This document shows, piece after piece, positions 1 to 64,000 of a stretch of DNA of 64,000 nucleotides. Made by a program: the position numbers and the translations under genes. Positions within the stretch are counted from its first letter, which is position 1. The number at the start of each line of letters is the position of its first letter. Source of the stretch: Rubrivivax sp. (GTDB lineage Bacteria; Pseudomonadota; Gammaproteobacteria; Burkholderiales; Burkholderiaceae_C); NCBI GenBank assembly GCA_022842305.1, contig JALHPY010000012.1, forward strand, positions 1-64,000, in the 5' to 3' direction. Under the pieces are notes generated by a model. The model did no database searches and was not told the origin of the DNA. It worked only from the letters and a program-made list of their open reading frames with translations.

Positions 1-2867
1 AGCGGCACCGACCAGTGCCGGCGCAGCGCCGAGAGCAGGTCGCCGCGTGCCGCCGCCTGCGCCGCCGCGGCGGTGGTCCATTGCAGCAGCAGGCGCTGGC
101 TGATGAGCGTGCGCCACAGCGCGCGCGCGATGGCGTCCAGCGCCACCAGCGCGTGCTGCAGCAGCATGGCCAGCTGCCACAGGCCGCCGCCCAGCGCGCG
201 CGCCAGTTCCAGCCCGGCCAACGGATAGAAGTGCCGACGCGCCACCGATTCGCGGCTGGCCACGAAGCCGGCCAGTGCCCCCAGCAGCGGCCCGGCGGCA
301 AAGGCTGCCAGCACCAGCGCCAGCGCCGGCAGCGGTGCCACGGCGCCCCCGGCCAGGGCCAGCAGCAGCAGCGCCAGCGAGGCCGGTGCCAGCAGCGAGC
401 GCCGCAGGTTGTCGGCCATCTTCCAGCGGTTGATGGCCCCCAGCGGGTAGCGCCACGGCTGCAGCAGCGACTGCACCAGGATGGGCAGCAGCTGCCAGTC
501 GCCGCGTGTCCAGCGGTGCACGCGCGAGGCCGCCACCTCGGCATGGAAGGGGGCGTCCTCGACCAGCGCGATGTCGGTCACCGCGGCGCAGCGCGCCAGC
601 GAACCTTCGAGCAGGTCGTGGCTCAGCACCTGGCCTTCGGGCAGGTTGCCGCCCAGCACGGCGTGCATGGCCTGCACGTGCAGCAGGCCCTTGCCGGTGA
701 AGCTGCCTTCCTGGAACAGGTCCTGGTAGACCTCGGACGAGGCGGCGCTGTAGGGGTCCACACCGGTCTGGCCGGCGAACATGCGGTGGAACAGCGTGTC
801 CTCGCGCGGCAGCGGCAGCGGCGCGGTGATGCGCGGCTGCAGGATGCCCCAGCCGGCCACGACGCGGCGGCCGTCGGCGCTGAGCCGAGGCTGGTTGGCC
901 GGGTGCGCCGCCACGCCCACCAGTTCACGCAGGCGGCCCGGCGGCAGCTGGGTGTCGCTGTCCAGCGTGACGATGTAGCGCGTGTCCAGCGCCAGCGTGG
1001 ACAGGGCGCCCAGGTCGACGAAGGCGCGCGGCGGTCCGTCCACGCCGGGCGGCCCTTCAGCCAGCTCGGCCGTCAGCTGCTCGAGCTTGCCGCGCTTGCG
1101 CTCCCAGCCGATCCAGCGGCGCTCGCTGGCGCTGTAGCTGCGGCGACGGTGCAGCAGCACGAAGCGCGGTGCCGCCAGGGCCTCGGCCGGCGCCGGGCCG
1201 CAGCGCGCGTTGAGATCGGCGATGCCGCGGCTGGCGTGGGCCAGCAACGCCTCGTCGGATTCGGCGCGCAGTGCCTGCGCGTCGGACCAGTCGGTCAGCA
1301 GGCCGAACTGCGCCTGCGGCTCGGGGTTGGCCAGCCAGTGCAGCTCGAGCCGGTGCACCAGCGCGGCGATGGCCGCGGCGTCGCTGAGCATGCCCGGGAT
1401 CACCACCAGCACCCGGTGCTCGGAAGGGATGCCCTGGGCCAGCGCCAGGCGCGGCAGGTGGCGCGGCTGCGTGGATTCGCTGATCAGGCGGTGCAACAGC
1501 GCGATCACCGCCTCCGAAGCCGGCCACACCAGCAGCGCCAGCGCCAGCCCGGGCAGCGGCTGGCCCGGCTGCAGCAGTGCCGCCACCAGCGCCCAGCTGC
1601 CCAGCACCACGGTGCCCAGGTACAGCGGCAACACCAGATGGCGCCGGGCGGCGCGGGCCGCGGTGCGCCAGGCCTCGCGCAGGCCCAGGGCGCGCGTCAG
1701 CGTGGCCCGCCCCGGGCCCTGCAGCCAGTGGCCGGCCACCGCGCCGTCGCCGTTGGGCACGGCCGCGTCGTCCATCAGGCCCAGCAGGGTGCGCGCCACC
1801 TGCATCTCGCTGCGCCCGCTGCGCCGCGCCAGGCGTTCGATGCCGTGCAGCGTGTCGTCGCGCGTGGCGTGGTGTTCGGCGGCGAACAGCGGCGCACCCA
1901 GCATCAGGCGCATGAGCGGGCTGGTGTGGGCCACGATCTGCGGCCAGTCGGCGTCGCCGATGGCGCGCAGCGAGTTCACCGCGTTGCTGACGCTCAGGTT
2001 GTCGGCCGTCTGCTCGGCGTTCTGCCGCGCCAGCGCCGCCGCCGGCTGCGGCATGGCGTCCTGCAGCCAGGTGCGCACGGCCTCGGGCACGCGCTCGCTG
2101 GCGCCGCTGGCGCGGTCCTGCAGGCGGTGCACCAGCTGGATCAGAAAGGCGTCGCCCGCGCCGCGCGCGCGCGCCAGGGCCAGCAAGGGTTCCAGCGGCG
2201 GCGTGGCGCCGGCCTCGATGCGGTCGCTGCAGCGGTTGGCCAGCTCGCGCGCCGCCTTGTGCGTGGCCAGGCGCTCGGCCAGGCGGCGCAGGTTCTCCAC
2301 CAGCACCACGCGCAGGGTGGTGGGCAGGGCCCACATCTCGCTGAGCACCAGCTCGCGCGACTCCTGGTAGGCGCACAGGTAGTGCACCAGCAGTTCCTCG
2401 TCGAAGGCGCTGTCGGTGTGGGCCACGAAGGCCCAGGCCACGCCATAGATGCGCGGCAGGCCGGCCAGCGGCTCGTCGCGCAGCACCGGCAGGGCGCGGA
2501 AGAAGCTGCGCGGCAGGCCTTCGTGGATGGCCAGCAGCTGCGCTTCGATGAGGTGGAAGTTGTCCAGCAGCCAAAGCGAGGCCGGGCTGGGCTCGTAGCC
2601 GTCGGCCGTGAGCGCGGCAATGGTGCGCTGCGCCTGGCGCAGCATGCGGATGTTGCCGCGCAGGCGCGGAAAGAAGCCGGCCCCGGCCCATCCCGCGGGC
2701 TGGGCGACATGCGTCAGGCCCAGGCTGCGCCCGTGCTGGGCAAAGCGCTGGGCGCCGAAGATCTCCGAGCGCACCGGCGCCAGCAGCGGCCCGGCCTCGG
2801 GCTCGAGCAACCGGCGCAGGTCTGCGGGCGCGTCGGGCATCAGACGCGCCCAGCTTGCAGGCCTCAT
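1..2867 (-). CDS. ndvB: Cyclic beta-1,2-glucan synthase, N-terminal part (truncated by window edge)
   Basis: About 955 codons of a very large membrane protein read leftward off the window; the C-terminal part is missing. The visible protein starts MRPASWARLMPDAP, carries a long alpha-helical N-terminal region containing WLLDNFHLIEAQL, then membrane segments and a glycosyltransferase core with DSDTQLPPGRL, SHDLLEGSLAR and HRWTRGDWQ. These match the GT84 core of NdvB/ChvB, inner-membrane enzymes that build periplasmic cyclic beta-1,2-glucan from UDP-glucose; the C-terminal GH94 phosphorylase domain would lie outside the window. I chose the ATG at 2867, 3 bp after the stop of a small upstream gene. 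The opposite strand also holds a long open frame, but it is compositionally antisense. Confidence 0.88.
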   Translation of the reverse strand, partial: MRPASWARLMPDAPADLRRLLEPEAGPLLAPVRSEIFGAQRFAQHGRSLGLTHVAQPAGWAGAGFFPRLRGNIRMLRQAQRTIAALTADGYEPSPASLWLLDNFHLIEAQLLAIHEGLPRSFFRALPVLRDEPLAGLPRIYGVAWAFVAHTDSAFDEELLVHYLCAYQESRELVLSEMWALPTTLRVVLVENLRRLAERLATHKAARELANRCSDRIEAGATPPLEPLLALARARGAGDAFLIQLVHRLQDRASGASERVPEAVRTWLQDAMPQPAAALARQNAEQTADNLSVSNAVNSLRAIGDADWPQIVAHTSPLMRLMLGAPLFAAEHHATRDDTLHGIERLARRSGRSEMQVARTLLGLMDDAAVPNGDGAVAGHWLQGPGRATLTRALGLREAWRTAARAARRHLVLPLYLGTVVLGSWALVAALLQPGQPLPGLALALLVWPASEAVIALLHRLISESTQPRHLPRLALAQGIPSEHRVLVVIPGMLSDAAAIAALVHRLELHWLANPEPQAQFGLLTDWSDAQALRAESDEALLAHASRGIADLNARCGPAPAEALAAPRFVLLHRRRSYSASERRWIGWERKRGKLEQLTAELAEGPPGVDGPPRAFVDLGALSTLALDTRYIVTLDSDTQLPPGRLRELVGVAAHPANQPRLSADGRRVVAGWGILQPRITAPLPLPREDTLFHRMFAGQTGVDPYSAASSEVYQDLFQEGSFTGKGLLHVQAMHAVLGGNLPEGQVLSHDLLEGSLARCAAVTDIALVEDAPFHAEVAASRVHRWTRGDWQLLPILVQSLLQPWRYPLGAINRWKMADNLRRSLLAPASLALLLLALAGGAVAPLPALALVLAAFAAGPLLGALAGFVASRESVARRHFYPLAGLELARALGGGLWQLAMLLQHALVALDAIARALWRTLISQRLLLQWTTAAAAQAAARGDLLSALRRHWSVP

Positions 2868-2870
2868 GGC

Positions 2871-3104
2871 CTACAGCACCAGCAACAGGCCGGAGCCGGC
2901 CAGCACCGCCAGCAGCACCAGGGTCGTGACCAGCCGGCACGAGATCAGGCCGTGCAGGCGCAGCGCTCCGCACTGCACGGCCACCAGGCGCGCGCTGAGG
3001 GCGGTGCACTGACGCTGGTGCCGGCTCAGCTCGGCCAGCTCCATGGGCGTGGTATCGGCGGTCTGGCCATAGGCAGACGTGCTCCAGAGCGGGGCTTCAG
3101 ACAT
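2871..3104 (-). CDS. Small single-pass membrane protein upstream of ndvB-like gene
   Basis: A 77-residue frame starting MSEAPLWSTSAYG with a hydrophobic C-terminal segment (CRLVTTLVLLAVLAGSG) that could span the membrane once. It ends 3 bp before the glucan synthase start on the same strand, so the two are probably co-transcribed. I do not recognise a family. The ribosome site is weak. The tight spacing and the clear membrane segment are the main support; it could also be a leader frame without a stable product. Confidence 0.45.
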   Translation of the reverse strand: MSEAPLWSTSAYGQTADTTPMELAELSRHQRQCTALSARLVAVQCGALRLHGLISCRLVTTLVLLAVLAGSGLLLVL

Positions 3105-3440
3105 CGCGCCATCCGCTGGCAGCCTGCGGCCGTGCAGACCGAAGTTCCGGCGACGACAGGCGCCGGGTACGGCAGGGGTTCAGTGTCATGGAAGGGGTAT
3201 CCGGGTAAGGGGGCAGGCCGCCCGACGAAGGGATCGTCATCGCGCCGCACACCATCACCCTTCTACGGCTCGGCGCGCGTGCCGTCGGTGCGCTGCCGAA
3301 CGTGGCGGGAGCGCGCGCCCTGCTTGGTTCGGTTCCGTACAGAAAAATGCCTGCCGAGGGACTACAGTTGAAGAGCGCTCAGCGCGATCGGGGATTCTTC
3401 CGCCCGCCAGGCCCCCAACTGGTTTCCACCCGACGTCACC
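3105..3440. other. Divergent intergenic region
   Basis: This 336-bp region separates the reverse glucan-synthase pair from the forward Crp/Fnr gene. I see no convincing gene. It carries a dyad at 3326-3341 (see separate entry) about 100 bp before the regulator start, so it probably holds promoters for both directions. Confidence 0.5.
3326..3341 (+). promoter_or_regulatory. Putative Crp/Fnr-type operator, copy 1
   Basis: GGTTCG-GTTC-CGTACA, followed by GAA. It is one copy of the dyad shared across the window (consensus near TGTTCG-N4-CGNACA) and lies 100 bp before the ATG at 3441, so that regulator gene may be autoregulated or cross-regulated. Confidence 0.4.
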
Positions 3441-4160
3441 ATGGCCACCCCAATGGACCCCCGCAGCAACCACCTGCTCGCCGCTCTGCCCGAAGCCGAA
3501 TGGCAGCGCTGGCTGCCGCTGCTCGAACGCGTGGACATGCCGCTGGGCATGGTGATGTACGAATCGGGGCGGGTGCTCAGCCACGTGTACTTTCCCACCA
3601 CCGCCATCGTCTCGCTGCTGTACGTGATGGAAGACGGCGCCTCGGCCGAGATCGCCGTGGTCGGCAACGAAGGCCTGGTGGGCATCTCCCTGTTCATGGG
3701 CGGGGATTCCACCCCCAGCCGTGCTGTGGTGCAGAGTGCCGGCCAGGGCTGGCGGCTGCGCGCGCGCGCGGTCAAGGACGAGTTCGAGCACACCGGCCCG
3801 GTGATGCACCTGCTGCTGCGCTACACCCAGGCCTTGATCACGCAGATGGCGCAGACCGCCGTGTGCAACCGCCACCACACGCTGGACCAGCAACTGTGCC
3901 GCTGGCTGCTGCTGAGCCTGGACCGCCTGGGTGGCCTGGAGCTGGTGATGACGCAGGAGCTGATCGCCAACATGCTGGGCGTGCGCCGCGAAGGCGTGAC
4001 CGAGGCCGCGCTGCGGCTGCAGAAGAACGGCCTGATCCGCTATGCGCGCGGCCACATCTCGGTGCTTGACCGCCCCGGCCTCGAGAAGCGCACCTGCGAG
4101 TGCTATGCGGTCGTGAAGCGCGAGTACGACCGCCTGCTGCCGGCGCAACTGGCCCGCTGA
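3441..4160 (+). CDS. Crp/Fnr family transcriptional regulator (paralog A)
   Basis: A 239-residue regulator with an N-terminal cyclic-nucleotide-binding-like beta-barrel (HVYFPTTAIVSLL, GNEGLVGISLFMGG) and a C-terminal winged helix with recognition-helix region LGVRREGVTEAALRLQ. It shares with three other proteins here the signatures CNRHH near residue 150 and CECY near the C terminus. No FNR-type N-terminal cysteine cluster is visible, so an oxygen-sensing Fe-S cluster is not indicated; the ligand is unknown. It starts at MATPMDPRSNHLL and is followed by a second Crp/Fnr gene after about 230 bp. A dyad at 3326-3341 suggests auto- or cross-regulation. Confidence 0.9.
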   Translation: MATPMDPRSNHLLAALPEAEWQRWLPLLERVDMPLGMVMYESGRVLSHVYFPTTAIVSLLYVMEDGASAEIAVVGNEGLVGISLFMGGDSTPSRAVVQSAGQGWRLRARAVKDEFEHTGPVMHLLLRYTQALITQMAQTAVCNRHHTLDQQLCRWLLLSLDRLGGLELVMTQELIANMLGVRREGVTEAALRLQKNGLIRYARGHISVLDRPGLEKRTCECYAVVKREYDRLLPAQLAR

Positions 4161-4250
4161 GAGGGCGCGCGCCCGGCCCGGCGTGCCGGGCTGCGCAATG
4201 TCAACCCGGCCTGCCGCGCGGCGGGATATCGACCCGGCCTGCCTTACTTT

Positions 4251-4266
4251 TGTGTGCTTGCGCACA
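4251..4266 (+). promoter_or_regulatory. Putative Crp/Fnr-type operator, copy 2
   Basis: TGTGTG-CTTG-CGCACA followed by GATG; arms match at 5 of 6 positions. It lies 122 bp upstream of the TTG start at 4388 and almost matches the copy at 27358. Confidence 0.45.
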
Positions 4267-4387
4267 GATGCCGCCGCCCTGCAGGCCCAAGCTGACCCCA
4301 GGGCCCAAAGGCGCCTGGCTTCGGTACGGCCCGCTGGGGCGCGGGGCCCGGCGCCACGCCCCGGCGGGCCGCGCACCGGAGACCTTG

Positions 4388-5098
4388 TTGAGCACCCCCC
4401 AGAATCGCCTGATCGAACTGCTTCCCCGTCGCGACCGCGAGCGCCTGCTCGCCTTGTGCGAGCCCTTCCCCCTGGTGCTGAGTGAAGTGTTGTGCGAGGC
4501 CGGCGCGCCGGTGCGCCACGTCTACTTTCCGACCGAGGGCTTCATCTCGCTGGTGGCCCGGGTGGATGATCACCCCGGCCTGGAGGTCGGCATGGTCGGC
4601 CGCGAAGGCATGGTCGGCGCACCGCTGGCGGTGGGCGTGGCCACCTCGCCGATGCGCGCGCTGGTACAGGGCGCAGGCCAGGCCTGGCGCATCGGCGTGA
4701 CGCCGTTCAAGCGCGAACTGGCGGAGAGCCAGGCGCTCAAGCGCCAGCTCGACCGCTACTTCTACGTGCTGATGGCGCAGCTGGTCAGCTCGGCCGGCTG
4801 CCTGCGCTTCCACCTGATCGGCCCGCGCCTGGCGCGCTGGCTGCTGATGACGCAGGACCGCGCCCACAGCGACCAGTTCCACGTCACGCACGAGTTCCTG
4901 GCCTACATGCTGGGCGTGCGCCGCGTCGGCGTCACGGTGGCGGCCGGAGAACTGCAGCGCCAGGGCCTGATCACCTACCACCGCGGCGAACTCACGGTGC
5001 TGGACCGCGCCGGCCTGGAGTCCGCGGCCTGCAGCTGCTACGACGCCGATCGGCGGGTCTACGCGCAGCAGATCGGCGAGACGCCGGCGGCGGACTAG
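4388..5098 (+). CDS. Crp/Fnr family transcriptional regulator (paralog B)
   Basis: A 236-residue regulator of the same subfamily as its upstream neighbour (HVYFPTEGFISLV, GREGMVGAPLAVG, recognition region LGVRRVGVTVAAGELQ, C-terminal CSCY). I place the start at TTG 4388 (MSTPQNRLIELLPRR): GGAGA lies 5 bp upstream and the start aligns with family N termini. A longer in-frame ATG at 4268 would add a basic, low-complexity stretch. The CNRHH signature of the other paralogs is changed to CLRFH and the recognition helix differs from paralogs A and C, so its DNA target may differ. Confidence 0.85.
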   Translation: MSTPQNRLIELLPRRDRERLLALCEPFPLVLSEVLCEAGAPVRHVYFPTEGFISLVARVDDHPGLEVGMVGREGMVGAPLAVGVATSPMRALVQGAGQAWRIGVTPFKRELAESQALKRQLDRYFYVLMAQLVSSAGCLRFHLIGPRLARWLLMTQDRAHSDQFHVTHEFLAYMLGVRRVGVTVAAGELQRQGLITYHRGELTVLDRAGLESAACSCYDADRRVYAQQIGETPAAD

Positions 5099-5104
5099 GC
5101 GCTA

Positions 5105-5383
5105 CTAGGCGCTTTTCATGCCCGCCACGGCGCCGCTGGCGGCGCGCGAGGCTTCCAGCACCGGGCGACCCGAGTACAGGGTGCCCAGTTCCCCGCGACG
5201 GCTGCCGCTGGAGCCGCGCGGCACCAGCGCTTCCCAGGCGCAGCAAGGCGCGACGCAACGGAAACGCCAGGCCGGCCGGAACAGGCTTGCCAGGCGATCG
5301 ATCGGGCGCCGATGTATGCGCTGGACGGCGGCCTGGCACAGCGGGCAGACCAGGGGCGTGAGGGCGGTGGAGCTTGCATTCAT
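5105..5383 (-). CDS. Small cysteine-rich putative zinc-ribbon protein
   Basis: A 92-residue protein starting MNASSTALTPLVCPLC. Paired cysteines CPLC and CVAPCC flank a basic core (RRPIDRLASLFRPAWRFRC), followed by AWEALVPR. The spacing suggests a small zinc ribbon; I recall similar CPxC...RR..DR.....RYRC...C.WE proteins in Burkholderiales, without known function. It is divergent from the diguanylate cyclase gene and its stop lies 6 bp from the stop of the convergent Crp/Fnr gene. A dyad at 5419-5434 sits 36 bp upstream. Confidence 0.7.
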   Translation of the reverse strand: MNASSTALTPLVCPLCQAAVQRIHRRPIDRLASLFRPAWRFRCVAPCCAWEALVPRGSSGSRRGELGTLYSGRPVLEASRAASGAVAGMKSA

Positions 5384-5418
5384 GGTGGTGCAGGATGCGC
5401 CGGCGGCGCGAGCCCATC

Positions 5419-5434
5419 TGTGCGGTGCCCCACA
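5419..5434 (-). promoter_or_regulatory. Putative Crp/Fnr-type operator, copy 3
   Basis: On the reverse strand TGTGGG-GCAC-CGCACA followed by GATG. It lies between the divergent cysteine-rich gene (36 bp) and the diguanylate cyclase gene (116 bp from its ATG). The second distance fits the spacing of other copies. Confidence 0.35.
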
Positions 5435-5549
5435 TCCGGCGGCCGCACAAGAATGCGGCCGCTTTGTGGGCTGCCAGACAGAAACGCGACCCCGGGCGCG
5501 TCTACGCTTGCTTCGTGGCGCCTGCATCCGACAGGCGCAGGAAAGCCCC

Positions 5550-6560
5550 ATGCAAGCGTCCAACGGATCCCTGCACATGCGCGGCCCCACCGCCCATCTT
5601 GCTGGCGCACCCCAGCAGGCCCCCGCAGACACCGCAGACACCGCCAACGCCGCCGTAGCCCTGCCCCCCGAGGCGGGGGAAGCGCTCGCAGCCGCCACCG
5701 AGCCTGCCATGACCCCACCCAAGCCCACGCTCACGCCCACGGAACCCGACAACGCGGCCCACCGCGCCGGCCGCCGCGCCAGCGACATCCTGGCGCACGA
5801 CGCCGCAGACGATTGGGATCTGCTCTTTTCCGCCGTGCTGACCCGGCTGCGCAGCCTCATGGCCGCGGCCCCGGTGGAGCAGCTGGAGACGACGCTGGCC
5901 GATTGCCTGCAGGCGCTGGACGGGTTGCAGGCGCTGCGCACCCAGCGCCGCAGCCGCGACATCGAAGGCGAACTGCTGCGCACCGACCGCGCGCTGGCCG
6001 CCACCCGCGCCGAACTGCTGAGCGCCCGCCAGGGCGAACGCCGGGCCCAGCACCAGGCGCGCCACGACAGCCTGACCCTGCTGCCCAACCGCAGCGGCTT
6101 CAGCGAACGCCTGGACGATGCCCTGCGCGGCGATGAGCGCACCGCGGCCACGCTGGCGGTGTTGTACCTCGATCTGGACGGCTTCAAGCCCATCAACGAC
6201 CGCCACGGCCACGACGCCGGCGACGAGCTGCTGCGGGTGGTGGCCCAGCGCATGAGCCGTTCGGTGCGCAAGCAGGACCTGGTGTGCCGGCTGGGCGGCG
6301 ACGAGTTCGCCTGCATCGTGTCCGCGCCCTTGGGCCGCGAGCAGCTCAGCCACATCGCGTCCAAGCTGTTCGAAGCGGTGGCGGCGCCGTTGCAAGTGGG
6401 CGGCGTGCAGCTCAGCGTACGCCCCAGCATCGGCATCGCGGTCTGCCCCAGCGACGGTGATGACGCGTCCACCCTGCTCAAGCGCGCCGACCAGGCGATG
6501 TACCGCGCCAAGCGGCGCCAGCTGGGCTTCGCATTCTTCGACCGGCGGGCCGACAGCTGA
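5550..6560 (+). CDS. Diguanylate cyclase (GGDEF domain)
   Basis: A 336-residue protein predicted to make cyclic di-GMP from two GTP. The N-terminal ~100 residues are Ala/Pro-rich, followed by a helical segment (about residues 100-175) and a GGDEF domain. The active-site motif GGDEF is at 249-253, with an inhibitory-site motif RKQD at 240-243, so product feedback is expected. No membrane segment or known sensor domain is visible. ATG 5550 was chosen because AGGAAAG precedes it closely; longer in-frame starts exist but read through the divergent promoter region. Output could feed the eps and surface-protein genes nearby. Confidence 0.9.
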   Translation: MQASNGSLHMRGPTAHLAGAPQQAPADTADTANAAVALPPEAGEALAAATEPAMTPPKPTLTPTEPDNAAHRAGRRASDILAHDAADDWDLLFSAVLTRLRSLMAAAPVEQLETTLADCLQALDGLQALRTQRRSRDIEGELLRTDRALAATRAELLSARQGERRAQHQARHDSLTLLPNRSGFSERLDDALRGDERTAATLAVLYLDLDGFKPINDRHGHDAGDELLRVVAQRMSRSVRKQDLVCRLGGDEFACIVSAPLGREQLSHIASKLFEAVAAPLQVGGVQLSVRPSIGIAVCPSDGDDASTLLKRADQAMYRAKRRQLGFAFFDRRADS

Positions 6561-6568
6561 GCGCAGCG

Positions 6569-7045
6569 TCAGAGACGCAGCGGGGATGGCGTTGAAGCCG
6601 TCGCTGGCATCGACGCTGGTGTTGAAGCCGGCGGCGGCACCGTCTCGGCCGCACTTTCAGCAGCCTCGCGGGCCGTGGCTTCGAACGCAGCTTCGGCCGC
6701 ACCTTCAGCTGCCGCTTGGGCCGCCGGCTCAGCCGGTTCGGCCCGGCGCAGCAGCGCCATCAGCGACTCGGCCCAGGTGCCCAGCGGCGCCTTGGACAAG
6801 GTGCTCACCACCTGCGGCAGCAGCGCAATCCAAAGCCCGGACTTGGCCAGCCAGCGCCAGGGGCGCAGCCGCACCGCCAGGCCACCCACCAGCACGGAGA
6901 GCGCGGCCGCGAGCAGCGGATGGTCGCGCACCAAGGTGCCCAGCAGGGATTGCGGACCGCCGGTTCCCGGCTCCCCGATCAGGACCCCGCGCAGGCGGCC
7001 GCGCGATGCGGTCAGGCGGGCCACGGCGGCTTGTTGTCGGTTCAT
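6569..7045 (-). CDS. YqjK-like hypothetical, third gene of envelope trio
   Basis: A 158-residue protein starting MNRQQAAVARLTASRGRL, with a hydrophobic middle (HPLLAAALSVLVGGLAV, SGLWIALLPQVVSTL) and a long Ala/Glu/Pro-rich tail. Its start overlaps the previous stop by 4 bp, and the order DUF883 / holin-like / this gene resembles the yqjD-yqjE-yqjK group of E. coli. Identification rests on position and gross features, since sequence similarity to YqjK is not clear by eye. The acidic tail differs from the basic YqjK tail. Confidence 0.6.
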   Translation of the reverse strand: MNRQQAAVARLTASRGRLRGVLIGEPGTGGPQSLLGTLVRDHPLLAAALSVLVGGLAVRLRPWRWLAKSGLWIALLPQVVSTLSKAPLGTWAESLMALLRRAEPAEPAAQAAAEGAAEAAFEATAREAAESAAETVPPPASTPASMPATASTPSPLRL

Positions 7046-7428
7046 TGCTCGCTCGCTTCACGCAAGAGCATCAGATCGGCCTGCACCTGTTGGCGCAGCA
7101 GCAGGAACAGTGGGCCGCTCCAGACGCGCCACAGCGCCACCAGCCCGGCCAGGGCCAGCCCCAGCGGTACGGCCGGAGTGGCCAGCAGCAGCCAACCGGC
7201 GCGTTCGGTCAGGTCGGGCATCACTGCCCACAGCATCACCGCCACGCCGGCCAGGATGGCGCCAACGCCCAGCGCGCACAGGCTCAGGACGCCCAGCACC
7301 AGTGCACGGCCGCATTGCGCGCCGGCGTCAGCCAGTTCGGCCTTGCCCAGCTCGGCATAAGCCTGGGCGTGTTCGGCCAGCCAGGCCGGCCGTGTGGCCA
7401 GCAGGTGGATTACCGGGTGCATTACCAC
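7042..7428 (-). CDS. YqjE / phage-holin-superfamily membrane protein
   Basis: A 128-residue integral membrane protein with two strong hydrophobic segments (ALVLGVLSLCALGVGAILAGVAVMLWAV split across about 43-70, and LLLATPAVPLGLALAGLVAL) flanked by amphipathic helices. This is the layout of the YqjE/Holin-X family, which in non-phage settings is an inner-membrane protein co-encoded with DUF883 proteins. No phage genes are nearby, so a lytic holin role is unlikely. It overlaps the downstream gene by 4 bp and follows the DUF883 gene by 23 bp. Confidence 0.7.
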   Translation of the reverse strand: MVMHPVIHLLATRPAWLAEHAQAYAELGKAELADAGAQCGRALVLGVLSLCALGVGAILAGVAVMLWAVMPDLTERAGWLLLATPAVPLGLALAGLVALWRVWSGPLFLLLRQQVQADLMLLREASEQ

Positions 7429-7451
7429 GACGTGCAGCGCTTGGGGCCGGA

Positions 7452-7724
7452 TCAGCCGCGGTGGTGGCGCGTGCGCGTGAACATGCCCAGGATGGCCATC
7501 AGGGCGGCGCCGGTGGCAGCGGCGATGAGCATGGCCTTCACCGGTTCGTCGCGGATGTACTCCACGGTGCTGTCGGTCGCATGCACGGCGCGATCAACCA
7601 GGTGGTGCGAACTCTCGCGCACGGCAGCCACACCGCGCTGGGCGGCGCCCATGGCGTTGGCGGCGGCCTGGTCGGTGGCGACGGCGGCGCGGTCGATGAA
7701 TTGGTTGCTGGATTCGATGGACAT
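7452..7724 (-). CDS. DUF883 (YqjD/ElaB-like) membrane-anchored protein
   Basis: A 90-residue protein starting MSIESSNQFIDRAAVATD. An amphipathic, alanine-rich N-terminal helix is followed by DEPVKAMLIAAATGAALMAIL, a C-terminal membrane anchor ending in a basic tail (TRTRHHRG). This is the layout of YqjD/ElaB, inner-membrane proteins that bind ribosomes in stationary-phase E. coli. AGAGG precedes ATG 7724. It leads the trio with the genes at 7042-7428 and 6569-7045. An in-frame upstream start would add a Pro-rich stretch that looks non-coding. Confidence 0.75.
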   Translation of the reverse strand: MSIESSNQFIDRAAVATDQAAANAMGAAQRGVAAVRESSHHLVDRAVHATDSTVEYIRDEPVKAMLIAAATGAALMAILGMFTRTRHHRG

Positions 7725-7860
7725 GGTGGGCCTCTGGGTTGGACTGCGGCCCGCCGGCGGCGGGTCAGCCACCACTGTCGGCCCTGACCAGCGTCAGCGC
7801 CATCGGCCCGCCCGCCGCCACGGCGTAGGACATCAGGCCGCGGCGATCAGGCAGTGGCCG

Positions 7861-8595
7861 TCAGGCCGGACGCGCCGGCGGCAGCCGCATCACGATGCGC
7901 GTGCCCTGCCCCGGCGCCGACTGCACGGCCAGGCTGCCGCGTTCGGCCTCGACCCGGAAGCGCATGCCCACCAGCCCGTAGCGCGAACGCAGCGGCAGCG
8001 TGCTGTCGAAGCCGACACCGTCGTCGCGCACGCTCAGCTCCACCTGGCCGCCGCGCTGGCCCAGCGTGATCCACATCTGCCGCGCCTGCGCGTGCTTGCT
8101 GATGTTGGTCACCGCCTCCTGCACCAGGCGGTAGGCCACCAGTTCGGCCGCGGCAGCCAGCGGCACCGCGGCCAGCGCCAGGTGCACCTGCACACCCGAA
8201 CGTTCGGCGAACTCGCGCGCCAGGATCTCCAGCGTCACCCCCAGGCCCAGGTGGTCCAGCGACGACGGGCGCAGGTCCTCGGTGATGCGGCGCTTGAGCG
8301 CGATCACCTGGTCCAGCGTCTGCGTCAGGTGGGCCAGGCGCTCCAGTGCCTCGGGCGCGGCGCCGGCCAGGCGCGCGCGCATGCGGGCCGCGTCGAGCTT
8401 GGCCGACGTGAGCAGCGCGCCCAGCTCGTCGTGCAGGTCGCGCGCCAGCCGGGCGCGTTCGTCCTCGCGCGCGGTCTGCAGGTGGTGGGTCAGCTCGGTC
8501 AGCTGGGCGGTGCGCAGCGCGACCTCGGCCTCCAGGCGCCGCTTGTCCAGCCGAACGGACTGCGCAATGCGGCCTCTTCTTGCATTCTTCTTCAA
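7861..8595 (-). CDS. Soluble sensor histidine kinase, NarX/DegS-type (HisKA_3)
   Basis: A 244-residue kinase lacking any sensory domain or membrane segment. A coiled coil (residues ~18-48) leads to the HisKA_3 box ERARLARDLHDELGALL with phospho-acceptor H55, then an HATPase domain (LVQEAVTNISKHA, VRDDGVGFD, YGLVGMRFRVEAERG). The start is TTG 8595, supported by GGAGGG 5 bp upstream. It is divergent from the LuxR-type regulator at 8619 with only 23 bp between starts, so promoters must lie inside one or both genes, or transcription overlaps. It probably phosphorylates D58 of that regulator. Confidence 0.88.
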   Translation of the reverse strand: MKKNARRGRIAQSVRLDKRRLEAEVALRTAQLTELTHHLQTAREDERARLARDLHDELGALLTSAKLDAARMRARLAGAAPEALERLAHLTQTLDQVIALKRRITEDLRPSSLDHLGLGVTLEILAREFAERSGVQVHLALAAVPLAAAAELVAYRLVQEAVTNISKHAQARQMWITLGQRGGQVELSVRDDGVGFDSTLPLRSRYGLVGMRFRVEAERGSLAVQSAPGQGTRIVMRLPPARPA

Positions 8596-8618
8596 GGCCG
8601 CCCTCCAAAAGTGGGATC

Positions 8619-9263
8619 ATGCAACGAACCATGATCCGAATAGCCATCGTCGATGACCACGCCATGCTGCGCGCCGGGCTGCGCCAGTTTCTGGCCGAGC
8701 AACCCGATCTGGCCGTGGTGGCCGAGGCCGCCGACGGCCGCGCGGCGATGGACATCGTGCGCGGCGGCGAGGTCGACGTGGTGCTGCTGGACATCGCCAT
8801 GCCGGGCCAGAGCGGCGTGGACGTGCTGGCGGCCATCCGCGCCCGTGAGCCGACGCTGCCGGTGCTGATGCTCAGCGGCCATGCCGAGGCGCATTACGCG
8901 GCCACCTTGCTGCGCCTGGGCGCCAGCGGCTACCTCAACAAGGACTGCGACCCCGACGAACTGGTGCGGGCCGTGCGCACGGTGGCGCGCGGGCGCAAGT
9001 TCGTCACCACCGCGATGGCCGAGCGCCTGGCCGAGGGCCTGGGCCGCGAAGACGACAGACCGCTGCACGAGCAGCTGTCCGAGCGCGAGCTGCAGGTCTT
9101 TCTGCGCCTGGCCGGCGGCGAGACCATCGGCCAGCTGGCCACCAGCCTGTCGCTCAGCGTCAAGACCGTCAGCACCTACCGCAGCCGGGTGATGGGCAAG
9201 TTGCTGCTGGGATCCAACAGCGACCTGACCTATTACGCGCTGAAGAATGGTCTCATCCAGTAG
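8619..9263 (+). CDS. LuxR/NarL-type response regulator
   Basis: A 214-residue regulator with an N-terminal receiver domain (IAIVDDHAMLRAGLR; phospho-acceptor D58 in VVLLDIAMPG; LNKD lysine near residue 105) and a C-terminal helix-turn-helix of LuxR type (LSERELQVFLRLAGG, LSLSVKTVSTYRSRVMGKL). It is the expected partner of the divergent kinase. Start is ATG 8619 (GGGA just upstream) or ATG 8631 (MIRIAIVDD, the usual family start); the sequence does not decide. The stop overlaps the convergent receiver-only gene by 11 bp. Confidence 0.9.
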   Translation: MQRTMIRIAIVDDHAMLRAGLRQFLAEQPDLAVVAEAADGRAAMDIVRGGEVDVVLLDIAMPGQSGVDVLAAIRAREPTLPVLMLSGHAEAHYAATLLRLGASGYLNKDCDPDELVRAVRTVARGRKFVTTAMAERLAEGLGREDDRPLHEQLSERELQVFLRLAGGETIGQLATSLSLSVKTVSTYRSRVMGKLLLGSNSDLTYYALKNGLIQ

Positions 9264-9651
9264 CGGCCGCGGCCGGGATGGCCGCCAGTTCGTGACAGTA
9301 GGCCAGCAGCTCGTCGATCGCACCCGACTTGTCGAACACGCGCTCGGCGCCCAGTTCCAGGCAGCGCAGGCGCATGGCGGGCGTGGCGTAATTGCTCAGC
9401 ACCACCAGGTGGGCAGGGCGCGGCAGGCGCCCGGCGGCGCGCAGCACACCCAGGCCCGAGCCGCCCTGCAGGAAAAGGTCGACGATGACCAGACCCGCCC
9501 GCTGCGCCGGATTGCCCAGCCAGCGCAGCGCGGCGGCCTCGTCGGCGGCCCAGCCCACCACCCGCACCGGCGCCAGTTCTTCCAGCGTCGCGATCAGGTT
9601 CTCGCGGATCACCGGACTGTCTTCGACGATGTAGGTCTCGAGTGCGGGCAT
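9253..9651 (-). CDS. Stand-alone response-regulator receiver protein
   Basis: A 132-residue receiver domain without output domain: METYIVEDSP-like start (MPALETYIVEDSPVIREN), acidic pair ED, phospho-acceptor aspartate in GLVIVDLFLQGG, threonine/serine VVLSNYATP and lysine VFDKSGAIDEL. It could act as a phosphate sink or relay for the kinases on either side. The ATG at 9651 is chosen because upstream in-frame sequence shows no receiver homology. No clear ribosome site is seen. Its 3' end overlaps the response regulator gene. Confidence 0.82.
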   Translation of the reverse strand: MPALETYIVEDSPVIRENLIATLEELAPVRVVGWAADEAAALRWLGNPAQRAGLVIVDLFLQGGSGLGVLRAAGRLPRPAHLVVLSNYATPAMRLRCLELGAERVFDKSGAIDELLAYCHELAAIPAAAATG

Positions 9652-9785
9652 GGCGGGGCGTTGGCCGGGTGCGGCCAGCGCAGACCGCGGGCCTGGCGGC
9701 AGTATCGACGCTGCCGCGCCGGCCCGCCATCGGCGGCGCGCGGCATTGCTTGTCGGCCTTGTCCTACGTCCGGAACGGCGCGCCG

Positions 9786-9801
9786 TGTTCGACACCGCAC
9801 A
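9786..9801 (+). promoter_or_regulatory. Putative Crp/Fnr-type operator, copy 4
   Basis: TGTTCG-ACAC-CGCACA followed by GACC, 104 bp upstream of the hybrid kinase ATG and 135 bp upstream of the reverse receiver gene start. One of the clearest copies. Confidence 0.5.
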
Positions 9802-9904
9802 GACCACGACGCGCGACAGGTTCAATGTGACACAGCTTGTGCACGCCGGCTCTGCCTGCGGCCACGCGTGTCGTGCCCGCTTGATCGCCGAATGAAAGCA
9901 TCCC

Positions 9905-11635
9905 ATGAATGACAAGGCCGCGCCCGGCGTAGACGCCGAGGACCGGCGCCAGCGTTCGCTGTTCAAGGCCGGCGCGCTGCAGACCGCCATCCTGAAAAGC
10001 GCCAATTTCTCCAGCATCGCCACCGACGAGCGCGGCGTGATCCAGATCTTCAACGTCGGCGCCGAGCGCATGCTGGGCTATGCCGCGGACGAGGTCATCA
10101 ACCGCGTCACGCCGGCCGATATCTCCGACCCGCAAGAGCTGCTGCTGCGCGCCCAGGCGCTGAGCGCAGAACTGGCCACGCCCATCGCGCCCGGCTTCGA
10201 GGCGCTGGTGTTCAAGGCGCGGCGCGGCATCGAAGACGTGTACGAGCTGACCTACATCCGCAAGGACGGCAGCCGCCAGCCGGCGGTGGTGTCGGTGACG
10301 GCGCTGCAGGACGCGGCCGACGCCATCATCGGCTACCTGCTGATCGGCACCGACAACACCGCCCGGCTGCAGGTCGAAGCCGAACGCAAGCGCCTGGACG
10401 ACGTGCTGCAGGTCAGCCTGCTCGAGCTGCAGCGGGCCAAGGTCGAGGCCGAGCGCGCCAACCTGGCCAAGTCGGACTTTCTGTCGTCGATGAGCCACGA
10501 GCTGCGTTCGCCGCTCAACGCCATCCTCGGCTTTGCCCAGCTGATGGAAAGCGGCACACCGCCGCCCACGCCGGGCCAGCGCGACAGCATCGAGCAGATC
10601 CTCAAGGCCGGCTGGTACCTGCTGGCGCTGATCAACGAGGTGCTGGACCTGGCGCAGATCGAGTCGGGCAAGCTGTCGCTGTCGCCCGAGCCGGTGTCGC
10701 TGACCGAGGTGCTGGCCGACTGCCAGGCGATGATCGAGCCGCAGGCGCAGGCCGGCGGCATACGCCTGTACTTTCCCAAGCTGGACGGGCCCTGGCTGGT
10801 GCGCGCCGACCGCACGCGCGTCAAGCAGGTGCTGGTGAACCTGCTGTCCAACGCCATCAAGTACAACCGCGTCGGCGGCCGGGTCGACCTGCGCTGCAGC
10901 ATGCAGGCCGCTGGCCGCGTGCGCATCAGCCTGCAGGACACCGGCGAAGGCCTGACGCCCGACAAGCTGACGCAGCTGTTCCAGCCCTTCAACCGCCTGG
11001 GCCAGGAGGCCGGCCTGCAAGAGGGCACGGGCATCGGCCTGGTGGTGAGCAAGCAGCTGGTGGAGCTGATGGGCGGCAGCATCGGCGTCGAGAGCACCGC
11101 GGGCGTGGGCAGCGTGTTCTGGATAGATCTTGCAGCCAGCGCCGCGGTGCAGGTGCACACCGAGCCGGCCGGGCCGCCGGCGGCCGTGCCCGTGCAGGTG
11201 CTCAGCGGCCAGCGCATGCGCACGCTGCTGTGCGTGGAAGACAACCCGGCCAACCTGCTGCTGGTAGAGCGCTTGCTGGCGCGCCGCCCCGACCTGCGCC
11301 TGCTGAGCGCGCGCGACGGCCGGCGCGGTGTGGAGATGGCACGCGAGTACCAGCCCGACCTGATCCTGATGGACATCAACCTGCCCGGCATCAATGGCAT
11401 CACCGCGTTGCGCATCCTGGCCGGCGACCCGGCCACGGCACAGATTCCGGTGATCGCGCTCAGCGCCAATGCCATGCCGCACGACATAGAAAAGGGCTTG
11501 CAGGCGGGCTTCTTCCGCTACCTGACCAAGCCCATCAAGGTGGACGAGTTCATGAAAACCCTGGACGCGGCGCTCGCCTTCGCCCAGGCCAAGGCACCGC
11601 AACAAGATGAGGGACAAGACCATGACACTGCCTGA
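9905..11635 (+). CDS. PAS hybrid sensor histidine kinase/receiver
   Basis: A 576-residue soluble hybrid kinase. Domains: PAS (about 28-150, with GVIQIFNVGAERMLGY), coiled linker, HisKA with SMSHELRSPLNAIL and phospho-acceptor H198, HATPase (NLLSNAIKYN, DTGEGL, GTGIGLVVSKQLVELMGG), and a C-terminal receiver with acceptor D490 in LILMDINLPG and K at LTKPIK. No membrane segment is visible. ATG 9905 begins MNDKAAPGVDAEDRR. The gene overlaps the following REC-PAS gene by 14 bp, so the two are translationally coupled and likely share a phosphorelay. A dyad lies 104 bp upstream. Confidence 0.92.
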   Translation: MNDKAAPGVDAEDRRQRSLFKAGALQTAILKSANFSSIATDERGVIQIFNVGAERMLGYAADEVINRVTPADISDPQELLLRAQALSAELATPIAPGFEALVFKARRGIEDVYELTYIRKDGSRQPAVVSVTALQDAADAIIGYLLIGTDNTARLQVEAERKRLDDVLQVSLLELQRAKVEAERANLAKSDFLSSMSHELRSPLNAILGFAQLMESGTPPPTPGQRDSIEQILKAGWYLLALINEVLDLAQIESGKLSLSPEPVSLTEVLADCQAMIEPQAQAGGIRLYFPKLDGPWLVRADRTRVKQVLVNLLSNAIKYNRVGGRVDLRCSMQAAGRVRISLQDTGEGLTPDKLTQLFQPFNRLGQEAGLQEGTGIGLVVSKQLVELMGGSIGVESTAGVGSVFWIDLAASAAVQVHTEPAGPPAAVPVQVLSGQRMRTLLCVEDNPANLLLVERLLARRPDLRLLSARDGRRGVEMAREYQPDLILMDINLPGINGITALRILAGDPATAQIPVIALSANAMPHDIEKGLQAGFFRYLTKPIKVDEFMKTLDAALAFAQAKAPQQDEGQDHDTA

Positions 11636-12467
11636 GGCCGACATCCTGGCCGCGCGCATCCTGATCGTCGATGACCAGGAGGCCAACGTGCGCCTGCTGC
11701 AACGACTGCTGGAAGAAGCCGGCTACAGCGCCATCAGCTCCACCATGGACCCGCTGCAAGTGTGCGCGCTGCACCGCAAGAACGACTACGACCTGATCCT
11801 GCTGGATCTGCAGCTGCCGCGCATGGACGGGTTCCAGGTGATGGCCGCGCTGCGCGTCGGCGCCGCAGACAGCTACCTGCCGGTGATCGTGGTCACCGCC
11901 CAGCCCGGGCACAAGATGCGCGCGCTGCAGTGCGGTGCCCGCGACTTCATCAGCAAGCCCTTCGACCTGCTGGAGGTGAAGACGCGCATCCGCAACATGC
12001 TCGAGGTGCGGCTGCTGTACCGCCAGCTGGAGGCGCACAACCTGCAGCTGGAGCAGAAGATACGCGAACGCACCGCCGAGCTGCGCGAGAGCGAGGCGCG
12101 CTTTCGCAGCCTGACCGAACTGGCGTCCGACTGGTACTGGGAGCAAGACGAGCATGGCACCTTCACCCGCGTTTCGGGGCCGGTGCTCGAGATGCTGGGC
12201 CTGCGTGTCGAGGCGCTGCCCGGGGCGGCCGAGTCCTTGCCGGAGACCGATGCCGACGGCTGGAACGAGGAAGAGCGCAGCGCCCTGCGCGCCGCCATCG
12301 CCGCGCGCCAACCCTTCCTGGACTTCCCGTTCAGCCGCGCCAACCCCGATGGCTCGACCCAGAGCTACCGGGTCAGCGGTGAGCCCATGTTCACGCAGGC
12401 CTGCCGCTTCGTCGGCTACCGCGGCGTCGGCGTCGAGACCACGCCGCGGCCGCCCCTCCGGCGCTAG
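11622..12467 (+). CDS. Response regulator with receiver and PAS domains, no output domain
   Basis: A 281-residue protein: receiver (ILIVDDQEANVRLLQRLL, acceptor D62 in LILLDLQLPRMDG, K in FISKPFDLLE), a coiled linker (about 130-160, LYRQLEAHNLQLEQKIRERT), and a PAS domain (FRSLTELASDWYWEQDEHG). It ends shortly after the PAS domain, although such front halves usually precede a GGDEF, EAL or kinase domain. I chose ATG 11622 because GAGGGA precedes it at good spacing; ATG 11607 in frame is possible. The downstream Crp/Fnr gene starts 12 bp later and may be the operon's transcriptional output. Confidence 0.88.
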   Translation: MTLPEADILAARILIVDDQEANVRLLQRLLEEAGYSAISSTMDPLQVCALHRKNDYDLILLDLQLPRMDGFQVMAALRVGAADSYLPVIVVTAQPGHKMRALQCGARDFISKPFDLLEVKTRIRNMLEVRLLYRQLEAHNLQLEQKIRERTAELRESEARFRSLTELASDWYWEQDEHGTFTRVSGPVLEMLGLRVEALPGAAESLPETDADGWNEEERSALRAAIAARQPFLDFPFSRANPDGSTQSYRVSGEPMFTQACRFVGYRGVGVETTPRPPLRR

Positions 12468-12479
12468 GCAGCGAACACG

Positions 12480-13259
12480 ATGGCCCTCTCCCGCCACAGC
12501 CCCAACCAGAACCACCTGCTGGCCGCCCTGCCGCAGGCCGAGTTCGAACTGCTCGAGCCGCAGCTGGAACTGGTGCCGCTGCGCCTGGGCGAAATGGTCT
12601 ACGAGCCTGGCCAGCGGCTGCCGTTCGCCTACTTTCCCACCAGCGCCGTGGTCTCGCTGTACTACGTCACCGAAAGCGGCGCGGCGGCCGAATCAGCCGG
12701 CGTGGGCAACGAAGGCATGGTGGGCATCGCGCTCATCATGGGCGGCGGCTCCATGCCCAGTTCGGCCGTGGTGCAGACCGCCGGCCACGCCTACCGGCTG
12801 GAGCGCCAGCGCCTGCAGCAGGCCTTTGAGCGCGCCGGCATGCTGCAGGGCCTGCTGCTGCGCTATACCCAGGCGCTGCTCACGCAGATGTCGCAGACCG
12901 CGGCCTGCAACCGCCACCATTCGGTGGAGCAGCAGCTCAGCCGCTGGCTGCTGCTGACGCTGGACCGCGGCCCCGAGCGCGAACTGGTCATCACGCAGGA
13001 ACTGGTGGCCGGCATGCTGGGCGTGCGCCGCGAAAGCGTGACCGAGGCCGCCGGCCGGCTGAAGGAGCAGGGCTACATCCGCTACCGCCGCGGCCACATC
13101 ACGGTGCTTGACCCCGAAGGGCTGCAGACGCGCGCCTGCGAGTGCTATGCCGTGGTCAGGGACGAGCTGGCGCGGCTGCTGTTCAGCGAACGCTACCGCC
13201 AGGACGCCCTGCCGGGGCGTGCAGGCGGCGAGCCGCAGGTTCAGCACCTGACGCCCTGA
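12480..13259 (+). CDS. Crp/Fnr family transcriptional regulator (paralog C)
   Basis: A 259-residue regulator starting MALSRHSPNQNHLLAALPQ. It has the barrel domain (FAYFPTSAVVSLYYV, GNEGMVGIALIMGGG), CNRHH, winged helix LGVRRESVTEAAGRLKEQG, and CECY. It is closest to paralog A by eye. It lies 12 bp after the REC-PAS gene and is probably in the same operon, linking the phosphorelay to transcription. Compared with paralog A it carries about 20 extra C-terminal residues (ERYRQDALPGRAGG...) that overlap the convergent PEP-CTERM gene by 77 bp. Confidence 0.9.
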   Translation: MALSRHSPNQNHLLAALPQAEFELLEPQLELVPLRLGEMVYEPGQRLPFAYFPTSAVVSLYYVTESGAAAESAGVGNEGMVGIALIMGGGSMPSSAVVQTAGHAYRLERQRLQQAFERAGMLQGLLLRYTQALLTQMSQTAACNRHHSVEQQLSRWLLLTLDRGPERELVITQELVAGMLGVRRESVTEAAGRLKEQGYIRYRRGHITVLDPEGLQTRACECYAVVRDELARLLFSERYRQDALPGRAGGEPQVQHLTP

Positions 13260-14157
13260 AGCGGCCCCTTCGGCCCAGCAGCAGCAGCAGGCCCACGCCG
13301 GCCAGCCCGAGCGCGGCCGTGCCGGGCTCGGGCACCGCGGCCAGCATGGGCAGGCCCAGGTCCATCATGACCTGCAGGTCCAGCGCCGAGATGCTGTAGC
13401 GCGTGCCGCGCTGGAAGGCCACGCCGTTCATCAGGTCGGGCAACAGGTCGGCACCCGCAACCGCGTTGCCCAGGTGGCCGTAGCTGCCCCAGGTCAGCGG
13501 CAGGGCCTGGCCATACAGGCTGCGGGCCTGGCCGCCGTCGAACACCAGGGCCGAGCCCACGGGCAAGGCCTGCGGGCGCACCAGCGCGTCGAAGGTCGAC
13601 TGGTAGTGGCCCGGCAGTTCTCCGGTTATGCCGTCGCGCCAGCCGTTGAAGCCCAGCGCGTGGCCCCACTCGTGCAGCAGCACCGACATCGCGTCGGTGC
13701 GGTCCTGCGGCACGGGGCCCAGCCGCATCGCAGGTAACGGGTCGAACCACAGTTCACCCTGCAGATAGCCGGCTATGCCCAGGTTGACCTCGATGTCGGC
13801 GGCGGCGCCGTTGCCGTCGATGCCGGTCACCAGCTTGTGCGCAGCACCCTGCTGGTACAGCGGGATGCCGTCGCTGCCGGTGCCGATCCAGGACGCCACG
13901 GCGCTGCGGCCGGTGGCGGTGGCGATGCCCTGGAAGCCGATCTTCACCGTCAGGTCCACGCCGCTGGCGATGCTCTGGAAGCTGTCGACCCAGGCGTTGC
14001 CGGCGGCGACGGTGACACGCTGGATGTCACCGTAGTAGGCGGCCCAGCTTGCCGCCGGGTCGTCGAACACCACCTCGATGCGGGCACCCGCCTGCGCCGG
14101 GCCCACGGCGGCGATGCAGGCCAGCAACGGAAGCAGCGCAATCCGTGTGATCGACAT
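13183..14157 (-). CDS. PEP-CTERM protein with HExxH motif (putative secreted metalloprotease)
   Basis: A 324-residue exported protein: signal peptide (MSITRIALLPLLACIAAVGPAQA), then a domain with HEWGHALGF (H162, E163, H166), a zincin-type zinc site. The position where metzincins have a third ligand is Gly, with D175 a few residues on, so activity is uncertain. The C-terminal sorting signal is VPEPGTAALGLAGVGLLLLLGRRGR, recognised by exosortase. About 25 unusual residues follow it, in sequence overlapping the convergent Crp/Fnr gene. No exosortase gene is in the window. A dyad is at 14237-14252, 80 bp upstream. Confidence 0.82.
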   Translation of the reverse strand: MSITRIALLPLLACIAAVGPAQAGARIEVVFDDPAASWAAYYGDIQRVTVAAGNAWVDSFQSIASGVDLTVKIGFQGIATATGRSAVASWIGTGSDGIPLYQQGAAHKLVTGIDGNGAAADIEVNLGIAGYLQGELWFDPLPAMRLGPVPQDRTDAMSVLLHEWGHALGFNGWRDGITGELPGHYQSTFDALVRPQALPVGSALVFDGGQARSLYGQALPLTWGSYGHLGNAVAGADLLPDLMNGVAFQRGTRYSISALDLQVMMDLGLPMLAAVPEPGTAALGLAGVGLLLLLGRRGRFRASGAEPAARRLHAPAGRPGGSVR

Positions 14158-14236
14158 GGGCGTGGCCTTTGTGGGAGCAGCGGCCCAGCGGATGCAGGGC
14201 CAAAGCCAATGCTGGACGCTACTGCGCCACCAGGTC

Positions 14237-14252
14237 TGTTCGGCGACGCACA
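14237..14252 (-). promoter_or_regulatory. Putative Crp/Fnr-type operator, copy 5
   Basis: Reverse strand TGTGCG-TCGC-CGAACA followed by GACC, 80 bp before the PEP-CTERM gene start at 14157. It forms a divergent pair with the copy at 14270. Confidence 0.5.
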
Positions 14253-14269
14253 CCCCGGCGCGGGAGAAA

Positions 14270-14285
14270 CGTGCGCCAGCACACA
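14270..14285 (+). promoter_or_regulatory. Putative Crp/Fnr-type operator, copy 6
   Basis: CGTGCG-CCAG-CACACA followed by GACC, 126 bp before the ice-binding-like gene start at 14411. Together with copy 5 it gives each divergent gene its own correctly oriented site. Confidence 0.42.
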
Positions 14286-14410
14286 GACCGCGCACGCAGC
14301 TTCCCTCAAATTGAAGGCCCTTGGTGCGGCAGCGCACGAGGCCATTCCGGATGTGGCCGCCTGGCGCGGTGCTGCACAGGCCCGACCGCCCACCAATGAC
14401 GAGGCACTCC

Positions 14411-15385
14411 ATGCAATCGAAGAACACACTCTCTCTGCTGGCGCTGGCCGCCAGCGCCGCGCTGGCCGCCGTGCCGGCATGGGCCGCGCCCATCCTGCTG
14501 GGTTCCAATCTGGCCAGCTTCACCGTGCTGGGCGCGCAGACCGTCACCAACATCGGCGCCACCACCATCGTGGGCAATCTGGGCGTCTCGCCCGGTACGG
14601 CCATCACCGGCGCCGGCACCATCAGCCTGACCGGCACCGTGCATGCCACCGACGCCGTTGCCTCGCTGGCGCAGTCGGAACTGGTCACCGCCATCAGCGA
14701 CCTGAATGCACTGGGTGACGGATTCCTGCTGGCGTCCGACCTGACGCTGGCCGGCACGCTGCTGCCGGGCGTGTACCGCGTGCCGGCGGGCACCACCAAC
14801 CTGTCGGGCGCGCTCACGCTGGACGGTGGCGGCGACGCCGATGCGGCCTGGGTCTTCCAGATGGAAAGCGCGCTGATCACATCGCCCAACTCGGCCATCA
14901 ACATCATGAGCACCGGCGCCGGCGCGGCGGTGTACTGGAACGTGCGCAGCTCGGCCACGCTGGACACCAACACCGCCTTCCTGGGCAACATCCTGGCGCT
15001 GACCAGCATCAGCATGAACACCGGTGCCACCAACCTGTGCGGCCGCGTGCTGGCCAGCACCGGCGCCGTGACGCTGCAGAACAACAGCCTGTCGGGCGTC
15101 TGCACCGGCCTGCTGGCCGACAGCAACGGCCTGGGCGGCACTGACACCGGCACTGACACCGGCACGGGCACCGGTGGCACCGGTGGCACCGGTGGCACCG
15201 GTGGCACCGGTGGTACTGGCGGCACAGGTGGTACCGGCGGCACCGGCGGTACCGGTGGTACCGGTGGTACCGACACCGGCGGCGGCACCTCCCAGGGCGT
15301 GCCCGAGCCCGGCACGCTGGCCCTGATGCTGACCGGCCTGCTGGCCTTGCCTTTCGTCCGCCGGCCTGCACGCCGGCGCCCTTGA
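14411..15385 (+). CDS. Ice-binding-like (DUF3494) protein with PEP-CTERM anchor
   Basis: A 324-residue exported protein. Signal peptide (MQSKNTLSLLALAASAALAAVPAWA); a DUF3494 ice-binding-like beta-solenoid domain (SFTVLGAQTVTNIGATTIVGNLGVSPG, LAGTLLPGVYRV, AAWVFQMES, AVYWNVRSSATL, TFLGN-type motif AFLGNILAL, GRVLAS); a Gly-Gly-Thr repeat linker of about ten units; and a C-terminal VPEPGTLALMLTGLLALPFVRR exosortase signal. GAGG lies 6 bp before ATG 14411. Members bind ice or act as adhesins at the surface; ice binding here is inferred only. The next gene carries a second DUF3494 domain. Confidence 0.88.
   Translation: MQSKNTLSLLALAASAALAAVPAWAAPILLGSNLASFTVLGAQTVTNIGATTIVGNLGVSPGTAITGAGTISLTGTVHATDAVASLAQSELVTAISDLNALGDGFLLASDLTLAGTLLPGVYRVPAGTTNLSGALTLDGGGDADAAWVFQMESALITSPNSAINIMSTGAGAAVYWNVRSSATLDTNTAFLGNILALTSISMNTGATNLCGRVLASTGAVTLQNNSLSGVCTGLLADSNGLGGTDTGTDTGTGTGGTGGTGGTGGTGGTGGTGGTGGTGGTGGTGGTDTGGGTSQGVPEPGTLALMLTGLLALPFVRRPARRRP
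15172..15271 (+). repeat. Tandem Gly-Gly-Thr codon repeat (9-bp unit)
   Basis: About ten imperfect copies of GGTGGCACC, in frame, coding the flexible linker between the DUF3494 domain and the PEP-CTERM anchor. Unit variants (GGT/GGC, ACC/ACT/ACA) show some age. Such arrays can change length by slippage, altering how far the domain projects from the surface. Confidence 0.85.
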
Positions 15386-15392
15386 GGCGAAA

Positions 15393-15408
15393 GGTTCGCC
15401 AGCGAACA
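15393..15408 (+). promoter_or_regulatory. Putative Crp/Fnr-type operator, copy 7
   Basis: GGTTCG-CCAG-CGAACA followed by GACC, 92 bp before the ATG at 15500. Arms are complementary at 5 of 6 positions. It lies right after the stop of the upstream ice-binding gene, so the lipoprotein gene probably has its own promoter. Confidence 0.5.
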
Positions 15409-15499
15409 GACCCGTTTCGACCCGCCCCCTAAAAACCCCCACTTGCTGACGGCACATTGCCCTCAGCCCCTCACCGCGGGAAACCCGCCAGGAGCCCCC

Positions 15500-17344
15500 A
15501 TGAATCTGCCAGTCCGAACTTCCAACGCCGGTGCCGCACTCGCGGCCGTGCTGCTGTCAGCGCTGCTCGCTGCCTGCGGCGGCGACAAGCTTGACCCGGT
15601 GCTGGGCTCGCCCGCCTTCGGCGTGGCCCCTACCGTGACCGTGACCACCCCGGCCACCACTCCGGTGGCCAGCGGGGTGGCCACCAACAGCACCGTCACC
15701 GCCCGCTTCAGCAAGCCCATGGCAGCGGCCAGCATCACGCCCGCGAGCTTCACGCTGGCCTGCCCGGCCGGTACCGCCACCGCCGCCAGCGTGGTCTATG
15801 TCGAAGCGACCCAGACCGCCACGCTGACGCCCAACGCGGTGTTGCCAGTCAATACGCTCTGCACCGCCACCATCAGCACCGCAGTGCGTGACAGCGGTGG
15901 CATTCCCCTGGCCAACGCCTACGTGTGGACTTTCCAGACCGCGCCGCTGGCCGACACCACGCGACCCACCGTCACGCTCAACACCCCGGCCCTGGGCGCG
16001 GTGGGCGTCAGCATCAACAGCAGGGTGGTCGCCACCTTCAGTGAAGACATGAACCCGGCCACGCTGACGGCTGCCAGCTTCACGCTGACCAACACCACCC
16101 TGGGCGCGCCCGTTGCCGGCAGCGTGGCCTATGCCCCCGCGGGCCGCACCGCCACCTTCACGCCCGCCGCTGCGCTGGCCGCCAACAGCCTGTTCACGGC
16201 CACCGTGACCACCGCCGCCACCGACAGCGCCGGCAACGCGCTGGCCGCCAACCATGTGTGGACCTTCACCACCGGCGCCACGCCCGACGCCGTGGCGCCC
16301 ACCGTGGCCACCATCAGCCCGGCCATCGCCAGCACCGGCGTCTGCCTGACGCGCAGCGTGACCGCCAGCTTCAGCGAAGCCATGGACGCCGCCACCATCA
16401 CCAGCACCAGCTTCACCGTCACCGACGGTGGCGTGGCCGTGCCCGGCAGCGTGAGCTACGACGCCGCCACCCGCCTGGCCAGCTTCGTGCCCACGGCAGC
16501 CGCCGGCTTTGCCGCCAGCAGGCCGCTGGTGGCCACCGTCAGGTCAGGCGCCACCGGCGTCACCGACCTGGCCGGAAACCCCCTGGCCGCTGACCAGATC
16601 TGGAACTTCACCACCGGCGCCTCGGCCTGCGCGGCTGGCGTCAACCTGCGCAGCGCAGCGGCCTTCGGTGCCTTCGGCGGTGCCGCCGGCGTCACCAACC
16701 AGGGCATCAACACCGTGGTCGGCGGCAACCTGGGCAGCACGGCAGCCTGCACGCTGATCACCGGCCTGCACGACGCGGCCAATGTCTACACCGAGACCCC
16801 GCTGAACATCGGTGGCGTCAACGGCAGCATCTACTGCGCGCCGCCGGCACCGGGCACCACCACCACGCTGGCCATCGCCACCCAGGCGCGCGCCGACGCG
16901 CAGACGGCCTACAACGAACTCGCCGCGCTGCCCCCCGGCCTCGACCCCGGCGCCGGCCAGCTGGGCGGGCTGGTGCTGGCCGCCGGCACCTACACCTCGG
17001 CGGGTGGCACCTTCGCCATCACCTCGGGTGACCTGACGCTGGACGCCCAGGGCGACAGCAACGCCGTCTTCGTGTTCCAGAGTGCCTCGGCGCTGACCGT
17101 GGGCCAGTTGGCCACGCCGCGCCGCGTGTTGCTGGTCGGCGGCGCCCAGGCCCGCAATGTGTTCTGGCAGGTGGGCAGCGCGGCCCGCATCGAGGACGGC
17201 AGCACCATGGTCGGCACCATCATCGCGCCGGCCGGCGTGACCATCTCGACCGCCGGGCAGACCGCCCAGACCACCCTGATCGGGCGCGCCATCGGCCTGA
17301 CCGCGTCGGTGACGATGGTCAACACCACGGTGACCGCACCGTGA
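15500..17344 (+). CDS. Lipoprotein with three Ig-like (Big_5) domains and DUF3494 domain
   Basis: A 614-residue protein with lipoprotein signal ending LLAAC (C26), three bacterial Ig-like Big_5 repeats (each with SVTASFSEAM-like strands and an ending such as HVWTFTTGA / QIWNFTTGA at about 50-155, 160-260, 265-375), then a DUF3494 ice-binding-like domain (TNQGINTVVGGNLG, LTLDAQGDSNAVFVFQ, NVFWQVGSAARIEDGSTMVGTIIAP, GRAIGLTASVTM). It is likely displayed on the outer membrane. GGAG lies just upstream of ATG 15500. Together with the PEP-CTERM paralog upstream this gives two anchoring routes for the same domain type. The stop overlaps no gene; an OmpA protein follows. Confidence 0.88.
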   Translation: MNLPVRTSNAGAALAAVLLSALLAACGGDKLDPVLGSPAFGVAPTVTVTTPATTPVASGVATNSTVTARFSKPMAAASITPASFTLACPAGTATAASVVYVEATQTATLTPNAVLPVNTLCTATISTAVRDSGGIPLANAYVWTFQTAPLADTTRPTVTLNTPALGAVGVSINSRVVATFSEDMNPATLTAASFTLTNTTLGAPVAGSVAYAPAGRTATFTPAAALAANSLFTATVTTAATDSAGNALAANHVWTFTTGATPDAVAPTVATISPAIASTGVCLTRSVTASFSEAMDAATITSTSFTVTDGGVAVPGSVSYDAATRLASFVPTAAAGFAASRPLVATVRSGATGVTDLAGNPLAADQIWNFTTGASACAAGVNLRSAAAFGAFGGAAGVTNQGINTVVGGNLGSTAACTLITGLHDAANVYTETPLNIGGVNGSIYCAPPAPGTTTTLAIATQARADAQTAYNELAALPPGLDPGAGQLGGLVLAAGTYTSAGGTFAITSGDLTLDAQGDSNAVFVFQSASALTVGQLATPRRVLLVGGAQARNVFWQVGSAARIEDGSTMVGTIIAPAGVTISTAGQTAQTTLIGRAIGLTASVTMVNTTVTAP

Positions 17345-17403
17345 GCGCCGCCCTTCGCAAGGGCCTCGCGGCCCGCCGCCCCCAACACCCCAGAAAGAAC
17401 GCG

Positions 17404-18612
17404 ATGAAAAAATCTCCTGCACTGAGCGGCATCGGCCTGGCCGTGCTCGGCCTGATGCTGGGCGCCGGCAGCGCTCCGGCGCTGGCGCAAGGCGACAGCT
17501 ATGTCTACGGCGGACTGTCGGTCGGCCAGTCACGGGCCCGCATCGACGAGGCGCGCATCAGCGCCAGCCTGCTGGGCGGCGGCCTGACCACCACCGGCAT
17601 GACGCGTGACGAGCGCGACACCGGCTACAAGCTCTTCGGCGGCTACCAGTTCAACCGCTACTTCGGGGTCGAGGCCGGCTACTTCAAGCTCGGCAAGTTC
17701 GGCTTCGAAGCGACCACCAACCCGGCCGGCACCCTGGCCGGCGAGATCAGCCTGAAGGGCTTCAACCTCGACCTGGTGGGCACACTGCCGCTGACGACCT
17801 ATCTGTCGGCCATCGGCCGCGTGGGCGTGCAAAACGTCAAGGCCAGCGACCGCTTCAGCGGCACCGGCGCCGTGACCGTGCTCGACCCCAACCCCAGCAA
17901 GCGCAGCACCCAGCCCAAGCTCGGCCTGGGCCTGCAGTACGAGGTGAACCGCAACCTGCTGGTGCGCGGCGAATTCGAGCGTTACCGCGTGGACGACGCC
18001 GTGGGCAACAGGGGCGACGTGAACCTGTTCTCGGTGGGGCTGGTGATCCCCTTCGGCCGCGCGCCGGAAGCGACACCGCAACGCGTGACCATGGCACCGG
18101 CCTATGTGCCGCCGCCGGCACCCGCACCCGCACCGCCGCCGCCGGTGGTGGTGGCCCCGCGCCCAGCACCGCCGCCGCCGCCCGTGGTGGTGGCCGCACC
18201 GCCGCCGCCGGCCCCGGTGGTGCCGGAGCGCCGCCGCGTCAGCTTCTCGGCCGATTCGCTGTTCGGCTTCGACAACTCCGAGATCCGGCCCGAGGGCCGC
18301 GCGGCGCTGGACAGCTTCGTGGGTGAGATGCGGGGCACGCGCTTCGAGGTCATCACGGTCGAGGGCCACACCGACCGGCTGGGCAGCGAGGCCTACAACC
18401 AGGCGCTGTCGGGCCGGCGCGCCGACACCGTCAAGGCCTATCTGGTGAACACCGGCGGGCTGGACGGCAGCAAGATCTCGGTCGTCGCCAAGGGCGAGTC
18501 CACTCCCGTGACGAAGGCCGAAGACTGCAAGGGCAACAAGGCCAACCCCCGGCTGATCGCCTGCCTGCAGGCCGACCGGCGCGTCGAGGTCGAGGTCGTC
18601 GGCACGCGTTGA
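17404..18612 (+). CDS. OmpA-family outer membrane protein
   Basis: A 402-residue protein: signal peptide (MKKSPALSGIGLAVLGLMLG...ALA), an eight-stranded OmpA-like beta-barrel (YVYGGLSVGQSRARID ... FGVEAGYFKLGKFGF ... LLVRGEFERYRVDD), a Pro/Val-rich linker (about 220-280), and a C-terminal OmpA peptidoglycan-binding domain (FGFDNSEIRPEGRAALD, TVEGHTDRLGSEAYNQALSGRRADTV, ADRRVEVEV). It anchors the outer membrane to peptidoglycan. ATG 17404 begins the signal peptide. The gene follows the DUF3494 lipoprotein by 59 bp and may be co-transcribed. A GC-rich hairpin follows at 18668. Confidence 0.9.
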   Translation: MKKSPALSGIGLAVLGLMLGAGSAPALAQGDSYVYGGLSVGQSRARIDEARISASLLGGGLTTTGMTRDERDTGYKLFGGYQFNRYFGVEAGYFKLGKFGFEATTNPAGTLAGEISLKGFNLDLVGTLPLTTYLSAIGRVGVQNVKASDRFSGTGAVTVLDPNPSKRSTQPKLGLGLQYEVNRNLLVRGEFERYRVDDAVGNRGDVNLFSVGLVIPFGRAPEATPQRVTMAPAYVPPPAPAPAPPPPVVVAPRPAPPPPPVVVAAPPPPAPVVPERRRVSFSADSLFGFDNSEIRPEGRAALDSFVGEMRGTRFEVITVEGHTDRLGSEAYNQALSGRRADTVKAYLVNTGGLDGSKISVVAKGESTPVTKAEDCKGNKANPRLIACLQADRRVEVEVVGTR

Positions 18613-18667
18613 GCATGCCGGCCCTCGCGCGGGCCCCCTGAGGTCGCGGCAAGCAGCTTGCCGGGCC

Positions 18668-18692
18668 GCCGCAGGCGCAAGGCGCCTGCGGC
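18668..18692 (+). terminator. GC-rich hairpin after ompA-like gene
   Basis: Perfect 10-bp arms GCCGCAGGCG / CGCCTGCGGC with a 5-base loop, 56 bp after the ompA-like stop. There is no T-tract, so it may be a weak intrinsic terminator or only an RNA-stabilising hairpin. Further small dyads surround it. Confidence 0.45.
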
Positions 18693-18842
18693 AAGGGCGG
18701 CGAACGCAGCGTGAACAGGCACAGCCTGCGCGAGGTCACAGCCGGTCGAAAGCCGGGCCGCGAAAGTGGCCCGAGTGATAATCTGCCGCCACGCTTGCGC
18801 ACCTTTGCGAAGCGGGTTTCGGGGCTGCAGAAGGGGCTGGAA

Positions 18843-19091
18843 GTGGCAGACATCGACAAGGGCGTGCTCAGCTTCGGATCGATGACCTTGATCGTCGGCG
18901 GTCTGGCGTTGGCGCTGCTGCTGTTCTGGGGCTGGAAGTCCGGGCAGGCCTTGCCGCTGTGGCCGGCGTTGCTGGTCGCAGGGGTCAACATCTTCGGCGC
19001 CGTCAAGCTGGTGCAGGAGACGCGGGCAAAGCAGGCGGCGCGCAAGGCCGCTGGCGCCCACGGGGCGCAGCCCCAGCGCAAGGCGCAATGA
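18843..19091 (+). CDS. Small two-helix membrane protein
   Basis: An 82-residue protein from GTG 18843 (VADIDKGVLSFGSM), with AGGGG at suitable spacing. Two hydrophobic segments are visible: SMTLIVGGLALALLLFWGW and LWPALLVAGVNIFGAVKLV, then a basic Ala-rich tail. A longer in-frame GTG at 18711 exists but reads through hairpin-rich sequence and a TGATAATCT stretch that looks like a promoter -10 region (about 18777). It overlaps the cytochrome gene by ATGA, so the two are coupled. Function unknown. Confidence 0.6.
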   Translation: MADIDKGVLSFGSMTLIVGGLALALLLFWGWKSGQALPLWPALLVAGVNIFGAVKLVQETRAKQAARKAAGAHGAQPQRKAQ

Positions 19092-19528
19092 GGGCCTCGG
19101 GCCGATTGCCCGCATCCGGGCTGGTGGCACTGCTGGCGCTGGGCACGGCGGCCTGCAGTGAAAGCAGCGGGCCCGACACCTTTGGACTGATGGAGGGCCA
19201 GGGCATCTACGCGGCCGAGTGCGCCAGTTGCCACGGCACCAAGCTCGAAGGCCAGGCCGACTGGCAGACACGTCGCCCCGACGGCCGCTTGCCCGCACCC
19301 CCGCACGATGCCAGCGGCCATACCTGGCATCACCCCACCGAGCAGTTGTTCGCCATCGTCAAGTTCGGCATGGTGCCGCCGAACGCGCCTGAAGGCTACG
19401 TGTCGGACATGCCGGCCTACGCCGGCAAGCTCTCCGACCGGCAGATCCACAACGTGCTGGCCTGGATCGAGAGCCAGTGGCCCGCGGAGGTTCGGCAACG
19501 GCGCGCGGAGCGGCTGCGCAAGCCCTGA
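19088..19528 (+). CDS. c-type cytochrome lipoprotein
   Basis: A 146-residue protein with a lipoprotein signal ending GTAAC (C23), a single haem-binding CASCH (C45, C48, H49) and a probable axial methionine at M108 (VSDMPAYAGKLSD). It fits class I cytochrome c of the cbb3/CccA-like small type and would carry electrons in the periplasm while tethered to a membrane. Redox partners are not identifiable from the neighbours. The ATG at 19088 overlaps the preceding stop (ATGA). Confidence 0.88.
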   Translation: MRASGRLPASGLVALLALGTAACSESSGPDTFGLMEGQGIYAAECASCHGTKLEGQADWQTRRPDGRLPAPPHDASGHTWHHPTEQLFAIVKFGMVPPNAPEGYVSDMPAYAGKLSDRQIHNVLAWIESQWPAEVRQRRAERLRKP

Positions 19529-19566
19529 TCCGCCCCCTGGCGCCGCCCTTTGCCCACACGCAAGCC

Positions 19567-20631
19567 ATGTCCGCCACCGCCCCCCCGCAGCAAGCCGCCA
19601 TCGCAGAGCGCATAGCCTGGTTGTTCAACCTGGCCAGCCAGCACAGCCGGACCTATGCATCCCCGGAGGCCTGGCTCGATCGCCAGCGCTACCTGGCGCG
19701 GCACCCCACGTCCGTGATGGTGATGAAGTGCATGGACGGGCGCATCAACATCCCCATCGCCACCCGTACGCCGCGCGGCATCATCCAGCCGTTTCGCAAT
19801 CTGGGCGGCATGTTCCACCTGGGCTGGCCGCACCTGGGCGAGCTCGTGCAGGCCGCCGTTGAAAAGGTGGTGCGGCAGGGTCACCAGGTGCTGATGATGA
19901 TCACCTACCACTACGCCAAAGGGGATGCCCGCCGTGGCTGCGCCGGGTTCAATTTCCGCACCGAAGACGCCCGGGTTCACACCTTCGGCCTGCGCGAGGA
20001 ATTCAGCTCCCTGTTCGGCAGCCTGCACCAGACGGTGTACCCGCTGGTCTGCGGCTTCGAGACCGATGAAGAAGCCCTTGTGCTGCACGGCGCCAATGGT
20101 GAGGTGCTGAACCTGGCAGAGGTGCAGCCCACCGATCTGGCCAGCTTGCCGGGCCGCCTGCAGCAGCTGTGTCCCGACATGCCCGCCCAGGTGCGACACG
20201 ACCTGCTGCCGCTGCTGGAGGGCAATGTCGCCCACATCGCGGCACTGCGCCAGGTCGAACGCAAGCTCGACATCGAGCACCGCGAATGGATCATCTTCGT
20301 CGGCCGCGGCTTCGACTGGTTGCACCTGCCCAACCAGGCACTCATCATCGGCCCCTACAGCCCCGACCTGGATCACCCCATCCGCCAGGCCGCGGGCATC
20401 ATCCAGGCCAACATGCGCGCGGGCCGCATTCCGGACGACGGCTTCCTGCTCATGTCCTCGGCACCGTATGAAGACATCGGGGTCGACCGTGCGCGTGCAG
20501 CACTGAAGTCGCGCTTCCTGGCGCGCTTTGCGGCCGACGTCATCCGCCGCGAATTCGCCGACCTCGGGACCAAGATGAGCGTGCGCGAGTCGGTGCTGAA
20601 CTGGCAGCTCAGAGCGCCGGAACTGCTCTGA
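19567..20631 (+). CDS. Beta-carbonic-anhydrase-like (CsoSCA-like) protein
   Basis: A 354-residue soluble protein. It carries the beta-carbonic-anhydrase signature CxDxR in VMKCMDGRINIPIA (C55, D57, R59), followed by ITYHYAKGDARRGCAGF with H115 and C125 as likely remaining zinc ligands. The wide His-Cys spacing resembles the carboxysome shell carbonic anhydrase CsoSCA rather than classic HxxC enzymes. The rest (REWIIFVGRGFDWLHLPN, GFLLMSSAPYED) is conserved-looking but unknown to me. No Rubisco or shell genes are in the window, so a free-standing hydratase or another activity is equally possible. ATG 19567 lies 38 bp after the cytochrome gene. Confidence 0.65.
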   Translation: MSATAPPQQAAIAERIAWLFNLASQHSRTYASPEAWLDRQRYLARHPTSVMVMKCMDGRINIPIATRTPRGIIQPFRNLGGMFHLGWPHLGELVQAAVEKVVRQGHQVLMMITYHYAKGDARRGCAGFNFRTEDARVHTFGLREEFSSLFGSLHQTVYPLVCGFETDEEALVLHGANGEVLNLAEVQPTDLASLPGRLQQLCPDMPAQVRHDLLPLLEGNVAHIAALRQVERKLDIEHREWIIFVGRGFDWLHLPNQALIIGPYSPDLDHPIRQAAGIIQANMRAGRIPDDGFLLMSSAPYEDIGVDRARAALKSRFLARFAADVIRREFADLGTKMSVRESVLNWQLRAPELL

Positions 20632-20652
20632 ACGACCACAGGCCGTCGCGGT

Positions 20653-21570
20653 TCAGGGCCAGATCAGGGCGGCCAGCGTGGCGAAGTCGGGTGCGGCCTG
20701 CCAGCCGGGAACGCTGATCTGCGCCTTGAGGTTGCTGTAGCGGTGCAGCAGGATCAGCCGCAGCAAGGCTTCGCGCCGGCCGCGGTCGAAGGGGCGGCCG
20801 TGGTAGCCGTCGAAGAAGGCGTCGATGCGCGCCGCATCGCCCGCGGCCAGAAAGCACAGCGGGCCCAGCCAGTCGTACTCGCGCGGGCCGACCAGGCCGT
20901 CACCGAAATCGAACATGGCCGACAGCCCGCTGCCCTGGTGCAGCAGGTTGAAGGGGGTGTACTCGCCGGTGAGGATCACGTCCGGCCCCTCGGGCACGGG
21001 GCCTTGCACAAAGGACTCCACTTGCGCCAGCAGTTGTGCCGGCAGGCCGGTGCGCTGCTGGCGGCCGTGGCAGCGTTGGCGCTGGCCTTGCAGGAAATCG
21101 ACCCAGCGCGGCGCCAGCGCCGGCATGGGGCCCAGCGGCAGTGCATGCACTTCGGCGGCCACGCGGCCAATCGTGTGCAGCACCGTGCAGCGTTCGCGCT
21201 GCTGCAGCGTGGGCCAGACACGATCGAGCGGCGTGCCCGGCAGCTGCGTCATCACCAGGTAGGGCCAACCGGCGCGCTCGGCGCTGTCCACCAGGTGCGG
21301 CGTGGGCAACGCAAGCCGATCCTGCAAATGCCCGAGCAGCGCGCGCTCGAACGCGAAGTGGTCGCGCAGGAAGGGCGGGTAGAGCTTGAGCACGAGCTCG
21401 CGGCCCAGCAGCGCCACCAGCACCGTGCCCTCGCCAGCCGGTACCGCCGGCGCGCTGGAGTAGCGGGCGCCGAGGGCGGCCAGCACGCCGATCCAGCGCG
21501 CAGGGTCTTCCTGCAGCGCATCGAAGTCGGCAACGCCGGGGTCGGCGGGCCATTCAGGAGATACGGCCAT
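20653..21570 (-). CDS. APH-fold phosphotransferase family protein with variant catalytic loop
   Basis: A 305-residue protein of the aminoglycoside/hygromycin phosphotransferase fold: VLKLYPPF with K62 for ATP, helix C region, a catalytic loop ILTGEYTPFNLL (201-210) and MFDFGDGLVGPREYDWLGP holding the metal-binding D221. The usual HGD catalytic loop is replaced by TGE, so E203 would have to act as base; N208 is kept. It may phosphorylate a small hydroxyl compound, or be inactive. No resistance role should be assumed. It starts at ATG 21570 and is convergent with the carbonic-anhydrase-like gene. Confidence 0.72.
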   Translation of the reverse strand: MAVSPEWPADPGVADFDALQEDPARWIGVLAALGARYSSAPAVPAGEGTVLVALLGRELVLKLYPPFLRDHFAFERALLGHLQDRLALPTPHLVDSAERAGWPYLVMTQLPGTPLDRVWPTLQQRERCTVLHTIGRVAAEVHALPLGPMPALAPRWVDFLQGQRQRCHGRQQRTGLPAQLLAQVESFVQGPVPEGPDVILTGEYTPFNLLHQGSGLSAMFDFGDGLVGPREYDWLGPLCFLAAGDAARIDAFFDGYHGRPFDRGRREALLRLILLHRYSNLKAQISVPGWQAAPDFATLAALIWP

Positions 21571-21717
21571 GACACAACCGCTGGGGCCTTGTGCGGGAAT
21601 GCCGATGGTGAGGGCTGCGCGCACCGCGCGCAAGACTGCGCCCTCGCACTCGCCCCCGGCCGGCCCACGGTCAGCGCTTGCGCGCCGGCCGGTAGCCGCT
21701 GTCGACGATCTACGGGT

Positions 21718-22170
21718 TCAAGGAGTTCGGGGCTTGCTGCGGCGGGTCTTGGCGCTGCCGGGCGCGGGCAGCGGGCTTGCACTGCCCGGATCGGGTGAAC
21801 TGACGGGCAAGGATGTCGAGACCTTTCCGGGCGGCGGCGATCCCTCGGCCGTGAAATCAGCCTTCTGCTCCGCCAGTGTCTTGGACGCAGGTACGGGGGT
21901 GGTTGCGGGCGGTTTGCCGCCGGGGCCGGGGACCAGGCGGGCACGCAACTCGGCGTCCAGGCCGGGCGTGGCTCGCATGTCGGTGTCGACCATGCCGGCG
22001 TCGATGTCGCGCTTGGCCTGCACCATCAAGGGGTCGGGCGCGTCTGCCGTGGCAGGGCTGGATTCGTCGCGTTCGTGCGGCAACGCCAAGCCAGGGGCCG
22101 ACCGGGGCGCCTTGGCACGGCGCGGAGTGGCCACCTGCTGCCCCACCGGACGCCGGGCTCTCGGGTTCAT
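21718..22170 (-). CDS. Hypothetical Pro/Ser-rich protein with conserved KRDIDAGxxDTDxR core
   Basis: A 150-residue protein: basic start MNPRARRPVGQQVATPRR, core MVQAKRDIDAGMVDTDMRATPGLDAELRARLVPG, then a Pro/Ser/Ala-rich tail that is probably disordered. The core looks like a short motif I associate with uncharacterised Burkholderiales proteins. Its start overlaps the stop of the next upstream gene by 4 bp, which supports translation. No function can be given. Confidence 0.6.
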   Translation of the reverse strand: MNPRARRPVGQQVATPRRAKAPRSAPGLALPHERDESSPATADAPDPLMVQAKRDIDAGMVDTDMRATPGLDAELRARLVPGPGGKPPATTPVPASKTLAEQKADFTAEGSPPPGKVSTSLPVSSPDPGSASPLPAPGSAKTRRSKPRTP

Positions 22171-22385
22171 GTTCCGGCTCCAGGCCTGCCCTGGCCACGG
22201 GTGCGCACGGCCAACGGGGCGGGGCTTGCAGGTGGGTCGACGATGGGGTCGTGCTCGGGGTCTTCCGGCGGCACGAAGGGCGGAATCGGCCCCTGGTCGG
22301 GTTCGACGGGCAGCGTGCCCGGCTCGAACTCTCCGGGAAGGTCGATGTTCGGGTGAATGGGCTTGCGGAAGGGTGTGCTGTGCAT
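22167..22385 (-). CDS. Small acidic Pro-rich hypothetical
   Basis: A 72-residue protein starting MHSTPFRKPIHPNIDLP, rich in Pro, Glu and Asp (EFEPGTLPVEPDQGPIPPF, PPEDPEHDPI). ATG 22385 has GGAGG 8 bp upstream, while an earlier in-frame ATG at 22400 has none. It overlaps the downstream gene by ATGA and is part of a run of small reverse-strand genes with stress-type neighbours. Likely disordered; function unknown. Confidence 0.6.
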   Translation of the reverse strand: MHSTPFRKPIHPNIDLPGEFEPGTLPVEPDQGPIPPFVPPEDPEHDPIVDPPASPAPLAVRTRGQGRPGAGT

Positions 22386-22431
22386 GGTGAGGGCCTCCAT
22401 TGCAGATGGGTTGCGGCGGGCAGCGCGCCGG

Positions 22432-22761
22432 CTACGGCGCACTGGCGCGTCGGGCCGGGCCGAGCGGCGCCGAGTGATCGTTGTTCTGCCCCGGCATCGG
22501 CATCGCCGTGGATTCCTGCGTCGCGCTCATCGTGTTGTTCGATCGCCCCAAGGCCGAATCGGCCCGGGCAGCGTTGGCCGGCGTCAACGCCGACTCGGCG
22601 CTGGGCAGCGACGGGTCGACCGCGGGTGCCGTCATGGCACCGGAGAGAGCCGGTCCCGGCTGGCTGACCGTTGGCTTCGGGGGGGTGGCGGGGGTCTTGT
22701 CGCAGGCGCTCAGCAGCAGTGCGGCGGCGCAAATCGCGATCAAGGAATAGGGTGTGTTCAT
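22432..22761 (-). CDS. Small lipoprotein
   Basis: A 109-residue protein with a clear lipoprotein signal (MNTPYSLIAICAAALLLSAC, C20) followed by a low-complexity Pro/Ser/Ala/Thr-rich mature part without recognisable domain. AGGGGAA precedes ATG 22761. It sits between the hydrolase gene and the two small hypothetical genes, all on the same strand. Confidence 0.72.
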   Translation of the reverse strand: MNTPYSLIAICAAALLLSACDKTPATPPKPTVSQPGPALSGAMTAPAVDPSLPSAESALTPANAARADSALGRSNNTMSATQESTAMPMPGQNNDHSAPLGPARRASAP

Positions 22762-22825
22762 GCAGTTCCCCTGTTGGTGGGCTGGATCATTGAAGTGCTT
22801 GTCTGTCAACGCCTCTGGCAGCGGC

Positions 22826-23599
22826 CTATCGCTTGCGCACAAAGCGGCGCCACGGCCCGGCCTTCTGACCCAGCCGGTCTGATACCGCCGCAAGCACATC
22901 GCGGTTCCAGCCCATGCCGATATGGCTGCCACTGACTTCGATGTCGTGCACCAGGCTCGACCGCTTGCCGTGGCGACAGGTCTGCCACGCCACCACGCCA
23001 TCCGACCGGCTGTAGATCGACGTGGTGCGCAGCGGTGGCGGTGTGCGCAGGCGCCGGCTGAGCGCCGGGTCGACTGCCGAAGAGCTGCCGCTGAGCAGGC
23101 GGAAGAGCCAGCCCACGTTGGTGTGGTCGGCCTCGGCGTTGAAGGGCGTGCCGATCGTGATGACCTGTCGCACGCGCGGCGCGATCAGCTTGCCGATCTC
23201 GCGCGCATAGAGCCCGCCCAGGCTCCATCCGATGAGGGTGGCGGGCTGGCTGTGCCCGGCGAGCCGATCGACGACCTGCGACTTCAAGCGGTGCAGCCAG
23301 GCGTCCAGATCACCCCGGGGGCCGGTATTGAAGCCTTGGCCCCAGTCGAACGCGTCGTAGCCGAGCGACCGAATGTGCGTGCGCAGGGTGGCGACCGATT
23401 TCCCGTCCGCGCCCAGGCCCGGAAAGATGACGACGGGATGCCCGTCGCCGAACTTCGCGTCGTCAGCCTTCCCGAACTTGTGCAATGCAAATTCCATTGC
23501 AGCCCGGAAGGGCTCGGCACCGAGCAGGGCCAGCGAAGGACGCTGAATCGGCAGCGCCGGGTTCGTGCCCGCTGCGGCGCCAGGATCAGGCAGCGCCAT
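22826..23599 (-). CDS. Alpha/beta hydrolase (lipase/esterase-like)
   Basis: A 257-residue hydrolase starting MALPDPGAAAGTNPALPI. The strand-turn HPVVIFPGLGADG resembles a lipase oxyanion loop, and the nucleophile elbow is GWSLGG with S126. Later motifs include TIGTPFNAEADHTNVGWLFRLLSG (lid-like) and SDGVVAW and GSHIGMGWN for the acid and histidine. No signal peptide is visible. The start overlaps the upstream glycine-zipper gene by 14 bp, which indicates coupling. A fusion of the same two modules is encoded at 53089-54234. Confidence 0.82.
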   Translation of the reverse strand: MALPDPGAAAGTNPALPIQRPSLALLGAEPFRAAMEFALHKFGKADDAKFGDGHPVVIFPGLGADGKSVATLRTHIRSLGYDAFDWGQGFNTGPRGDLDAWLHRLKSQVVDRLAGHSQPATLIGWSLGGLYAREIGKLIAPRVRQVITIGTPFNAEADHTNVGWLFRLLSGSSSAVDPALSRRLRTPPPLRTTSIYSRSDGVVAWQTCRHGKRSSLVHDIEVSGSHIGMGWNRDVLAAVSDRLGQKAGPWRRFVRKR

Positions 23600-24071
23600 T
23601 GACCCGATTCCAGGCGTCGCGGACTGCAGGGCTGGCGCTGTCCCAACGCAGGGTGGAGGCACCACCGGCGGCGCTCCACTGCCGCGACATGTCGGACTCC
23701 ATCTCATCGAACGTGCGCCCCGGATGGCGCCCGAAGGCGTCCACGCCGAAGGCATAGGCCGGGCCATAGTCGCTGTAACTCGCCCCCCGTTCGACGTAGG
23801 GGCGGCTGCTGTAGTTGTCACGCCAGTAAGCGTCCTCGCGCGTGGGGTCTATCGCCTCGGCGACACCCTTGCCGGCGAGTCCACCCACCACGGCACCCAC
23901 TGCGGCGCCGACGAGCGTTCCGACCGGGCCGACCACGGTGCCTGCAGCCGCCCCGACTGCCGCACCGCCCAATGTGGCGCCGACCCCGGTGCCCACGGGG
24001 TGCGCGCCAGGGCTGCCCGAAAGGGGATCACGATGGGCGTCAAAGCTGCGGTCTTCGTTGTTGCTGCTCAT
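23586..24071 (-). CDS. Glycine-zipper membrane-associated protein
   Basis: A 161-residue protein with a charged start (MSSNNEDRSFDAHRDPLSG), a glycine-zipper hairpin (VGTGVGATLGGAAVGAAAG, VGTLVGAAVGAVVGGLAGKG; about 26-70) and a hydrophilic C-terminal part with YWRDNYSSRPYV and aromatic-rich repeats. Glycine-zipper proteins insert in membranes, but the role is unknown. It is co-encoded with, and overlaps, the hydrolase gene downstream, and follows glsB by 42 bp. Confidence 0.78.
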   Translation of the reverse strand: MSSNNEDRSFDAHRDPLSGSPGAHPVGTGVGATLGGAAVGAAAGTVVGPVGTLVGAAVGAVVGGLAGKGVAEAIDPTREDAYWRDNYSSRPYVERGASYSDYGPAYAFGVDAFGRHPGRTFDEMESDMSRQWSAAGGASTLRWDSASPAVRDAWNRVNGAA

Positions 24072-24113
24072 GAGGCTTCCTTGTGATGCTCGAAAGAGTT
24101 GGCGTTCTGCCGA

Positions 24114-24383
24114 TCAGCGTGCCGTGCCGCGGCGAAAGAGGTTCACGATCGCCAGCAGGATGGCGGCACCGATGAACGAGACGAGCAAGGCCGGCAGACT
24201 GAAGTTGTTCTGATTGATCGTGCCCACACCGACCAGCGGCGAGATGAACCAGCCGCCAAGCATGGCGCCGACGATGCCGACGATCACGTTGAGGAACATG
24301 CCCTGCTGGTCATTGGTCTTCATCAGCATGCTGGCAAGCCAACCGATGACACCGCCAACAACCAGCCAAATGATGAAATTCAT
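24114..24383 (-). CDS. GlsB/YeaQ/YmgE family stress membrane protein
   Basis: An 89-residue very hydrophobic protein starting MNFIIWLVVGGVIGWLASMLM, with three membrane segments and the family hallmarks GxxGWLAS and NVIVGIVGAMLGGWF. Members (formerly transglycosylase-associated proteins) are induced by stress and acid in E. coli. GGAGAG lies 7 bp before ATG 24383. A strong dyad at 24472-24487 sits 89 bp upstream, suggesting it begins the transcript running through the glycine-zipper and hydrolase genes. Confidence 0.9.
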   Translation of the reverse strand: MNFIIWLVVGGVIGWLASMLMKTNDQQGMFLNVIVGIVGAMLGGWFISPLVGVGTINQNNFSLPALLVSFIGAAILLAIVNLFRRGTAR

Positions 24384-24471
24384 GAAGTGCTCTCCGAGAT
24401 TGCCTTTGAGTATCCCGAGCAGATTGACCAGGACTTGAGGACGCATACTTGCGCCACAGATAGGCAGCGTC

Positions 24472-24487
24472 TGTGCGACCGCACACA
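24472..24487 (-). promoter_or_regulatory. Putative Crp/Fnr-type operator, copy 8
   Basis: Reverse strand TGTGTG-CGGT-CGCACA followed by GACG, 89 bp before the glsB-like start. Nearly symmetric and matching the copies at 4251 and 27358. Confidence 0.5.
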
Positions 24488-24536
24488 TGATCAGCATTGC
24501 GTGCGAATCAAGTGGCCGGGGCCACTGTCCTGTTCG

Positions 24537-25820
24537 TCAGAGCTGTGTCCCGATGACCGATGCCAGCCACTCCACGACGCGTTCACGTGCAGGTCTGGCC
24601 TGCCATTCGGCGTAGCTCACCGGACGCGCCAATGCCAGGTCGGATTCGAAGGTCGCGGTCTGAGTGGTCGCAAAATCCTTGTCGACGATGTTCAGCGTTG
24701 CTTCGTCGTTGAGGCGAAACGAACGATTGTCGAAGTTGGTCGATCCCACCGAAGTGAGCAGGCCATCGACGATCATCAGCTTGCAGTGGTACATCGTGGG
24801 CGCGTACTCGGCAATGATGGCGCCGGCGCGGAGCAGTGGCCCCCAGGTCGCGCGCGACGCACCGCGCACGGCGTCACTGTCGATGTGCTGGCCGGGTAGC
24901 ACGATGCGCAGCCTGACACCGCGCTTCAATGCTTCGACCAGGGCTTGCTGGGTCAGCGCGTCCGGCACGAAGTAGGCGGCAGACAGATCGATCGATCGCG
25001 ATGCCGCGGTCACGGCCAGCAGGTACATCAGTTGCATGCTCTCGCTGCCACCGCTGGGTGAACTGCTGAACATCTGCGCCGACGCCGGGCCCGCGGGCGC
25101 CAGTGCAGGAAAGTAGTCCGGACCGTGCAGCACGTCACCCGTGACCTTGATCCAGTTGTCGATGAAGACCGACTGCATCTGCGCGACCACCGGGCCCGCG
25201 ATTTCGAAGTGGGTGTCGCGCCAATGGGCAGGGTCCTGCGCGCGACCCGTCCACTGGGGCGCCACGCCAACGCCGCCGGTGAACCCGACGCGACCATCCA
25301 CCACCAGCAGCTTGCGGTGGGTGCGGTTGTTCATGCGCCCCAGGTGCGACCAGTGCGGTGGATGAAACCGCCTGACCTGTACGCCGGCCTGCGTCATCAC
25401 GGCAGCCAGGCTGTCGTCCATCTTCACGCTGCCCACCCAATCGAGCAGCACATGCACCTTCACGCCCTGCCGCGCCCGTTCGGCCAGGGCATCGGCGAAC
25501 GCGCGGCCGATGTCGCCCGACCAGTAGATGTAGGTTTCGAAATTGATCGACACCTTGGCAGCGCGGATCGCCGCCAGCATGGGCGGGAAGATCTCGTCGC
25601 CGTTGAGCAGCGCGCGCGCCTGGGTTCCCTGCAGGAAGGGCGGCCCGAGCAGCACGCCCAGCTCTTGCATGAAGCGGGGGTCATCGAGCGCATACAGCCG
25701 CTCGATGCGGCGCTGGATCTTGGTTTCACCGCCGACGAAGTTGGCGACCAGCAGCCCCACGACAAGGCAGAGGCCGCCAACGACACCCGCAGCCAGCACC
25801 CAGCGCCACGTCTTGCTCAT
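24537..25820 (-). CDS. cls: Cardiolipin synthase (phospholipase D family)
   Basis: A 427-residue membrane-anchored enzyme: N-terminal hydrophobic segment (VLAAGVVGGLCLVVGLLVANFVG), then two PLD domains with HKD motifs THRKLLVVD (H168, K170) and YHCKLMIVD (H345, K347), each followed by a G-G/G-S motif (GRVGFTGG, SVGSTNFDNRS). Cardiolipin synthases of this type transfer a phosphatidyl group between phosphatidylglycerol or PE molecules in the inner membrane. It lies in the stress block, upstream of glsB. A second paralog is at 56087-57325. Confidence 0.9.
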   Translation of the reverse strand: MSKTWRWVLAAGVVGGLCLVVGLLVANFVGGETKIQRRIERLYALDDPRFMQELGVLLGPPFLQGTQARALLNGDEIFPPMLAAIRAAKVSINFETYIYWSGDIGRAFADALAERARQGVKVHVLLDWVGSVKMDDSLAAVMTQAGVQVRRFHPPHWSHLGRMNNRTHRKLLVVDGRVGFTGGVGVAPQWTGRAQDPAHWRDTHFEIAGPVVAQMQSVFIDNWIKVTGDVLHGPDYFPALAPAGPASAQMFSSSPSGGSESMQLMYLLAVTAASRSIDLSAAYFVPDALTQQALVEALKRGVRLRIVLPGQHIDSDAVRGASRATWGPLLRAGAIIAEYAPTMYHCKLMIVDGLLTSVGSTNFDNRSFRLNDEATLNIVDKDFATTQTATFESDLALARPVSYAEWQARPARERVVEWLASVIGTQL

Positions 25821-25842
25821 CTGCTTGCGGCTGCGCCGCGGG

Positions 25843-26058
25843 TCAGCGCTTGGGCTTGATGCGGGCCGTGGTTTTGGGCTTGGGCTTGGGCCTGGCCCTT
25901 GCCTTGGGTGCAGGTGCCGAAGCCGCTTCGGTGATTACCGCAGTGACCTGGCGCTTGGCCTGTGCCGCGGCTTGGCCGCGCAAGGAACCGGCCACCCGGT
26001 TTGCGGTGCTCAGCCACATGCTCATGAACGGGTTCTTGCTCATCCAGGGATTGCCCAT
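25843..26058 (-). CDS. Small basic hypothetical with conserved MSKNPFMS start
   Basis: A 71-residue protein: MGNPWMSKNPFMSMWLSTANRVAGSLRG, then an Ala-rich helix and a highly basic Lys/Pro/Arg/Ala tail (KARARPKPKPKTTARIKPK). The tail resembles histone-H1-like or PhaM-like basic tails that bind DNA or granules, but no family is assigned. It is 22 bp upstream of the cardiolipin synthase gene and overlaps the preceding small gene by 19 bp. Confidence 0.62.
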   Translation of the reverse strand: MGNPWMSKNPFMSMWLSTANRVAGSLRGQAAAQAKRQVTAVITEAASAPAPKARARPKPKPKTTARIKPKR

Positions 26059-26243
26059 TTCGGTCCTTCATTGCTTTCGATTGCCCGGGGTCCGATATCG
26101 AAGTGCGATCCTTCGAACGCACCGGACTCACCGGACGCCTGCAGGTCATCATCCAGGCGGACCAGGGCATACCAGGTCCAGGCCACCAGCGCGACGGCGG
26201 GCAAGACAATCAATGCGGCGACGAACGCAGTGGGGGAGTCCAT
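26040..26243 (-). CDS. Small single-pass membrane protein
   Basis: A 67-residue protein starting MDSPTAFVAALIVLPAVALVAWTWYALV, one N-terminal membrane segment, then an acidic tail (RLDDDLQASGESGAFEGSHFD). It overlaps the downstream basic protein gene by 19 bp and lies 21 bp after the DUF883-like gene, so it is part of the compact reverse-strand operon. No family recognised. Confidence 0.6.
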   Translation of the reverse strand: MDSPTAFVAALIVLPAVALVAWTWYALVRLDDDLQASGESGAFEGSHFDIGPRAIESNEGPKWAIPG

Positions 26244-26264
26244 TGCAAGCCTTGCCCGAACGGT

Positions 26265-26651
26265 TCAGCGGCGGCCGCGCGCGAGGCGCGCCATCACCAG
26301 ACCCAGCGCCAGCGCTGCCGCCATCGAAGCCAGGGGATGGTTTCGAACCGTGGTGCGCGCGCTTTCAGCCCAGGCGTCTCGGGTTTCCCGCAACTGGCCG
26401 GTCTTGATGTTCAACGCGTCTGCGGCGGCAGCAACGCCATCGCCCAGCCTTCGCACTGCCGGTTCTGCACCGACGGCCAGACGATCGATGGTCTGGTGTG
26501 CGCCGTGTACGGCGTTCTTCAACATGCCAACGGCCGCCGGCGGGGACTGTTCGCTGCCCGGCAGCATCGACGTGTCGGGCACGGGCATCCGCTGGTCACT
26601 GGTGGGCCAGGGGACGCCTGTCGAGTTCTCGAGATGCTTGTTTTCGTTCAT
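26265..26651 (-). CDS. DUF883/ElaB-like membrane-anchored protein
   Basis: A 128-residue protein with a hydrophilic N-terminal half, an amphipathic helical middle (LKNAVHGAHQTIDRLAVGAEP, ALNIKTGQLRETRDAWAESART), and a C-terminal anchor VRNHPLASMAAALALGLVMARLARGRR. The final segment is typical of the YqjD/ElaB group, compare the protein at 7452-7724. It sits 18 bp after the hemerythrin gene and is probably co-transcribed with it. Confidence 0.7.
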   Translation of the reverse strand: MNENKHLENSTGVPWPTSDQRMPVPDTSMLPGSEQSPPAAVGMLKNAVHGAHQTIDRLAVGAEPAVRRLGDGVAAAADALNIKTGQLRETRDAWAESARTTVRNHPLASMAAALALGLVMARLARGRR

Positions 26652-26669
26652 GTCAGTTCCTTGTCTTGA

Positions 26670-27155
26670 TCAGGCGGCCTGGGCCATGAGGTCATCCTTG
26701 CGCGCGGCCATGCGTGCGCCAAGGTCGGCCATGTCCAGCGAAGAGGCCTTGGCCTTCGGGAACATTTCCTCGTGCTCTTCCTTGACGTGGTGCTTCACGT
26801 GCTCCGACAGCACCTTGACCTTGGCGTCGTACATCTCGCCGTCGGGCTCGACGCCCTGGAGCTGGGCGATCAGGTCCTTCAGACCCGTGTGCTCGACCTT
26901 GCCTTCCGGCACCAGCAGCTTGTCCTTCAGCGCGGTCTTCACCGCCGGGTAGAAGATCTCTTCTTCGATCTGCATGTGCGCGATCAACGCCGTGCAGATC
27001 TCGGCGACCAAGGCCTTCTTGTTCGCCACCGAACGTGACTTCTCGTACTCGACAAACATCTGGCTGACGGCCTCGTGGTCGGCCTTGAGCAAGGCGATGG
27101 CGTCCTTCGGGGCGGGCTTGGCCTTGACGGGGGTTGCGGTCTTGGTGTTGGTCAT
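26670..27155 (-). CDS. Hemerythrin HHE domain protein
   Basis: A 161-residue protein: Lys/Ala/Pro-rich start (MTNTKTATPVKAKPAPKDA), then a four-helix hemerythrin-like bundle with H27 (LKADHEAV), H60 and E64 (ALIAHMQIEEEIFYP), H89 (VEHTGL), and the helix SEHVKHHVKEEHEEMFP with H119, H123 and E127. This set is enough for a diiron site, so O2, NO or peroxide sensing or iron handling is plausible. It leads the reverse-strand stress operon. A degenerate paralog is at 51773-52291. ATG 27155 is preceded by AGGAG-like sequence. Confidence 0.88.
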   Translation of the reverse strand: MTNTKTATPVKAKPAPKDAIALLKADHEAVSQMFVEYEKSRSVANKKALVAEICTALIAHMQIEEEIFYPAVKTALKDKLLVPEGKVEHTGLKDLIAQLQGVEPDGEMYDAKVKVLSEHVKHHVKEEHEEMFPKAKASSLDMADLGARMAARKDDLMAQAA

Positions 27156-27498
27156 GGGGGCTCCTGGGATGGTTGGAGAAACAGAGGTACGTTCAGGGCC
27201 AAACCCAATGGGCTGGCGAGAACTCAACCATAAGGGCGCTAATGATTGAACCTTGTAGTCCGATGCCGTGAGTGGGTGTAGGCAGCGGGTCTCGAACATC
27301 GCTAACTCCAAGTCGGAATTCAGCGCTCGGTCATCAACATCACCGCAGACGCCGCTTTGTGTGACAGCGCACAGTCTGCGTGAACTGTGGCTCCGATGAT
27401 GCTGCGAGTTCGGATGGGCAGGTCATGCCAGCCGGTGCGACATGCCGCCCACCGATTGCGCGCCTCCCCCGGGGAACAACAGTTTGCAGGAACCGCGC
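27156..27498. other. Divergent intergenic region, hemerythrin / sensor kinase
   Basis: A 343-bp region without a gene that I can support, lower in GC than its surroundings. It holds the dyad at 27358-27373 for the forward kinase and a half-site (CGAACA at 27293-27298) nearer the hemerythrin start. Confidence 0.5.
27358..27373 (+). promoter_or_regulatory. Putative Crp/Fnr-type operator, copy 9
   Basis: TGTGTG-ACAG-CGCACA followed by GTCT, 126 bp before ATG 27499. Outside its 4-bp centre it is identical over the arms to the copy at 4251. Confidence 0.5.
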
Positions 27499-28635
27499 AT
27501 GAAACTGAGCGTATTCATCAAGGACAACCTGGACGCCATCGTCGCCGACTGGGAGTCCTTTGCCCGCAAGCTTCCAGCGGGTCGCACCATGTCTGCGCTG
27601 GCCTTGCGTGACCACAGCCGAGAGATCCTTCTGGCCATCGCCGACGATATGGAGCTTCGGCATTCCGAGCAGGAAAGGGCCGACCAGTCCCAGGACATTG
27701 CGCCCAGCGAAGCGTCCACCACCAGCGCGGCGGCTGAGCACGGCGCGCTGCGGCAGATGGCGGGCTTCGACCTGGTTCAGCTGTTCGCCGAGTTTCGCGC
27801 CATGCGTGCCAGCGTCATGGCGTTCTGGCAAAGGTCAGAAGGCCCAGCGGCCGATCCCTCTGCCATCGAAGAGGTGACGCGCTTCAATGAAGGCATGGAC
27901 AAGGCACTGGCGCAGTCGGTGCAACGCTACTCGAGTGAAGTGGGTGCGTCGCGTGACATGTTCCTGGCCGTGCTGGGCCATGATCTGCGCGGCCCGCTGT
28001 CGGGCATCGACATGTCTGCAATGGTGCTTGCCAAGGCCGACTTGTCGGAGTCGGCCCGGCAAAGCGCTGCAGCGCGCATCAAGCGCGCCTCGCGCGGCAT
28101 GAAGCGCCTGATCACCGATCTGCTGGAGTACACGCGCACACGCCTGGGCGCCGGCATACCGATCGAGCGGACGGGCTGCGATCTGGGGCCGGTGTGCGAG
28201 GCCTCGCTCGAGGACATTCGAGCCGGCAATCCCGAGCAGCAGTTCGTGCAGCGGATCTCGGGCGATCTGAGCCTGCAGGCCGACGCTGCCCGCATGCAGC
28301 AGGCGCTGTCGAATCTGCTGAGCAATGCCGTTCAGCACGGCAATCGGCTGTCACCGGTCTCGCTCACGGCCGACGGCGAAGCGGACGCCGTCGTTCTGAA
28401 GGTCTGCAATTCGGGCGATCCGATCCCATCGGACGCGCTGCAAAGCATCTTCGAGCCACTGGTTCAGGCGCCGAATACCAGTTCGGAAGTGCACGAGCGC
28501 TCCCGGACCAGCCTGGGACTGGGCCTGTTCGTCGTGCGCGAGATCGTGCTCGCACATGGCGGCACGATCTCGGTGGAGTCTTCGGCCGAAGCGGGCACGG
28601 TGTTCACGATCCACCTGCCGCGCACGCCGGCTTGA
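27499..28635 (+). CDS. Soluble sensor histidine kinase with RsbRD-type N-terminal domain
   Basis: A 378-residue kinase. The N-terminal ~150 residues (FIKDNLDAIVADWESFARKL ... DLVQLFAEFRAMRASVMAFW) look like the RsbRD_N domain found in stress-sensing proteins. HisKA follows with FLAVLGHDLRGPLSGI (H161), then HATPase (LSNLLSNAVQHG, NSGDPIPSD, TSLGLGLFVVREIVLAHGG). No membrane segment and no cognate regulator gene adjacent. ATG 27499 is preceded by AGGAA and follows family start MKLSVFI. A strong hairpin ends the gene at 28654. Confidence 0.88.
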   Translation: MKLSVFIKDNLDAIVADWESFARKLPAGRTMSALALRDHSREILLAIADDMELRHSEQERADQSQDIAPSEASTTSAAAEHGALRQMAGFDLVQLFAEFRAMRASVMAFWQRSEGPAADPSAIEEVTRFNEGMDKALAQSVQRYSSEVGASRDMFLAVLGHDLRGPLSGIDMSAMVLAKADLSESARQSAAARIKRASRGMKRLITDLLEYTRTRLGAGIPIERTGCDLGPVCEASLEDIRAGNPEQQFVQRISGDLSLQADAARMQQALSNLLSNAVQHGNRLSPVSLTADGEADAVVLKVCNSGDPIPSDALQSIFEPLVQAPNTSSEVHERSRTSLGLGLFVVREIVLAHGGTISVESSAEAGTVFTIHLPRTPA

Positions 28636-28653
28636 CCAGCGGCATCGGCAAAG

Positions 28654-28688
28654 GGCCGCGCAGCAAGACCAGGTCTTGCTGCGCGGCC
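28654..28688. terminator. Bidirectional hairpin between kinase and phasin genes
   Basis: Perfect 17-bp inverted repeat (arms beginning GGCCGCGCAGCAAGACC) around a single central base, lying between two convergent stops at 28635 and 28711. No T-tract is present on either side, but position and stability strongly suggest transcription termination in both directions. Confidence 0.75.
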
Positions 28689-28710
28689 AGGGCCGATGCG
28701 CGTCAGGCGA

Positions 28711-29061
28711 TCAAGCGGCCTGGCGCGGACGACGCGCGCGCGTTTCAGTTGCATCGATGACGTTCTCGCTGGCCTCTTCCACCTGGCGCACCATCGCCGC
28801 CTGGCCCTGGCCCAGCAGCGTCATGGCGTTATGGTTCATTTCCATGAAGAACTCGCTGTAATTCTTCAGCATGCCTTGCATCATCTGGGCGAAGGCGCCC
28901 GATTGCATCAGGCTCCTGGACGACTCGGTGGCCTGCTGAAACAGATGGGTCGCCTGCGCCGTGATCTCCGGCGATGACGAGAAGCGGCTGAGCAGTTCCA
29001 TGTTGGACTGTGCCAGCTTGATGAAGGGCTGAGTCTGGGCTTGAGTGATGTTTTCTTGCAT
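28711..29061 (-). CDS. Phasin family protein
   Basis: A 116-residue amphipathic helical protein starting MQENITQAQTQPFIKLAQSNMELLSRF, with QQATESSRSLMQSGAF and MKNYSEFFMEMNHNAMTLLGQGQ-type phasin_2 features and an Arg-rich tail. Phasins coat polyhydroxyalkanoate granules and control their size. It is shorter than the usual ~180 residues but intact. Context supports PHB metabolism: a PHB-depolymerase-type esterase follows at 30188. A perfect palindrome at 29095-29111 lies 34 bp upstream. Confidence 0.82.
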   Translation of the reverse strand: MQENITQAQTQPFIKLAQSNMELLSRFSSSPEITAQATHLFQQATESSRSLMQSGAFAQMMQGMLKNYSEFFMEMNHNAMTLLGQGQAAMVRQVEEASENVIDATETRARRPRQAA

Positions 29062-29094
29062 GGTGATTCCTTGGGAGCTAACGGGAATTGCAGT

Positions 29095-29111
29095 GACAAC
29101 AGGATGTTGTC
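29095..29111. promoter_or_regulatory. Palindrome upstream of phasin gene
   Basis: GACAACA-GGA-TGTTGTC, perfect 7-3-7 inverted repeat, 34 bp before the phasin ATG on the reverse strand. Position near the expected promoter suggests a repressor operator, for example for a PHB-granule regulator, but the binding protein is unknown. Confidence 0.45.
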
Positions 29112-29695
29112 GATCTGCGTCGAAAGCGCCGCCTCTGGTCCATCGCGTGTTCGCGCTGGAGCCCGCAATGGGCCCGAGGGGCGCCGGACAGCAGCACGAG
29201 GTTCATGCCGCCGGGCGATAGGGTCTGCGAAACAGCACCAGGCCAGAATTTCATGTGAGGCCGTTCAATTGAAGCACCAGAACGCTAATTGCAATAGGTT
29301 GCTACTGATTCGAGTTCATCATTGCGCGCCTCGGCGTGGGCCAATACTGAGTCGGGTTGCGTGCGCATGGTTCCAATGAAGTGAATAGAGGCAAGCAAGT
29401 CGGTCCACAGCCCCTCAATGCGATCTCGTTCAATTCGGCCAATTCGGCCTTCAGCCGAGGGTGTCTTTCAGGTCGAAGTCGAATGAGGTCATCGGATGCG
29501 CCGGGGCCGGATGCTCACGCACCGGGCGGCGCAGGTCAGTGCGATACCACACCGATTCGCTCGTCGCCCAGGAGCAGACTGGGCTTGCCTGGGTGAATCC
29601 TGCAACGGGCCCGGGTCATCGGGCTGACGGCCTTTGGCGCACGCTTGTCAAAGTGGTCTTGCGCCCGTCCAACCGCCAAAGACACCGTTGTATGC

Positions 29696-29719
29696 TCCAA
29701 TTGGATTCCATTTGGAATC
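29696..29719. promoter_or_regulatory. Tandem palindromes, putative autoregulatory operator of RHH regulator
   Basis: Two overlapping dyads: TCCAATTGGA (29696-29705) and GATTCC-ATTT-GGAATC (29704-29719), ending 13 bp before ATG 29732. Ribbon-helix-helix repressors commonly bind tandem short palindromes in their own promoter, so autoregulation is likely. TATGCT at 29691-29696 is a possible -10 element. Confidence 0.5.
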
Positions 29720-29731
29720 TACGTGGATGAT

Positions 29732-30157
29732 ATGAAGAACAGCAGCGCGGCAGTCGAACCCAGGCAACGCACCGGGGAAACCGAGAAGATGACGGTCAAT
29801 GTCGGCGTGGTCGACCTGGGCCATGTCGACCTTCTGGTTCAGGAGGGCTTTTATTCCAACCGCTCGGACCTCATGCGGACGGCACTGCGCAACCAGCTGG
29901 CGCTGCATGCCGACACGGTCAGGCAGACCGTGGCCCGGAGGACGCTCACGGTGGGCCTTCAGCACTACAGCCGCGCCGACCTCGAGACGGTGGTGGCCGC
30001 GGGGCAGCGACTGCAGGTGCAGGTGGTCGGGCTCGCCCGCATCGCCGACGACGTGACGCCGGAACTGGCGCGCGCCGCCATCGAATCCGTGACCGTGCTC
30101 GGCGCGTTCCAGGCAAGTCCAGGCGTGCGAATTGCCCTGTCCGATCGAATCCACTAA
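29732..30157 (+). CDS. CopG/ribbon-helix-helix transcriptional regulator
   Basis: A 141-residue regulator. The ribbon-helix-helix core is MTVNVGVVDLGHVDLLVQEGFYSNRSDLMRTALRNQLALH (about residues 20-58, shown in part), where the first strand MTVNVGVVD would enter the DNA groove and YSNRSDLMRTALR forms the helices. A C-terminal ~80-residue part (LTVGLQHYSRADLETVVAAG) may bind a ligand or oligomerise. Start is ATG 29732; ATG 29789 at MTVNVG is an alternative. It precedes the esterase gene by 30 bp, and a tandem palindrome upstream suggests self-repression of the pair. Confidence 0.8.
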   Translation: MKNSSAAVEPRQRTGETEKMTVNVGVVDLGHVDLLVQEGFYSNRSDLMRTALRNQLALHADTVRQTVARRTLTVGLQHYSRADLETVVAAGQRLQVQVVGLARIADDVTPELARAAIESVTVLGAFQASPGVRIALSDRIH

Positions 30158-30187
30158 ACCCGCCACGCAATCAGTCGAAAGAACATC

Positions 30188-31384
30188 ATGAAGAACCCAT
30201 TCAACGCCCGAGCACCGACCTTTGACGCCGATGCGATCAACGCGACGATTCAACAGGCACTCACGTCCGCGGGGCTCGACACCACGGCGGGCCCGCTGCG
30301 TGACGTGACCGAGACCATCCGGCGCGCGCTGGGCACCGGGTGCATGGCCGCGGCAGCCCCGGGCTTGGCCCGCGCGTCCGTCATCGATGTCGCTGCACGC
30401 GTCGTCCCCGCTGGGAAGGACACCCGCGCCAGAAGGGGCCCCAGCCCGACGATCCGTGACACGCAGCAAGAGCCGAGCAGCTTCGAGACCTGCGCCTACA
30501 GCAACGACGCCGGCATGCGGGCGTACAAGGTCTACGTTCCGGCGGGCAAGTCCGAAGGGCAGCGCGCCATGATCGTGATGCTGCACGGCTGTACCCAGTC
30601 GGCAGACGACTTCGCGGCGGGCACCCAGATGAACCGGCTTGCGGACGAGCACGGCTTCCTGGTCGTGTATCCCGAGCAAGCCGCGCAGGCCAACGCATCG
30701 AAGTGCTGGAACTGGTTCAAGCCCCAGGACCAGCTGCGCGGCGCGGGTGAGCCTTCGCTGATCGCCGGCATCGTGCGCGAGGTCGCACAAAGGCACGGAG
30801 CCGACCCGCGTCGCATCTTCGTTGCGGGGCTGTCGGCCGGTGCTGCGATGGCCGTGGTGCTGGGCGAAACCCACCCGGAATTGTTTGCCGGCGTCGGAGC
30901 CCATTCAGGCCTGCCCTACGGCAGTGCGCACGACATCTCGTCGGCACTGGCTGCCATGAAGGGGGGGCGCAGCGGGCTGCCGGGGCTGATGAGCTTTTCC
31001 GATGGGGCCGGAACATCGCGCGGGAAGGCCATACAGGCGGTGCCCGTCATCGTGTTCCACGGTGATCGCGACCACACGGTGCAGCAGACCAACGGCGACC
31101 ACATCGCGCAGCAGGCGCATGACGCGCACGGCGCATTGGCGGGGGGCACAGGCCTGCTGACCAGCACCCAGTCTGGCGTCTCGCCGGGCGGCCGGCGCTT
31201 CAGCCGCACGATCCACGCCGACACCGAGGGGCAGGCGCGAATCGAAAGCTGGACACTGCACGGCGCGGGCCACGCCTGGTCGGGCGGCCACACGAGTGGC
31301 TCCTTCACCGACGCCAACGGCCCGGACGCGTCGGCTGAGATGGTGCGCTTCTTCATGGCGTTGCCGCGCGCCGGCTCTGCCTGA
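30188..31384 (+). CDS. PHB-depolymerase family esterase
   Basis: A 398-residue alpha/beta hydrolase of the esterase_phb family. Motifs: MIVMLHGCTQSADDFAAGT (oxyanion region, HGC at 133-135), GLSAGAAMA nucleophile elbow with S216, FHGDRDHTV for the catalytic aspartate, and HGAGHAWSGG for the histidine. Related enzymes hydrolyse PHB oligomers, feruloyl or other esters. The N terminus (MKNPFNARAPTFDADAIN) shows no signal peptide, suggesting a cytoplasmic enzyme acting on granule-derived polymer, in line with the phasin gene nearby. It is co-transcribed with the regulator upstream. Confidence 0.87.
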   Translation: MKNPFNARAPTFDADAINATIQQALTSAGLDTTAGPLRDVTETIRRALGTGCMAAAAPGLARASVIDVAARVVPAGKDTRARRGPSPTIRDTQQEPSSFETCAYSNDAGMRAYKVYVPAGKSEGQRAMIVMLHGCTQSADDFAAGTQMNRLADEHGFLVVYPEQAAQANASKCWNWFKPQDQLRGAGEPSLIAGIVREVAQRHGADPRRIFVAGLSAGAAMAVVLGETHPELFAGVGAHSGLPYGSAHDISSALAAMKGGRSGLPGLMSFSDGAGTSRGKAIQAVPVIVFHGDRDHTVQQTNGDHIAQQAHDAHGALAGGTGLLTSTQSGVSPGGRRFSRTIHADTEGQARIESWTLHGAGHAWSGGHTSGSFTDANGPDASAEMVRFFMALPRAGSA

Positions 31385-31748
31385 GCGTCCGGCGCAAGGG
31401 ACTGCCCGGCCGCACACACGGCCCGGCGAGCAGCGCCCCGCGCGTCGCCCCGACGCGCCTGCATGTTCGGTATCGAACAGACCACACGAGGGGCTGCGGC
31501 GAGCATGACGTCGGGCTGCGAAAGGGCAGCCCGGGGGTGCGGCCCGCTTGTTCGATGTCGTCCATTACCGCAGTCGCTGCCGCACCACGGCTTGCACGCC
31601 GCTGCGCGCCCGACGGAATCGGCTTCGCGGTAGATCGGTGGGCACGCACACGGCACGACGCGCCCTTCCCAGGCCTCGCAACCGATGACGCGCGGCGGGC
31701 CCTGTCCCATCGACACACCAACCCAGCAGACCATGGTTTGCCAGACGC
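31385..31748. other. Intergenic region upstream of the eps cluster
   Basis: 364 bp without a supported gene. It holds a perfect dyad at 31464-31479 and a weaker relative at 31549-31564 (TGTTCG-ATGT-CGTCCA). A long 5' leader for the outer-membrane barrel gene is likely. Confidence 0.5.
31464..31479 (+). promoter_or_regulatory. Putative Crp/Fnr-type operator, copy 10 (perfect dyad)
   Basis: TGTTCG-GTAT-CGAACA followed by GACC. Both arms are fully complementary, making this the best single copy. It is 270 bp before the barrel gene start at 31749, farther than most copies. Confidence 0.5.
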
Positions 31749-33053
31749 ATGAACACACATACCCCGCAAGGCCCGACAGGGCACTCCCGTTGCGCGCGAC
31801 GCTTCGGCCGGCGCATGCGCCGGATGGCCGCCGCTGCGCTTTGCGTCGTGGCCGGCGGCGCCGTGGCGCAAGGTGACCCGGGCGCCGCAGAGGCCAGCCC
31901 CTACAGCGCCGGGGTCGCTCTGGGCCTGGAGCACGACGACAACGTCTTTCGCGCCCCGCCGGGCCAGACACAATCAGACCGCCACACCATTGCGCAGCTG
32001 TTCGGCGACATCGATCAGCGCTATGGCCGCCACCGCCTGCTGGCGCATGCAAGCCTGCGTGACAACCAGTACCAGGCCCGGCGCGAGTTGAACAACCTGG
32101 GCTACCGCGCCAGGCTGGGTTGGACCGGGTCCACCGAGGGTGAGATTTCGTGGAACCTGTCGCACGAGACCGAGCGCAAGCTCGCGTCCTATGGCACGGT
32201 GCGCGACCCCGCCTTCCGTGGCGCCAACATCGAGACCCTAGACCAGACGCTGGCCGGCGCGCAGCTGGGCCTGCAGGCGCAATGGGTGGTGAACCTGGCC
32301 CTGGGCCATCGCCGCGTCCAGCACACGGCCCAGGCTTTCGAACTTGAACAGATCACGCAGGACAGCGCAGGCATCGGCCTGCAGTGGCACCCGCTGGGGC
32401 CCGTCAGCGCCAGCGTGGGCCCGCGCTTCACGCGGGGCCGGGTACCGATGGCCAGCGACGGGGTGGATCGCGGCTTCGAGCGGCGCGATATCGACTTCGG
32501 CCTGCACTGGACCGTCACCGGCCAGAGCGCGTTGCACGCGCGCCTGAGCCTCACGCAGCAAAGCCAGGCGGCGGCGGCCGGGGGTGATTTCAACGGCGCC
32601 ACGGGCCAGATGGACTGGCAATGGACGGTGTCGGGCAAGACCCGGGTGAACGTGGCGCTGAGCCGCGAGACCGGCAGCGAGACCACCTTCTTCGCGCCGG
32701 CCGGTGGCGCACAGACCCTGCGCGGCAGCGGCGACAACAGCCAGCTGACCACGGCGTTGCGCGCACAGGCGGCGCACGACCTGACGGGCAAGATCGCGCT
32801 GGGCCTGGAACTGCAATCCGCACACCGCGAACTGGCCGCCAGCAGCCTGGCAGGTGACGGCAGCATTCTGCGCAGCAGCGGCAGCGACCGCAGCACGCTC
32901 GTGCGCCTGGGTCTGCGCTACGCCCCCACGCGCAGCACGGCGCTGGCCTGCAGCCTGGGACACGAGCGCCGCGAATCGCAGACGCCGCTGTCGCAGGGCT
33001 ACCGCGCCACCACGGCCGGCTGCAACGCGCAACTCACGCTGCGCTGGAGCTGA
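31749..33053 (+). CDS. epsL: EpsL-like outer membrane beta-barrel of exopolysaccharide cluster
   Basis: A 434-residue exported protein: basic start then signal peptide (MAAAALCVVAGGAVAQ), followed by long alternating beta-strand sequence (AGVALGLEHDDNVFRAP, GYRARLGWTGSTEGEISWNLSHE, VNLALGHRRVQHT ... TLRWS) ending in an aromatic/serine C terminus of barrel type. The motif GLEHDDNVFR matches surface barrels found at the edge of methanolan-like eps loci (EpsL/VpsM-like). Probably assists export or surface attachment of the polymer. The symbol is by position and general resemblance. Confidence 0.68.
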   Translation: MNTHTPQGPTGHSRCARRFGRRMRRMAAAALCVVAGGAVAQGDPGAAEASPYSAGVALGLEHDDNVFRAPPGQTQSDRHTIAQLFGDIDQRYGRHRLLAHASLRDNQYQARRELNNLGYRARLGWTGSTEGEISWNLSHETERKLASYGTVRDPAFRGANIETLDQTLAGAQLGLQAQWVVNLALGHRRVQHTAQAFELEQITQDSAGIGLQWHPLGPVSASVGPRFTRGRVPMASDGVDRGFERRDIDFGLHWTVTGQSALHARLSLTQQSQAAAAGGDFNGATGQMDWQWTVSGKTRVNVALSRETGSETTFFAPAGGAQTLRGSGDNSQLTTALRAQAAHDLTGKIALGLELQSAHRELAASSLAGDGSILRSSGSDRSTLVRLGLRYAPTRSTALACSLGHERRESQTPLSQGYRATTAGCNAQLTLRWS

Positions 33054-33109
33054 GGCGCATGCGACAGCCCGCGCCAGGCCGGCGCAGCGCGTTCAGCGGC
33101 GCCGGTCGG

Positions 33110-33964
33110 TCAGAACAGGCTCTCGCGCACGAACACCACGTCGCCGTCCTGCAGCCGGTCGGCCAGGTCGGGCTCGAGCTTCTGCAGTTGGCCTGCGGTG
33201 TCGCGGCGGTGCACGCGCAGGCCGCGCAGCGTGCCGCGCAGGGTGACGCCGCCGCTGGCGGCCACGGCCTGCATGGCGCTCATGTCACGCTCCAGACGGA
33301 AGGTGCCGGGCTTCTGCACCTCACCGTGCACGTAGATCATGGGCGGGCGGCCGACGAACAGCACATCGCCGCTGCGCATGACGGGGTCGATGCCGCTGGG
33401 CAGGCGCCCGTACAGGGCCGGCAGGTCGACCTCGGTGCGAAAGGCCATGCCATTGCGTTCGCCGCTGAGCGTGACGATGTCGTTGGCGCCCGGGGCCAGG
33501 CCGCCGGCCAGCGCCAGCAGCTCCGACAGGCGCATGCCCACCACGTCAAGGGGGAAGCGGCCGGGCTTGTTGACCAGACCCAGCACCGAGACCTGGTTGC
33601 CCCGCACCTGCAGCAGCAGCACCGTGACCTGAGGCTTTTGCAGGAAGTCGCCTTCGCGCAGGCCGCGGGTGATCTCGGCTTCGGCCTGCGCCACCGACAG
33701 ACCGCCCAGCTTGACCTCGCCCAGCAAGGGGAAGCTGATATTGCCGCTCTCGGCCACGCGTGTTTCGAGCGTCAGGTCGGGGTTCTGGAACACGGCGATG
33801 CGCACCAGGTCGCCGGCGCCGATCTGGTAATTGGCCGGCGCATCGGCGGCGTAGGCGGGCTGCAGGCCGATGCACAGCCAGGCCAGTGCGGCGGCCAGCG
33901 CGAAGCCCAGCCGTGCGGCTGCGGCACTGAAGACGGGCCGCAAGGGGCGCAAGAAGATGAACAT
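33110..33964 (-). CDS. epsE: Polysaccharide export outer membrane protein (EpsE/Wza family)
   Basis: A 284-residue exported protein. Signal peptide (VFSAAAARLGFALAAALAWLCIGLQPAYA), Poly_export domain (YQIGAGDLVRIAVFQNPDLTLETRVAESGNISFPLLGEVKLGGLSVAQAE) and SLBB domains (VSVLGLVNKPGRFPL; IYVHGEVQKPGTFRLE). It is expected to form the outer-membrane and periplasmic channel for the exopolysaccharide together with EpsF/EpsG. No lipobox cysteine is seen, unlike classic Wza. It is transcribed opposite to epsF. A TTGACA at 34088-34093 and TATGCT at 34075-34080 (reverse strand) lie in its upstream region but are too close to form one promoter. Confidence 0.88.
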   Translation of the reverse strand: MFIFLRPLRPVFSAAAARLGFALAAALAWLCIGLQPAYAADAPANYQIGAGDLVRIAVFQNPDLTLETRVAESGNISFPLLGEVKLGGLSVAQAEAEITRGLREGDFLQKPQVTVLLLQVRGNQVSVLGLVNKPGRFPLDVVGMRLSELLALAGGLAPGANDIVTLSGERNGMAFRTEVDLPALYGRLPSGIDPVMRSGDVLFVGRPPMIYVHGEVQKPGTFRLERDMSAMQAVAASGGVTLRGTLRGLRVHRRDTAGQLQKLEPDLADRLQDGDVVFVRESLF

Positions 33965-34105
33965 GGTGAAGGAGCCTGGGGTGTGGGAGAAACGCGGGCC
34001 GTGCGACGCGAGCGCGACCGCCAGGACTGCCACATCGCAGGATCTTGCTTTCAACCCGGCGATCTGGTGCGCCGAGCATAGCACAATTGTCAAGCCATGC
34101 AGCGG

Positions 34106-34134
34106 CCCCGGCGTGGCCAGGGGCCACACCGGGG
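34106..34134 (-). terminator. Hairpin terminator after first GH16 gene
   Basis: CCCCGG-c-GTGGCC / GGCCAC-a-CCGGGG with a 3-base loop: 12 paired bases and one mismatch. It begins 16 bp beyond the GH16 stop on the reverse strand and separates it from the export gene. Confidence 0.6.
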
Positions 34135-34149
34135 TCGGGGGCAGTGCTC

Positions 34150-35658
34150 TCAGGGCAGCTTGCTGTAGGCGCGCACCCAGTCGATCTGCAGCGACTGCGG
34201 CAGCGCCGCGTCGTCGATGCCGTGGCGGCCCGCCCAGGACCCGCCCACGGCCAGGTTCAGCAGGATGTGCGCCGGCCCGGCCAGCGTGCCGTCAGGGAAG
34301 TTCCAGCGGTAGCTTCTGGTGTAGATCTTGCGGCCGTCCAGGTACATGGTCACCTCGGTCGGTGTCCACTCGGCGCCCACGGTGTGCCAGCCCTCGTCGA
34401 AGTTGTAGGGCGCCCAGAAGTAATTCCACTGGGTGTTGAAGTCCGGATCGACATAGGACAGATCGGAAGGCACGTTGGGCAGGCTGATGACGCCCGAGTG
34501 CAGCATGTTGCGCTTGTCCTCGACGCCGTTGTTGACGAACTCGAAGATGTCGATCTCCGGCGGCCACGCCAGGTCGCCGCTGGCTGAAACGTCCGAGGCC
34601 AGCCAGAAGGCCGGCCACAGGCCCACGCCGCTTGGCATCTTCACGCGGGCCTCGTAGTAGCCGTAGCGGGCGGTCCAGTCCGAGCGGATCACTCCCGACT
34701 CGTAGTTGACGCCCCCTGGGTCGGTGGACGTGACCTTGCGCGCAGTCAGGCTCAGCACGCCGTTGGCCACGCTGTGGTTGTCGTTGTCGCGGTAGCGCTG
34801 CTGCTCGTCGTTCAGGCGGTCCAGCATGCCACCGCCATAGATGTAGCGCGTGAACCACTTCGACCGGTCGAGGCTGCTGCCGCTGAACTCGTCGTTGAAG
34901 GCCAGTGCATAGCCGGCGGGCACGTATGAGTCGGCAGTCGATGTCACGGCCTCGGTCTGCACGATGGGCGTGCGCGCGAGCAGCGACACCGCTTCGACCC
35001 GCAGCCGCGGGCCCGCCGAGTTCAGGGCCACCTCTCCCATGGCGGCATACGGCGGCGCGGTGAAGTCGATGCGGTAGACCTGGTAATCGGCCGAGACCAC
35101 GGCGGCCTGGTGGCTGCGGATCAGCTCCGAACCGGCAGGCCGGCGGAACTGCACGCTCAAGCGTGCGGGCGCGCCCGCGGACTCCAGGCGCGCCGTCACC
35201 AGCAGCGTGTACGAGCGGCCCGCCACCAGTGATGGCGCGGCGATGCGCTGGGTGGCGCCGCCACCGATGCTCAGGGCCTGGCCACCGGCGCGCTGCGTGC
35301 TGGCCACCAGCACCGCGTCTTGCGTGTCCCAATGGCCGAGCCCGAGCGAGAATTGGCCGTTGCTCAGCAGCTCGGCCACCTGCGGCGCGGCGGCCGGTGC
35401 TGCGGCCGGTGCTGCGGCCACTTGCGGCGCTGCGGCCGGCGGTGCGGCTACCTGCGGTGCGACGGCCGGCGGCGCAGCCACTTGCGGTGCGGTCGCCGGC
35501 GGATCGGTCTGTACCGGCAAGGCCAATGGTGTGGGGCTTGCGCGGGTGTCCTGCGTCTCAGCAGCGACACTGTCACCGCCACCGCAGCCGGCGCTCAGCA
35601 GCAGACAAGCGCTGGCCAGGGCGACGGTGGCAGCATGCAAGGCGTTCATAGGGGTCAT
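34150..35658 (-). CDS. GH16 glycoside hydrolase lipoprotein
   Basis: A 502-residue protein: lipoprotein signal ending LSAGC (C25), a Pro/Ala/Gln/Val repeat linker (about 50-100), a carbohydrate-binding-like beta domain (NGQFSLGLGHWDTQDA ... RIDFTAPPYAAMGEVALNSAG), and a C-terminal GH16 catalytic domain with FNDEFSG, WLASD and WPPEIDIFEF, where E368, D370 and E373 form the ExDxxE active site. GH16 enzymes cut beta-1,3/1,4-glucans or galactans. In this locus it probably trims or releases the exopolysaccharide. AGGAAG precedes ATG 35658. Divergent from epsF. Confidence 0.87.
   Translation of the reverse strand: MTPMNALHAATVALASACLLLSAGCGGGDSVAAETQDTRASPTPLALPVQTDPPATAPQVAAPPAVAPQVAAPPAAAPQVAAAPAAAPAAAPQVAELLSNGQFSLGLGHWDTQDAVLVASTQRAGGQALSIGGGATQRIAAPSLVAGRSYTLLVTARLESAGAPARLSVQFRRPAGSELIRSHQAAVVSADYQVYRIDFTAPPYAAMGEVALNSAGPRLRVEAVSLLARTPIVQTEAVTSTADSYVPAGYALAFNDEFSGSSLDRSKWFTRYIYGGGMLDRLNDEQQRYRDNDNHSVANGVLSLTARKVTSTDPGGVNYESGVIRSDWTARYGYYEARVKMPSGVGLWPAFWLASDVSASGDLAWPPEIDIFEFVNNGVEDKRNMLHSGVISLPNVPSDLSYVDPDFNTQWNYFWAPYNFDEGWHTVGAEWTPTEVTMYLDGRKIYTRSYRWNFPDGTLAGPAHILLNLAVGGSWAGRHGIDDAALPQSLQIDWVRAYSKLP
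35375..35508 (-). repeat. Imperfect repeat coding a Pro-Gln-Val-Ala linker
   Basis: Four to five in-frame copies of a 24-27 bp unit coding APQVAAPPA-type peptides in the GH16 lipoprotein. It makes a flexible tether between the lipid anchor and the catalytic part. Confidence 0.7.
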
Positions 35659-36174
35659 GTAGCTTCCTGGATCGGTGGCCGACGGCAGGCTGGACACAGC
35701 TGAAGGCGGCCTGTAGAAGAGGCTGCGTTGTCCGCGCAGCAGAGGTGTGCAGCCACTCTGGCCGGCCGCCCGCCGCAGCTGGTTTGGGCAGGTAAGCCGG
35801 CGCAGCACCTGTCTGACGCGCAGACTGCGTTCGTCGGCGCACAGACAGGCTGCTGGGTTCGTGCATTGCCGCACCCACAGGCCCCTAGCTGGCCGGGGCC
35901 CGCGGCGCGTCAGCGCGCGGGGCACCAGCGCGCGAGCGGCACCCCGCCCCGGCCAGCCGACGAGGACACCTCCGCTCACAAACCAGCCTGGCTGCTGACG
36001 ATTGCAGCGTGGGCCAGCGCACTGACGTTCGACAGCACACGCAACAGACTTCGGGTGCCCGTGGCGGTGCCCTGCTGCATCGCCCCGGGGCATCCGCTCA
36101 GGCGCCCAGGGCGTGCGGCTTTCGGTCGAGGCAACGATGCTGCGGCCCCACCCCTGTTTGAAGGCGGATATGCG
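35659..36174. other. Divergent intergenic region, GH16 / epsF
   Basis: 516 bp with no supported gene, containing several GTCTG/CAGAC inverted repeats (for example around 35810-35825), a dyad copy at 35828-35843 and a weak one at 36026-36041 (CGTTCG-ACAG-CACACG). It probably carries the main promoter for the forward eps genes. Confidence 0.5.
35828..35843 (+). promoter_or_regulatory. Putative Crp/Fnr-type operator, copy 11
   Basis: CGTTCG-TCGG-CGCACA followed by GACA. It lies 170 bp before the reverse GH16 start and 332 bp before epsF, so which gene it serves is unclear. Confidence 0.38.
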
Positions 36175-37566
36175 ATGGACATTTCAAGGCTGATGGCCGT
36201 GCTGGCGGCCCGCTGGCGGGCCGCGACCGGGGCCCTGCTGGCCGTGCTGGCGCTTACCCTGGCGGCGCACTACGCATTGCCCCCGCGCTACACCGCCAAC
36301 GCCGCCATCGTGCTGGACGTGCGCGGCCTGAACCCCGTGCTGGGCGTGGCTGAAGCGCACACCGTGGTGCCCCGCAACGTGCTGGGCACGCAGGCCAGCA
36401 TGGTGCGCAGCGACGGTGTCGCGCGCAAGGTGGTGCGCCGGCTCGACCTGGTGCATGACCCGCGGCTGCACGCCGCCTGGCAAGACCAGGCCCAGGGCCA
36501 GGGCGACGCCGAGGCCTGGATCGCGCGGCAGCTGTTGAAGTCGCTGGACGTGCGGCCCGCTGCGGAAGACAGCAACGTGCTGGACATCCAGTACTCGGGG
36601 CCCGACGCGGCCCAGGCGGCGGCCATCGTCAACGCCTTCTCCGAGGTCTACCTGGCCACCGCGCTGGGGCTGCGCAGCGACCCCGCGCGCATCTCCGCGG
36701 CCTTCTTCACCGAGCAGGCCAAGACCCTGCGTGAGCAGCTCGAGGTGGCGCAGACGCGGCTGTCCCAGTACCAGCGGGAGAACGGCATCGTCGGCGGCGA
36801 CGAACGCCTGGACGTCGAGACCTCGTCGCTCAACGAGCTGAGCCTGCGGCAGATCGAGGCCCGGGCGCAGCGCATCGAATCGTCTTCGCGCAGCGAGCAG
36901 GCCCAGGGCCGTGCCGGCGACAGCCCTGACGTGCTGGTCAGTCCGGTGGTGCAGCAGTTGCTGTCCAGCCTGGCCGTGGCGCAGGCACGCCTGAAGGTGG
37001 CCAAGGGCAGCATGGGCTCGCGGCACCCGCAGCTGGTGGCCATCGAGGCCGAGGTGGCGCAGGTACGCGCCGAGCTCGACCAGGAAGTGGCGCGCGCCGC
37101 CGCGTCGCTGAAGATGAGCGCCAGCATCAATGAACAGCGCGAGAACTCGATCCGCGGCAGCCTGGAAGCACAGCGGCGGCGCGTGCTGCAACTGAAGAGC
37201 GCACGCGACGGCATGGCCGTGCTGGAGCGCGACGCCGAAGGCGCACGCAAGGCCTACGAGCAGGTGCAGCTGCGGCTGGTGCAGACCAGCCAGGAAGGCA
37301 GCAGCCCCAGCCCCGAGGCCAGCATCCTGACGGTGGGCGTGGCTCCGTCCGAATCTTCGCGCCCGGGTCTGATGCTGCTGGTGCCGCTGGGCCTGGCGCT
37401 GGGGTCGGTGCTGGGCCTGCTGGTGGCGCTGGGCCTGGACCGCCGCCGGCCGCTGATCCACTACACGGCCGATCTGCCGCACTGGGGCGTGCCGCTGCTG
37501 GCCGTGGTGCCGCATGCGCGCCTGCCAAGCCGCGGCGCCATGCCCGCCCTGGGGGCAGCCGCATGA
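36175..37566 (+). CDS. epsF: Chain-length determinant protein EpsF (Wzz/PCP family)
   Basis: A 463-residue inner-membrane protein: start MDISRLMAVLAARWRAATGALLAVLALTLA with first membrane helix, periplasmic Wzz part, long coiled coil (about 180-350: TEQAKTLREQLEVAQTRLSQYQRENG ... RRRVLQLKSARDGMAVLERDAEG), GNVR-like region and a second helix (LMLLVPLGLALGSVLGLLVALGLD). It controls polymer length and contacts the cytoplasmic kinase. Its stop overlaps epsG by ATGA. The ATG at 36175 gives the usual start. Confidence 0.9.
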   Translation: MDISRLMAVLAARWRAATGALLAVLALTLAAHYALPPRYTANAAIVLDVRGLNPVLGVAEAHTVVPRNVLGTQASMVRSDGVARKVVRRLDLVHDPRLHAAWQDQAQGQGDAEAWIARQLLKSLDVRPAAEDSNVLDIQYSGPDAAQAAAIVNAFSEVYLATALGLRSDPARISAAFFTEQAKTLREQLEVAQTRLSQYQRENGIVGGDERLDVETSSLNELSLRQIEARAQRIESSSRSEQAQGRAGDSPDVLVSPVVQQLLSSLAVAQARLKVAKGSMGSRHPQLVAIEAEVAQVRAELDQEVARAAASLKMSASINEQRENSIRGSLEAQRRRVLQLKSARDGMAVLERDAEGARKAYEQVQLRLVQTSQEGSSPSPEASILTVGVAPSESSRPGLMLLVPLGLALGSVLGLLVALGLDRRRPLIHYTADLPHWGVPLLAVVPHARLPSRGAMPALGAAA

Positions 37567-38453
37567 ACGCGCCCGAAGTCCGCCTGCGCGACCCGGCCAC
37601 GCCGCTGCGGACCGCCGCCGCTGTGCCCATCAACAAACCCATCGGCATGCGCCTGGTGGAGATGGGCCGCATCAAGGAGACCGACATCCCCACCATCGCC
37701 CAGGCGCAACGCGCCTCGCAGCTGCGCTTTGGCGAGACCGCGATGCAGCTGGGCCTGGTGAGCCGCTACGACGTGGCCGACGCGCTGGCACGCCAGCGCA
37801 TGTTCCCGGGCCCGCCGCGCTGGGCCGAGGGCAGTGAACTCGCCATCACCACGGCTTCCACCCTGCCGGTGGCCGAGGCCATCCGCACCCTGCGCGCCCA
37901 GCTGGCGCTGCGGTGGATGGGGCAGCACCAGCCCCAGCTGCTCAGCGTGGTCAGCGCCAGCCGCGGCGAGGGCCGCAGCTTTGTCGCCGCCAACCTGGCA
38001 GTGGCCTTCGCGCAGCTGCGCGAGCGCACCCTGCTCATCGACATGGACCTGCGCCATGCGCGCCAGCACCGCATCTTCCGCGTCGGCAACGAACAGGGGC
38101 TCAGCACCCTGGTCAGCGACGGCAGCAATGGCCAGGAGGTGCAAGCCATCGAGGGCTACGAGACGCTCAGCCTGTTGACGGCCGGGCCGCGGCCAGCGAA
38201 CCCGCAGGAACTGCTGGCGGCGCGCGCCATGGCGCCGGTGCTGGAAAAGGTGCGCGAGCGTTACGACATCGTCATCGTCGACACGCCGGCCTGGTCCTGC
38301 GGTGCCGATGCGCAGATCGTCAGCGCGCAGACCGGACAGGCGCTGCTGGTCAGTGCGCCTGGCATGTCCACCCGCGACGAGACCGGGCACCTGGTCGACG
38401 CCTTGCGGCAAGTGGGCGTGTCCATCGTCGGCGCCGCCGTCAACCACCGCTGA
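37563..38453 (+). CDS. epsG: EpsG-type BY-kinase/chain-length ATPase with variant Walker A
   Basis: A 296-residue cytoplasmic protein. N-terminal domain resembles the type II secretion ATPase N-domain (IGMRLVEMGRIKETDIPTIAQAQ, MQLGLVSRYDVADALARQR). The C-terminal P-loop ATPase carries SASRGEGRSFVAANLA, where the invariant Walker A lysine is R138, Walker A' LLIDMDLR (D160, D162) and IVIVDTPAW. The usual C-terminal tyrosine cluster is absent, so autophosphorylation in the classic sense is doubtful. I believe GEGRS is frequent in this EpsG subfamily. Coupled to epsF by a 4-bp overlap. Confidence 0.87.
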   Translation: MNAPEVRLRDPATPLRTAAAVPINKPIGMRLVEMGRIKETDIPTIAQAQRASQLRFGETAMQLGLVSRYDVADALARQRMFPGPPRWAEGSELAITTASTLPVAEAIRTLRAQLALRWMGQHQPQLLSVVSASRGEGRSFVAANLAVAFAQLRERTLLIDMDLRHARQHRIFRVGNEQGLSTLVSDGSNGQEVQAIEGYETLSLLTAGPRPANPQELLAARAMAPVLEKVRERYDIVIVDTPAWSCGADAQIVSAQTGQALLVSAPGMSTRDETGHLVDALRQVGVSIVGAAVNHR

Positions 38454-38465
38454 CCGGCCAGCGGC

Positions 38466-39809
38466 TTGGCCACCATCGAGTTCTCTGCGCCGCCCGTCGC
38501 CCCGCCTGCCGGGCACGCACCGGCGCACCCGGTGGCCGCGCGCGCGTCAGGCAGCGCACGGGACTGGGGGCGGGTGGCGCTGCAGTACACCCCCATCGTT
38601 GCCGTCACGCTGCTGGCCAAGCTGTCGCTGCCGCCGCTCGCACCCCTGGGCCTGGGCCTGGACCTGCCGCTGATCGTGGGCGCCACGCTGGTGGGCCTGG
38701 CCAGCGGCCTGCTGCGGGTGCACACCGGGCGGCTGATGGTCTACCTGGCCATGCTGGCCTGGCTGGGCTGCACGCAGCTGTTTCGCGCGGCGCCGTTCTC
38801 GGCCACGTCCATCGCGTTGCTGGCCACGCTGTTCCTGCCGCTGACCTTGCAACTGCGGGCACCGTCGACTGCAGCAGATGGCGCGCAGCGGTTGCCGACT
38901 GCGACGCCACCGCTGGCCGGTGCCTTGCGTGCCCTGTCCGGCCTGGCGACCTTCTTCGCCGCCTGCGGCGTGTTGCAGTTCGGCCTGCAGTACGTGGTGG
39001 GCCCGGCGGCGGCGTTTCCCATGGAACACGGGGTGCCTGCGTCCTGGCTGATCGAGAAGTTCAACCCGCTGATCCCCGTGGTCTATGGCGGCGCCACTTT
39101 CAAGTCCAACGGCGTCTTCTTCCTCGAGCCCTCCTTCTTCAGCCAGTTCATGGCCTTGGGCCTGCTGCTGGAGCTTTCGCAACGCAGCCGGCTGTGGCGG
39201 GTGGCGCTGCTGGTGGCCGCGTTGGCGGTCAGCTACTCGGGCACCGGCCTGATCGTGGCTGCCGCCGGCCTGCTGGGGCTGGTGGTGGTGAAGGGCCGCT
39301 GGGACCTGCTGCTGCTGGGTGCCCTGGTGGCGCTGGTGCTGGTGGTAATGGGAAAACTGATGGGCGACCTGCTGCCGCTGCAGCCGATTCTGAGCCGTGC
39401 CAGTGAGTTCCAGTCGGTGCACTCCAGCGGTTCGGCGCGTTTCGTGGCCTGGATCGACATGTTCAACCTGCAATGGTGGCCGCAGCCCGAGCGCGTGCTG
39501 TTCGGCGCCGGCGCTGGCAGCTTTGCGACCCATGCCGCCCTGGCGCGGCAACCCACGGCGGAAATGTCGTTCTCGAAGATGCTGTTCGAGTACGGCGTCA
39601 CCGGCGCCCTGCTCTTCTTCGGCTTTCTGGTCTACGCCTTCAACAGCGTGCGCGCCCCCCTGGGCTTGCGCCTGGGTCTGTGCGCCACGCTGCTGGTCAA
39701 CGGCGCCTTTGCCACCTTCCCGGTGGGCATCGCGGCCAGCATCCTGCTGTGGCCGGCGACTGCCGCCGGGCGCGGCGGCCCCACCTGGTTCAGGAGACCA
39801 CCGTCATGA
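38466..39809 (+). CDS. O-antigen ligase/polymerase-like membrane protein (Wzy-like)
   Basis: A 447-residue multi-pass membrane protein, around ten hydrophobic helices, with a periplasmic loop containing FFLEPSFFSQFMALGLLLELS and SARFVAWIDMFNLQWW and FEYGVTGALLFF, all typical of the Wzy_C/O-antigen-ligase superfamily. It likely polymerises exopolysaccharide repeat units at the periplasmic face. Start is TTG 38466, 12 bp after epsG; no good ATG is available nearby. It overlaps the following glycosyltransferase by ATGA. Confidence 0.82.
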   Translation: MATIEFSAPPVAPPAGHAPAHPVAARASGSARDWGRVALQYTPIVAVTLLAKLSLPPLAPLGLGLDLPLIVGATLVGLASGLLRVHTGRLMVYLAMLAWLGCTQLFRAAPFSATSIALLATLFLPLTLQLRAPSTAADGAQRLPTATPPLAGALRALSGLATFFAACGVLQFGLQYVVGPAAAFPMEHGVPASWLIEKFNPLIPVVYGGATFKSNGVFFLEPSFFSQFMALGLLLELSQRSRLWRVALLVAALAVSYSGTGLIVAAAGLLGLVVVKGRWDLLLLGALVALVLVVMGKLMGDLLPLQPILSRASEFQSVHSSGSARFVAWIDMFNLQWWPQPERVLFGAGAGSFATHAALARQPTAEMSFSKMLFEYGVTGALLFFGFLVYAFNSVRAPLGLRLGLCATLLVNGAFATFPVGIAASILLWPATAAGRGGPTWFRRPPS

Positions 39810-40984
39810 CACCCCTCGTCCTGCTGCTGGTGCTGATCGGCAGCCTTGCGCTGCTGCTCGCGCTGCACCCCTTCGTCACCTATCCGCTGTCGCTGCTGGC
39901 CGTGCGGCGCTGGCAGGCGCGCTCGCCGCCGCCACTGCGGCCCGCCGGCCCGCCGCTGGCACCGGCACCGACGCCCAGCTTCGCCATCTGCACCTGCGCC
40001 TACAACGAGGCCCGCGTCATCGAGGCCAAGCTGCTCAACCTGATAGCCCTGCGCGACGTGCATCCCACGCTGGACATCCTGGTCTATGTCGATGCCTCCA
40101 GCGACGACACCGCCGAGATCTGCCGCCGCTACGCCGACCGCATCCAGCTGCACGTGTCCACCCAGCGCACCGGCAAGACGCACGGCATGAACCTGCTGGT
40201 GGCCCGCACGCAGGCCGACATCGTGGTCTTCACCGACGCCAACGTCATGCTCGACCCGCAGGTGCTGACGCGGCTGGAGCCGCATTTCGCCGACCCCGGC
40301 GTGGGCTGCGTCTGCGGCAATCTCATCTACACCAACGCCGCCGACTCCACCACCGCGCGCACCGGTTCGCTGTACTGGCGGCTGGAAGAAGGCATCAAGC
40401 GGCTGGAGACCGACACCGGCTCGGTGATGGGCGCCGATGGTTCGCTGTTCGCCATCCGCCGCGCACTGCACCGGGCGCCGCCCGACCACATCATCGACGA
40501 CATGTACGTGTCCTTCATGGTGCTGTGCGCCGGCCACCGCATCGTGCAGGCCACCGACGTGCGCGCCTACGAGGAATCGGTGTCGTCGATGCGCGAGGAA
40601 TTCCAGCGCAAGGTGCGCATCGCCTGCCAGGCCTTCAACGTCAACCGCCTGCTGTGGCCGCGGCTGAAGCAGCTGCCGGCCCTGTCGCTGTACAAGTACC
40701 TGTCGCACAAGCTGCTGCGCTGGTTCACCATCTACCTGCTGGGTCTGGCCTATGCGGCCTTCACCGCTGCGGCGCTGTTCGCCGGGCTGCCGTTGCTGGC
40801 CGCTGTGATGGTGGTGCTGCTGGCCGCGCTGTGGCTGCTGGGCCACCGCTGGCCGGTGCAGCCGGTGTCGCAGTTGTTCGACATCCTCAGCGCCATGGCC
40901 GGTGCAGGGGTGGGCGTGTGGCGCTCGGTGGCCGGTGACCTGTACCAGACATGGCAGCCGGCAGCGTCGATCCGCAAGCCCTGA
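39806..40984 (+). CDS. Membrane-bound glycosyltransferase family 2
   Basis: A 392-residue protein: N-terminal membrane helix (LVLLLVLIGSLALLLALHPF), GT-A domain with CTCAYNEARVIEAKLLNL, YVDASSDDT, VFTDANVMLD (DxD-like), GADGSLFAIRR, IIDDMYVSFMVL (catalytic DD), and QRKVRIACQAFNVNR (QxxRW-like region), then C-terminal membrane helices. It fits processive or single-addition GT2 enzymes acting at the membrane on lipid-linked sugars. AGGAG precedes ATG 39806. It overlaps the acyltransferase gene by 34 bp. Confidence 0.88.
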   Translation: MTPLVLLLVLIGSLALLLALHPFVTYPLSLLAVRRWQARSPPPLRPAGPPLAPAPTPSFAICTCAYNEARVIEAKLLNLIALRDVHPTLDILVYVDASSDDTAEICRRYADRIQLHVSTQRTGKTHGMNLLVARTQADIVVFTDANVMLDPQVLTRLEPHFADPGVGCVCGNLIYTNAADSTTARTGSLYWRLEEGIKRLETDTGSVMGADGSLFAIRRALHRAPPDHIIDDMYVSFMVLCAGHRIVQATDVRAYEESVSSMREEFQRKVRIACQAFNVNRLLWPRLKQLPALSLYKYLSHKLLRWFTIYLLGLAYAAFTAAALFAGLPLLAAVMVVLLAALWLLGHRWPVQPVSQLFDILSAMAGAGVGVWRSVAGDLYQTWQPAASIRKP

Positions 40985-42105
40985 GCGGCCACGCCACCGG
41001 CTTCAACGCCAACGTCAACGGCCTGCGTGGCCTGTGCGTGGCGCTGGTGTTCGTCTTCCACGTCGCCAGCTCGGGCCTGGCACCGGTGCCCGCGGCCGAC
41101 TCCACCTGGCAGCTGCTGCTGGCCTATGGCGTGGGCAGCATGGCCCACGGCGTGGAGATCTTCTTCATGATCAGCGGCTTCGTCATCGTGCTGAGCCTGC
41201 GCCGCCACGCCAGCGTGGGTGCCTTCCTGGTCGACCGCTGTCTGCGCATCTTTCCACTGTGGATGCCCCTGGTGCTGCTGATCGGCCTGCTGTGGCCCTG
41301 GATGGGCGGCCAGGCGTTGCCGCAGCCGGGCGCATTCAGCGGCTCAGGCTGGCTGGCCGTGGTCGCGGCCAACCTGGTGTTGCTGCCGCCCTTGCTGCCG
41401 CTGCCCATGCTGCACCCGGCCTCGTGGTCGCTGACGATCGAGTGGCTGTTCTATCTGGCGGCCGCCGGTGCGGCGGTACTGACGACGTGGGATCGTGTGC
41501 CCGCTGCCGCGCGCTGGTTCGTGGTGGCCGTGCTGGGGACGCTGGCGCTCTGGCACCTGCCCGTGGCGCTGTGCTTCCTGATCGGCGTGGCCGTGGCCCT
41601 GGCGCCGCAATGGCTCACGCCGCCCCCGCGCTGGCAGTGGCTGGCGGCGCCGGCACTGGTGTTGCTTCTGCTGCTGTGGCGCAGCGTGGATGCGGCGGCC
41701 CTGTCCACGGGTGCCGACCTGTTCAGTCTGCTGCGGCATGGCCAGGCCTTGCCGCTGCTGGGCGCCTTGTTGGCCGGCGTGGTGGGCCTGGCCTGCCTGA
41801 GCGCGCCCGGCTCGCGCGCCATGCCGCTGCTGCGCACGGCGCTGCTGCAGCGGCTGGGCACCATCAGCTACAGCTTCTACCTGTGGCACCTGCTGGTGAT
41901 GTTCGGTGCCAAACGCGCCGTGCTGCGTGTCTGGCCCGACGGCCAGGGCAATTGGACGGCCACACTGGTGTTTGCCGCCGTGTCGCTGGCCCTGTCGTGG
42001 GCGCTTTCGGCCTGGAGCTGGCGCTGGCTGGAGCAGGCCCTGGGTCGCTGGCTGAGGCACAAACTGGCGGCCGTCAAGCCCAGGCCGTCAGCCTCTATCG
42101 CCTAG
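40951..42105 (+). CDS. Acyltransferase 3 family membrane protein
   Basis: A 384-residue protein with about ten membrane helices and acyltransferase-3 hallmarks: NGLRGLCVALVFVFHV (RG and H of the active region), VEIFFMISGFVIVLSL, RCLRIFPLWMPLVLL, and SYSFYLWHLLVMFG. Members O-acetylate sugars using cytoplasmic acyl-CoA. Placement in the eps operon, overlapping the GT2 gene by 34 bp, indicates decoration of the exopolysaccharide. ATG 40951 is used. Confidence 0.88.
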   Translation: MAAGSVDPQALSGHATGFNANVNGLRGLCVALVFVFHVASSGLAPVPAADSTWQLLLAYGVGSMAHGVEIFFMISGFVIVLSLRRHASVGAFLVDRCLRIFPLWMPLVLLIGLLWPWMGGQALPQPGAFSGSGWLAVVAANLVLLPPLLPLPMLHPASWSLTIEWLFYLAAAGAAVLTTWDRVPAAARWFVVAVLGTLALWHLPVALCFLIGVAVALAPQWLTPPPRWQWLAAPALVLLLLLWRSVDAAALSTGADLFSLLRHGQALPLLGALLAGVVGLACLSAPGSRAMPLLRTALLQRLGTISYSFYLWHLLVMFGAKRAVLRVWPDGQGNWTATLVFAAVSLALSWALSAWSWRWLEQALGRWLRHKLAAVKPRPSASIA

Positions 42106-42146
42106 GCGCGCGCGGATCGGGCTGTATGCCCGGCGCCGCATCGTCA

Positions 42147-42947
42147 TCAATAGCGCAGCGCCTCGGGTGGCCTGAACATGGCGCCCACCGTGTCGCTGGG
42201 CAACCCGAAGGGCCTTCGCGCCCGACGCGCGTCGGCCCAGGCACGAGAGGCGCGCTCGCGCAGGCGCCACACGAACCTGCTGCCTCGGGGGCTTATGGTC
42301 TCGGCGCTGACGCCCGGGCCGTCATGCGCGATGGTGGACGGCCCCAGCCGTTCCAGCACCGGGAACGGAAACACCGCGTAGTTGTCGATTCCGTAGTCCC
42401 AGTAGCGTGACATGGCCCAGTCCACCGGCATGCTGAGCACATCGCAGGACTTGACCAGGGCGGCGGCGCCCTGCCGCGTCAGCACGTAGGCCTGGGTGCC
42501 ATAGCAGTGGCCTCGCAGGCGCATCAGGTGGCTGTGGTCCGAGAAGAGCTTGTAGCGGGCGATCTTCGAACGGGTGGGATGGGTCGCAAAGAGCCTGAGG
42601 ATGTGGATCCCGTCGGCGGACAGATCGCGCTCGCACAGGACGCGGATCGCGCCCCAATCGACAACGACGTCGTCCTCGAACACGATCAGCTGGTCGTGCC
42701 CCGACTTGATGAACCAGCTCCACACGCTGTGGTGGCTGGCGTAGCAGCCGATCTCCCCGGCCCGCAGCGGCCGTCCGGTGTGCACCAGCGCGGCCGATTC
42801 GTCGTAGCGAAGCGGCGCTTCGGGCAAGCGCAAGGCGTCAAAGTAGGACCACTCGACCTCGGCGGCGCGGGCGTCATCGCTGAAGCGCTGGCGCCGATCC
42901 TGCGCCGCGCCCATGCTGATGACGCGGATGGCGGTGTTCAAGTGCAT
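42147..42947 (-). CDS. Glycosyltransferase family 25
   Basis: A 266-residue soluble protein starting MHLNTAIRVISMGAAQDRRQRF. GT25 signatures: VISM...DRR near the N terminus, GEIGCYASHHSVW (GExGCxxSH), IVFEDDVVV (EDD metal site), LRLRGHCYGTQAYVLTRQGAAALV and MPVDWAMS. GT25 enzymes transfer galactose or related sugars in LPS/capsule assembly. It is the first gene on the reverse strand facing the forward eps operon and is 61 bp downstream of nothing coupled; probably the last gene of the reverse operon. Confidence 0.87.
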   Translation of the reverse strand: MHLNTAIRVISMGAAQDRRQRFSDDARAAEVEWSYFDALRLPEAPLRYDESAALVHTGRPLRAGEIGCYASHHSVWSWFIKSGHDQLIVFEDDVVVDWGAIRVLCERDLSADGIHILRLFATHPTRSKIARYKLFSDHSHLMRLRGHCYGTQAYVLTRQGAAALVKSCDVLSMPVDWAMSRYWDYGIDNYAVFPFPVLERLGPSTIAHDGPGVSAETISPRGSRFVWRLRERASRAWADARRARRPFGLPSDTVGAMFRPPEALRY

Positions 42948-43008
42948 GACTGGCCCCGGCACTTGCCTGCGTGCGTGGCCAGCACAGGGGCGTTGGCGCT
43001 GCTGTCGT

Positions 43009-44319
43009 TCATCGTGGTTCCGATCGGGGGTGGGTGGCTGTGAGGTCCGGCGCTGCGCTCAGGGCACTTCGACCCTCCGGCCGGGCACTGCGGGCCGGCA
43101 TGCCGATGCGCGCGCCGGCCTTCTTCAGCGCGATCACTGTGTCGCGCAGGGCCACACCGCGGTCTGCCCAGTGGAACAGGGCCGCCGCGGCGTCATGGGC
43201 CTGGCGCTGCAGGTGGTTGAGGCGGGGCAGGTCGTCGATGTGCCGGACCACGCCATCCACCAGCGCCTGCAGGTCGGGCACTGCCAGCATGCCTTCGCGC
43301 ACGGCGGCGGGCAGACCCGCGGCGGCGCCGTCCAGCGTGACCACGGGCATGCGGCCGAAGATGTAGTCCAGGAACTTGAGCTTGAAGCCACCGCCGATGA
43401 GTTCGGGCACGATGGCCATGCGCGCCTGCCTGAACAGCGGCGCGATGTCGTCGACGAAGCCGTGCAGCTTGACGCTGGCGTAGCCGGCCAGTTCGGTGCG
43501 TAGCGCGTCCGGCACGTCGCCGATCACGTCCAGGCCGATGCCGTGTTCGGTGAACGTGCGGTCAGCCGCCTGCAGCAGCGCCTTCAGGTTCTCCTGCTTG
43601 ACCACCCAGCGAAACGAACCCACCATGACCACGCGCCGCGGCGTATCGGCGTTCAGGCTGCGGTCGGGCATCTGCAGGCCGCTGAAGCCGGGCGTCAGCA
43701 CCAGGGAGCGGTGGGCGCCGTGGTGCTGCTCGAAGGCGCGCGCGTCTTCGCTGGTGATGCAGCACAGCAGGTCCGAAGCCGTGGCCAGTTGCTGCTCGAC
43801 GCGCTGGATCTTGAGCAGGTTCTGCCACAGGCCCAGGCGGCGCTGCGGCGAGCCCTGGAACAGCCTGACCATGTCGCGCCAGAGCGTGCTTTCGTGGTTG
43901 TGGGCCACGTGCACCAGCACCGGCGGCTGGACTTGCTGCCGCAGGCTGCGCTGCACTTCGGGCTGGGCCCAGGCCATGCCGTAGTGGTCCAGCACCACCA
44001 CGTCCCAGGTCTGCGTCAGCAACGCCGACAGGCGCCGGCGGTAGGCCCGCGTGGCGTGGATCGCGCCGTTCAGCGGCTGCAGGCTCAGCAGGGCCCGCCA
44101 CGTGGGCTGGCAGCCGCCGTCCACGGCATCCCACACCAGGCCGGGCCGGGGCGTCGGCAGGTCGGCCGGCGCTGCGGCCAGGCCGACGAAGTGCACATGG
44201 CAGCCGGCGTCGGCCAGCGCGCCGGCCAGCCGTGCCGAGTAGATGCGGTCGCCGCTGTCCAGCGGAAAGGGCAGCGCGCGCGCCAGCCACAGGCAGCGCA
44301 GGGTGGGTGTGGTGGTCAT
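43009..44319 (-). CDS. Glycosyltransferase family 4 (GT-B fold)
   Basis: A 436-residue protein starting MTTTPTLRCLWLARALPFPLDSGDRIYSARLAGAL. GT-B features: GDRIYSARLAGALADAG in the acceptor domain, VAHNHES, MVGSFRW at the linker, LDVIGDVPD, KLHGFVDDIAPLFRQARMAIVPELIGGGFKLKFLDYIFGRMPVV, the donor-binding region. It adds one sugar of the repeat unit from a nucleotide donor in the cytoplasm. It overlaps the flippase gene by ATGA. C-terminal ~30 residues are low-complexity. Confidence 0.86.
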   Translation of the reverse strand: MTTTPTLRCLWLARALPFPLDSGDRIYSARLAGALADAGCHVHFVGLAAAPADLPTPRPGLVWDAVDGGCQPTWRALLSLQPLNGAIHATRAYRRRLSALLTQTWDVVVLDHYGMAWAQPEVQRSLRQQVQPPVLVHVAHNHESTLWRDMVRLFQGSPQRRLGLWQNLLKIQRVEQQLATASDLLCCITSEDARAFEQHHGAHRSLVLTPGFSGLQMPDRSLNADTPRRVVMVGSFRWVVKQENLKALLQAADRTFTEHGIGLDVIGDVPDALRTELAGYASVKLHGFVDDIAPLFRQARMAIVPELIGGGFKLKFLDYIFGRMPVVTLDGAAAGLPAAVREGMLAVPDLQALVDGVVRHIDDLPRLNHLQRQAHDAAAALFHWADRGVALRDTVIALKKAGARIGMPARSARPEGRSALSAAPDLTATHPRSEPR

Positions 44320-45770
44320 GGCAGGTCCGCGTTGGGGATGGCGAAGTCTCTGACGGGCACGCGGCGCGCCAGGCGCAGCAGGCCCATCACGATGGCGGCA
44401 AACAGGGCGTAGATCAGGACACCGGCGCCGCCGCCGAGCAGCAGCGTCAGCCAAGGCGACAGCCCCAGCGCGGTGAGCCAGGGCAGACCCAGGTAGAGCA
44501 CGACGCCCATCAGCGCAGCGGTGGCGAACGGTGCGCTCACCACCCGCGCCACGGCCACCAGGCTGATGCCGAACTGGCGTTGCAGCAGCAGCAGGAACAC
44601 CGGCATCACCAGCACCAGCCGCGCCGCCCAGGCCAAGGGCCCCTGCAGCACCAGCAACACCAGCGCCAGGCTGAGCAGCTCCGTCAGGCTCATCACCAGG
44701 TTCATGCGGGGACGGCCCAGCGCCAGGCTGAGCGTGCCCAGCAGGGCGGTGGGGCTGCGCAGGGCCTGGGCCGCCGCAAACCACATCACCAGGCTGGCCG
44801 CCTGAGCCCAGCCGCCGTGGCCGATGAACAGCACCAAGGGGTCGGCCAGCACGGCCATCAGCACCAGCACCGGCACCATCACGAAGCTCAGCTGGCGGGT
44901 GGTGCTCAGGAATGTGGCCGCCACCGCGCCGCCGCCGTGTGCCGCCGCGGCCAGCCGCGACAGCGTGACCCGCGATACCCCGGTGACCAGCACCGACACC
45001 AGCATGTCGACGATGCGCAGCGCCAGCGACAACTGCCCCACCACGGCAGCCGGCAGCACGAAGCCGCAGGCCACCTGGAAGAAGCGGCTCAGGTTGGCAT
45101 TGATCAGGCCCGAGACCGAGTTCCAGGCCGCATAGCCGGCCAGCTGCGCCAGCCCCGACAGGTCACGCGTCAGCCGCGCCATCGGCGCGCGCACCAGCAG
45201 CAGCAACAGCAGCAGCGCCAGCGCAGCCAGGTTCTGGTTCAGGACCATGGCCCACACCCCCGCGCCCTGCGACAGCGCGGCGATGGCCGCCAGCCCGGCC
45301 AGCAGACGGCTGCCCGCCATGGCCATGGCCAGCTGGCGCATGGCCAGGTGTCGGCGCAGCTGCGCGATGGACATGGCCGCCGCGGCCGACAGCAGCACCG
45401 ATGGCGACATCCACAGCAGCAGTTCGGCCACGCCGACCCCGGCGCCGACGTGTGCGGGCGCCAGCCAGGCGTACAGCGCAAAGCCGCTGCACAGCGCCAG
45501 CGCCGCCAGCAGGCCGCTGGTATGCGCGGCGTTCACTTCGTGAGCCTGCAAGTCCTTGCGCTGCACCACGGCGTCGTGGAAGAAGCTCTCGACAAAGGAG
45601 CAGGCGATCTGCACGCCGCCCAGCGCCAGCGCGGCGCGGCCAAAGGTGTCGGCGTCCAGGTAGCGCGCCAGCATGGCCAGCATCACGAAGGACACGAGGG
45701 CCAGGCTCAGCGATTCCAGGCTGGACCACAGCATGGGCCGGGCCGCGGCGGTAGGGGACAAGGTGCTCAA
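44316..45770 (-). CDS. Oligosaccharide flippase (Wzx/MOP family)
   Basis: A 484-residue polytopic membrane protein with about 12-14 hydrophobic helices; N-terminal RPMLWSSLESLSLALVSFVMLAMLARYLDADTFGRAALAL is typical of polysaccharide_synt (Wzx) proteins, as is NSVSGLINANLSRFFQVACGFVLPAAVVGQ. It is expected to flip lipid-linked repeat units to the periplasm for the Wzy-like polymerase. Coupled to the GT4 gene downstream by 4-bp overlap. Confidence 0.88.
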   Translation of the reverse strand: MSTLSPTAAARPMLWSSLESLSLALVSFVMLAMLARYLDADTFGRAALALGGVQIACSFVESFFHDAVVQRKDLQAHEVNAAHTSGLLAALALCSGFALYAWLAPAHVGAGVGVAELLLWMSPSVLLSAAAAMSIAQLRRHLAMRQLAMAMAGSRLLAGLAAIAALSQGAGVWAMVLNQNLAALALLLLLLLVRAPMARLTRDLSGLAQLAGYAAWNSVSGLINANLSRFFQVACGFVLPAAVVGQLSLALRIVDMLVSVLVTGVSRVTLSRLAAAAHGGGAVAATFLSTTRQLSFVMVPVLVLMAVLADPLVLFIGHGGWAQAASLVMWFAAAQALRSPTALLGTLSLALGRPRMNLVMSLTELLSLALVLLVLQGPLAWAARLVLVMPVFLLLLQRQFGISLVAVARVVSAPFATAALMGVVLYLGLPWLTALGLSPWLTLLLGGGAGVLIYALFAAIVMGLLRLARRVPVRDFAIPNADLP

Positions 45771-45821
45771 GGTGCACTCCGCCGGGGGGTAGCGAGCGCT
45801 GGCGAGCTTGGGGGCTCCATG

Positions 45822-46718
45822 TCACCCACGGCTGTAGGCCCGGATGTAGTCGATGGCAAAGCGCCCCGGCCAAGGGGTGGTGGCGTCGGGGTCGGGTATC
45901 CAGTTCGGGTCGTGGCTGCCCACCGCCAGGTTGGCCAGCAGGTACATGGGCTCGTGCATCTGGTGGCTGCCGACGCGCAAGTGCACGCGGCCGTCGATCG
46001 AGAAGATCACGTCCTCGGCCGTCCACTCGGCGGCGTAGGTGTGGAAGCCGTCGGTGGTGTCGACCACACCGTCGAGCCAGCGGCCGCCGGCATCTTTGGG
46101 CCTGGTCACGCCGTCGATCACGCCCACGTGCACCCCGCGCGGACGCGCGCCCGAGGCTTCGACGATGTCGATCTCCGGCGGCCAGGCCACGCGCTTGGGC
46201 AGCAGCCAGAACGCCGGCCAGAAGCCGCGCCCGGCAGGCATGTGCGCGCGCATCTCGAAGTAACCGTAGCGCTGCCAGTGCGTCAGCTCGGTGGTGATGC
46301 AGCCCGACACATAGCGCTGGCCGCCCAGCAGCGGCACCAGACGCTCGTCCAGACGTTCGGCACTGATGGTCAGCACACCCCCGCTGATGGCAAAGGGCTG
46401 CAAGCCCAGCGCCTGGCCACCGCTGCCGGCGTAGGCCACGTCCGCGTAGACCTGCTTCTCGCTGTTGATGATGGTGTGGCGTTCGTGGCGGTAGCGGCTG
46501 CGCCAGGCCGGAGCGCCGGGCCGGCCGCCGCTGGCGGTTTCGTTGATGCGGGTGGTGTCGGTGGCATCGAACTCGTCGCTGAAACTCAGGCGGTAGCCCG
46601 GCGGCACAAAGCCCTCGGTGCCGGCACCTGCACGCGCGGCACGGCCCAGCGCGGGCAGCAGGCCCATGCCCGCGCCCAGGGCCGCGCGCGACAGGAAGGT
46701 TCGGCGGTTGGCCGGCAT
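45822..46718 (-). CDS. Secreted GH16 glycoside hydrolase with Tat-type signal
   Basis: A 298-residue protein starting MPANRRTFLSRAALGAGMGLL; the RRTFL core suggests twin-arginine export. The GH16 domain contains LSFSDEFDATD, WPAFWLLPKR and WPPEIDIVEASG, with E182, D184 and E187 as the catalytic ExDxxE, then DGFHTYAAEWTAEDVIF and LANLAVG. It resembles ExoK-type endoglycosidases that shorten exopolysaccharide chains. A second GH16 lipoprotein lies 11 kb away in the same locus. It lies 8 bp after the GT2 gene. Confidence 0.87.
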   Translation of the reverse strand: MPANRRTFLSRAALGAGMGLLPALGRAARAGAGTEGFVPPGYRLSFSDEFDATDTTRINETASGGRPGAPAWRSRYRHERHTIINSEKQVYADVAYAGSGGQALGLQPFAISGGVLTISAERLDERLVPLLGGQRYVSGCITTELTHWQRYGYFEMRAHMPAGRGFWPAFWLLPKRVAWPPEIDIVEASGARPRGVHVGVIDGVTRPKDAGGRWLDGVVDTTDGFHTYAAEWTAEDVIFSIDGRVHLRVGSHQMHEPMYLLANLAVGSHDPNWIPDPDATTPWPGRFAIDYIRAYSRG

Positions 46719-46726
46719 CGCGGGGC

Positions 46727-47650
46727 TCAGGCGACCACGGTGTCTTGCCGCGCGCGGCGGCGGCGCAACAGCGCCATGGCCACGGCGTGCAGGGGCGGGC
46801 GCAGCAGTTCGCGGTAGACGCTGAACACCGCGAACGCCGCCACCGCCAGCCAGCGCGGCGTGCGCAGCTGCAGGCGCGCCGCATAGGCCGCGTAGTACTT
46901 GCCGAAGAAGTAGTGCGTGTAGTAGATGGACCAGTAGATGCGCCGCCAGGTCTGCGTGCGCTGGCCGCCGGTGCGCACCTGCGCCATGGGCAGGTGCATG
47001 CTGTGGCACGCGTTGGTCACCCAGATGTCGTGCCCGTGCACGAACAGGTTCATCTGGTAGTCGCTCTCCTCGCGGTAGCCGTTGCCGCGCGCGTACTCGC
47101 CGTCGAAGGGGTATTGCAGCAGCAGCGCGCGCCAGGTCAGGATGATGGCGTTGGTGATGGGCTGGCGCCGGTCACCCTGGAAGCGCGCACCGTTGACGTA
47201 TTCGCACAGCACGGGACGAAAGGGCATGGTGTCGCGCAGGCCGTGGCCGAAGCGGCGCAGCGCATCGGCCGTGGTCTCGCCCAGCTCCATGTACACCCGC
47301 CGCCCCGACACCGCACCGGCGCCCGATTGCTGCAGCTTGTCCAGGCAGATGCGGGCGTAGTCGGCCTCGAGGAACTCATCGTCGTCGCAGAACAGCACGA
47401 AGTCGTTGCTGCAGGCCTGCACGCCCACGTTGCGCGATTGCGAAGCGCCCAGGCGCTGCGCGTTGCGCTTGAACTTCATCTGCACGCCCGGGTGCGCAGC
47501 GGCAATGGCCGTGAGCACCGCTTCGCTGTCGTCGTCGCCCTCGTCGCTGACGAACACGATCTCGGTGACCAGGGCCTGGGTGAAGTAGCTGGGCGCCACC
47601 AGGCGCAGCGTGTGCGCCCGGTTGCGGGTGGGTATGACCATGCTGATCAT
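46727..47650 (-). CDS. Glycosyltransferase family 2
   Basis: A 307-residue protein starting MISMVIPTRNRAHTLRLVAPSYF. GT-A features: VIPTRNRA, FVSDEGDDDS, LGASQSRNVGVQACSNDFVLFCDDDEFLEAD (DDD metal motif), ITNAIILTWRALL, EESDYQMNLF as catalytic acidic region. It builds the exopolysaccharide repeat unit in the cytoplasm. Its start overlaps the upstream GT4 gene by ATGA and a GH16 gene follows 8 bp later. Confidence 0.87.
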   Translation of the reverse strand: MISMVIPTRNRAHTLRLVAPSYFTQALVTEIVFVSDEGDDDSEAVLTAIAAAHPGVQMKFKRNAQRLGASQSRNVGVQACSNDFVLFCDDDEFLEADYARICLDKLQQSGAGAVSGRRVYMELGETTADALRRFGHGLRDTMPFRPVLCEYVNGARFQGDRRQPITNAIILTWRALLLQYPFDGEYARGNGYREESDYQMNLFVHGHDIWVTNACHSMHLPMAQVRTGGQRTQTWRRIYWSIYYTHYFFGKYYAAYAARLQLRTPRWLAVAAFAVFSVYRELLRPPLHAVAMALLRRRRARQDTVVA

Positions 47651-48843
47651 GTGATTTCCTTGATGCCCTGGCCGTCCTGCCGCACCAGCACGGGTCTGGC
47701 CATGGGCAGGTCTGCACTGGACGCGGCAGCGTAGGCCGCGACCAGCGCGTGCTCGAACCGGGCCTGGCCAAAGCGCTCGCGGGCCAGTTCCCGGCCGGCA
47801 TTGCCCATGCGTTCACGCAGGCTGGGCGTGTCCGCCAGCTGGGCGATGCGGTCTATCACCTCGGCCTGGCTGCGGCACAGGTAGCCGGTGACGCCGTGGC
47901 GCACCAGGCTGCGGTGCTCCGGCGTGTCCAGCGCCACGCAGGGCAGGCCGCAGGCCATGGCCTCGGCCAGACACTGCGGAAAGCCGCGCTGGCCGGCCAG
48001 GGCCACGAACATCCATGCAGCCGCCATGCGCGTGGCCCTTTCGCTGTGGCACGCGGAGTCGAACACCCCCACTCCGGCCGCCTTCAAGCGTGCGCCAGAC
48101 ACTGCATCCAGCGGTCCGATCCAGTTGAAGCCCAGGCCGATGCCGTCGCCGCCCAGCAGCACGGCCAGCTGGTCGAAGGCCTCGGCGCTGCGCACGTCGT
48201 CGGTGCGGCTGGCGGACACGATCAGGGGGTGACGCGCTGCGTGGTGCGCGGCGTCGAAGTAGGCGTTGTCGACCGGCCCCTCGACGATCGCCACCGATTC
48301 GTGGCCCTGAGCCTGCAGCCTTTCGGCTTCAGCGTGGCCGTGGCCGATGGCCCGGGCCGTGGCCGAGCCGCGGCCGCTGCGGCCCAGCAGCTGCGCCAGC
48401 AAGGCCAGCGGCTTGAGCGCAGAACGCACGCCGCCGCCATGTTGCGAATAGAGCGCGGGGACGCGGGACTCCAGCCCGGCCAGCACGCGCTGGCCCAGCA
48501 GGCCGGCGATCAGGCCGTGCAGGTGCACGGAACCGGGCCGCTGCTCGAGCACGGCCCGGGCGAAGGCGGCGCTCAGCGCGCGCCACTGCCCCACCGGATT
48601 GCGCAGCAGCGGCACCAGCACGATGTCGATGCGGTCGTCGAAGTGCGGCAGCAGGCGTCGACCGTCGACGTGGTCGATCAGGACCAGCGTCTGCTCGCTG
48701 CCCGACCGCGCCAGGGCCTCGGTGGCCGGCCCGAGAAGCCCCTGCACACCGCGGTCCAGATGGGTGGCCAGGTGCAGCACCCTGCCCTCGCTTGACGGGC
48801 GCGCCTGGGGGAACGGCTGCTGGTGGGCCAGGGTCGCGCTCAT
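47647..48843 (-). CDS. Glycosyltransferase family 4
   Basis: A 398-residue GT-B protein: VLHLATHLDRGVQGLLGPATEALARSG at the acceptor side, SVHLHGLIAGLLGQRVL, a divergent linker (RHPLIVSASRTDDVRSAEAFDQL) and donor site GQRGFPQCLAEAMACGLPCVALDTPEHRSLVRHGVTGYL (the EAMACGLP hallmark). The usual EX7E is seen as a modified QCLAEAMACG. It starts directly after the sugar transferase stop (TGA then ATG, no gap), so coupling is tight. Confidence 0.86.
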   Translation of the reverse strand: MSATLAHQQPFPQARPSSEGRVLHLATHLDRGVQGLLGPATEALARSGSEQTLVLIDHVDGRRLLPHFDDRIDIVLVPLLRNPVGQWRALSAAFARAVLEQRPGSVHLHGLIAGLLGQRVLAGLESRVPALYSQHGGGVRSALKPLALLAQLLGRSGRGSATARAIGHGHAEAERLQAQGHESVAIVEGPVDNAYFDAAHHAARHPLIVSASRTDDVRSAEAFDQLAVLLGGDGIGLGFNWIGPLDAVSGARLKAAGVGVFDSACHSERATRMAAAWMFVALAGQRGFPQCLAEAMACGLPCVALDTPEHRSLVRHGVTGYLCRSQAEVIDRIAQLADTPSLRERMGNAGRELARERFGQARFEHALVAAYAAASSADLPMARPVLVRQDGQGIKEIT

Positions 48844-49527
48844 TCAGCTGGCACCTTCGCGCGCCAGCACCACGTGCACCGTCTTCATCAGGATGCGCAG
48901 GTCGAGCCAGGCCGTGCGCTTCTCGACGTAATGCTTGTCGAAGGCCACGCGCTGCGCGTAGCTCAGCGTGTTGCGGCCGCTCACCTGCCACAGGCCGGTG
49001 ATGCCGGGACGCACGCTCAGGTAATGCCAGCGTGCCGGGCCGTAGCGCGTGAGTTCGCCCACGGTAATGGGGCGGGGGCCGACCAGGCTCATCTCGCCGC
49101 GCAGGACATTGATCAGCTGAGGCAATTCGTCCAGGCTGGTGCGGCGCAGAAAGTTGCCCACGGGCGTGATGCGCGGGTCGTTGGACAGCTTCTGGTCGCG
49201 CTCCCATTCGGCACGGGCCTGCGGATTGCTCGCCAGCAATGCCGCCAGCACCGGCTCGGAATCGCGCAGCATGGTGCGGAACTTCATGCAACGGAACATC
49301 CGGCCGTCGTGGCCCACGCGGTAGTGGCCGAAGAAGATCGGTGCGCCGTCACGACGCCAGATCAGGAAGGCCACCAGTCCCATCACCGGTGACAGCAGCA
49401 CCAGCAGCAGCAAGGCCAGCACCTGGTTCAGCAGCAGGTTGTCCGGATTGACCAAGGTGCCCAGGGCACCCTGGCCCTGGCCCTGGCGCACGCTTGATGC
49501 GCCCGCCACATAGGCTTCGGCGTTCAT
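48844..49527 (-). CDS. Undecaprenyl-phosphate sugar phosphotransferase (bacterial sugar transferase)
   Basis: A 227-residue priming transferase: one membrane segment (LLLNQVLALLLLVLLSPVMGLVAFLIW), then the sugar-transferase core PIFFGHYRVGHDGRMFRCMKFRTM, LSNDPRITPVGNFLRRTSLDELPQLINVLRGEMSLVGPRP and GITGLWQVSGRNTLSY, with the conserved D-E-P and R-P motifs. It starts repeat-unit synthesis by loading a hexose-1-phosphate on undecaprenyl phosphate. It is the short (one-helix) form, without the N-terminal CoA-binding region of EpsB/WcaJ. It heads the reverse operon of seven genes. Confidence 0.9.
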   Translation of the reverse strand: MNAEAYVAGASSVRQGQGQGALGTLVNPDNLLLNQVLALLLLVLLSPVMGLVAFLIWRRDGAPIFFGHYRVGHDGRMFRCMKFRTMLRDSEPVLAALLASNPQARAEWERDQKLSNDPRITPVGNFLRRTSLDELPQLINVLRGEMSLVGPRPITVGELTRYGPARWHYLSVRPGITGLWQVSGRNTLSYAQRVAFDKHYVEKRTAWLDLRILMKTVHVVLAREGAS

Positions 49528-49874
49528 CGATGCGGCCCCGGCTGCAGGCGCAACAGGCCTGCGGCCTGGCCACGGCGCGTTGGCACGGCCTGGGTCTGGT
49601 CAAAGCGGAATGCTCCACACCCCGAACGGCGGGCTGGGCTGTGATGGGCAAAGGACTGCATGGCAGGTCTCACTGGTTTGAAACGGCAACACCGGGACTC
49701 GGCGCCACTCTTCGTCTGAACCAAGACTAAGGTTCGTGTTGATGACGGGTCCGTTCGTTGCCGTACGCTGCACTGCAGCATGGGCGATCCGATGCCGCGG
49801 CGACGGCCTCTGGTCCTACGCCCGTTCGTGGGCAGGCGCACAGAAGCGCTGCCGAAGTGGGCAAGCCGTGGCGG
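49528..49874. other. Region upstream of the reverse eps operon
   Basis: About 350 bp with no supported gene. It holds a dyad at 49752-49767 oriented to the eps operon and a weaker one at 49827-49842 (CGTGGG-CAGG-CGCACA). Expected to include the promoter of the reverse seven-gene operon. Confidence 0.5.
49752..49767 (-). promoter_or_regulatory. Putative Crp/Fnr-type operator, copy 12
   Basis: Reverse strand CGTACG-GCAA-CGAACG followed by GACC, 225 bp before the sugar transferase start at 49527. The flanking GACC fits, while the outer bases differ from the best copies. Confidence 0.35.
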
Positions 49875-49979
49875 TCATTCGAGCGCTGCGTGCACCCGTT
49901 CGAGCCGCGCGCGCACCTCCGTCGCGACAGCGGTGACCTCGGGTTGGCCGGTCAACTGCAGCACGGCCGCCGGGTCCAT
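49875..49979 (-). CDS. Possible 34-residue peptide
   Basis: A short frame from ATG 49979 coding MDPAAVLQLTGQPEVTAVAT plus an amphipathic Arg/Glu/Leu-rich end. GAGG lies 5 bp upstream and codon use is typical of the genome. It begins 22 bp after the Met-rich lipoprotein stop in a different frame, and the frame stays open back into that gene. It may be a real small protein, or the displaced end of a longer ancestral protein split by a frameshift. Confidence 0.3.
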   Translation of the reverse strand: MDPAAVLQLTGQPEVTAVATEVRARLERVHAALE

Positions 49980-50001
49980 GAAGGCCTCGACGATCCGAGC
50001 G

Positions 50002-50436
50002 TCACAGGGTGGCCGGCATCGGGGGCATGCGCTGCGTCATCATGTCCATCATCAGCTGCATCATGGCCGAGTGTTCCGTCATCATCTGATGGCGCTTGGC
50101 CATATCGGCCTGCTTCGCAGGCCCGTCGCTCATGCCGCCCATGCCGGCCATACCCTGCTTGCCGTGCATTTCCTTCATCATGGCCATGCCATCCTGCATG
50201 GCCTTCATGTGCTCGGCCATCAGGGCCTGACGCTCAGCCGGGTTCTTGGCATTGGCCATCTTGTGGTGCGCCTCGTGCATGGCCTTCATGCGCGGTTGCA
50301 TGGCTGCTGCGTGCGTTGGCGCCATGGCTGCGCCAGCGCTCGGCGACGTCGGCGCAGCGTGCATGCCACCGGGGGTGGCACACGCCGTGGCAAGGGTGGC
50401 GAGGGACAGGGCGACGAGGGTGCGAGCGGTGCTCAT
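50002..50436 (-). CDS. Met/His-rich lipoprotein
   Basis: A 144-residue protein with signal MSTARTLVALSLATLATACA (probable lipidated C19; the box LATAC is somewhat atypical), then a mature part extremely rich in Met, His and Lys (MKAMHEAHHKMANAKN, MKAMQDGMAMMKEMHGKQGM, MMQLMMDMMTQRMPPMP). Such composition suggests binding of copper or another soft metal in the periplasm, though no known fold is recognised. AGGAG lies 6 bp before ATG 50436. A dyad lies 249 bp upstream. Confidence 0.78.
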   Translation of the reverse strand: MSTARTLVALSLATLATACATPGGMHAAPTSPSAGAAMAPTHAAAMQPRMKAMHEAHHKMANAKNPAERQALMAEHMKAMQDGMAMMKEMHGKQGMAGMGGMSDGPAKQADMAKRHQMMTEHSAMMQLMMDMMTQRMPPMPATL

Positions 50437-50776
50437 GGTGAACTCCTGGCAGGTGGAGGGCCGCGCCGCGGCCCGGAAGAATCGGGGGAGGATGGAGCGT
50501 GCGCCGTGCCTCGAAGCAGGGGCAGCCTTCATCACTTGAGCTTCTGCAGGACGGGGGGACTCCTGTTCGCGCCGGCAAGGGCTGCACGCACTGGCCGCGT
50601 GGCCTGCGGATGCGATGGAGGCGCCAGATCCGCGGCTTCGTCGCGCTGAAGTCGCGAAAGTTACGCGGGGGCCTTGGCGGAGTCTGTACGTTGGCGTACT
50701 GGCAAGGCGTGCCGCAGATCGCGGCGGGCGCGCCGCAGCGGGAGCGCCAGGCACGACTTCAGCACCGGCGCAGACG
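50437..50776. other. Intergenic region
   Basis: 340 bp between the Met-rich lipoprotein start and the end of the fourth Crp/Fnr gene. No supported gene. Contains a dyad at 50685-50700 and a lone TGTTCG half-site near 50564. Confidence 0.45.
50685..50700 (-). promoter_or_regulatory. Putative Crp/Fnr-type operator, copy 13
   Basis: Reverse strand AGTACG-CCAA-CGTACA followed by GACT, arms complementary in 5 of 6 positions, 249 bp upstream of the Met-rich lipoprotein. Confidence 0.35.
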
Positions 50777-51559
50777 TTACGCAGGGCGAGCCCGGCCCGA
50801 CCTGCGCGGCGGCCTTGGCAGGAGCCTGTCGCATTCGCGCCTGACCACCGCATAGCACTCGCAACTGGCCGCTTCCAGGGCCGTGCGGTCCAGCAGCCTG
50901 ATCCGGCCTTCCTGATACTGGATGGCGCCGGTGGCCTGCACGGCGGCCGCGACGGGGGTGACTTCGTCGCTCCTGACGCCCAGCATCTTGGCAATCAGCG
51001 TCTGCGACATCACCATGTCATCCGCGCCCAGGCGGTCGAAGCTCATCAGCAGCCATCGGCAGAATTGCTGGTCGAGGGTGTGGTGGCGATTGCAGGCAGC
51101 GGTCTGTGTCATCTGCGTCAGCAAGGCCTGCGTGTACATCAGCAGCAAGCGCAAGGTGGGCCCGCCGCCAGCGACCTCGGCCACCAGTGCCTGGGCCGGC
51201 ATGCGCCAGGCCTTGCCGGCGCTTTGAACCACGGCCCGGATGGTCGTGGAATTGCCACCCATGAGCACGGTGACCCCCAGCACACCGTCGTTGCCGACCA
51301 GCGCGATCTCCGCCGACTCACCGTTGTGCATCACGTACAGCAGCGACACGATGGCGGTCAGGGGAAAGTAGACGTGCTCGAGATGGCTCCCGGGCTCGAA
51401 GACGACCTGCCCCAGCTGCATGTCCACCAGCTGCAGCTGGGGTTGCCAGCGCCGCAGATTCGCCGGCGTCATCGCCGCGAGGATGTGGTTGGCCAGCAGT
51501 CCGTCGGGGCTTGTCGGGGCAGAGGCTTCGAGCGTGGCTTGCGCAGGGGCTTCGTGCAT
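50777..51559 (-). CDS. Crp/Fnr family transcriptional regulator (paralog D)
   Basis: A 260-residue regulator of the same subfamily: HVYFPLTAIVSLLYVMHNG, GNDGVLGVTVLMGGN, CNRHHTLDQQFCRWLL, CECY, and winged-helix region LGVRSDEVTPVAAAVQATG. Its recognition helix (RSDEVTPVA) departs from paralogs A and C (RREGVTEAA, RRESVTEAA), so its DNA target may differ. I chose ATG 51559 (MHEAPAQATLEAS), 9 bp after AGGAG; in-frame ATGs at 51568 and 51580 lack spacing. It is divergent from the degenerate hemerythrin gene, with dyads for each direction between them. Confidence 0.87.
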   Translation of the reverse strand: MHEAPAQATLEASAPTSPDGLLANHILAAMTPANLRRWQPQLQLVDMQLGQVVFEPGSHLEHVYFPLTAIVSLLYVMHNGESAEIALVGNDGVLGVTVLMGGNSTTIRAVVQSAGKAWRMPAQALVAEVAGGGPTLRLLLMYTQALLTQMTQTAACNRHHTLDQQFCRWLLMSFDRLGADDMVMSQTLIAKMLGVRSDEVTPVAAAVQATGAIQYQEGRIRLLDRTALEAASCECYAVVRRECDRLLPRPPRRSGRARPA

Positions 51560-51605
51560 GTTGGACATCTCCTGGCCCATCCTCGAGCGGCCCGCTCCTG
51601 CGGTC

Positions 51606-51621
51606 TGTGCGCTGCGCGACG
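51606..51621 (-). promoter_or_regulatory. Putative Crp/Fnr-type operator, copy 14 (half-strong)
   Basis: Reverse strand CGTCGC-GCAG-CGCACA followed by GACC. Right arm and flank are perfect, left arm poor. It lies 47 bp before the paralog D start. Confidence 0.3.
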
Positions 51622-51657
51622 GACGGCGCCAGGGCGCAGCCTGTCGCATCGCGACGG

Positions 51658-51673
51658 CGTGCGAGACCGCACA
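51658..51673 (+). promoter_or_regulatory. Putative Crp/Fnr-type operator, copy 15
   Basis: CGTGCG-AGAC-CGCACA followed by GACC, 100 bp before the hemerythrin-like start at 51773. Confidence 0.48.
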
Positions 51674-51772
51674 GACCACCCCGCTGCCGGGCCCTACGGT
51701 TCACGTCTCATGATCGGCACGAGACGTCGGCAGTTCCGGCGTTTGACAGGCTGGTCGCCGACAGGAGTTCAA

Positions 51773-52291
51773 ATGCCCACTCCACAGCGTTCGCCAGGGC
51801 TTGCCGTGACCAGCGCACGGACCGTCGCGCCGCACAAGCCTCCACCGAACTCCAAGGACGCGATCGCCATGCTCAGGGCCGCACACGAGGCGCTGGGCCA
51901 CCTGTTTGCGGAGTACGGCAACACCTACTCGCTGGGCAACAAGAAGGCGCTGGTCGCCGAACTCTGCACCGCCCTGAGCGTGCATGCGCAGATCGCCGAA
52001 GAGATCTTCTATCCCGCCGTGAACGGCGCGCTCAAGGACGAGCGGATCGCGCCCGGCTACACGGTCGGGAACGCCGCGGTCAAGGACCTGATCGCGCAAC
52101 TCGAAGGCGCAGAGCCCGATGGCGCGCCCTACGACGCCAAGGTCAAGGCGCTGTCGGAGCGCGTGAAGCAACACGTCAGGGCGGAACAGCGCGAGATCTT
52201 CCCGAAGGCCAGGGCCAGCGCACTGGACCTGGTCGAGCTCGGCGCACGCATGGCGGCGCGCCGGCACGGCCTGCTGGCCCACCGATGGTGA
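51773..52291 (+). CDS. Degenerate hemerythrin-like protein
   Basis: A 172-residue paralog of the hemerythrin at 26670-27155, with the same NKKALVAE, EEIFYPAV, VKDLIAQLEGAEPDG and ELGARMAAR blocks. Aligned by eye, several likely diiron ligands are changed: HxxxE becomes H71-xxx-A75, H89 becomes N100, H119 becomes R130, H122 becomes Q133 and E126 becomes A137; H38, H71 and H134 remain. It may bind one metal, none, or act as a structural partner. AGGAG lies 6 bp before ATG 51773. Divergent from Crp/Fnr paralog D. Confidence 0.85.
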   Translation: MPTPQRSPGLAVTSARTVAPHKPPPNSKDAIAMLRAAHEALGHLFAEYGNTYSLGNKKALVAELCTALSVHAQIAEEIFYPAVNGALKDERIAPGYTVGNAAVKDLIAQLEGAEPDGAPYDAKVKALSERVKQHVRAEQREIFPKARASALDLVELGARMAARRHGLLAHRW

Positions 52292-52307
52292 TGCGCAACC
52301 CGGTGGG

Positions 52308-53036
52308 CTACGCGCCGCCGGGCACGGCCTGAGCCGCCAGGATGTGCTGGCTCAGGCCATCCGCCCAGACCGCGTAGCCCGCGGCGCTCGGGTGCATGCC
52401 GTCCATGGCCAGGCCGGCGCTGGTGGTGGACTCCGGGTGCCAGTGCAGGCTGCGGCTGTGCTGGTCTGCGATCTGGCCCGCCAGCGTGGCGTTCATCTGA
52501 CGCGCCCAGCGACCCATGAACCAGCGCAGTGGCTGTGGCAGGGCCTTGCAGGCATGCATGGGCGGCACGGCACTGTGCACCAGAAGGCCGGGCGCGAAGC
52601 GCTCGGCTATCAGTTCGGCCAGACGCTGCTGCCACTGTGCCCATTGCAGCGGGCCGCACAGGCCCGTGGCATCGTTGGCGCCCATCGAAAGCACGACCAC
52701 ATCGAAGCGCGTCGTGGGTGAGTCCTGCAGCAACTTCAGCAGACCCGGCGAATCCAGTCCATTCACCGCCAGCACGCACCACTGGACGGTGTGGTGCCGG
52801 CTGAGCCTGCTGACCAGCTGCCCGCACAGGGCCTGCTCCTGGCTGGCGGCACCCACCCCCGCGGCGCCCGAGTCACCGGCCACCAGCAGGCGCAGGAGCG
52901 GGCCGCACCCGGCCGTACCGGCGCGAAGCCCCGGAGGCTCCTGCATGCGCGGCGTGGTGCGCCTGACGTACCGCGCCTGCAGCCAGAGCAGCGGCCACAG
53001 CAGGACCAGCAGCAGCAGGCGCTCCCATTCATGCAT
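52308..53036 (-). CDS. SGNH/GDSL-type hydrolase
   Basis: A 242-residue protein with an N-terminal hydrophobic anchor (RLLLLVLLWPLLWLQA), block I VAGDSGAAG (S56), block III GANDAT, and block V DGMHPSAAGY with the catalytic Asp and His. This is the layout of SGNH esterases such as peptidoglycan or polysaccharide deacetylating esterases. Anchored in the inner membrane facing the periplasm. It lies 52 bp after the alpha/beta hydrolase gene on the same strand and is convergent with the hemerythrin-like gene. Confidence 0.82.
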   Translation of the reverse strand: MHEWERLLLLVLLWPLLWLQARYVRRTTPRMQEPPGLRAGTAGCGPLLRLLVAGDSGAAGVGAASQEQALCGQLVSRLSRHHTVQWCVLAVNGLDSPGLLKLLQDSPTTRFDVVVLSMGANDATGLCGPLQWAQWQQRLAELIAERFAPGLLVHSAVPPMHACKALPQPLRWFMGRWARQMNATLAGQIADQHSRSLHWHPESTTSAGLAMDGMHPSAAGYAVWADGLSQHILAAQAVPGGA

Positions 53037-53088
53037 GGGGGCACGGGTTCATGGCGCTGCTCATGGGCTTGGGCGCCGCCCGGGCGCC

Positions 53089-54234
53089 TCAGTCCTGCAG
53101 GAACGACAGCAGCGCAGCGTTGAACGCCTGCGCATGCGACACGTTCAAGCCGTGCGGCGCACCGCTCACCTTGACCAGCTGGCTTTGCGGCACGGCCCGG
53201 TGGGTGCGCAGGCCCGAGCTTGCGAAAGGCACGATCGCGTCCGCATCGCCATGGATCACCAGCGTGGGCAGCCTCACCCGCTGCAGGTCGGCGCGGAAGT
53301 CGGTCGTGCCGAAAGAGTCCATGCAGGCCAGCGCAGCATGCGGCGCCGACTGGTGGCACAGGGCAATGGCCTCGGCGCGCTGCGCCTGGCTCACCTGCAG
53401 CACACCATTTGCCGAGAAGAAGTCGGTGGTGAACTGCTCGAAGAAGGCGCTGCGGTCCTGCTCCAGCGCCTGCTTCTTGGCTTGTGCGCCCTCGGCCGTG
53501 CGCGGGCCTTCGGGGTTGTCGGCCGTCTTCATCAGGTACGGCGGCACCGCCGCGGCAAACACCACGCTGTGCAGGCGCGACTCACCGTATTGGGTAAGGT
53601 AGCGCGCCACTTCGCCGCCGCCCATCGAGAAGCCCACCAGCGTCACGTCCTGCAGCCCGCACTGGTCCATGACGCGCTGCAGATCTTCGGCCAGGGTGTC
53701 GTAGCCATAGCCCGATTCCGGCTTGTCCGAGCGCCCGAAGCCGCGCCGGTCGTAAGCCACCACGCGGTAGCCGGCGGCGCGCAGCACCGAGACCTGCGGC
53801 GCCCAGGCCTGGGCAGACAGCGGCCAGCCATGGATCAGCACCACCGGCCGGCCGCTGCCGCCGCTGTCTTCGATGTGCAGCTTCACGGCTGCGGTGGCCG
53901 CCGCGTCGCTGTTGCCCGAATCCTGCTGGTCCGCCATGGTTCCTGCGGCGGCACCGCCCAGTGCGCCGGCAACGGCGCCCAGCGTGGCCCCGACCAGCAC
54001 GCCCACCGGGCCGGCCGCCACGACGCCGATGGCGGCGCCCGTGGCGGCACCAGCCACCATGCCGCCCCCCATCAACACCGACTGGGCCTCGCGCTCGGCC
54101 TCGGCGGGCTCCAGCGGCATCTGTGCCCCGGACGTGGGGTCCTGCGACGGAATGCCGTGGCCGGGGCGGGCCTGTTCCGCCAGGTCTTCATTGACCGGGG
54201 CGGCGTTGGGCGGTGCGATGACGATGGGGCTCAT
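53089..54234 (-). CDS. Glycine-zipper / alpha-beta hydrolase fusion protein
   Basis: A 381-residue fusion. Residues ~1-120 hold an acidic start and a glycine-zipper hairpin (MVAGAATGAAIGVVAAGPVG, VGATLGAVAGALGGAAAG). Residues ~120-381 form an alpha/beta hydrolase of the chloroperoxidase/haloperoxidase-like group: VVLIHGWPLSAQAW, YDRRGFGRSDKP, nucleophile GFSMGG (S203), IHGDADAIVP (D330/D332) and APHGLN (H361). The zipper would attach the enzyme to a membrane. The same two modules occur as separate overlapping genes at 22826-24071. A dyad lies 113 bp upstream. Confidence 0.88.
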   Translation of the reverse strand: MSPIVIAPPNAAPVNEDLAEQARPGHGIPSQDPTSGAQMPLEPAEAEREAQSVLMGGGMVAGAATGAAIGVVAAGPVGVLVGATLGAVAGALGGAAAGTMADQQDSGNSDAAATAAVKLHIEDSGGSGRPVVLIHGWPLSAQAWAPQVSVLRAAGYRVVAYDRRGFGRSDKPESGYGYDTLAEDLQRVMDQCGLQDVTLVGFSMGGGEVARYLTQYGESRLHSVVFAAAVPPYLMKTADNPEGPRTAEGAQAKKQALEQDRSAFFEQFTTDFFSANGVLQVSQAQRAEAIALCHQSAPHAALACMDSFGTTDFRADLQRVRLPTLVIHGDADAIVPFASSGLRTHRAVPQSQLVKVSGAPHGLNVSHAQAFNAALLSFLQD

Positions 54235-54346
54235 GGGGCTCTCCTGATGGGGGTGACGATGGGCCGGGCACGGGGCTCGCGCCCTGTGCCGGCGCGGCGC
54301 TGCCTGCACGCTGAGAGGGATGCTGGCTGGCAGGCGCCAGCGGGTC

Positions 54347-54362
54347 TGTTCTTCAGCGCACG
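54347..54362 (-). promoter_or_regulatory. Putative Crp/Fnr-type operator, copy 16
   Basis: Reverse strand CGTGCG-CTGA-AGAACA followed by GACC, 113 bp before the hydrolase fusion start at 54234. Confidence 0.42.
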
Positions 54363-54417
54363 GACCCGGACAGCCCTCACGGGAACTCACCGCCACGCCC
54401 CGATGAGCCCGTGCCCA

Positions 54418-54433
54418 TGTTAGAAAGCGAACA
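54418..54433 (+). promoter_or_regulatory. Putative Crp/Fnr-type operator, copy 17
   Basis: TGTTAG-AAAG-CGAACA followed by GACG, 157 bp before ATG 54590 (109 bp before an alternative GTG start at 54542). Confidence 0.42.
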
Positions 54434-54589
54434 GACGCAAGCTCTGTCACGACTTAGAAGAGACTTGCCCAGCATCCGAGGCAACCGCCTGCATGACCGC
54501 CGCCCGTTCACCGGACTTCATGGAAGCCGCCATCACAGCCCGTGCGCCTGATCGCCCCTGCGGGCCCGACCGTTGAGGTCCGAGCGGCC

Positions 54590-55180
54590 ATGACCTGCAC
54601 GCGCAAGGGTACCGGTGTGGCTTCGGCGCTCGTCCTGGGCAGTTGCTTGTTCGTCGGCGCCTGCACCACGCTGCTGCCCAGCTCCCGAACCGAGGTCGTG
54701 TCGGACTGGAACAGCTACGAAGATGCCGTGAAGTCCCTGGCCACGATGACGCCGTACACGGCCACTCGGCAGAGCGTGCATGCGCAGGGCCTGGACCCGA
54801 ACAGCAATGCGGCCATCACGGTGCTGCACTTCGCCGACGTGCTGCAACGCTTTGCCGCCGCCACCTTGATCAAGCCCGAGGATGTCGACCCGGGCATTCG
54901 CGACTGCCTGCGCGCCGGCAAGCGATGCAGCGGCTACGCCATCGCCGTCGAGAAGCTCCATCGGCGGCGCATCGGCAACTTCTGGCTCGACTCCCTGAAC
55001 TTCCGGCGCGAAACCGTGACCACCGGCTGGCGGGTGGACGTGCTGCTGGTCTTCGTGGACGACGCGCTGGTGTACCAGTTGGTCGGCGGGCGGCCCACCA
55101 TCAGCGAAGTGGACCTGCGGCGCAATCCGCTGGGGCCGCTGCAGGGCTGGGGCAGCCAGACGCTGCAGTTGATCCCGTAG
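54590..55180 (+). CDS. Lipoprotein of unknown function
   Basis: A 196-residue protein with lipoprotein signal MTCTRKGTGVASALVLGSCL ending FVGAC (C25). The mature part has TEVVSDWNSYEDAVKSLATMTPYTATR, two cysteines (DCLRAGKRCSGY) that may pair, and a VDVLLVFVDDALVYQLVGG strand region. I do not recognise a family. A GTG at 54542 would add 16 residues before the signal. It lies 160 bp before the ybhP-like gene and is preceded by a dyad. Confidence 0.72.
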   Translation: MTCTRKGTGVASALVLGSCLFVGACTTLLPSSRTEVVSDWNSYEDAVKSLATMTPYTATRQSVHAQGLDPNSNAAITVLHFADVLQRFAAATLIKPEDVDPGIRDCLRAGKRCSGYAIAVEKLHRRRIGNFWLDSLNFRRETVTTGWRVDVLLVFVDDALVYQLVGGRPTISEVDLRRNPLGPLQGWGSQTLQLIP

Positions 55181-55213
55181 GGCCGGGCGCGAGCCAGTGC
55201 ATTTCGACTGGTG

Positions 55214-55229
55214 AGTTCGACAGCGTACA
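55214..55229 (+). promoter_or_regulatory. Putative Crp/Fnr-type operator, copy 18
   Basis: AGTTCG-ACAG-CGTACA followed by GCC, 112 bp before the ybhP-like ATG at 55341. The centre ACAG is shared with the copy at 27358. Confidence 0.42.
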
Positions 55230-55340
55230 GCCTGCCGCGGCCAGTCAGGCCATGCTGCGCTGAGTCGCCCCGGACCGGGCTTGCGCGATCGCTCCCCGCC
55301 GGTCGTCACCCTAGCCTCGCCTCCCGGCTGACCGCCCCCG

Positions 55341-56090
55341 ATGTCCCCCTCCCCACCCCTGCGCCTGCTGACCGTGAACATTCACAAGGGCTACACCGCA
55401 TTCAACCGCCGCCGTGTGCTGCACGAGTTGCGCGAGGCGGTGCGCGCGCTGGGCAGCGACCTGGTGTTCCTGCAAGAGGTCGAAGGCGGCGCCGGTGCCG
55501 CCGGCGCGCAGTACGAGTTTCTGGCCGACACCCTGTGGCCCGAGCACGCCTACGGCCGCAACGCCGTGGCCGCGGGCCAGGACCACGGCAACGCGCTGCT
55601 GTCGCGGCTGCCGGTGCTGCGCAGCCAGAACCACGATGTCTCGCTGCCGGGCGCCGAGCCGCGCGGGCTGCTGCACTGCGTGCTGCAGCGGCCGGGTGCA
55701 GCTGCCGGGCTTTCATCCGAATTGCACGTGATGTGCGTGCACAACGGCCTGACCGAGGCGCATCGGCGTCACCAGCTGGCGCGGCTGTGCCACACGGTGC
55801 TGGGTGAGGTGCCGGTCGACGCGCCGCTGATCGTCGCCGGCGACTTCAACGACTGGCGGCAGCGCGCCGATGCGCTGCTGGAACCCTGCGGGCTGCACGA
55901 GGTCTTTCGCAGCACCTGGGGGCAGCATGCGCGCAGTTTCCCGGCGCAGTGGCCACTGCTGCGGCTGGACCGCATCTACGTGCGCGGCGTGCTCGCCGCG
56001 CGGCCGCTGCCCATGCCGCGGCTGCCCTGGTCGCGCCTGTCCGACCACGCACCGCTGGCGGCCGAGATCGATCTGCCGGTGCCGCCATGA
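55341..56090 (+). CDS. ybhP: Endonuclease/exonuclease/phosphatase family protein (YbhP-like)
   Basis: A 249-residue EEP-fold enzyme: LLTVNIHKGYTAFNRR, VFLQEVEG (metal-binding Glu), HGNALLSRLPV, MCVHNGLTEAHRRHQL (catalytic His), IVAGDFNDWRQ (Asp/Asn) and RLSDHAPLAAEI (SDH). It probably cleaves a phosphodiester in phospholipid or nucleotide metabolism. Order and coupling (ATGA overlap with clsB, then a ybhN-like gene) match the E. coli ybhP-clsB-ybhN operon, hence the symbol. Confidence 0.85.
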   Translation: MSPSPPLRLLTVNIHKGYTAFNRRRVLHELREAVRALGSDLVFLQEVEGGAGAAGAQYEFLADTLWPEHAYGRNAVAAGQDHGNALLSRLPVLRSQNHDVSLPGAEPRGLLHCVLQRPGAAAGLSSELHVMCVHNGLTEAHRRHQLARLCHTVLGEVPVDAPLIVAGDFNDWRQRADALLEPCGLHEVFRSTWGQHARSFPAQWPLLRLDRIYVRGVLAARPLPMPRLPWSRLSDHAPLAAEIDLPVPP

Positions 56091-57325
56091 GCAGGATGAA
56101 TTCGCACTGGGTGCCGGGCAACCGCATCACCCTGCTCGAGAACGGCGAAGGCTTCTACCCGCGCGTGTTCGACTGCATCGGCGCGGCCGAGCACGAGGTG
56201 CTGCTGGAGACCTTCATCTTCTTCGACGACAAGGTGGGGCGCCAGCTGCAGCAGGCCTTGCTGCGCGCCGCCGGCCGCGGCGCCAAGGTGGACGTGCTGT
56301 TCGATGGCTGGGGCTCGCCCGACCTGTCGGAGGCGTTCACGCGGCCGCTGCAGGAGGCCGGGGTCAGGCTGCGCAGTTTTGAGCCGGCGCAGCGCCTGTT
56401 CGGGGCGCGCATCAACATGCTGCGCCGCATGCACCGCAAGCTGGTGGTGGTGGACGGCCGCTGCGCCTTTGTCGGCGGCATCAACTACTCGGCCGATCAC
56501 CTGGCCGACTTCGGGCCGCTGGGCAAGCAGGACTACGCGGTCGAGATCGAGGGCCCGCTGGTCGGGCAGATCCATGCCTTCTGCCGCGCCAGCCTGGCCG
56601 CACCGCAGCCCGCGCGGCAGCTGTGGCTGCAGCAGTGGCGCCAGCTGCGCGCGCTCGACAAGGACCTTGGGCTGAGCGACCACGCCGGGAGCGACGCCGC
56701 GGATGGTGCGCGCGCCGCCTTCGTGACGCGCGACAACCGCAGCAACCGCAACGACATCGAGCGCCACTACCGCGCCGCCGTGCGCACGGCCCACCAGCGC
56801 GTGCTCATCGCCAACGCGTACTTCTTCCCCGGCTACCGGCTGCTGCGCGACCTGCGCCACGCGGCCCGGCGCGGCGTGCAGGTCGACCTGGTGCTGCAGG
56901 GCCGGCCCGACCTGCCCTGGGCGCAGCGGGCCTCCGAGTTGCTGTATGGCTACCTGATGCACTCGGGCGTGCGCGTGTACCTCTATGCCGAGCGCCCGCT
57001 GCACGCCAAGGTGGCGGTGGTCGACGACCGCTGGGCCACCGTCGGCTCGAGCAACCTCGACCCGACGAGCCTGGGCCTGAACCTCGAGGCCAATGTCGTG
57101 GTGCGCGACGTGGCCTTCGCCACGCACTTGCGCGAGCAGATCGAGCAACTGATGCAACAGCGCTGCGAACGCCTGCAGTGGCCGACGCCGGGGCCGCTGC
57201 GTTCGGCCTGGATCGCCGTGCGCAGCCTGATCGTGTACCACGCCATGCGCCACTTCGCGGCCTGGGCGCTGCGTTCGCCCAATGCCGCGCCGCGGGTGGT
57301 GCCGATGCGGCCCGAGCCGGGATGA
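56087..57325 (+). CDS. clsB: Cardiolipin synthase ClsB (phospholipase D family)
   Basis: A 412-residue enzyme without N-terminal membrane segment: MNSHWVPGNRITLLENGEGFYP, LLETFIFFDDKVGRQL, HKD motif 1 MHRKLVVVD (H116, K118) with FVGGINYS, and motif 2 LHAKVAVVD (H306, K308) with VGSSNLDPTSLGLNLE. ClsB makes cardiolipin from two phosphatidylglycerol molecules or from PG and PE. It overlaps both neighbours by ATGA in a ybhP-clsB-ybhN-like operon. It differs in layout from the Cls at 24537-25820. Confidence 0.92.
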   Translation: MSRMNSHWVPGNRITLLENGEGFYPRVFDCIGAAEHEVLLETFIFFDDKVGRQLQQALLRAAGRGAKVDVLFDGWGSPDLSEAFTRPLQEAGVRLRSFEPAQRLFGARINMLRRMHRKLVVVDGRCAFVGGINYSADHLADFGPLGKQDYAVEIEGPLVGQIHAFCRASLAAPQPARQLWLQQWRQLRALDKDLGLSDHAGSDAADGARAAFVTRDNRSNRNDIERHYRAAVRTAHQRVLIANAYFFPGYRLLRDLRHAARRGVQVDLVLQGRPDLPWAQRASELLYGYLMHSGVRVYLYAERPLHAKVAVVDDRWATVGSSNLDPTSLGLNLEANVVVRDVAFATHLREQIEQLMQQRCERLQWPTPGPLRSAWIAVRSLIVYHAMRHFAAWALRSPNAAPRVVPMRPEPG

Positions 57326-58377
57326 GCACCACGCAGACCGCAGTCCGCCCCGCTGGCCCCGAGCAGGGGGCCCAGCCCGCGGCGGATCCTGGTGCGCCGC
57401 GCGCAGGCCAACGCGCCTGGCTCTGGTTCAAACGCCTGGCGCCCTGGGCCCTGGCGGCAGTGGTGCTGACGCTGGTGGCAGACCAGGCCCGCACGGTGGA
57501 CTGGCCGGCCGTCTGGCAGGCGCTGCAGTCGCTGTCGCCTGCCCGCCTGGCCGTGGCCGCCCTGCTGGCACTGGTGAGCTATGGCCTGTACGCCGCCTTC
57601 GACCTGGTGGGGCGGCGGCTCACCGGCCATCGGCTCTCGGTCAAGCGAACGCTGGGCACGGCCGCCATCAGCTACGCCTTCAACCTCAACTTCGGTGCCT
57701 GGGTGGGCGGCATCGCGCTGCGGCTGCGCCTGTACAGCCGCTGGGGGCTGGCGGTGCCCAGCGTGCTGCAGGTCATGACCTACAGCATGCTCACCAACTG
57801 GCTGGGCTATCTGTGGGTGGGCGGCGCGGTGCTGATGTTCGCGCCGCCGCGGCTGCCCGCGGCGTGGGCGCTGCCCGACACCGGGCTGCGCGCCGTCGGT
57901 CTGGCCATGCTGGCAGCGGCAGGCGCCTACCTGGCGCTGTGCCGCTTCTCGCGCCAGCGCCAGTTGAGCTGGCGCACGCACACGCTGCCGCTGCCCAGCG
58001 CCAGCCTGGCCGCCTTGCAGGCGCTGGCCGGAGGCGCCAACTGGTTGCTGATCGGCAGCATCGCCTGGCTGCTGCTGGGCGGGCGCATCGACTACGCCAG
58101 TGTGCTGGGCACGATGCTGCTGGCCGCCGTGGCCGGCGTGGTGACGCATGTGCCGGCCAATCTGGGCGTGCTGGAAGCCGTGGTCGTGGCCACGCTGGGC
58201 GCGCGCCTGCCAGCGCATGAACTGCTGGCCGCCATGCTGGCCTACCGCGCCGCCTACTACCTGCTGCCGCTGGCCGTGGCGCTGCCGGCCTACGGCTTGA
58301 GCGAGGCGGCAGCGCGACGTGCCGGGTCGGCGCCTGCGCCGCAGGCCGACAGTCCGCCGGCCGGCGCTCGAGGATGA
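57322..58377 (+). CDS. ybhN: UPF0104 / lysylphosphatidylglycerol-synthase-TM family protein (YbhN-like)
   Basis: A 351-residue inner-membrane protein with about eight helices after a hydrophilic start. Family features: SLSPARLAVAALLALVSYGLYAAFDLVGRR, TLGTAAISYAFNLNFGAWVGGIALRLRLYSRWGL, VAGVVTHVPANLGVLEAVVV and AYRAAYYLLPL. These match PF03706-type flippase-like domains (lysyl-PG synthase TM region, glycolipid exporters). It may move phospholipid across the membrane in step with ClsB. Coupled to clsB by ATGA; convergent with the phosphoesterase gene. Confidence 0.86.
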   Translation: MSTTQTAVRPAGPEQGAQPAADPGAPRAGQRAWLWFKRLAPWALAAVVLTLVADQARTVDWPAVWQALQSLSPARLAVAALLALVSYGLYAAFDLVGRRLTGHRLSVKRTLGTAAISYAFNLNFGAWVGGIALRLRLYSRWGLAVPSVLQVMTYSMLTNWLGYLWVGGAVLMFAPPRLPAAWALPDTGLRAVGLAMLAAAGAYLALCRFSRQRQLSWRTHTLPLPSASLAALQALAGGANWLLIGSIAWLLLGGRIDYASVLGTMLLAAVAGVVTHVPANLGVLEAVVVATLGARLPAHELLAAMLAYRAAYYLLPLAVALPAYGLSEAAARRAGSAPAPQADSPPAGARG

Positions 58378-58389
58378 CCTGTACCTGCG

Positions 58390-59190
58390 TCAGCGTGCAG
58401 GGTGCTGCAGCGGCGCCAGCAGGCGGTGCATTTCACGCGGCACGAAGCCACCCTGGGCCGGATCATGGTCCCAGCGCTCCACCACGGCGCGTTCGCTGGC
58501 GGCGGCATCGATGCGGATCAGGTTGACCGAATTGCCGGCCCCTGGCCGCACCCGGCGGCTGACGGCCGTGCCCGCCTGCACCGCCCAGCCGCCGCCGGCC
58601 AGCGGCAGCACGAAGGGCAGGTGGATGTGCCCGCCGACGATCAGGTCCACACCCGCCGCGCCCCAGGCCTGCAGGGCCGCGGCGTGGCCGTGCAGACGGT
58701 TCTTCTCGTCCTCGGGCCGCGTCACCACCAGCGGCTGGTGCACCATCACCACGCGCCGTTGGCCGGGCCGCGCCCGCGCCAGGCGCTGCGCCACCCGCGC
58801 CACCTGCGCGGCCGACAGTTGCCCGTCGGCGTGGCGCCACCAGCGCGTGGTGTTGACGGCCAGCAGCAGCAAGTCGTCGGCTTCCAGGCTGGGTTCGAGT
58901 TCAGCGCCGAAGGCGGCGCTGTAGCGCGCATACGGGCGCAGCAGGCGCAGCGGCAGCTGAAACAGCGGGATGTCGTGGTTGCCCGGCACGGCCAGGCAGT
59001 GCGGCACCTGCAGGCGCTGCACCAGGGCCTGCGCCGCCACAAACTGCGCGCGCGTGGCACGCTGGGTGATGTCGCCCGACAGCAGCAGCACCTGGGGCTT
59101 GAGCGCCAGCGCCAGCCGCACCAGGGCTTCGACGACGGCCGGCCGTTCGGTACCGAAGTGCGGGTCCGAGACCTGCAGCAGCAGCGTCAT
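58390..59190 (-). CDS. Metallophosphoesterase
   Basis: A 266-residue calcineurin-fold phosphoesterase with all metal motifs: LQVSDPHFG (DxH), LLLSGDITQRA (GDxx), AVPGNHDIP (GNHD), MVHQPL (H) and GGHIHLP (GHxH). The substrate is unknown; class III phosphodiesterases of this form cut cyclic nucleotides or glycerophosphodiesters. It overlaps the upstream diacylglycerol-kinase-like gene by ATGA, suggesting a role in lipid phosphate turnover. Confidence 0.87.
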   Translation of the reverse strand: MTLLLQVSDPHFGTERPAVVEALVRLALALKPQVLLLSGDITQRATRAQFVAAQALVQRLQVPHCLAVPGNHDIPLFQLPLRLLRPYARYSAAFGAELEPSLEADDLLLLAVNTTRWWRHADGQLSAAQVARVAQRLARARPGQRRVVMVHQPLVVTRPEDEKNRLHGHAAALQAWGAAGVDLIVGGHIHLPFVLPLAGGGWAVQAGTAVSRRVRPGAGNSVNLIRIDAAASERAVVERWDHDPAQGGFVPREMHRLLAPLQHPAR

Positions 59191-60149
59191 TCAACTGCCT
59201 GCAACTCTGGCGCCGGCGCGGGTGGACGCAGCAGGTCCAGAGTCTGCGGCGCGACCCGGAAGCTCAGCGGCAGCCGCATCCAGCTCACCTCACCGTCGGT
59301 GGCCACCTTGATGCGCCTGGAGCCGATGGTGCCCAGGCGGCGGCTGGGGCGCACCGTGAGCTGGCGCGTGGCGACGTGGATCAGCTCATCCGCATCGCCC
59401 AGCCGGCCGAAGGCACCGCGCCACAGCAGACCCAGCATCCTGAAGATGCCCACCGGGCGCAGCGCAATGGCGGCCAGGCAGCCGGATTCGACGGCCTCGG
59501 CCTCGGGCAGGCCCAGCTGCTGCAGCTGCAGCGCGTTGTTGCCGACAAACAGCGTGGGCGTGCGCAGCTCGCGCTCCTGCCCCTGGCTTTCGACCCGCAG
59601 GCGCAGGCTGCGGTGGCCGCGCAGCAGCGTGGCCAGGCCGGCGCCGAAGGCCACCACGCGGCTGCGGCCGAACTGGCGCTTCCAGTCCTCGCGCTCTTCC
59701 AGCAGCTGCGGGTACAGGCCCAGGCTGGCGTTGACCAGGAACACGCGCTCGCCGACCAGGCCCACCTGGGCGGGCTGCGAATGGCCGGCCAGCAGCACCT
59801 GCAGGGCCTCGGCGGTGTCGGACGGAATGCCGTGCGCGCGGCTGAAGTAGTTGAAGGTGCCCTGGGGCAGCACGCCGAAGGCGCAGCCGCTGCCCAGTGC
59901 GGCCTGGGCCACGGTGTTGATGGTGCCGTCACCGCCGGCGGCCACCACGATGCCGCCACACTGCTGCGCCTGCGCGACGGCCTGGCGCGCGATGGCGCCC
60001 AGTTTCCGCGGGTCCTGCACCTGCAGCAGGTGCAGCGTGCGCCCGGCCTCGGCGCAGCCGGCCTGCAGCGTGGCGCGCACCTCGTCGGCGCCGCCGTGGC
60101 CGGCGCCGACGTTGAACACCACCACCAGCGCTGGCCCCGGCGCGTTCAT
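59187..60149 (-). CDS. Diacylglycerol/lipid kinase family protein
   Basis: A 320-residue kinase of the DAGK/YegS/BmrU type: VVVFNVGAGHGG, VVAAGGDGTINTVAQAALG (GGDGT nucleotide loop), FGVLPQGTFNYFSRAHGIP, and AFGAGLATLL with later beta domain ending in IKVATDGEVSWMRLPLSF. It phosphorylates diacylglycerol or a related lipid. ATG 60149 (MNAPGPALVVVF) fits the family; ATG 60182 would add 11 residues. It is coupled to the metallophosphoesterase gene and faces the phospholipid operon. Confidence 0.88.
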   Translation of the reverse strand: MNAPGPALVVVFNVGAGHGGADEVRATLQAGCAEAGRTLHLLQVQDPRKLGAIARQAVAQAQQCGGIVVAAGGDGTINTVAQAALGSGCAFGVLPQGTFNYFSRAHGIPSDTAEALQVLLAGHSQPAQVGLVGERVFLVNASLGLYPQLLEEREDWKRQFGRSRVVAFGAGLATLLRGHRSLRLRVESQGQERELRTPTLFVGNNALQLQQLGLPEAEAVESGCLAAIALRPVGIFRMLGLLWRGAFGRLGDADELIHVATRQLTVRPSRRLGTIGSRRIKVATDGEVSWMRLPLSFRVAPQTLDLLRPPAPAPELQAVE

Positions 60150-60302
60150 TGCGTCTGGCGTGCAAGCAGTCTGCGGCGTCATGGGAAGAGCGGGTGTGTC
60201 ATAAGGTCCCGATGATGCGACAGGCACCGGCAGGGCGACTGTGGCCCTGCCCACACGGGCCGCTTGCCTCTGCGCGCAACCTGAAGCGCTCACAATGCCG
60301 AC

Positions 60303-60770
60303 ATGAAGCTCCTTACTGCCCTGGCCCTGCTGGCCTGCGCCGCCGCTGCCCATGCCCAGCGCGTGGGCGAAGTCGACACCGTGTTCAAGCTCATAGGCCC
60401 CGACCACAAGATCGTCGTCGACGCCTATGACGACCCGGGCGTCAAGGGCGTCACCTGCTACGTTTCGCGGGCCAAGACCGGCGGCATCGCGGGCGGGCTG
60501 GGTCTGGCAGAGGACAAGGCCGAAGCGTCCATCGCCTGCCGGCAGACCGGGCCGATCTCGTTTCCCAAGCCGCTCAAGCAAGAGGACGAGATGTTCAGCG
60601 AACGGATTTCGCTGATCTTCAAGCGCCTGCGCGTGGTGCGCATGGTGGATGCGGCCCGCAACACGCTGGTCTACCTGACCTACTCGGACCGTGTGATCGA
60701 AGGCTCGCCGCAGAACAGCGTCACCGCCGTGCCGGTAGACCGCGCCACGCCGATTCCGCTGCGTCCGTAA
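60303..60770 (+). CDS. creA: CreA family periplasmic protein
   Basis: A 155-residue protein: signal peptide ([19 protein letters not shown]) and CreA hallmarks [39 protein letters not shown] (given in part), [21 protein letters not shown], and [32 protein letters not shown]. Two cysteines could form a disulphide. CreA is widespread in proteobacteria with unknown function. Convergent with the AI-2E family permease gene. Confidence 0.93.
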
Positions 60771-60780
60771 GCGGCCCGGC

Positions 60781-62001
60781 CTACGTGCCCATCAGCTCGC
60801 CGATGGGCTTGAGCTCGTCGACGCGGTCGCAGATGGCCTTGATCGTCGTCAGGATCGGCACCCCCAGCAGCAGGCCCCACACGCCCCACAGCCAGCCGAA
60901 GGCGAGCACGCCCACGAACACCGTGACCGCATTCATGCGGCTGGTGCGGCTGGTCAGCCAGGGCGTGAGCAGGTTGCCCGAGACGGCATGGATCAGCATG
61001 CCGATGCCGGCCACGAGCAGCACCATGTCCAGGCTGCCGAACTGCACGAAGGCCATCAGCCCCGAGCCCGCGGCCAGCGCCACGGTGCCAAGGTAGGGCA
61101 CGAAGTTCAGCACGAAGGCGACCACGCCCCAGACGGCGGCATGCTCCAGGCCGACGGCGTAGAAGGCCAGCCCGGTGGCCACGCCCACCAGCACGCTGAC
61201 GAGCGCCTGCACGAGCATGAAGCGGTGGATCTGCGCGGTGATCTCGTCGAGCAGCTGAACCGTGATGCGCTTCTGCGCAAAGGTCGGGCCGGCGAGCTTG
61301 ACCATCTTGCGGCGAAAGCGGCTGCCCGAGGCGAGCAGAAAGAACGCGATGAACACCACCACCACCGCCTGGCCGGCCGAAGCCGCTGCGCCCAGCGTGC
61401 CCGACCACAGGTAGTCCTGGATGTCGAAGCGCTCGCGTTCGATGCTGACGCGGGTGACCCCGCGCACCTGGGCCGGTCGCGCCGCGGTGCCTTCCGCGGC
61501 CACCTGTTCCAGATCCGACGCGGCGCGCTGCACCTTGTCGATGGTCGACTCGGTCTGGCCGCGCTGCGCATGGACGAGCTTGCGCAGCTTCTGCGTCGCG
61601 GCGGGCAGCGACTCGATGAGCACCGTGGCGTCGTCGCTCAAGGTTGCGACCGTCCAGCCCGCCCCCGCACCCAGACCCAGGATCAGCAGACCTGCGGCCA
61701 GCGCGCGCGGCAGGCGCCAGCGCTCGAGCAGGTCGACCAGCGGGCTGAGCGCATAGCTCAACGCCAGCCCCAGCAGCAGCGGGATGAAGATCGCGCTGGC
61801 CACGTGCAGCGCGAACAACACCGCGATCAAGGCCAGCAGCGACAGCGAGACGCTGCGCACGTCCACGGGCACGTGCAGGGGCTGGGGCTCAGGCGCAGGG
61901 GGCAGCGCCTCGGGCAGCGGCGATGACGTCGCGCCGCTGGCCGCAGCGGGCTGCGTGCTGTCGGGCGGGTGGGGCGGGGCCGGCGGGGGGAGATCGTTCA
62001 T
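60781..62001 (-). CDS. AI-2E family transporter (PerM/YdiK-like)
   Basis: A 406-residue membrane protein with a Pro-rich N terminus and about eight helices. The family core is visible: FALHVASAIFIPLLLGLALSYALSPLVDLLER, a central soluble domain (SDDATVLIESLPAATQKLRKLV), and GVVAFVLNFVPYLGTVALAAGSG, GNLLTPWLTSRTSRMNAVTVFVGVLAFGWLWGVWGLLLGVPILTTIKAICD. The substrate is unknown; autoinducer export is a family label, not shown here. ATG 62001 gives MNDLPPPAP. Confidence 0.88.
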   Translation of the reverse strand: MNDLPPPAPPHPPDSTQPAAASGATSSPLPEALPPAPEPQPLHVPVDVRSVSLSLLALIAVLFALHVASAIFIPLLLGLALSYALSPLVDLLERWRLPRALAAGLLILGLGAGAGWTVATLSDDATVLIESLPAATQKLRKLVHAQRGQTESTIDKVQRAASDLEQVAAEGTAARPAQVRGVTRVSIERERFDIQDYLWSGTLGAAASAGQAVVVVFIAFFLLASGSRFRRKMVKLAGPTFAQKRITVQLLDEITAQIHRFMLVQALVSVLVGVATGLAFYAVGLEHAAVWGVVAFVLNFVPYLGTVALAAGSGLMAFVQFGSLDMVLLVAGIGMLIHAVSGNLLTPWLTSRTSRMNAVTVFVGVLAFGWLWGVWGLLLGVPILTTIKAICDRVDELKPIGELMGT

Positions 62002-62185
62002 GGTCGTGGGTGGGATCGGCTGCAAGGCCTGGGGTTCGGGCATTCCGGCTTGCAAGCCAATCACCAGATCGTCAAGCGAACCGAAGCCACGCACCCGAAC
62101 AAGCCGATCATGCCTTGTGTGCGCAACGGCATGTTCAATCACCGCGAACGAGCGGGACGCTGCGCAGGCACGCAAGCGCAGGCGC

Positions 62186-62977
62186 TCAGCGCGTCAACAG
62201 ACGCGGCACCGCGGGATCGAGGGGCTCGAGCACGTGGTCGATGGACCAGGCGCGCACGGCATCCAGCTTGTCCGGGCCGGTGTGCAGGCCCGGTGGCTTG
62301 ACGAGTTCCTGCTCCAGGCGCCCGTAGACGTTGCGCCAGACCATGCGCGCCTGCGCCGTCTCGAACACCGCCACTTCCAGGAATTCGGCGTTGGGCTGGG
62401 AGAAGTCCGCACCGACGACCTCGGTGACGCCGAAGGTGAACAGGGCCGCCAGGCCCCGCAACGCCGGCGACGACTTCAGGCAGGCTACCTCTTGCTTCAG
62501 CACCAGCAGGCCGTCGATGCGTTCGACGTCGCGCAGCCGGCCCAGCCAGGCCGCCAGCGTCGGGCCCGGTGGGTGGGCAGCGTCCTTGGCCGCGAGCAGG
62601 TCGGCGACGAGTGCCGCGCTGGTGGCGCCCAGCGGGTCGCCGACGCCGGCCAGGGGATGGGCCGCGTCGGGCTCGAGCAGTTCGTAGCCTTTGCGCTGTG
62701 CCAGCAGCTCGCGCGCGGTCGGGTTCAGCGCCGTCAGCTGCCCCGCGCCGTCGGTACCGCCGGCACAGCCCCGCGGCACGATTCGCAGCTGCAGCGCGGC
62801 CATACGCCGCAACTTGCCCACCGTGCGGGCCAGCTGATCGCGCGCGGTCTGGTAGCTCACCGCGGTGACCGGCGCAGGGGTCTGCCAGGGCGCGCAGGCC
62901 GTGAACGCCGCACCAAGGCACAGCAGCGGCAGCAGCAGCCGCCAGGCCGGGCCGGTGTGCATGCGGCGTCTGCTCAT
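62186..62977 (-). CDS. Lipoprotein of unknown function
   Basis: A 263-residue protein with a basic start and a lipoprotein signal (WRLLLPLLCLGAAFTAC, C28). The mature part is helical in prediction by eye (VSYQTARDQLARTVGKLRRMAAL) with later strands (ADFSQPNAEFLEVAVFETAQARMVWRNVYGRLE). No family recognised. Its ATG overlaps the stop of the upstream gene (ATGA), so both are one transcript. A shorter start at 62961-62963 (MHTGP) is possible. Confidence 0.72.
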   Translation of the reverse strand: MSRRRMHTGPAWRLLLPLLCLGAAFTACAPWQTPAPVTAVSYQTARDQLARTVGKLRRMAALQLRIVPRGCAGGTDGAGQLTALNPTARELLAQRKGYELLEPDAAHPLAGVGDPLGATSAALVADLLAAKDAAHPPGPTLAAWLGRLRDVERIDGLLVLKQEVACLKSSPALRGLAALFTFGVTEVVGADFSQPNAEFLEVAVFETAQARMVWRNVYGRLEQELVKPPGLHTGPDKLDAVRAWSIDHVLEPLDPAVPRLLTR

Positions 62978-63795
62978 GGCTGGCGCTCTGCGCGGTCGAC
63001 GATGAAGGCGGCCAGCAGTTCGGCCATCTCGCGCGTGGCCTGGCGCAGCAGCCGGCCGTCTTCGGCCGCCCAGCGCGACAGCGGCGCGCACAGCGGCGGC
63101 GGGGCGTCGCGCGTGCTGGACTGCGGCCCGATGGCGATGTCCTCGGCCAGCGCCGCACCGCCGCCACGCGCCACCTCCAGCCGGCCGTGCGCCACCAGGC
63201 ACAGGTCCTCCGCGCTGTCGAAGGCCTCGAGCTTGCGGCCCGACCGGGCCACGAGCCCGTAACCCGCCAGCCGCAGCGTGACCTGCGTCGCCTGCGCCGG
63301 CGCTGCGGGCTGGCGCCACTGCGCGCGCAACGCCTGGACGACGCCATCGGGCAGCGGCTCGGCCACCAGCACGCGGGCCAAGGCGTCGGCGCGGGCGTTG
63401 AAGACGGCCTGCCACGGTGCGGCGAGCAGCAGGTAGAACGGCAGGGCCAGGGCGATCTGCGGTTGCACCAGCGTCACCGGGAGGGCTGCGACGCCGATCG
63501 CGTAGTGCGACAACGCGGCGGACTGGGTCGCACCCACCGACGGGTCCACCGCCAGTTCGACCACGAAGTCCCACCCCGGCTGTTGCCAGCGTGCAGCCGG
63601 CCACTGGCCCGAGGCTTCGAGCGGGACTGGTGGCGCGGCCGCGCCCTCTGCGGCAGGCGCGGCGGGTACGGGGCCGGGGGCCCCTGCGCCACAGATCAGC
63701 CAGCCGGCCGCAGCCAGTGCGCGGCTGACCCTCAGTGCACTCGGCACCAGGCCTGTGGACGCGCACCCTGGTACGGGCTGCGTGCAGTCGTGCAT
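62974..63795 (-). CDS. Hypothetical exported protein
   Basis: A 273-residue protein from ATG 63795 (MHDCTQPVPGCASTG), preceded by AGG at suitable distance. A hydrophobic stretch (RALAAAGWLICGAGAPG) may be a signal; the rest holds GWDFVVELAVDPSVG, ALPFYLLLAAPWQAVFNARADALARVLV and a C-terminal helix MAELLAAFIVDRAERQP. No family recognised. Coupled to the following lipoprotein gene, suggesting an envelope complex. Confidence 0.65.
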   Translation of the reverse strand: MHDCTQPVPGCASTGLVPSALRVSRALAAAGWLICGAGAPGPVPAAPAAEGAAAPPVPLEASGQWPAARWQQPGWDFVVELAVDPSVGATQSAALSHYAIGVAALPVTLVQPQIALALPFYLLLAAPWQAVFNARADALARVLVAEPLPDGVVQALRAQWRQPAAPAQATQVTLRLAGYGLVARSGRKLEAFDSAEDLCLVAHGRLEVARGGGAALAEDIAIGPQSSTRDAPPPLCAPLSRWAAEDGRLLRQATREMAELLAAFIVDRAERQP

Positions 63796-64000
63796 GACGG
63801 CCTGCTCTCCTCGAACCCGGCCACGCACGGCGCGCCGGGTGAACCTCTGCATTCTTCGGCCGCGGCGCATCACCACGCTTGAGATGGCGCAATGGCGACC
63901 TGGCTGTGATCGTGCCTCGAAGGATGCTGCGGCCCGTTGCTCGGGCGGCCCCGTGCTGCCGCCCCAGGGCCGGCGGGTACGGCCCGCGCACAGGCGTCGC

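Follow-up and report, generated by a model that had tools for sequence, protein, structure and literature searches.

Directional intergenic dyads in Rubrivivax sp. as probable class II promoters of a Crp/Fnr-paralog regulon

Introduction

Are the many copies of a short inverted repeat around four Crp/Fnr-type genes in Rubrivivax sp. the promoters of one regulon, and are these proteins its regulators? The question is raised by 64,000 nucleotides of contig JALHPY010000012.1 (assembly GCA_022842305.1; positions 1 to 64,000), here called the window. A preliminary description had listed 18 intergenic copies of the dyad TGTTCG-N4-CGNACA, given direction by a trailing GAC, as a candidate Crp/Fnr-paralog regulon. 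The observation is confirmed and exceeds what was claimed. Both a regulon and its tie to the paralogs are well supported: by where the sites lie and which way they point, by the anatomy of the promoters, and by conservation and co-occurrence. The copies are very probably class II promoters driven by members of one Crp/Fnr subfamily. The dyad is most likely recognised by a little-studied Crp-like family common to many Proteobacteria.

Dyad copies and neighbouring genes

All 18 listed copies are present and lie outside gene models, in a window of which 14.1% (9,011 of 64,000 bases) is intergenic. The list stands but was incomplete, two copies scoring above 16 (3284, minus strand; 36008, plus strand) having been missed. 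The arm TGTTCG has to be corrected to TGTNCG: base 4 of the dyad is T in 25, G in 23, A in 8 and C in 5 of 61 sites. The strict pattern TGTTCG-N4-CGNACA was rejected, with just four window matches, one of which (1873) is coding and lacks GAC. Elements and genes are listed below with the hexamer at the -10 offset, where a match requires NANNNT.

3260..3302, minus: dyad with GAC, absent from the preliminary list; TAGAAG at the -10 offset, no match
3326..3368, plus: composite element before Crp/Fnr gene A; -10 TACAGT
3453..4160, plus: Crp/Fnr gene A; HTH_Crp_2, helix VRREGVTEAA
4251..4293, plus: composite element before Crp/Fnr gene B; -10 CAAGCT
4388..5098, plus: Crp/Fnr gene B; diverged helix VRRVGVT
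5392..5434, minus: composite element; -10 CATCCT
9786..9828, plus: composite element before the kinase/receiver/Crp-D operon; -10 CAATGT
9905..11635, plus: PAS-histidine kinase-receiver hybrid
11622..12467, plus: receiver-PAS protein; a DNA-binding domain was looked for and none found
12480..13259, plus: Crp/Fnr gene D; helix VRRESVTEAA
14210..14252, minus: dyad with GAC, without a convincing target gene; CCAGCA at the offset, no -10
14270..14312, plus: composite element before ice-binding-like gene; -10 CAAATT
14411..15385, plus: target, ice-binding-like protein
15393..15435, plus: dyad with GAC before second ice-binding-like gene; TAAAAA at the offset, no match
15500..17344, plus: target, Big_5/ice-binding-like protein
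24445..24487, minus: composite element before GlsB-like gene; -10 AAGTAT
24114..24446, minus: target, transglycosylase-associated (GlsB-like) protein; by inspection, true start probably near 24386
27358..27400, plus: composite element before histidine kinase gene; -10 GATGAT
27499..28635, plus: target, histidine kinase whose N-terminus resembles RsbRD_N at 21.8 bits, short of the cut-off of 24.3
31464..31506, plus: perfect dyad before EpsL-like gene; -10 GAGCAT
31824..33053, plus: target, EpsL-like protein of an XrtB/PEP-CTERM polysaccharide locus (171 bits, below the 275 cut-off)
35828..35870, plus: dyad with GAC before EpsF-like gene; ATTGCC at the offset, no -10
36008..36050, plus: weaker composite element before EpsF-like gene, absent from the preliminary list; -10 CAGACT
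36193..37566, plus: target, EpsF-like chain-length determinant (354.3 bits, below the 422.75 cut-off)
49725..49767, minus: dyad before sugar transferase gene; TTAGTC at the offset, no -10
48844..49527, minus: target, bacterial sugar transferase
50658..50700, minus: composite element; -10 TAACTT
51579..51621, minus: weaker composite element before Crp/Fnr gene C; -10 GAGGAT
50777..51580, minus: Crp/Fnr gene C; diverged helix VRSDEVT; may start a few codons further in
51658..51700, plus: composite element before hemerythrin-like gene; -10 TACGGT
51869..52291, plus: target, hemerythrin-like protein
54320..54362, minus: composite element before alpha/beta hydrolase gene; -10 CAGCAT
53089..54234, minus: target, alpha/beta hydrolase
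54418..54460, plus: dyad with GAC before gene 54590-55180, which gave no match in a family search; TAGAAG at the offset, no match
55214..55256, plus: composite element before YbhP-like/PLD genes; -10 CATGCT
55341..57325, plus: targets, endonuclease/exonuclease/phosphatase (YbhP-like) and PLD-domain proteins

Matrix matches scoring at least 16 in the window are all intergenic (22/22), two being the other-strand reading of a site already listed. Because this matrix was trained on the preliminary picks themselves, core counts and the -10 box served as independent tests. The core GTNNGNNNNCGNACAGAC occurs nine times in the window, against a mean of 0.075 under a first-order Markov background and none for the reversed pattern. 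The preliminary description had called for a genome-wide comparison of intergenic and coding hits: the core GTNNG-N4-CGNACAGAC has 33 exact matches in the 5.19-Mb genome (one for the reversed-pattern control), every one of them intergenic. Supporting this, the matrix (score above 16) found 48 intergenic and two coding matches in 337 kb around sites and none in a 400-kb control. The window is a hotspot of the set, holding nine of the 33 core matches in 1.2% of the genome; among its targets are the regulators, the kinase-receiver-Crp operon, OsmC, alternative oxidase, ice-binding proteins and exopolysaccharide genes.

Direction and promoter anatomy

That the trailing GAC gives the sites a direction is borne out by the next gene, which lies on the same strand in 59 of 60 cases as oriented and in 34 of 59 when flipped, and by a -10 box on one strand. 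A NANNNT box stands at offset 38 in 40 of the 61 own-genome sites, with a mean of 1.5 at other offsets, and in two of 61 when the other strand is read. Outside the window, 26 of 41 sites have the box at the same fixed offset. It is absent at offset 38 in 21 of the 61 sites; nine of the genome's sites carry it at offset 39 only, and 12 lack it at both offsets.

Given the single exact offset of the -10 box, the dyad has its centre at -41.5, and the -35 region takes in the directional GAC. The -35 consensus is TTGACA; bases 15-20 of the element read CAGACN, a poor version of it. The GAC was rejected as part of the dyad, being one-sided and replaced by TAC in 14 of 23 sites before A orthologs. Its placement in the -35 region and the fixed-spacing -10 had gone unrecognised in the preliminary description.

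Numerous near-palindromic intergenic copies, some of them paired, could also be expected of a dispersed repeat or structural element with no promoter function. The flanks of the sites, however, are not conserved apart from the -10 box at one offset, for which this explanation was rejected; in addition, site direction agrees with gene direction, and the composite is shared by distant genera and by genomes of low GC. We regard a repeat as the least credible of the alternatives. Scarcely more credible is a promoter read through two boxes by an alternative (ECF) sigma factor, which would explain why an upstream box is conserved at a set distance from a -10 box. The upstream part here, however, extends as a 16-bp dyad to about -49, the -10 is an ordinary NANNNT, and among relatives the number of sites tracks the number of Crp/Fnr copies.

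Conservation and co-occurrence

Absence of the sites from orthologous promoters would have counted against a regulon. Instead, among 29 loci with an A ortholog, 23 have a site upstream of it (none with the reversed control), and 80 named loci hold 146 sites against two with the reversed matrix. Around D orthologs of named Beta- and Gammaproteobacteria the composite is retained, with the -10 box at offset 38 in 111 of 146 sites and, in loci below 50% GC, in 14 of 14. The kinase/receiver/Crp-D target cluster also recurs, with 22 sites in 21 loci (the 9786 site itself counted). With predicted starts, a centre at -41.5 and a fixed-spacing -10 (40/61 and 111/146 sites) constitute class II geometry, and we infer that the copies are class II promoters activated by Crp/Fnr-type proteins.

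The composite reaches well beyond Burkholderiales, a range not noted earlier.

Sites and subfamily also occur together. Relatives with the subfamily (n=71) have 470 core matches against 110 in the control, while those without it (n=76) have 82 against 91. In a class sample, the figures are 111 against 30 for 28 positive genomes and 113 against 216 for 203 negative ones; P values for such co-occurrence are too small, since the genomes are related. Genome by genome, seven of 71 positive relatives have at most one core match and eight of 76 negative ones at least four. When 13 negative genomes with surplus matches were searched with a profile, a subfamily fragment turned up in one only.

Such surplus genomes, though few, would fit a dyad bound by a different regulator, such as the LuxR-type response regulator at 8631 or another factor of the island, that merely travels along with the Crp/Fnr cluster; given how tightly regulators, kinases and targets are grouped in this region, they may have been inherited together. 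For the LuxR-type protein, the one rival regulator tested, 16 genomes with LuxR and no Crp have 24 core matches against 20 in the control, whereas 31 with Crp and no LuxR have 148 against 44. It was thus rejected as the driver, the core being at background once Crp is absent. The receiver protein of the D operon has no detected DNA-binding domain, a 16-bp dyad at -41.5 is the class II geometry of the Crp family, and sites precede five of the seven Crp paralogs, that of D through its operon. A different regulator is therefore unlikely, if less so than a repeat or an ECF promoter.

The putative regulators and known systems

The genome encodes seven paralogs of one Crp/Fnr subfamily; no site was seen upstream of those on contigs 44 and 52. 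A, D and three paralogs outside the window retain RRE-x-(V/I)T as their recognition helix. As the helices of B and C are altered, not every paralog need bind the dyad. All four paralogs of the window exceed the HTH_Crp_2 cut-off; C and D also exceed that of Pfam cNMP_binding, with A and B falling short (24.4 and 23.1 against 27.5). The predicted structure of D (pLDDT 86.5) has an effector-binding beta-barrel and a dimer helix, and its top PDB matches are CRP, GlxR, FNR and NtcA. Across 74 D-family sequences the recognition helix is near invariant; in the subfamily a CECY motif is invariant and CNRHH near-invariant. FNR holds an iron-sulphur cluster with N-terminal Cys residues. D lacks these, its first Cys being residue 143, and was not assigned to FNR. 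The ten Cupriavidus loci with Ser for the helix Glu have a site density of 0.34 per 10 kb, compared with 1.82 for 63 loci with Glu, a contrast from a single lineage; a changed operator was sought in Cupriavidus and nothing firm emerged.

CRP/Clp sites follow TGTGA-N6-TCACA, and the CRP recognition helix opens with Arg-Glu, followed by a third contact Arg. The present system shares a 16-bp dyad starting TGT and ending ACA and the Arg-Glu at the helix start, but has C/G in place of A/T at dyad bases 5/12 (A at base 5 in 2/61, T at base 12 in 0/61), which excludes the CRP/Clp operator, and Glu at the third contact position in 69 of 74 D-family sequences.

Among PDB sequences, the best match was NtcA in a profile search (43 bits) and DNR in a single-sequence search (30.5 bits). 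NtcA-activated cyanobacterial promoters, as described in the accessible parts of PMC3898017 and PMC9430850, have GT-N10-AC about 22 nt from a TAN3T -10 and centred near -41.5 (or -40.5), in class II; dyad, spacing and centre are thus alike. Unlike there, the A/T of GTA/TAC is not conserved (A at base 4 in 8/61, T at base 13 in 8/61), so that GTA-N8-TAC is not the operator here; CG/CG stands further inward, ACAGAC overlaps the -35, and organisms and targets are other. Nor are the proteins NtcA: C and D reach 20.6 bits against a family cut-off of 244.95, and no NtcA match was listed for A and B in the family profile search.

Other comparisons are by description, from the accessible parts of each source. 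Bcam1349 (PMC3584217) and DPR-1/DPR-2 (PMC8547461) are c-di-GMP-responsive CRP/FNR proteins controlling exopolysaccharide and catabolic operons, respectively; they resemble the present regulators as CRP/FNR proteins, and those parts yielded no binding consensus. A PEP-CTERM gene of a floc-forming Aquincola strain (PMC9850573, in part) is likewise a surface gene under dedicated control, but is RpoN-dependent, hence under sigma-54, whereas the elements here have a sigma-70 type -10.

Searches of open-access literature turned up no description of the site or the subfamily. The accessible parts of PMC3584217, PMC5343134, PMC8547461, PMC9430850, PMC6716667 and PMC3898017 do not describe the site, and PMC5343134 there mentions neither Crp nor Fnr. 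Among the papers listed in a literature search with motif strings, none was bacterial by title, and in the paper found by another such search the matching strings belong to a primer table.

Proposed mechanism and biological meaning

A Crp/Fnr-family dimer would occupy TGTNCG-N4-CGNACA, centred near -41.5. The trailing GAC would be that of a degenerate -35, with the -10 box (NANNNT) 18 bases downstream. This spacing of dyad, -35 and -10 suggests that the activator contacts RNA polymerase directly, compensating for the poor -35. Dyad binding, activation and class II contacts would fall to paralogs of a single uncharacterised subfamily and, with five of seven behind a site, the circuit would feed back on itself. 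Its output would be a stress, envelope and surface programme; the kinase-receiver pair of the D operon and the invariant Cys residues are leads to a possible input.

A broader proposal is offered tentatively, as somewhat less than an even prospect: the subfamily with CECY/CNRHH may run a general stress and biofilm programme across a large part of the Beta- and Gammaproteobacteria by means of a single shared class II promoter code, with lineages multiplying paralogs and sites, and with a new kind of input coming from the Cys/His residues or from the kinase and receiver linked to it.

In summary, with the promoter code TGTNCG-N4-CGNACAGAC-N18-NANNNT, genomes can be read directly for candidate targets of a Crp/Fnr subfamily that is widespread but unnamed. 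One switch would link exopolysaccharide, PEP-CTERM and ice-binding surface proteins with OsmC, alternative oxidase and probably catalase, and the system provides a natural example of one operator that may serve several paralogs.

Recurrence of the dyad

All 18 copies of the dyad (TGTNCG-N4-CGNACA, most with a trailing GAC) that were picked out by eye in the preliminary description lie at the positions reported and outside gene models. A matrix built from them finds 22 matches scoring at least 16 in the window, all 22 intergenic, where the intergenic share is 14.1%. As this matrix was trained on hand-picked copies, weight is placed on tests independent of that choice. The core GTNNGNNNNCGNACAGAC has 33 matches in the genome, compared with one for the reversed pattern; all 33 are intergenic and 31 face a same-strand downstream gene. 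The window has nine core matches against a Markov mean of 0.075.

Intergenic and coding hits were compared in 20 stretches (337 kb), 19 of them around sites outside the window and one at the end of the contig that holds it. Above 16, there were 48 intergenic and two coding matches, counts in which one palindrome may appear on both strands. No match exceeded 16 in 400 kb of control DNA, which consists of contigs without an exact core match and is thus biased low. A strong minus-strand site at 14210-14252 faces 13260-14203, a stretch without a convincing gene; the target there may be a small RNA or an overlooked small gene.

Predicted promoter anatomy

Sixty-one non-overlapping intergenic sites scoring above 16 were aligned (20 in the window, 41 outside). 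Besides the dyad and GAC, the strongest signals in the 199 bases shown are A at offset 39 (47/61) and T at offset 43 (43/61), followed by much weaker ones, T at -1 and G at 44. The -10 pattern NANNNT stands at offset 38 in 40 of the 61 sites (14/20 in the window, 26/41 outside) against a mean of 1.5 over 69 other offsets tested, and at offset 39 only in nine more. Read on the opposite strand, two of 61 sites have it. Orientation also matches the genes: 59/60 sites as oriented are followed by a gene on their own strand, versus 34/59 when flipped.

If T43 is numbered -7 relative to a predicted start, the dyad would be centred at -41.5 with GAC at -33 to -31. The -35 consensus is TTGACA, and given a 17-base spacer the dyad's GAC would fall in the place of this hexamer's GAC. 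The directionality noted in the preliminary description would thus reflect the coincidence of GAC with the -35 position of the predicted promoter.

NtcA-activated promoters are class II, with GTAN8TAC near -41.5 and about 22 nt to TAN3T (PMC3898017, PMC9430850). The predicted promoters share this architecture, but differ in base preferences and regulators.

The Crp/Fnr subfamily

The window encodes four Crp/Fnr paralogs, one of them in an operon:

3453..4160, + strand: paralog A
4388..5098, + strand: paralog B
50777..51580, - strand: paralog C
9905..11635, + strand: PAS-histidine kinase-receiver hybrid, D operon
11622..12467, + strand: receiver-PAS protein, D operon
12480..13259, + strand: paralog D, D operon

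Seven subfamily paralogs occur in the genome. The recognition helix is altered in B (to RRV) and in C (to SDE); the other five retain RRE-x-(V/I)T. Sites lie upstream of A, B, C, the D operon and a copy on contig 125, although this last site has no -10 at the expected offset. No site was found upstream of the paralogs on contigs 44 and 52. None of A-D reaches the cut-off of an NCBIfam model. The AlphaFold model of D has a confident Crp fold, closest among solved structures to mycobacterial CRP, GlxR, FNR and NtcA.

Across 74 D-family sequences (seven of 80 loci left out) there is no variation at either helix Arg or at the helix Thr, nor at Cys143, Cys220, Glu221, Cys222 and Tyr223 (74/74). Cys143 sits in CNRHH, and residues 220-223 form C-E-C-Y near the C-terminus of D. 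The conserved cysteines possibly make the family a metal or redox sensor. In ten Cupriavidus loci (L180, L181, L184-L190, L192), Ser replaces the helix Glu and site density is about five-fold lower; their operator has possibly shifted.

Conservation at orthologous loci

D relatives were the best 80 of 183 qualifying stretches, from named genomes; titles include Rubrivivax, Rhodocyclales, Rhodoferax, Polaromonas, Methylotenera, Gallionella, Methylobacter, Cellvibrio, Sedimenticola and Cupriavidus. Two titles, for L163 and L174 (Bordetella parapertussis and Klebsiella pneumoniae MAGs), are apparently wrong taxon labels. The 80 loci hold 146 sites above 17, spread over 63 loci, versus two reversed-matrix matches. 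Of the 146, 111 carry the -10 at offset 38 (mean 6.2 at other offsets), among them 14/14 sites in loci below 50% GC; 17 more have it at offset 39 only.

Downstream reading frames were called by a crude rule that gave no frame for 40/207 sites. Their largest cluster is that of the PAS-kinase heading the D operon (22 sites in 21 loci, this genome included; one other member scanned for identity). Among 66 loci with sufficient flank, 31 have a plus-strand site 2.3-4.5 kb upstream of D and 14 a minus-strand site in that interval. Only 12/80 have a site immediately upstream of D, as expected if D is the operon's last gene.

A orthologs in relatives have an upstream site above 14 at 23/29 loci (L085-L113) versus 0/29 for the reversed matrix. 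Of these 23 sites, 13 carry the -10 at offset 38 and seven at 39 only; ACATAC replaces ACAGAC in 14.

Co-occurrence with the subfamily

Among 147 relatives scanned, the 71 with the A subfamily (E up to 1e-10) have 470 core matches versus 110 for the reversed pattern, and the 76 without it 82 versus 91. Paralog copy number correlates with site number (Spearman 0.75; 0.84 within the genus, with 80 genomes). Kinship makes P values too small, yet the contrast persists inside one genus (45 positive genomes, 380 versus 67; 35 negative, 35 versus 32). In a class-wide sample of 231 genomes, the 28 that encode a D-family member (E up to 1e-30) have 111 core matches versus 30 control, and the other 203 have 113 versus 216. 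A LuxR-type regulator at 8631, the sole rival regulator examined, does not account for the co-occurrence.

Exceptions among the relatives are seven positive genomes with zero or one match and eight negative ones with at least four. A profile search of 13 subfamily-negative genomes with several core matches found one subfamily fragment only. Three genomes with no subfamily member detected (G100, G111, G250) have core surpluses over control of 5:0, 7:1 and 6:0.

Targets and overall reading

Window targets comprise three regulators (A, B, C), the D operon, a histidine kinase, two ice-binding-like proteins, one GlsB-like protein, members of an XrtB-type polysaccharide locus (EpsL-like and EpsF-like proteins, sugar transferase), a hemerythrin-like protein, a hydrolase and a YbhP-like/PLD pair. 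At 29732-31384, outside this finding, an RHH_8 regulator adjoins a PHB-depolymerase-type esterase.

Thirty of 36 out-of-window target genes were scanned, seven of these without a family. They include OsmC, alternative oxidase, OmpA, PRC-barrel, PLD, BrkB-like, MlaE, AsmA, haem oxygenase, two transglutaminases, a cation ATPase, DUF2231, DUF3096, two receivers and a GGDEF-EAL protein. Catalase, NfeD and a PEP-CTERM protein are less certain, since the start codon is some 300 bases or more away from their sites. BON-domain (eight loci) and CsbD-like (four loci) clusters recur in other genomes; one member of each was scanned, the CsbD-like one scoring 38.1 bits, slightly below the cut-off of 40.

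No description of the site, regulon or subfamily was found among the open-access papers that the literature searches listed. Judged by gene names, the targets appear to serve a stress and surface programme. In summary, the sites are real and form a widespread predicted class II regulon, with an uncharacterised Crp/Fnr subfamily as its candidate regulators.
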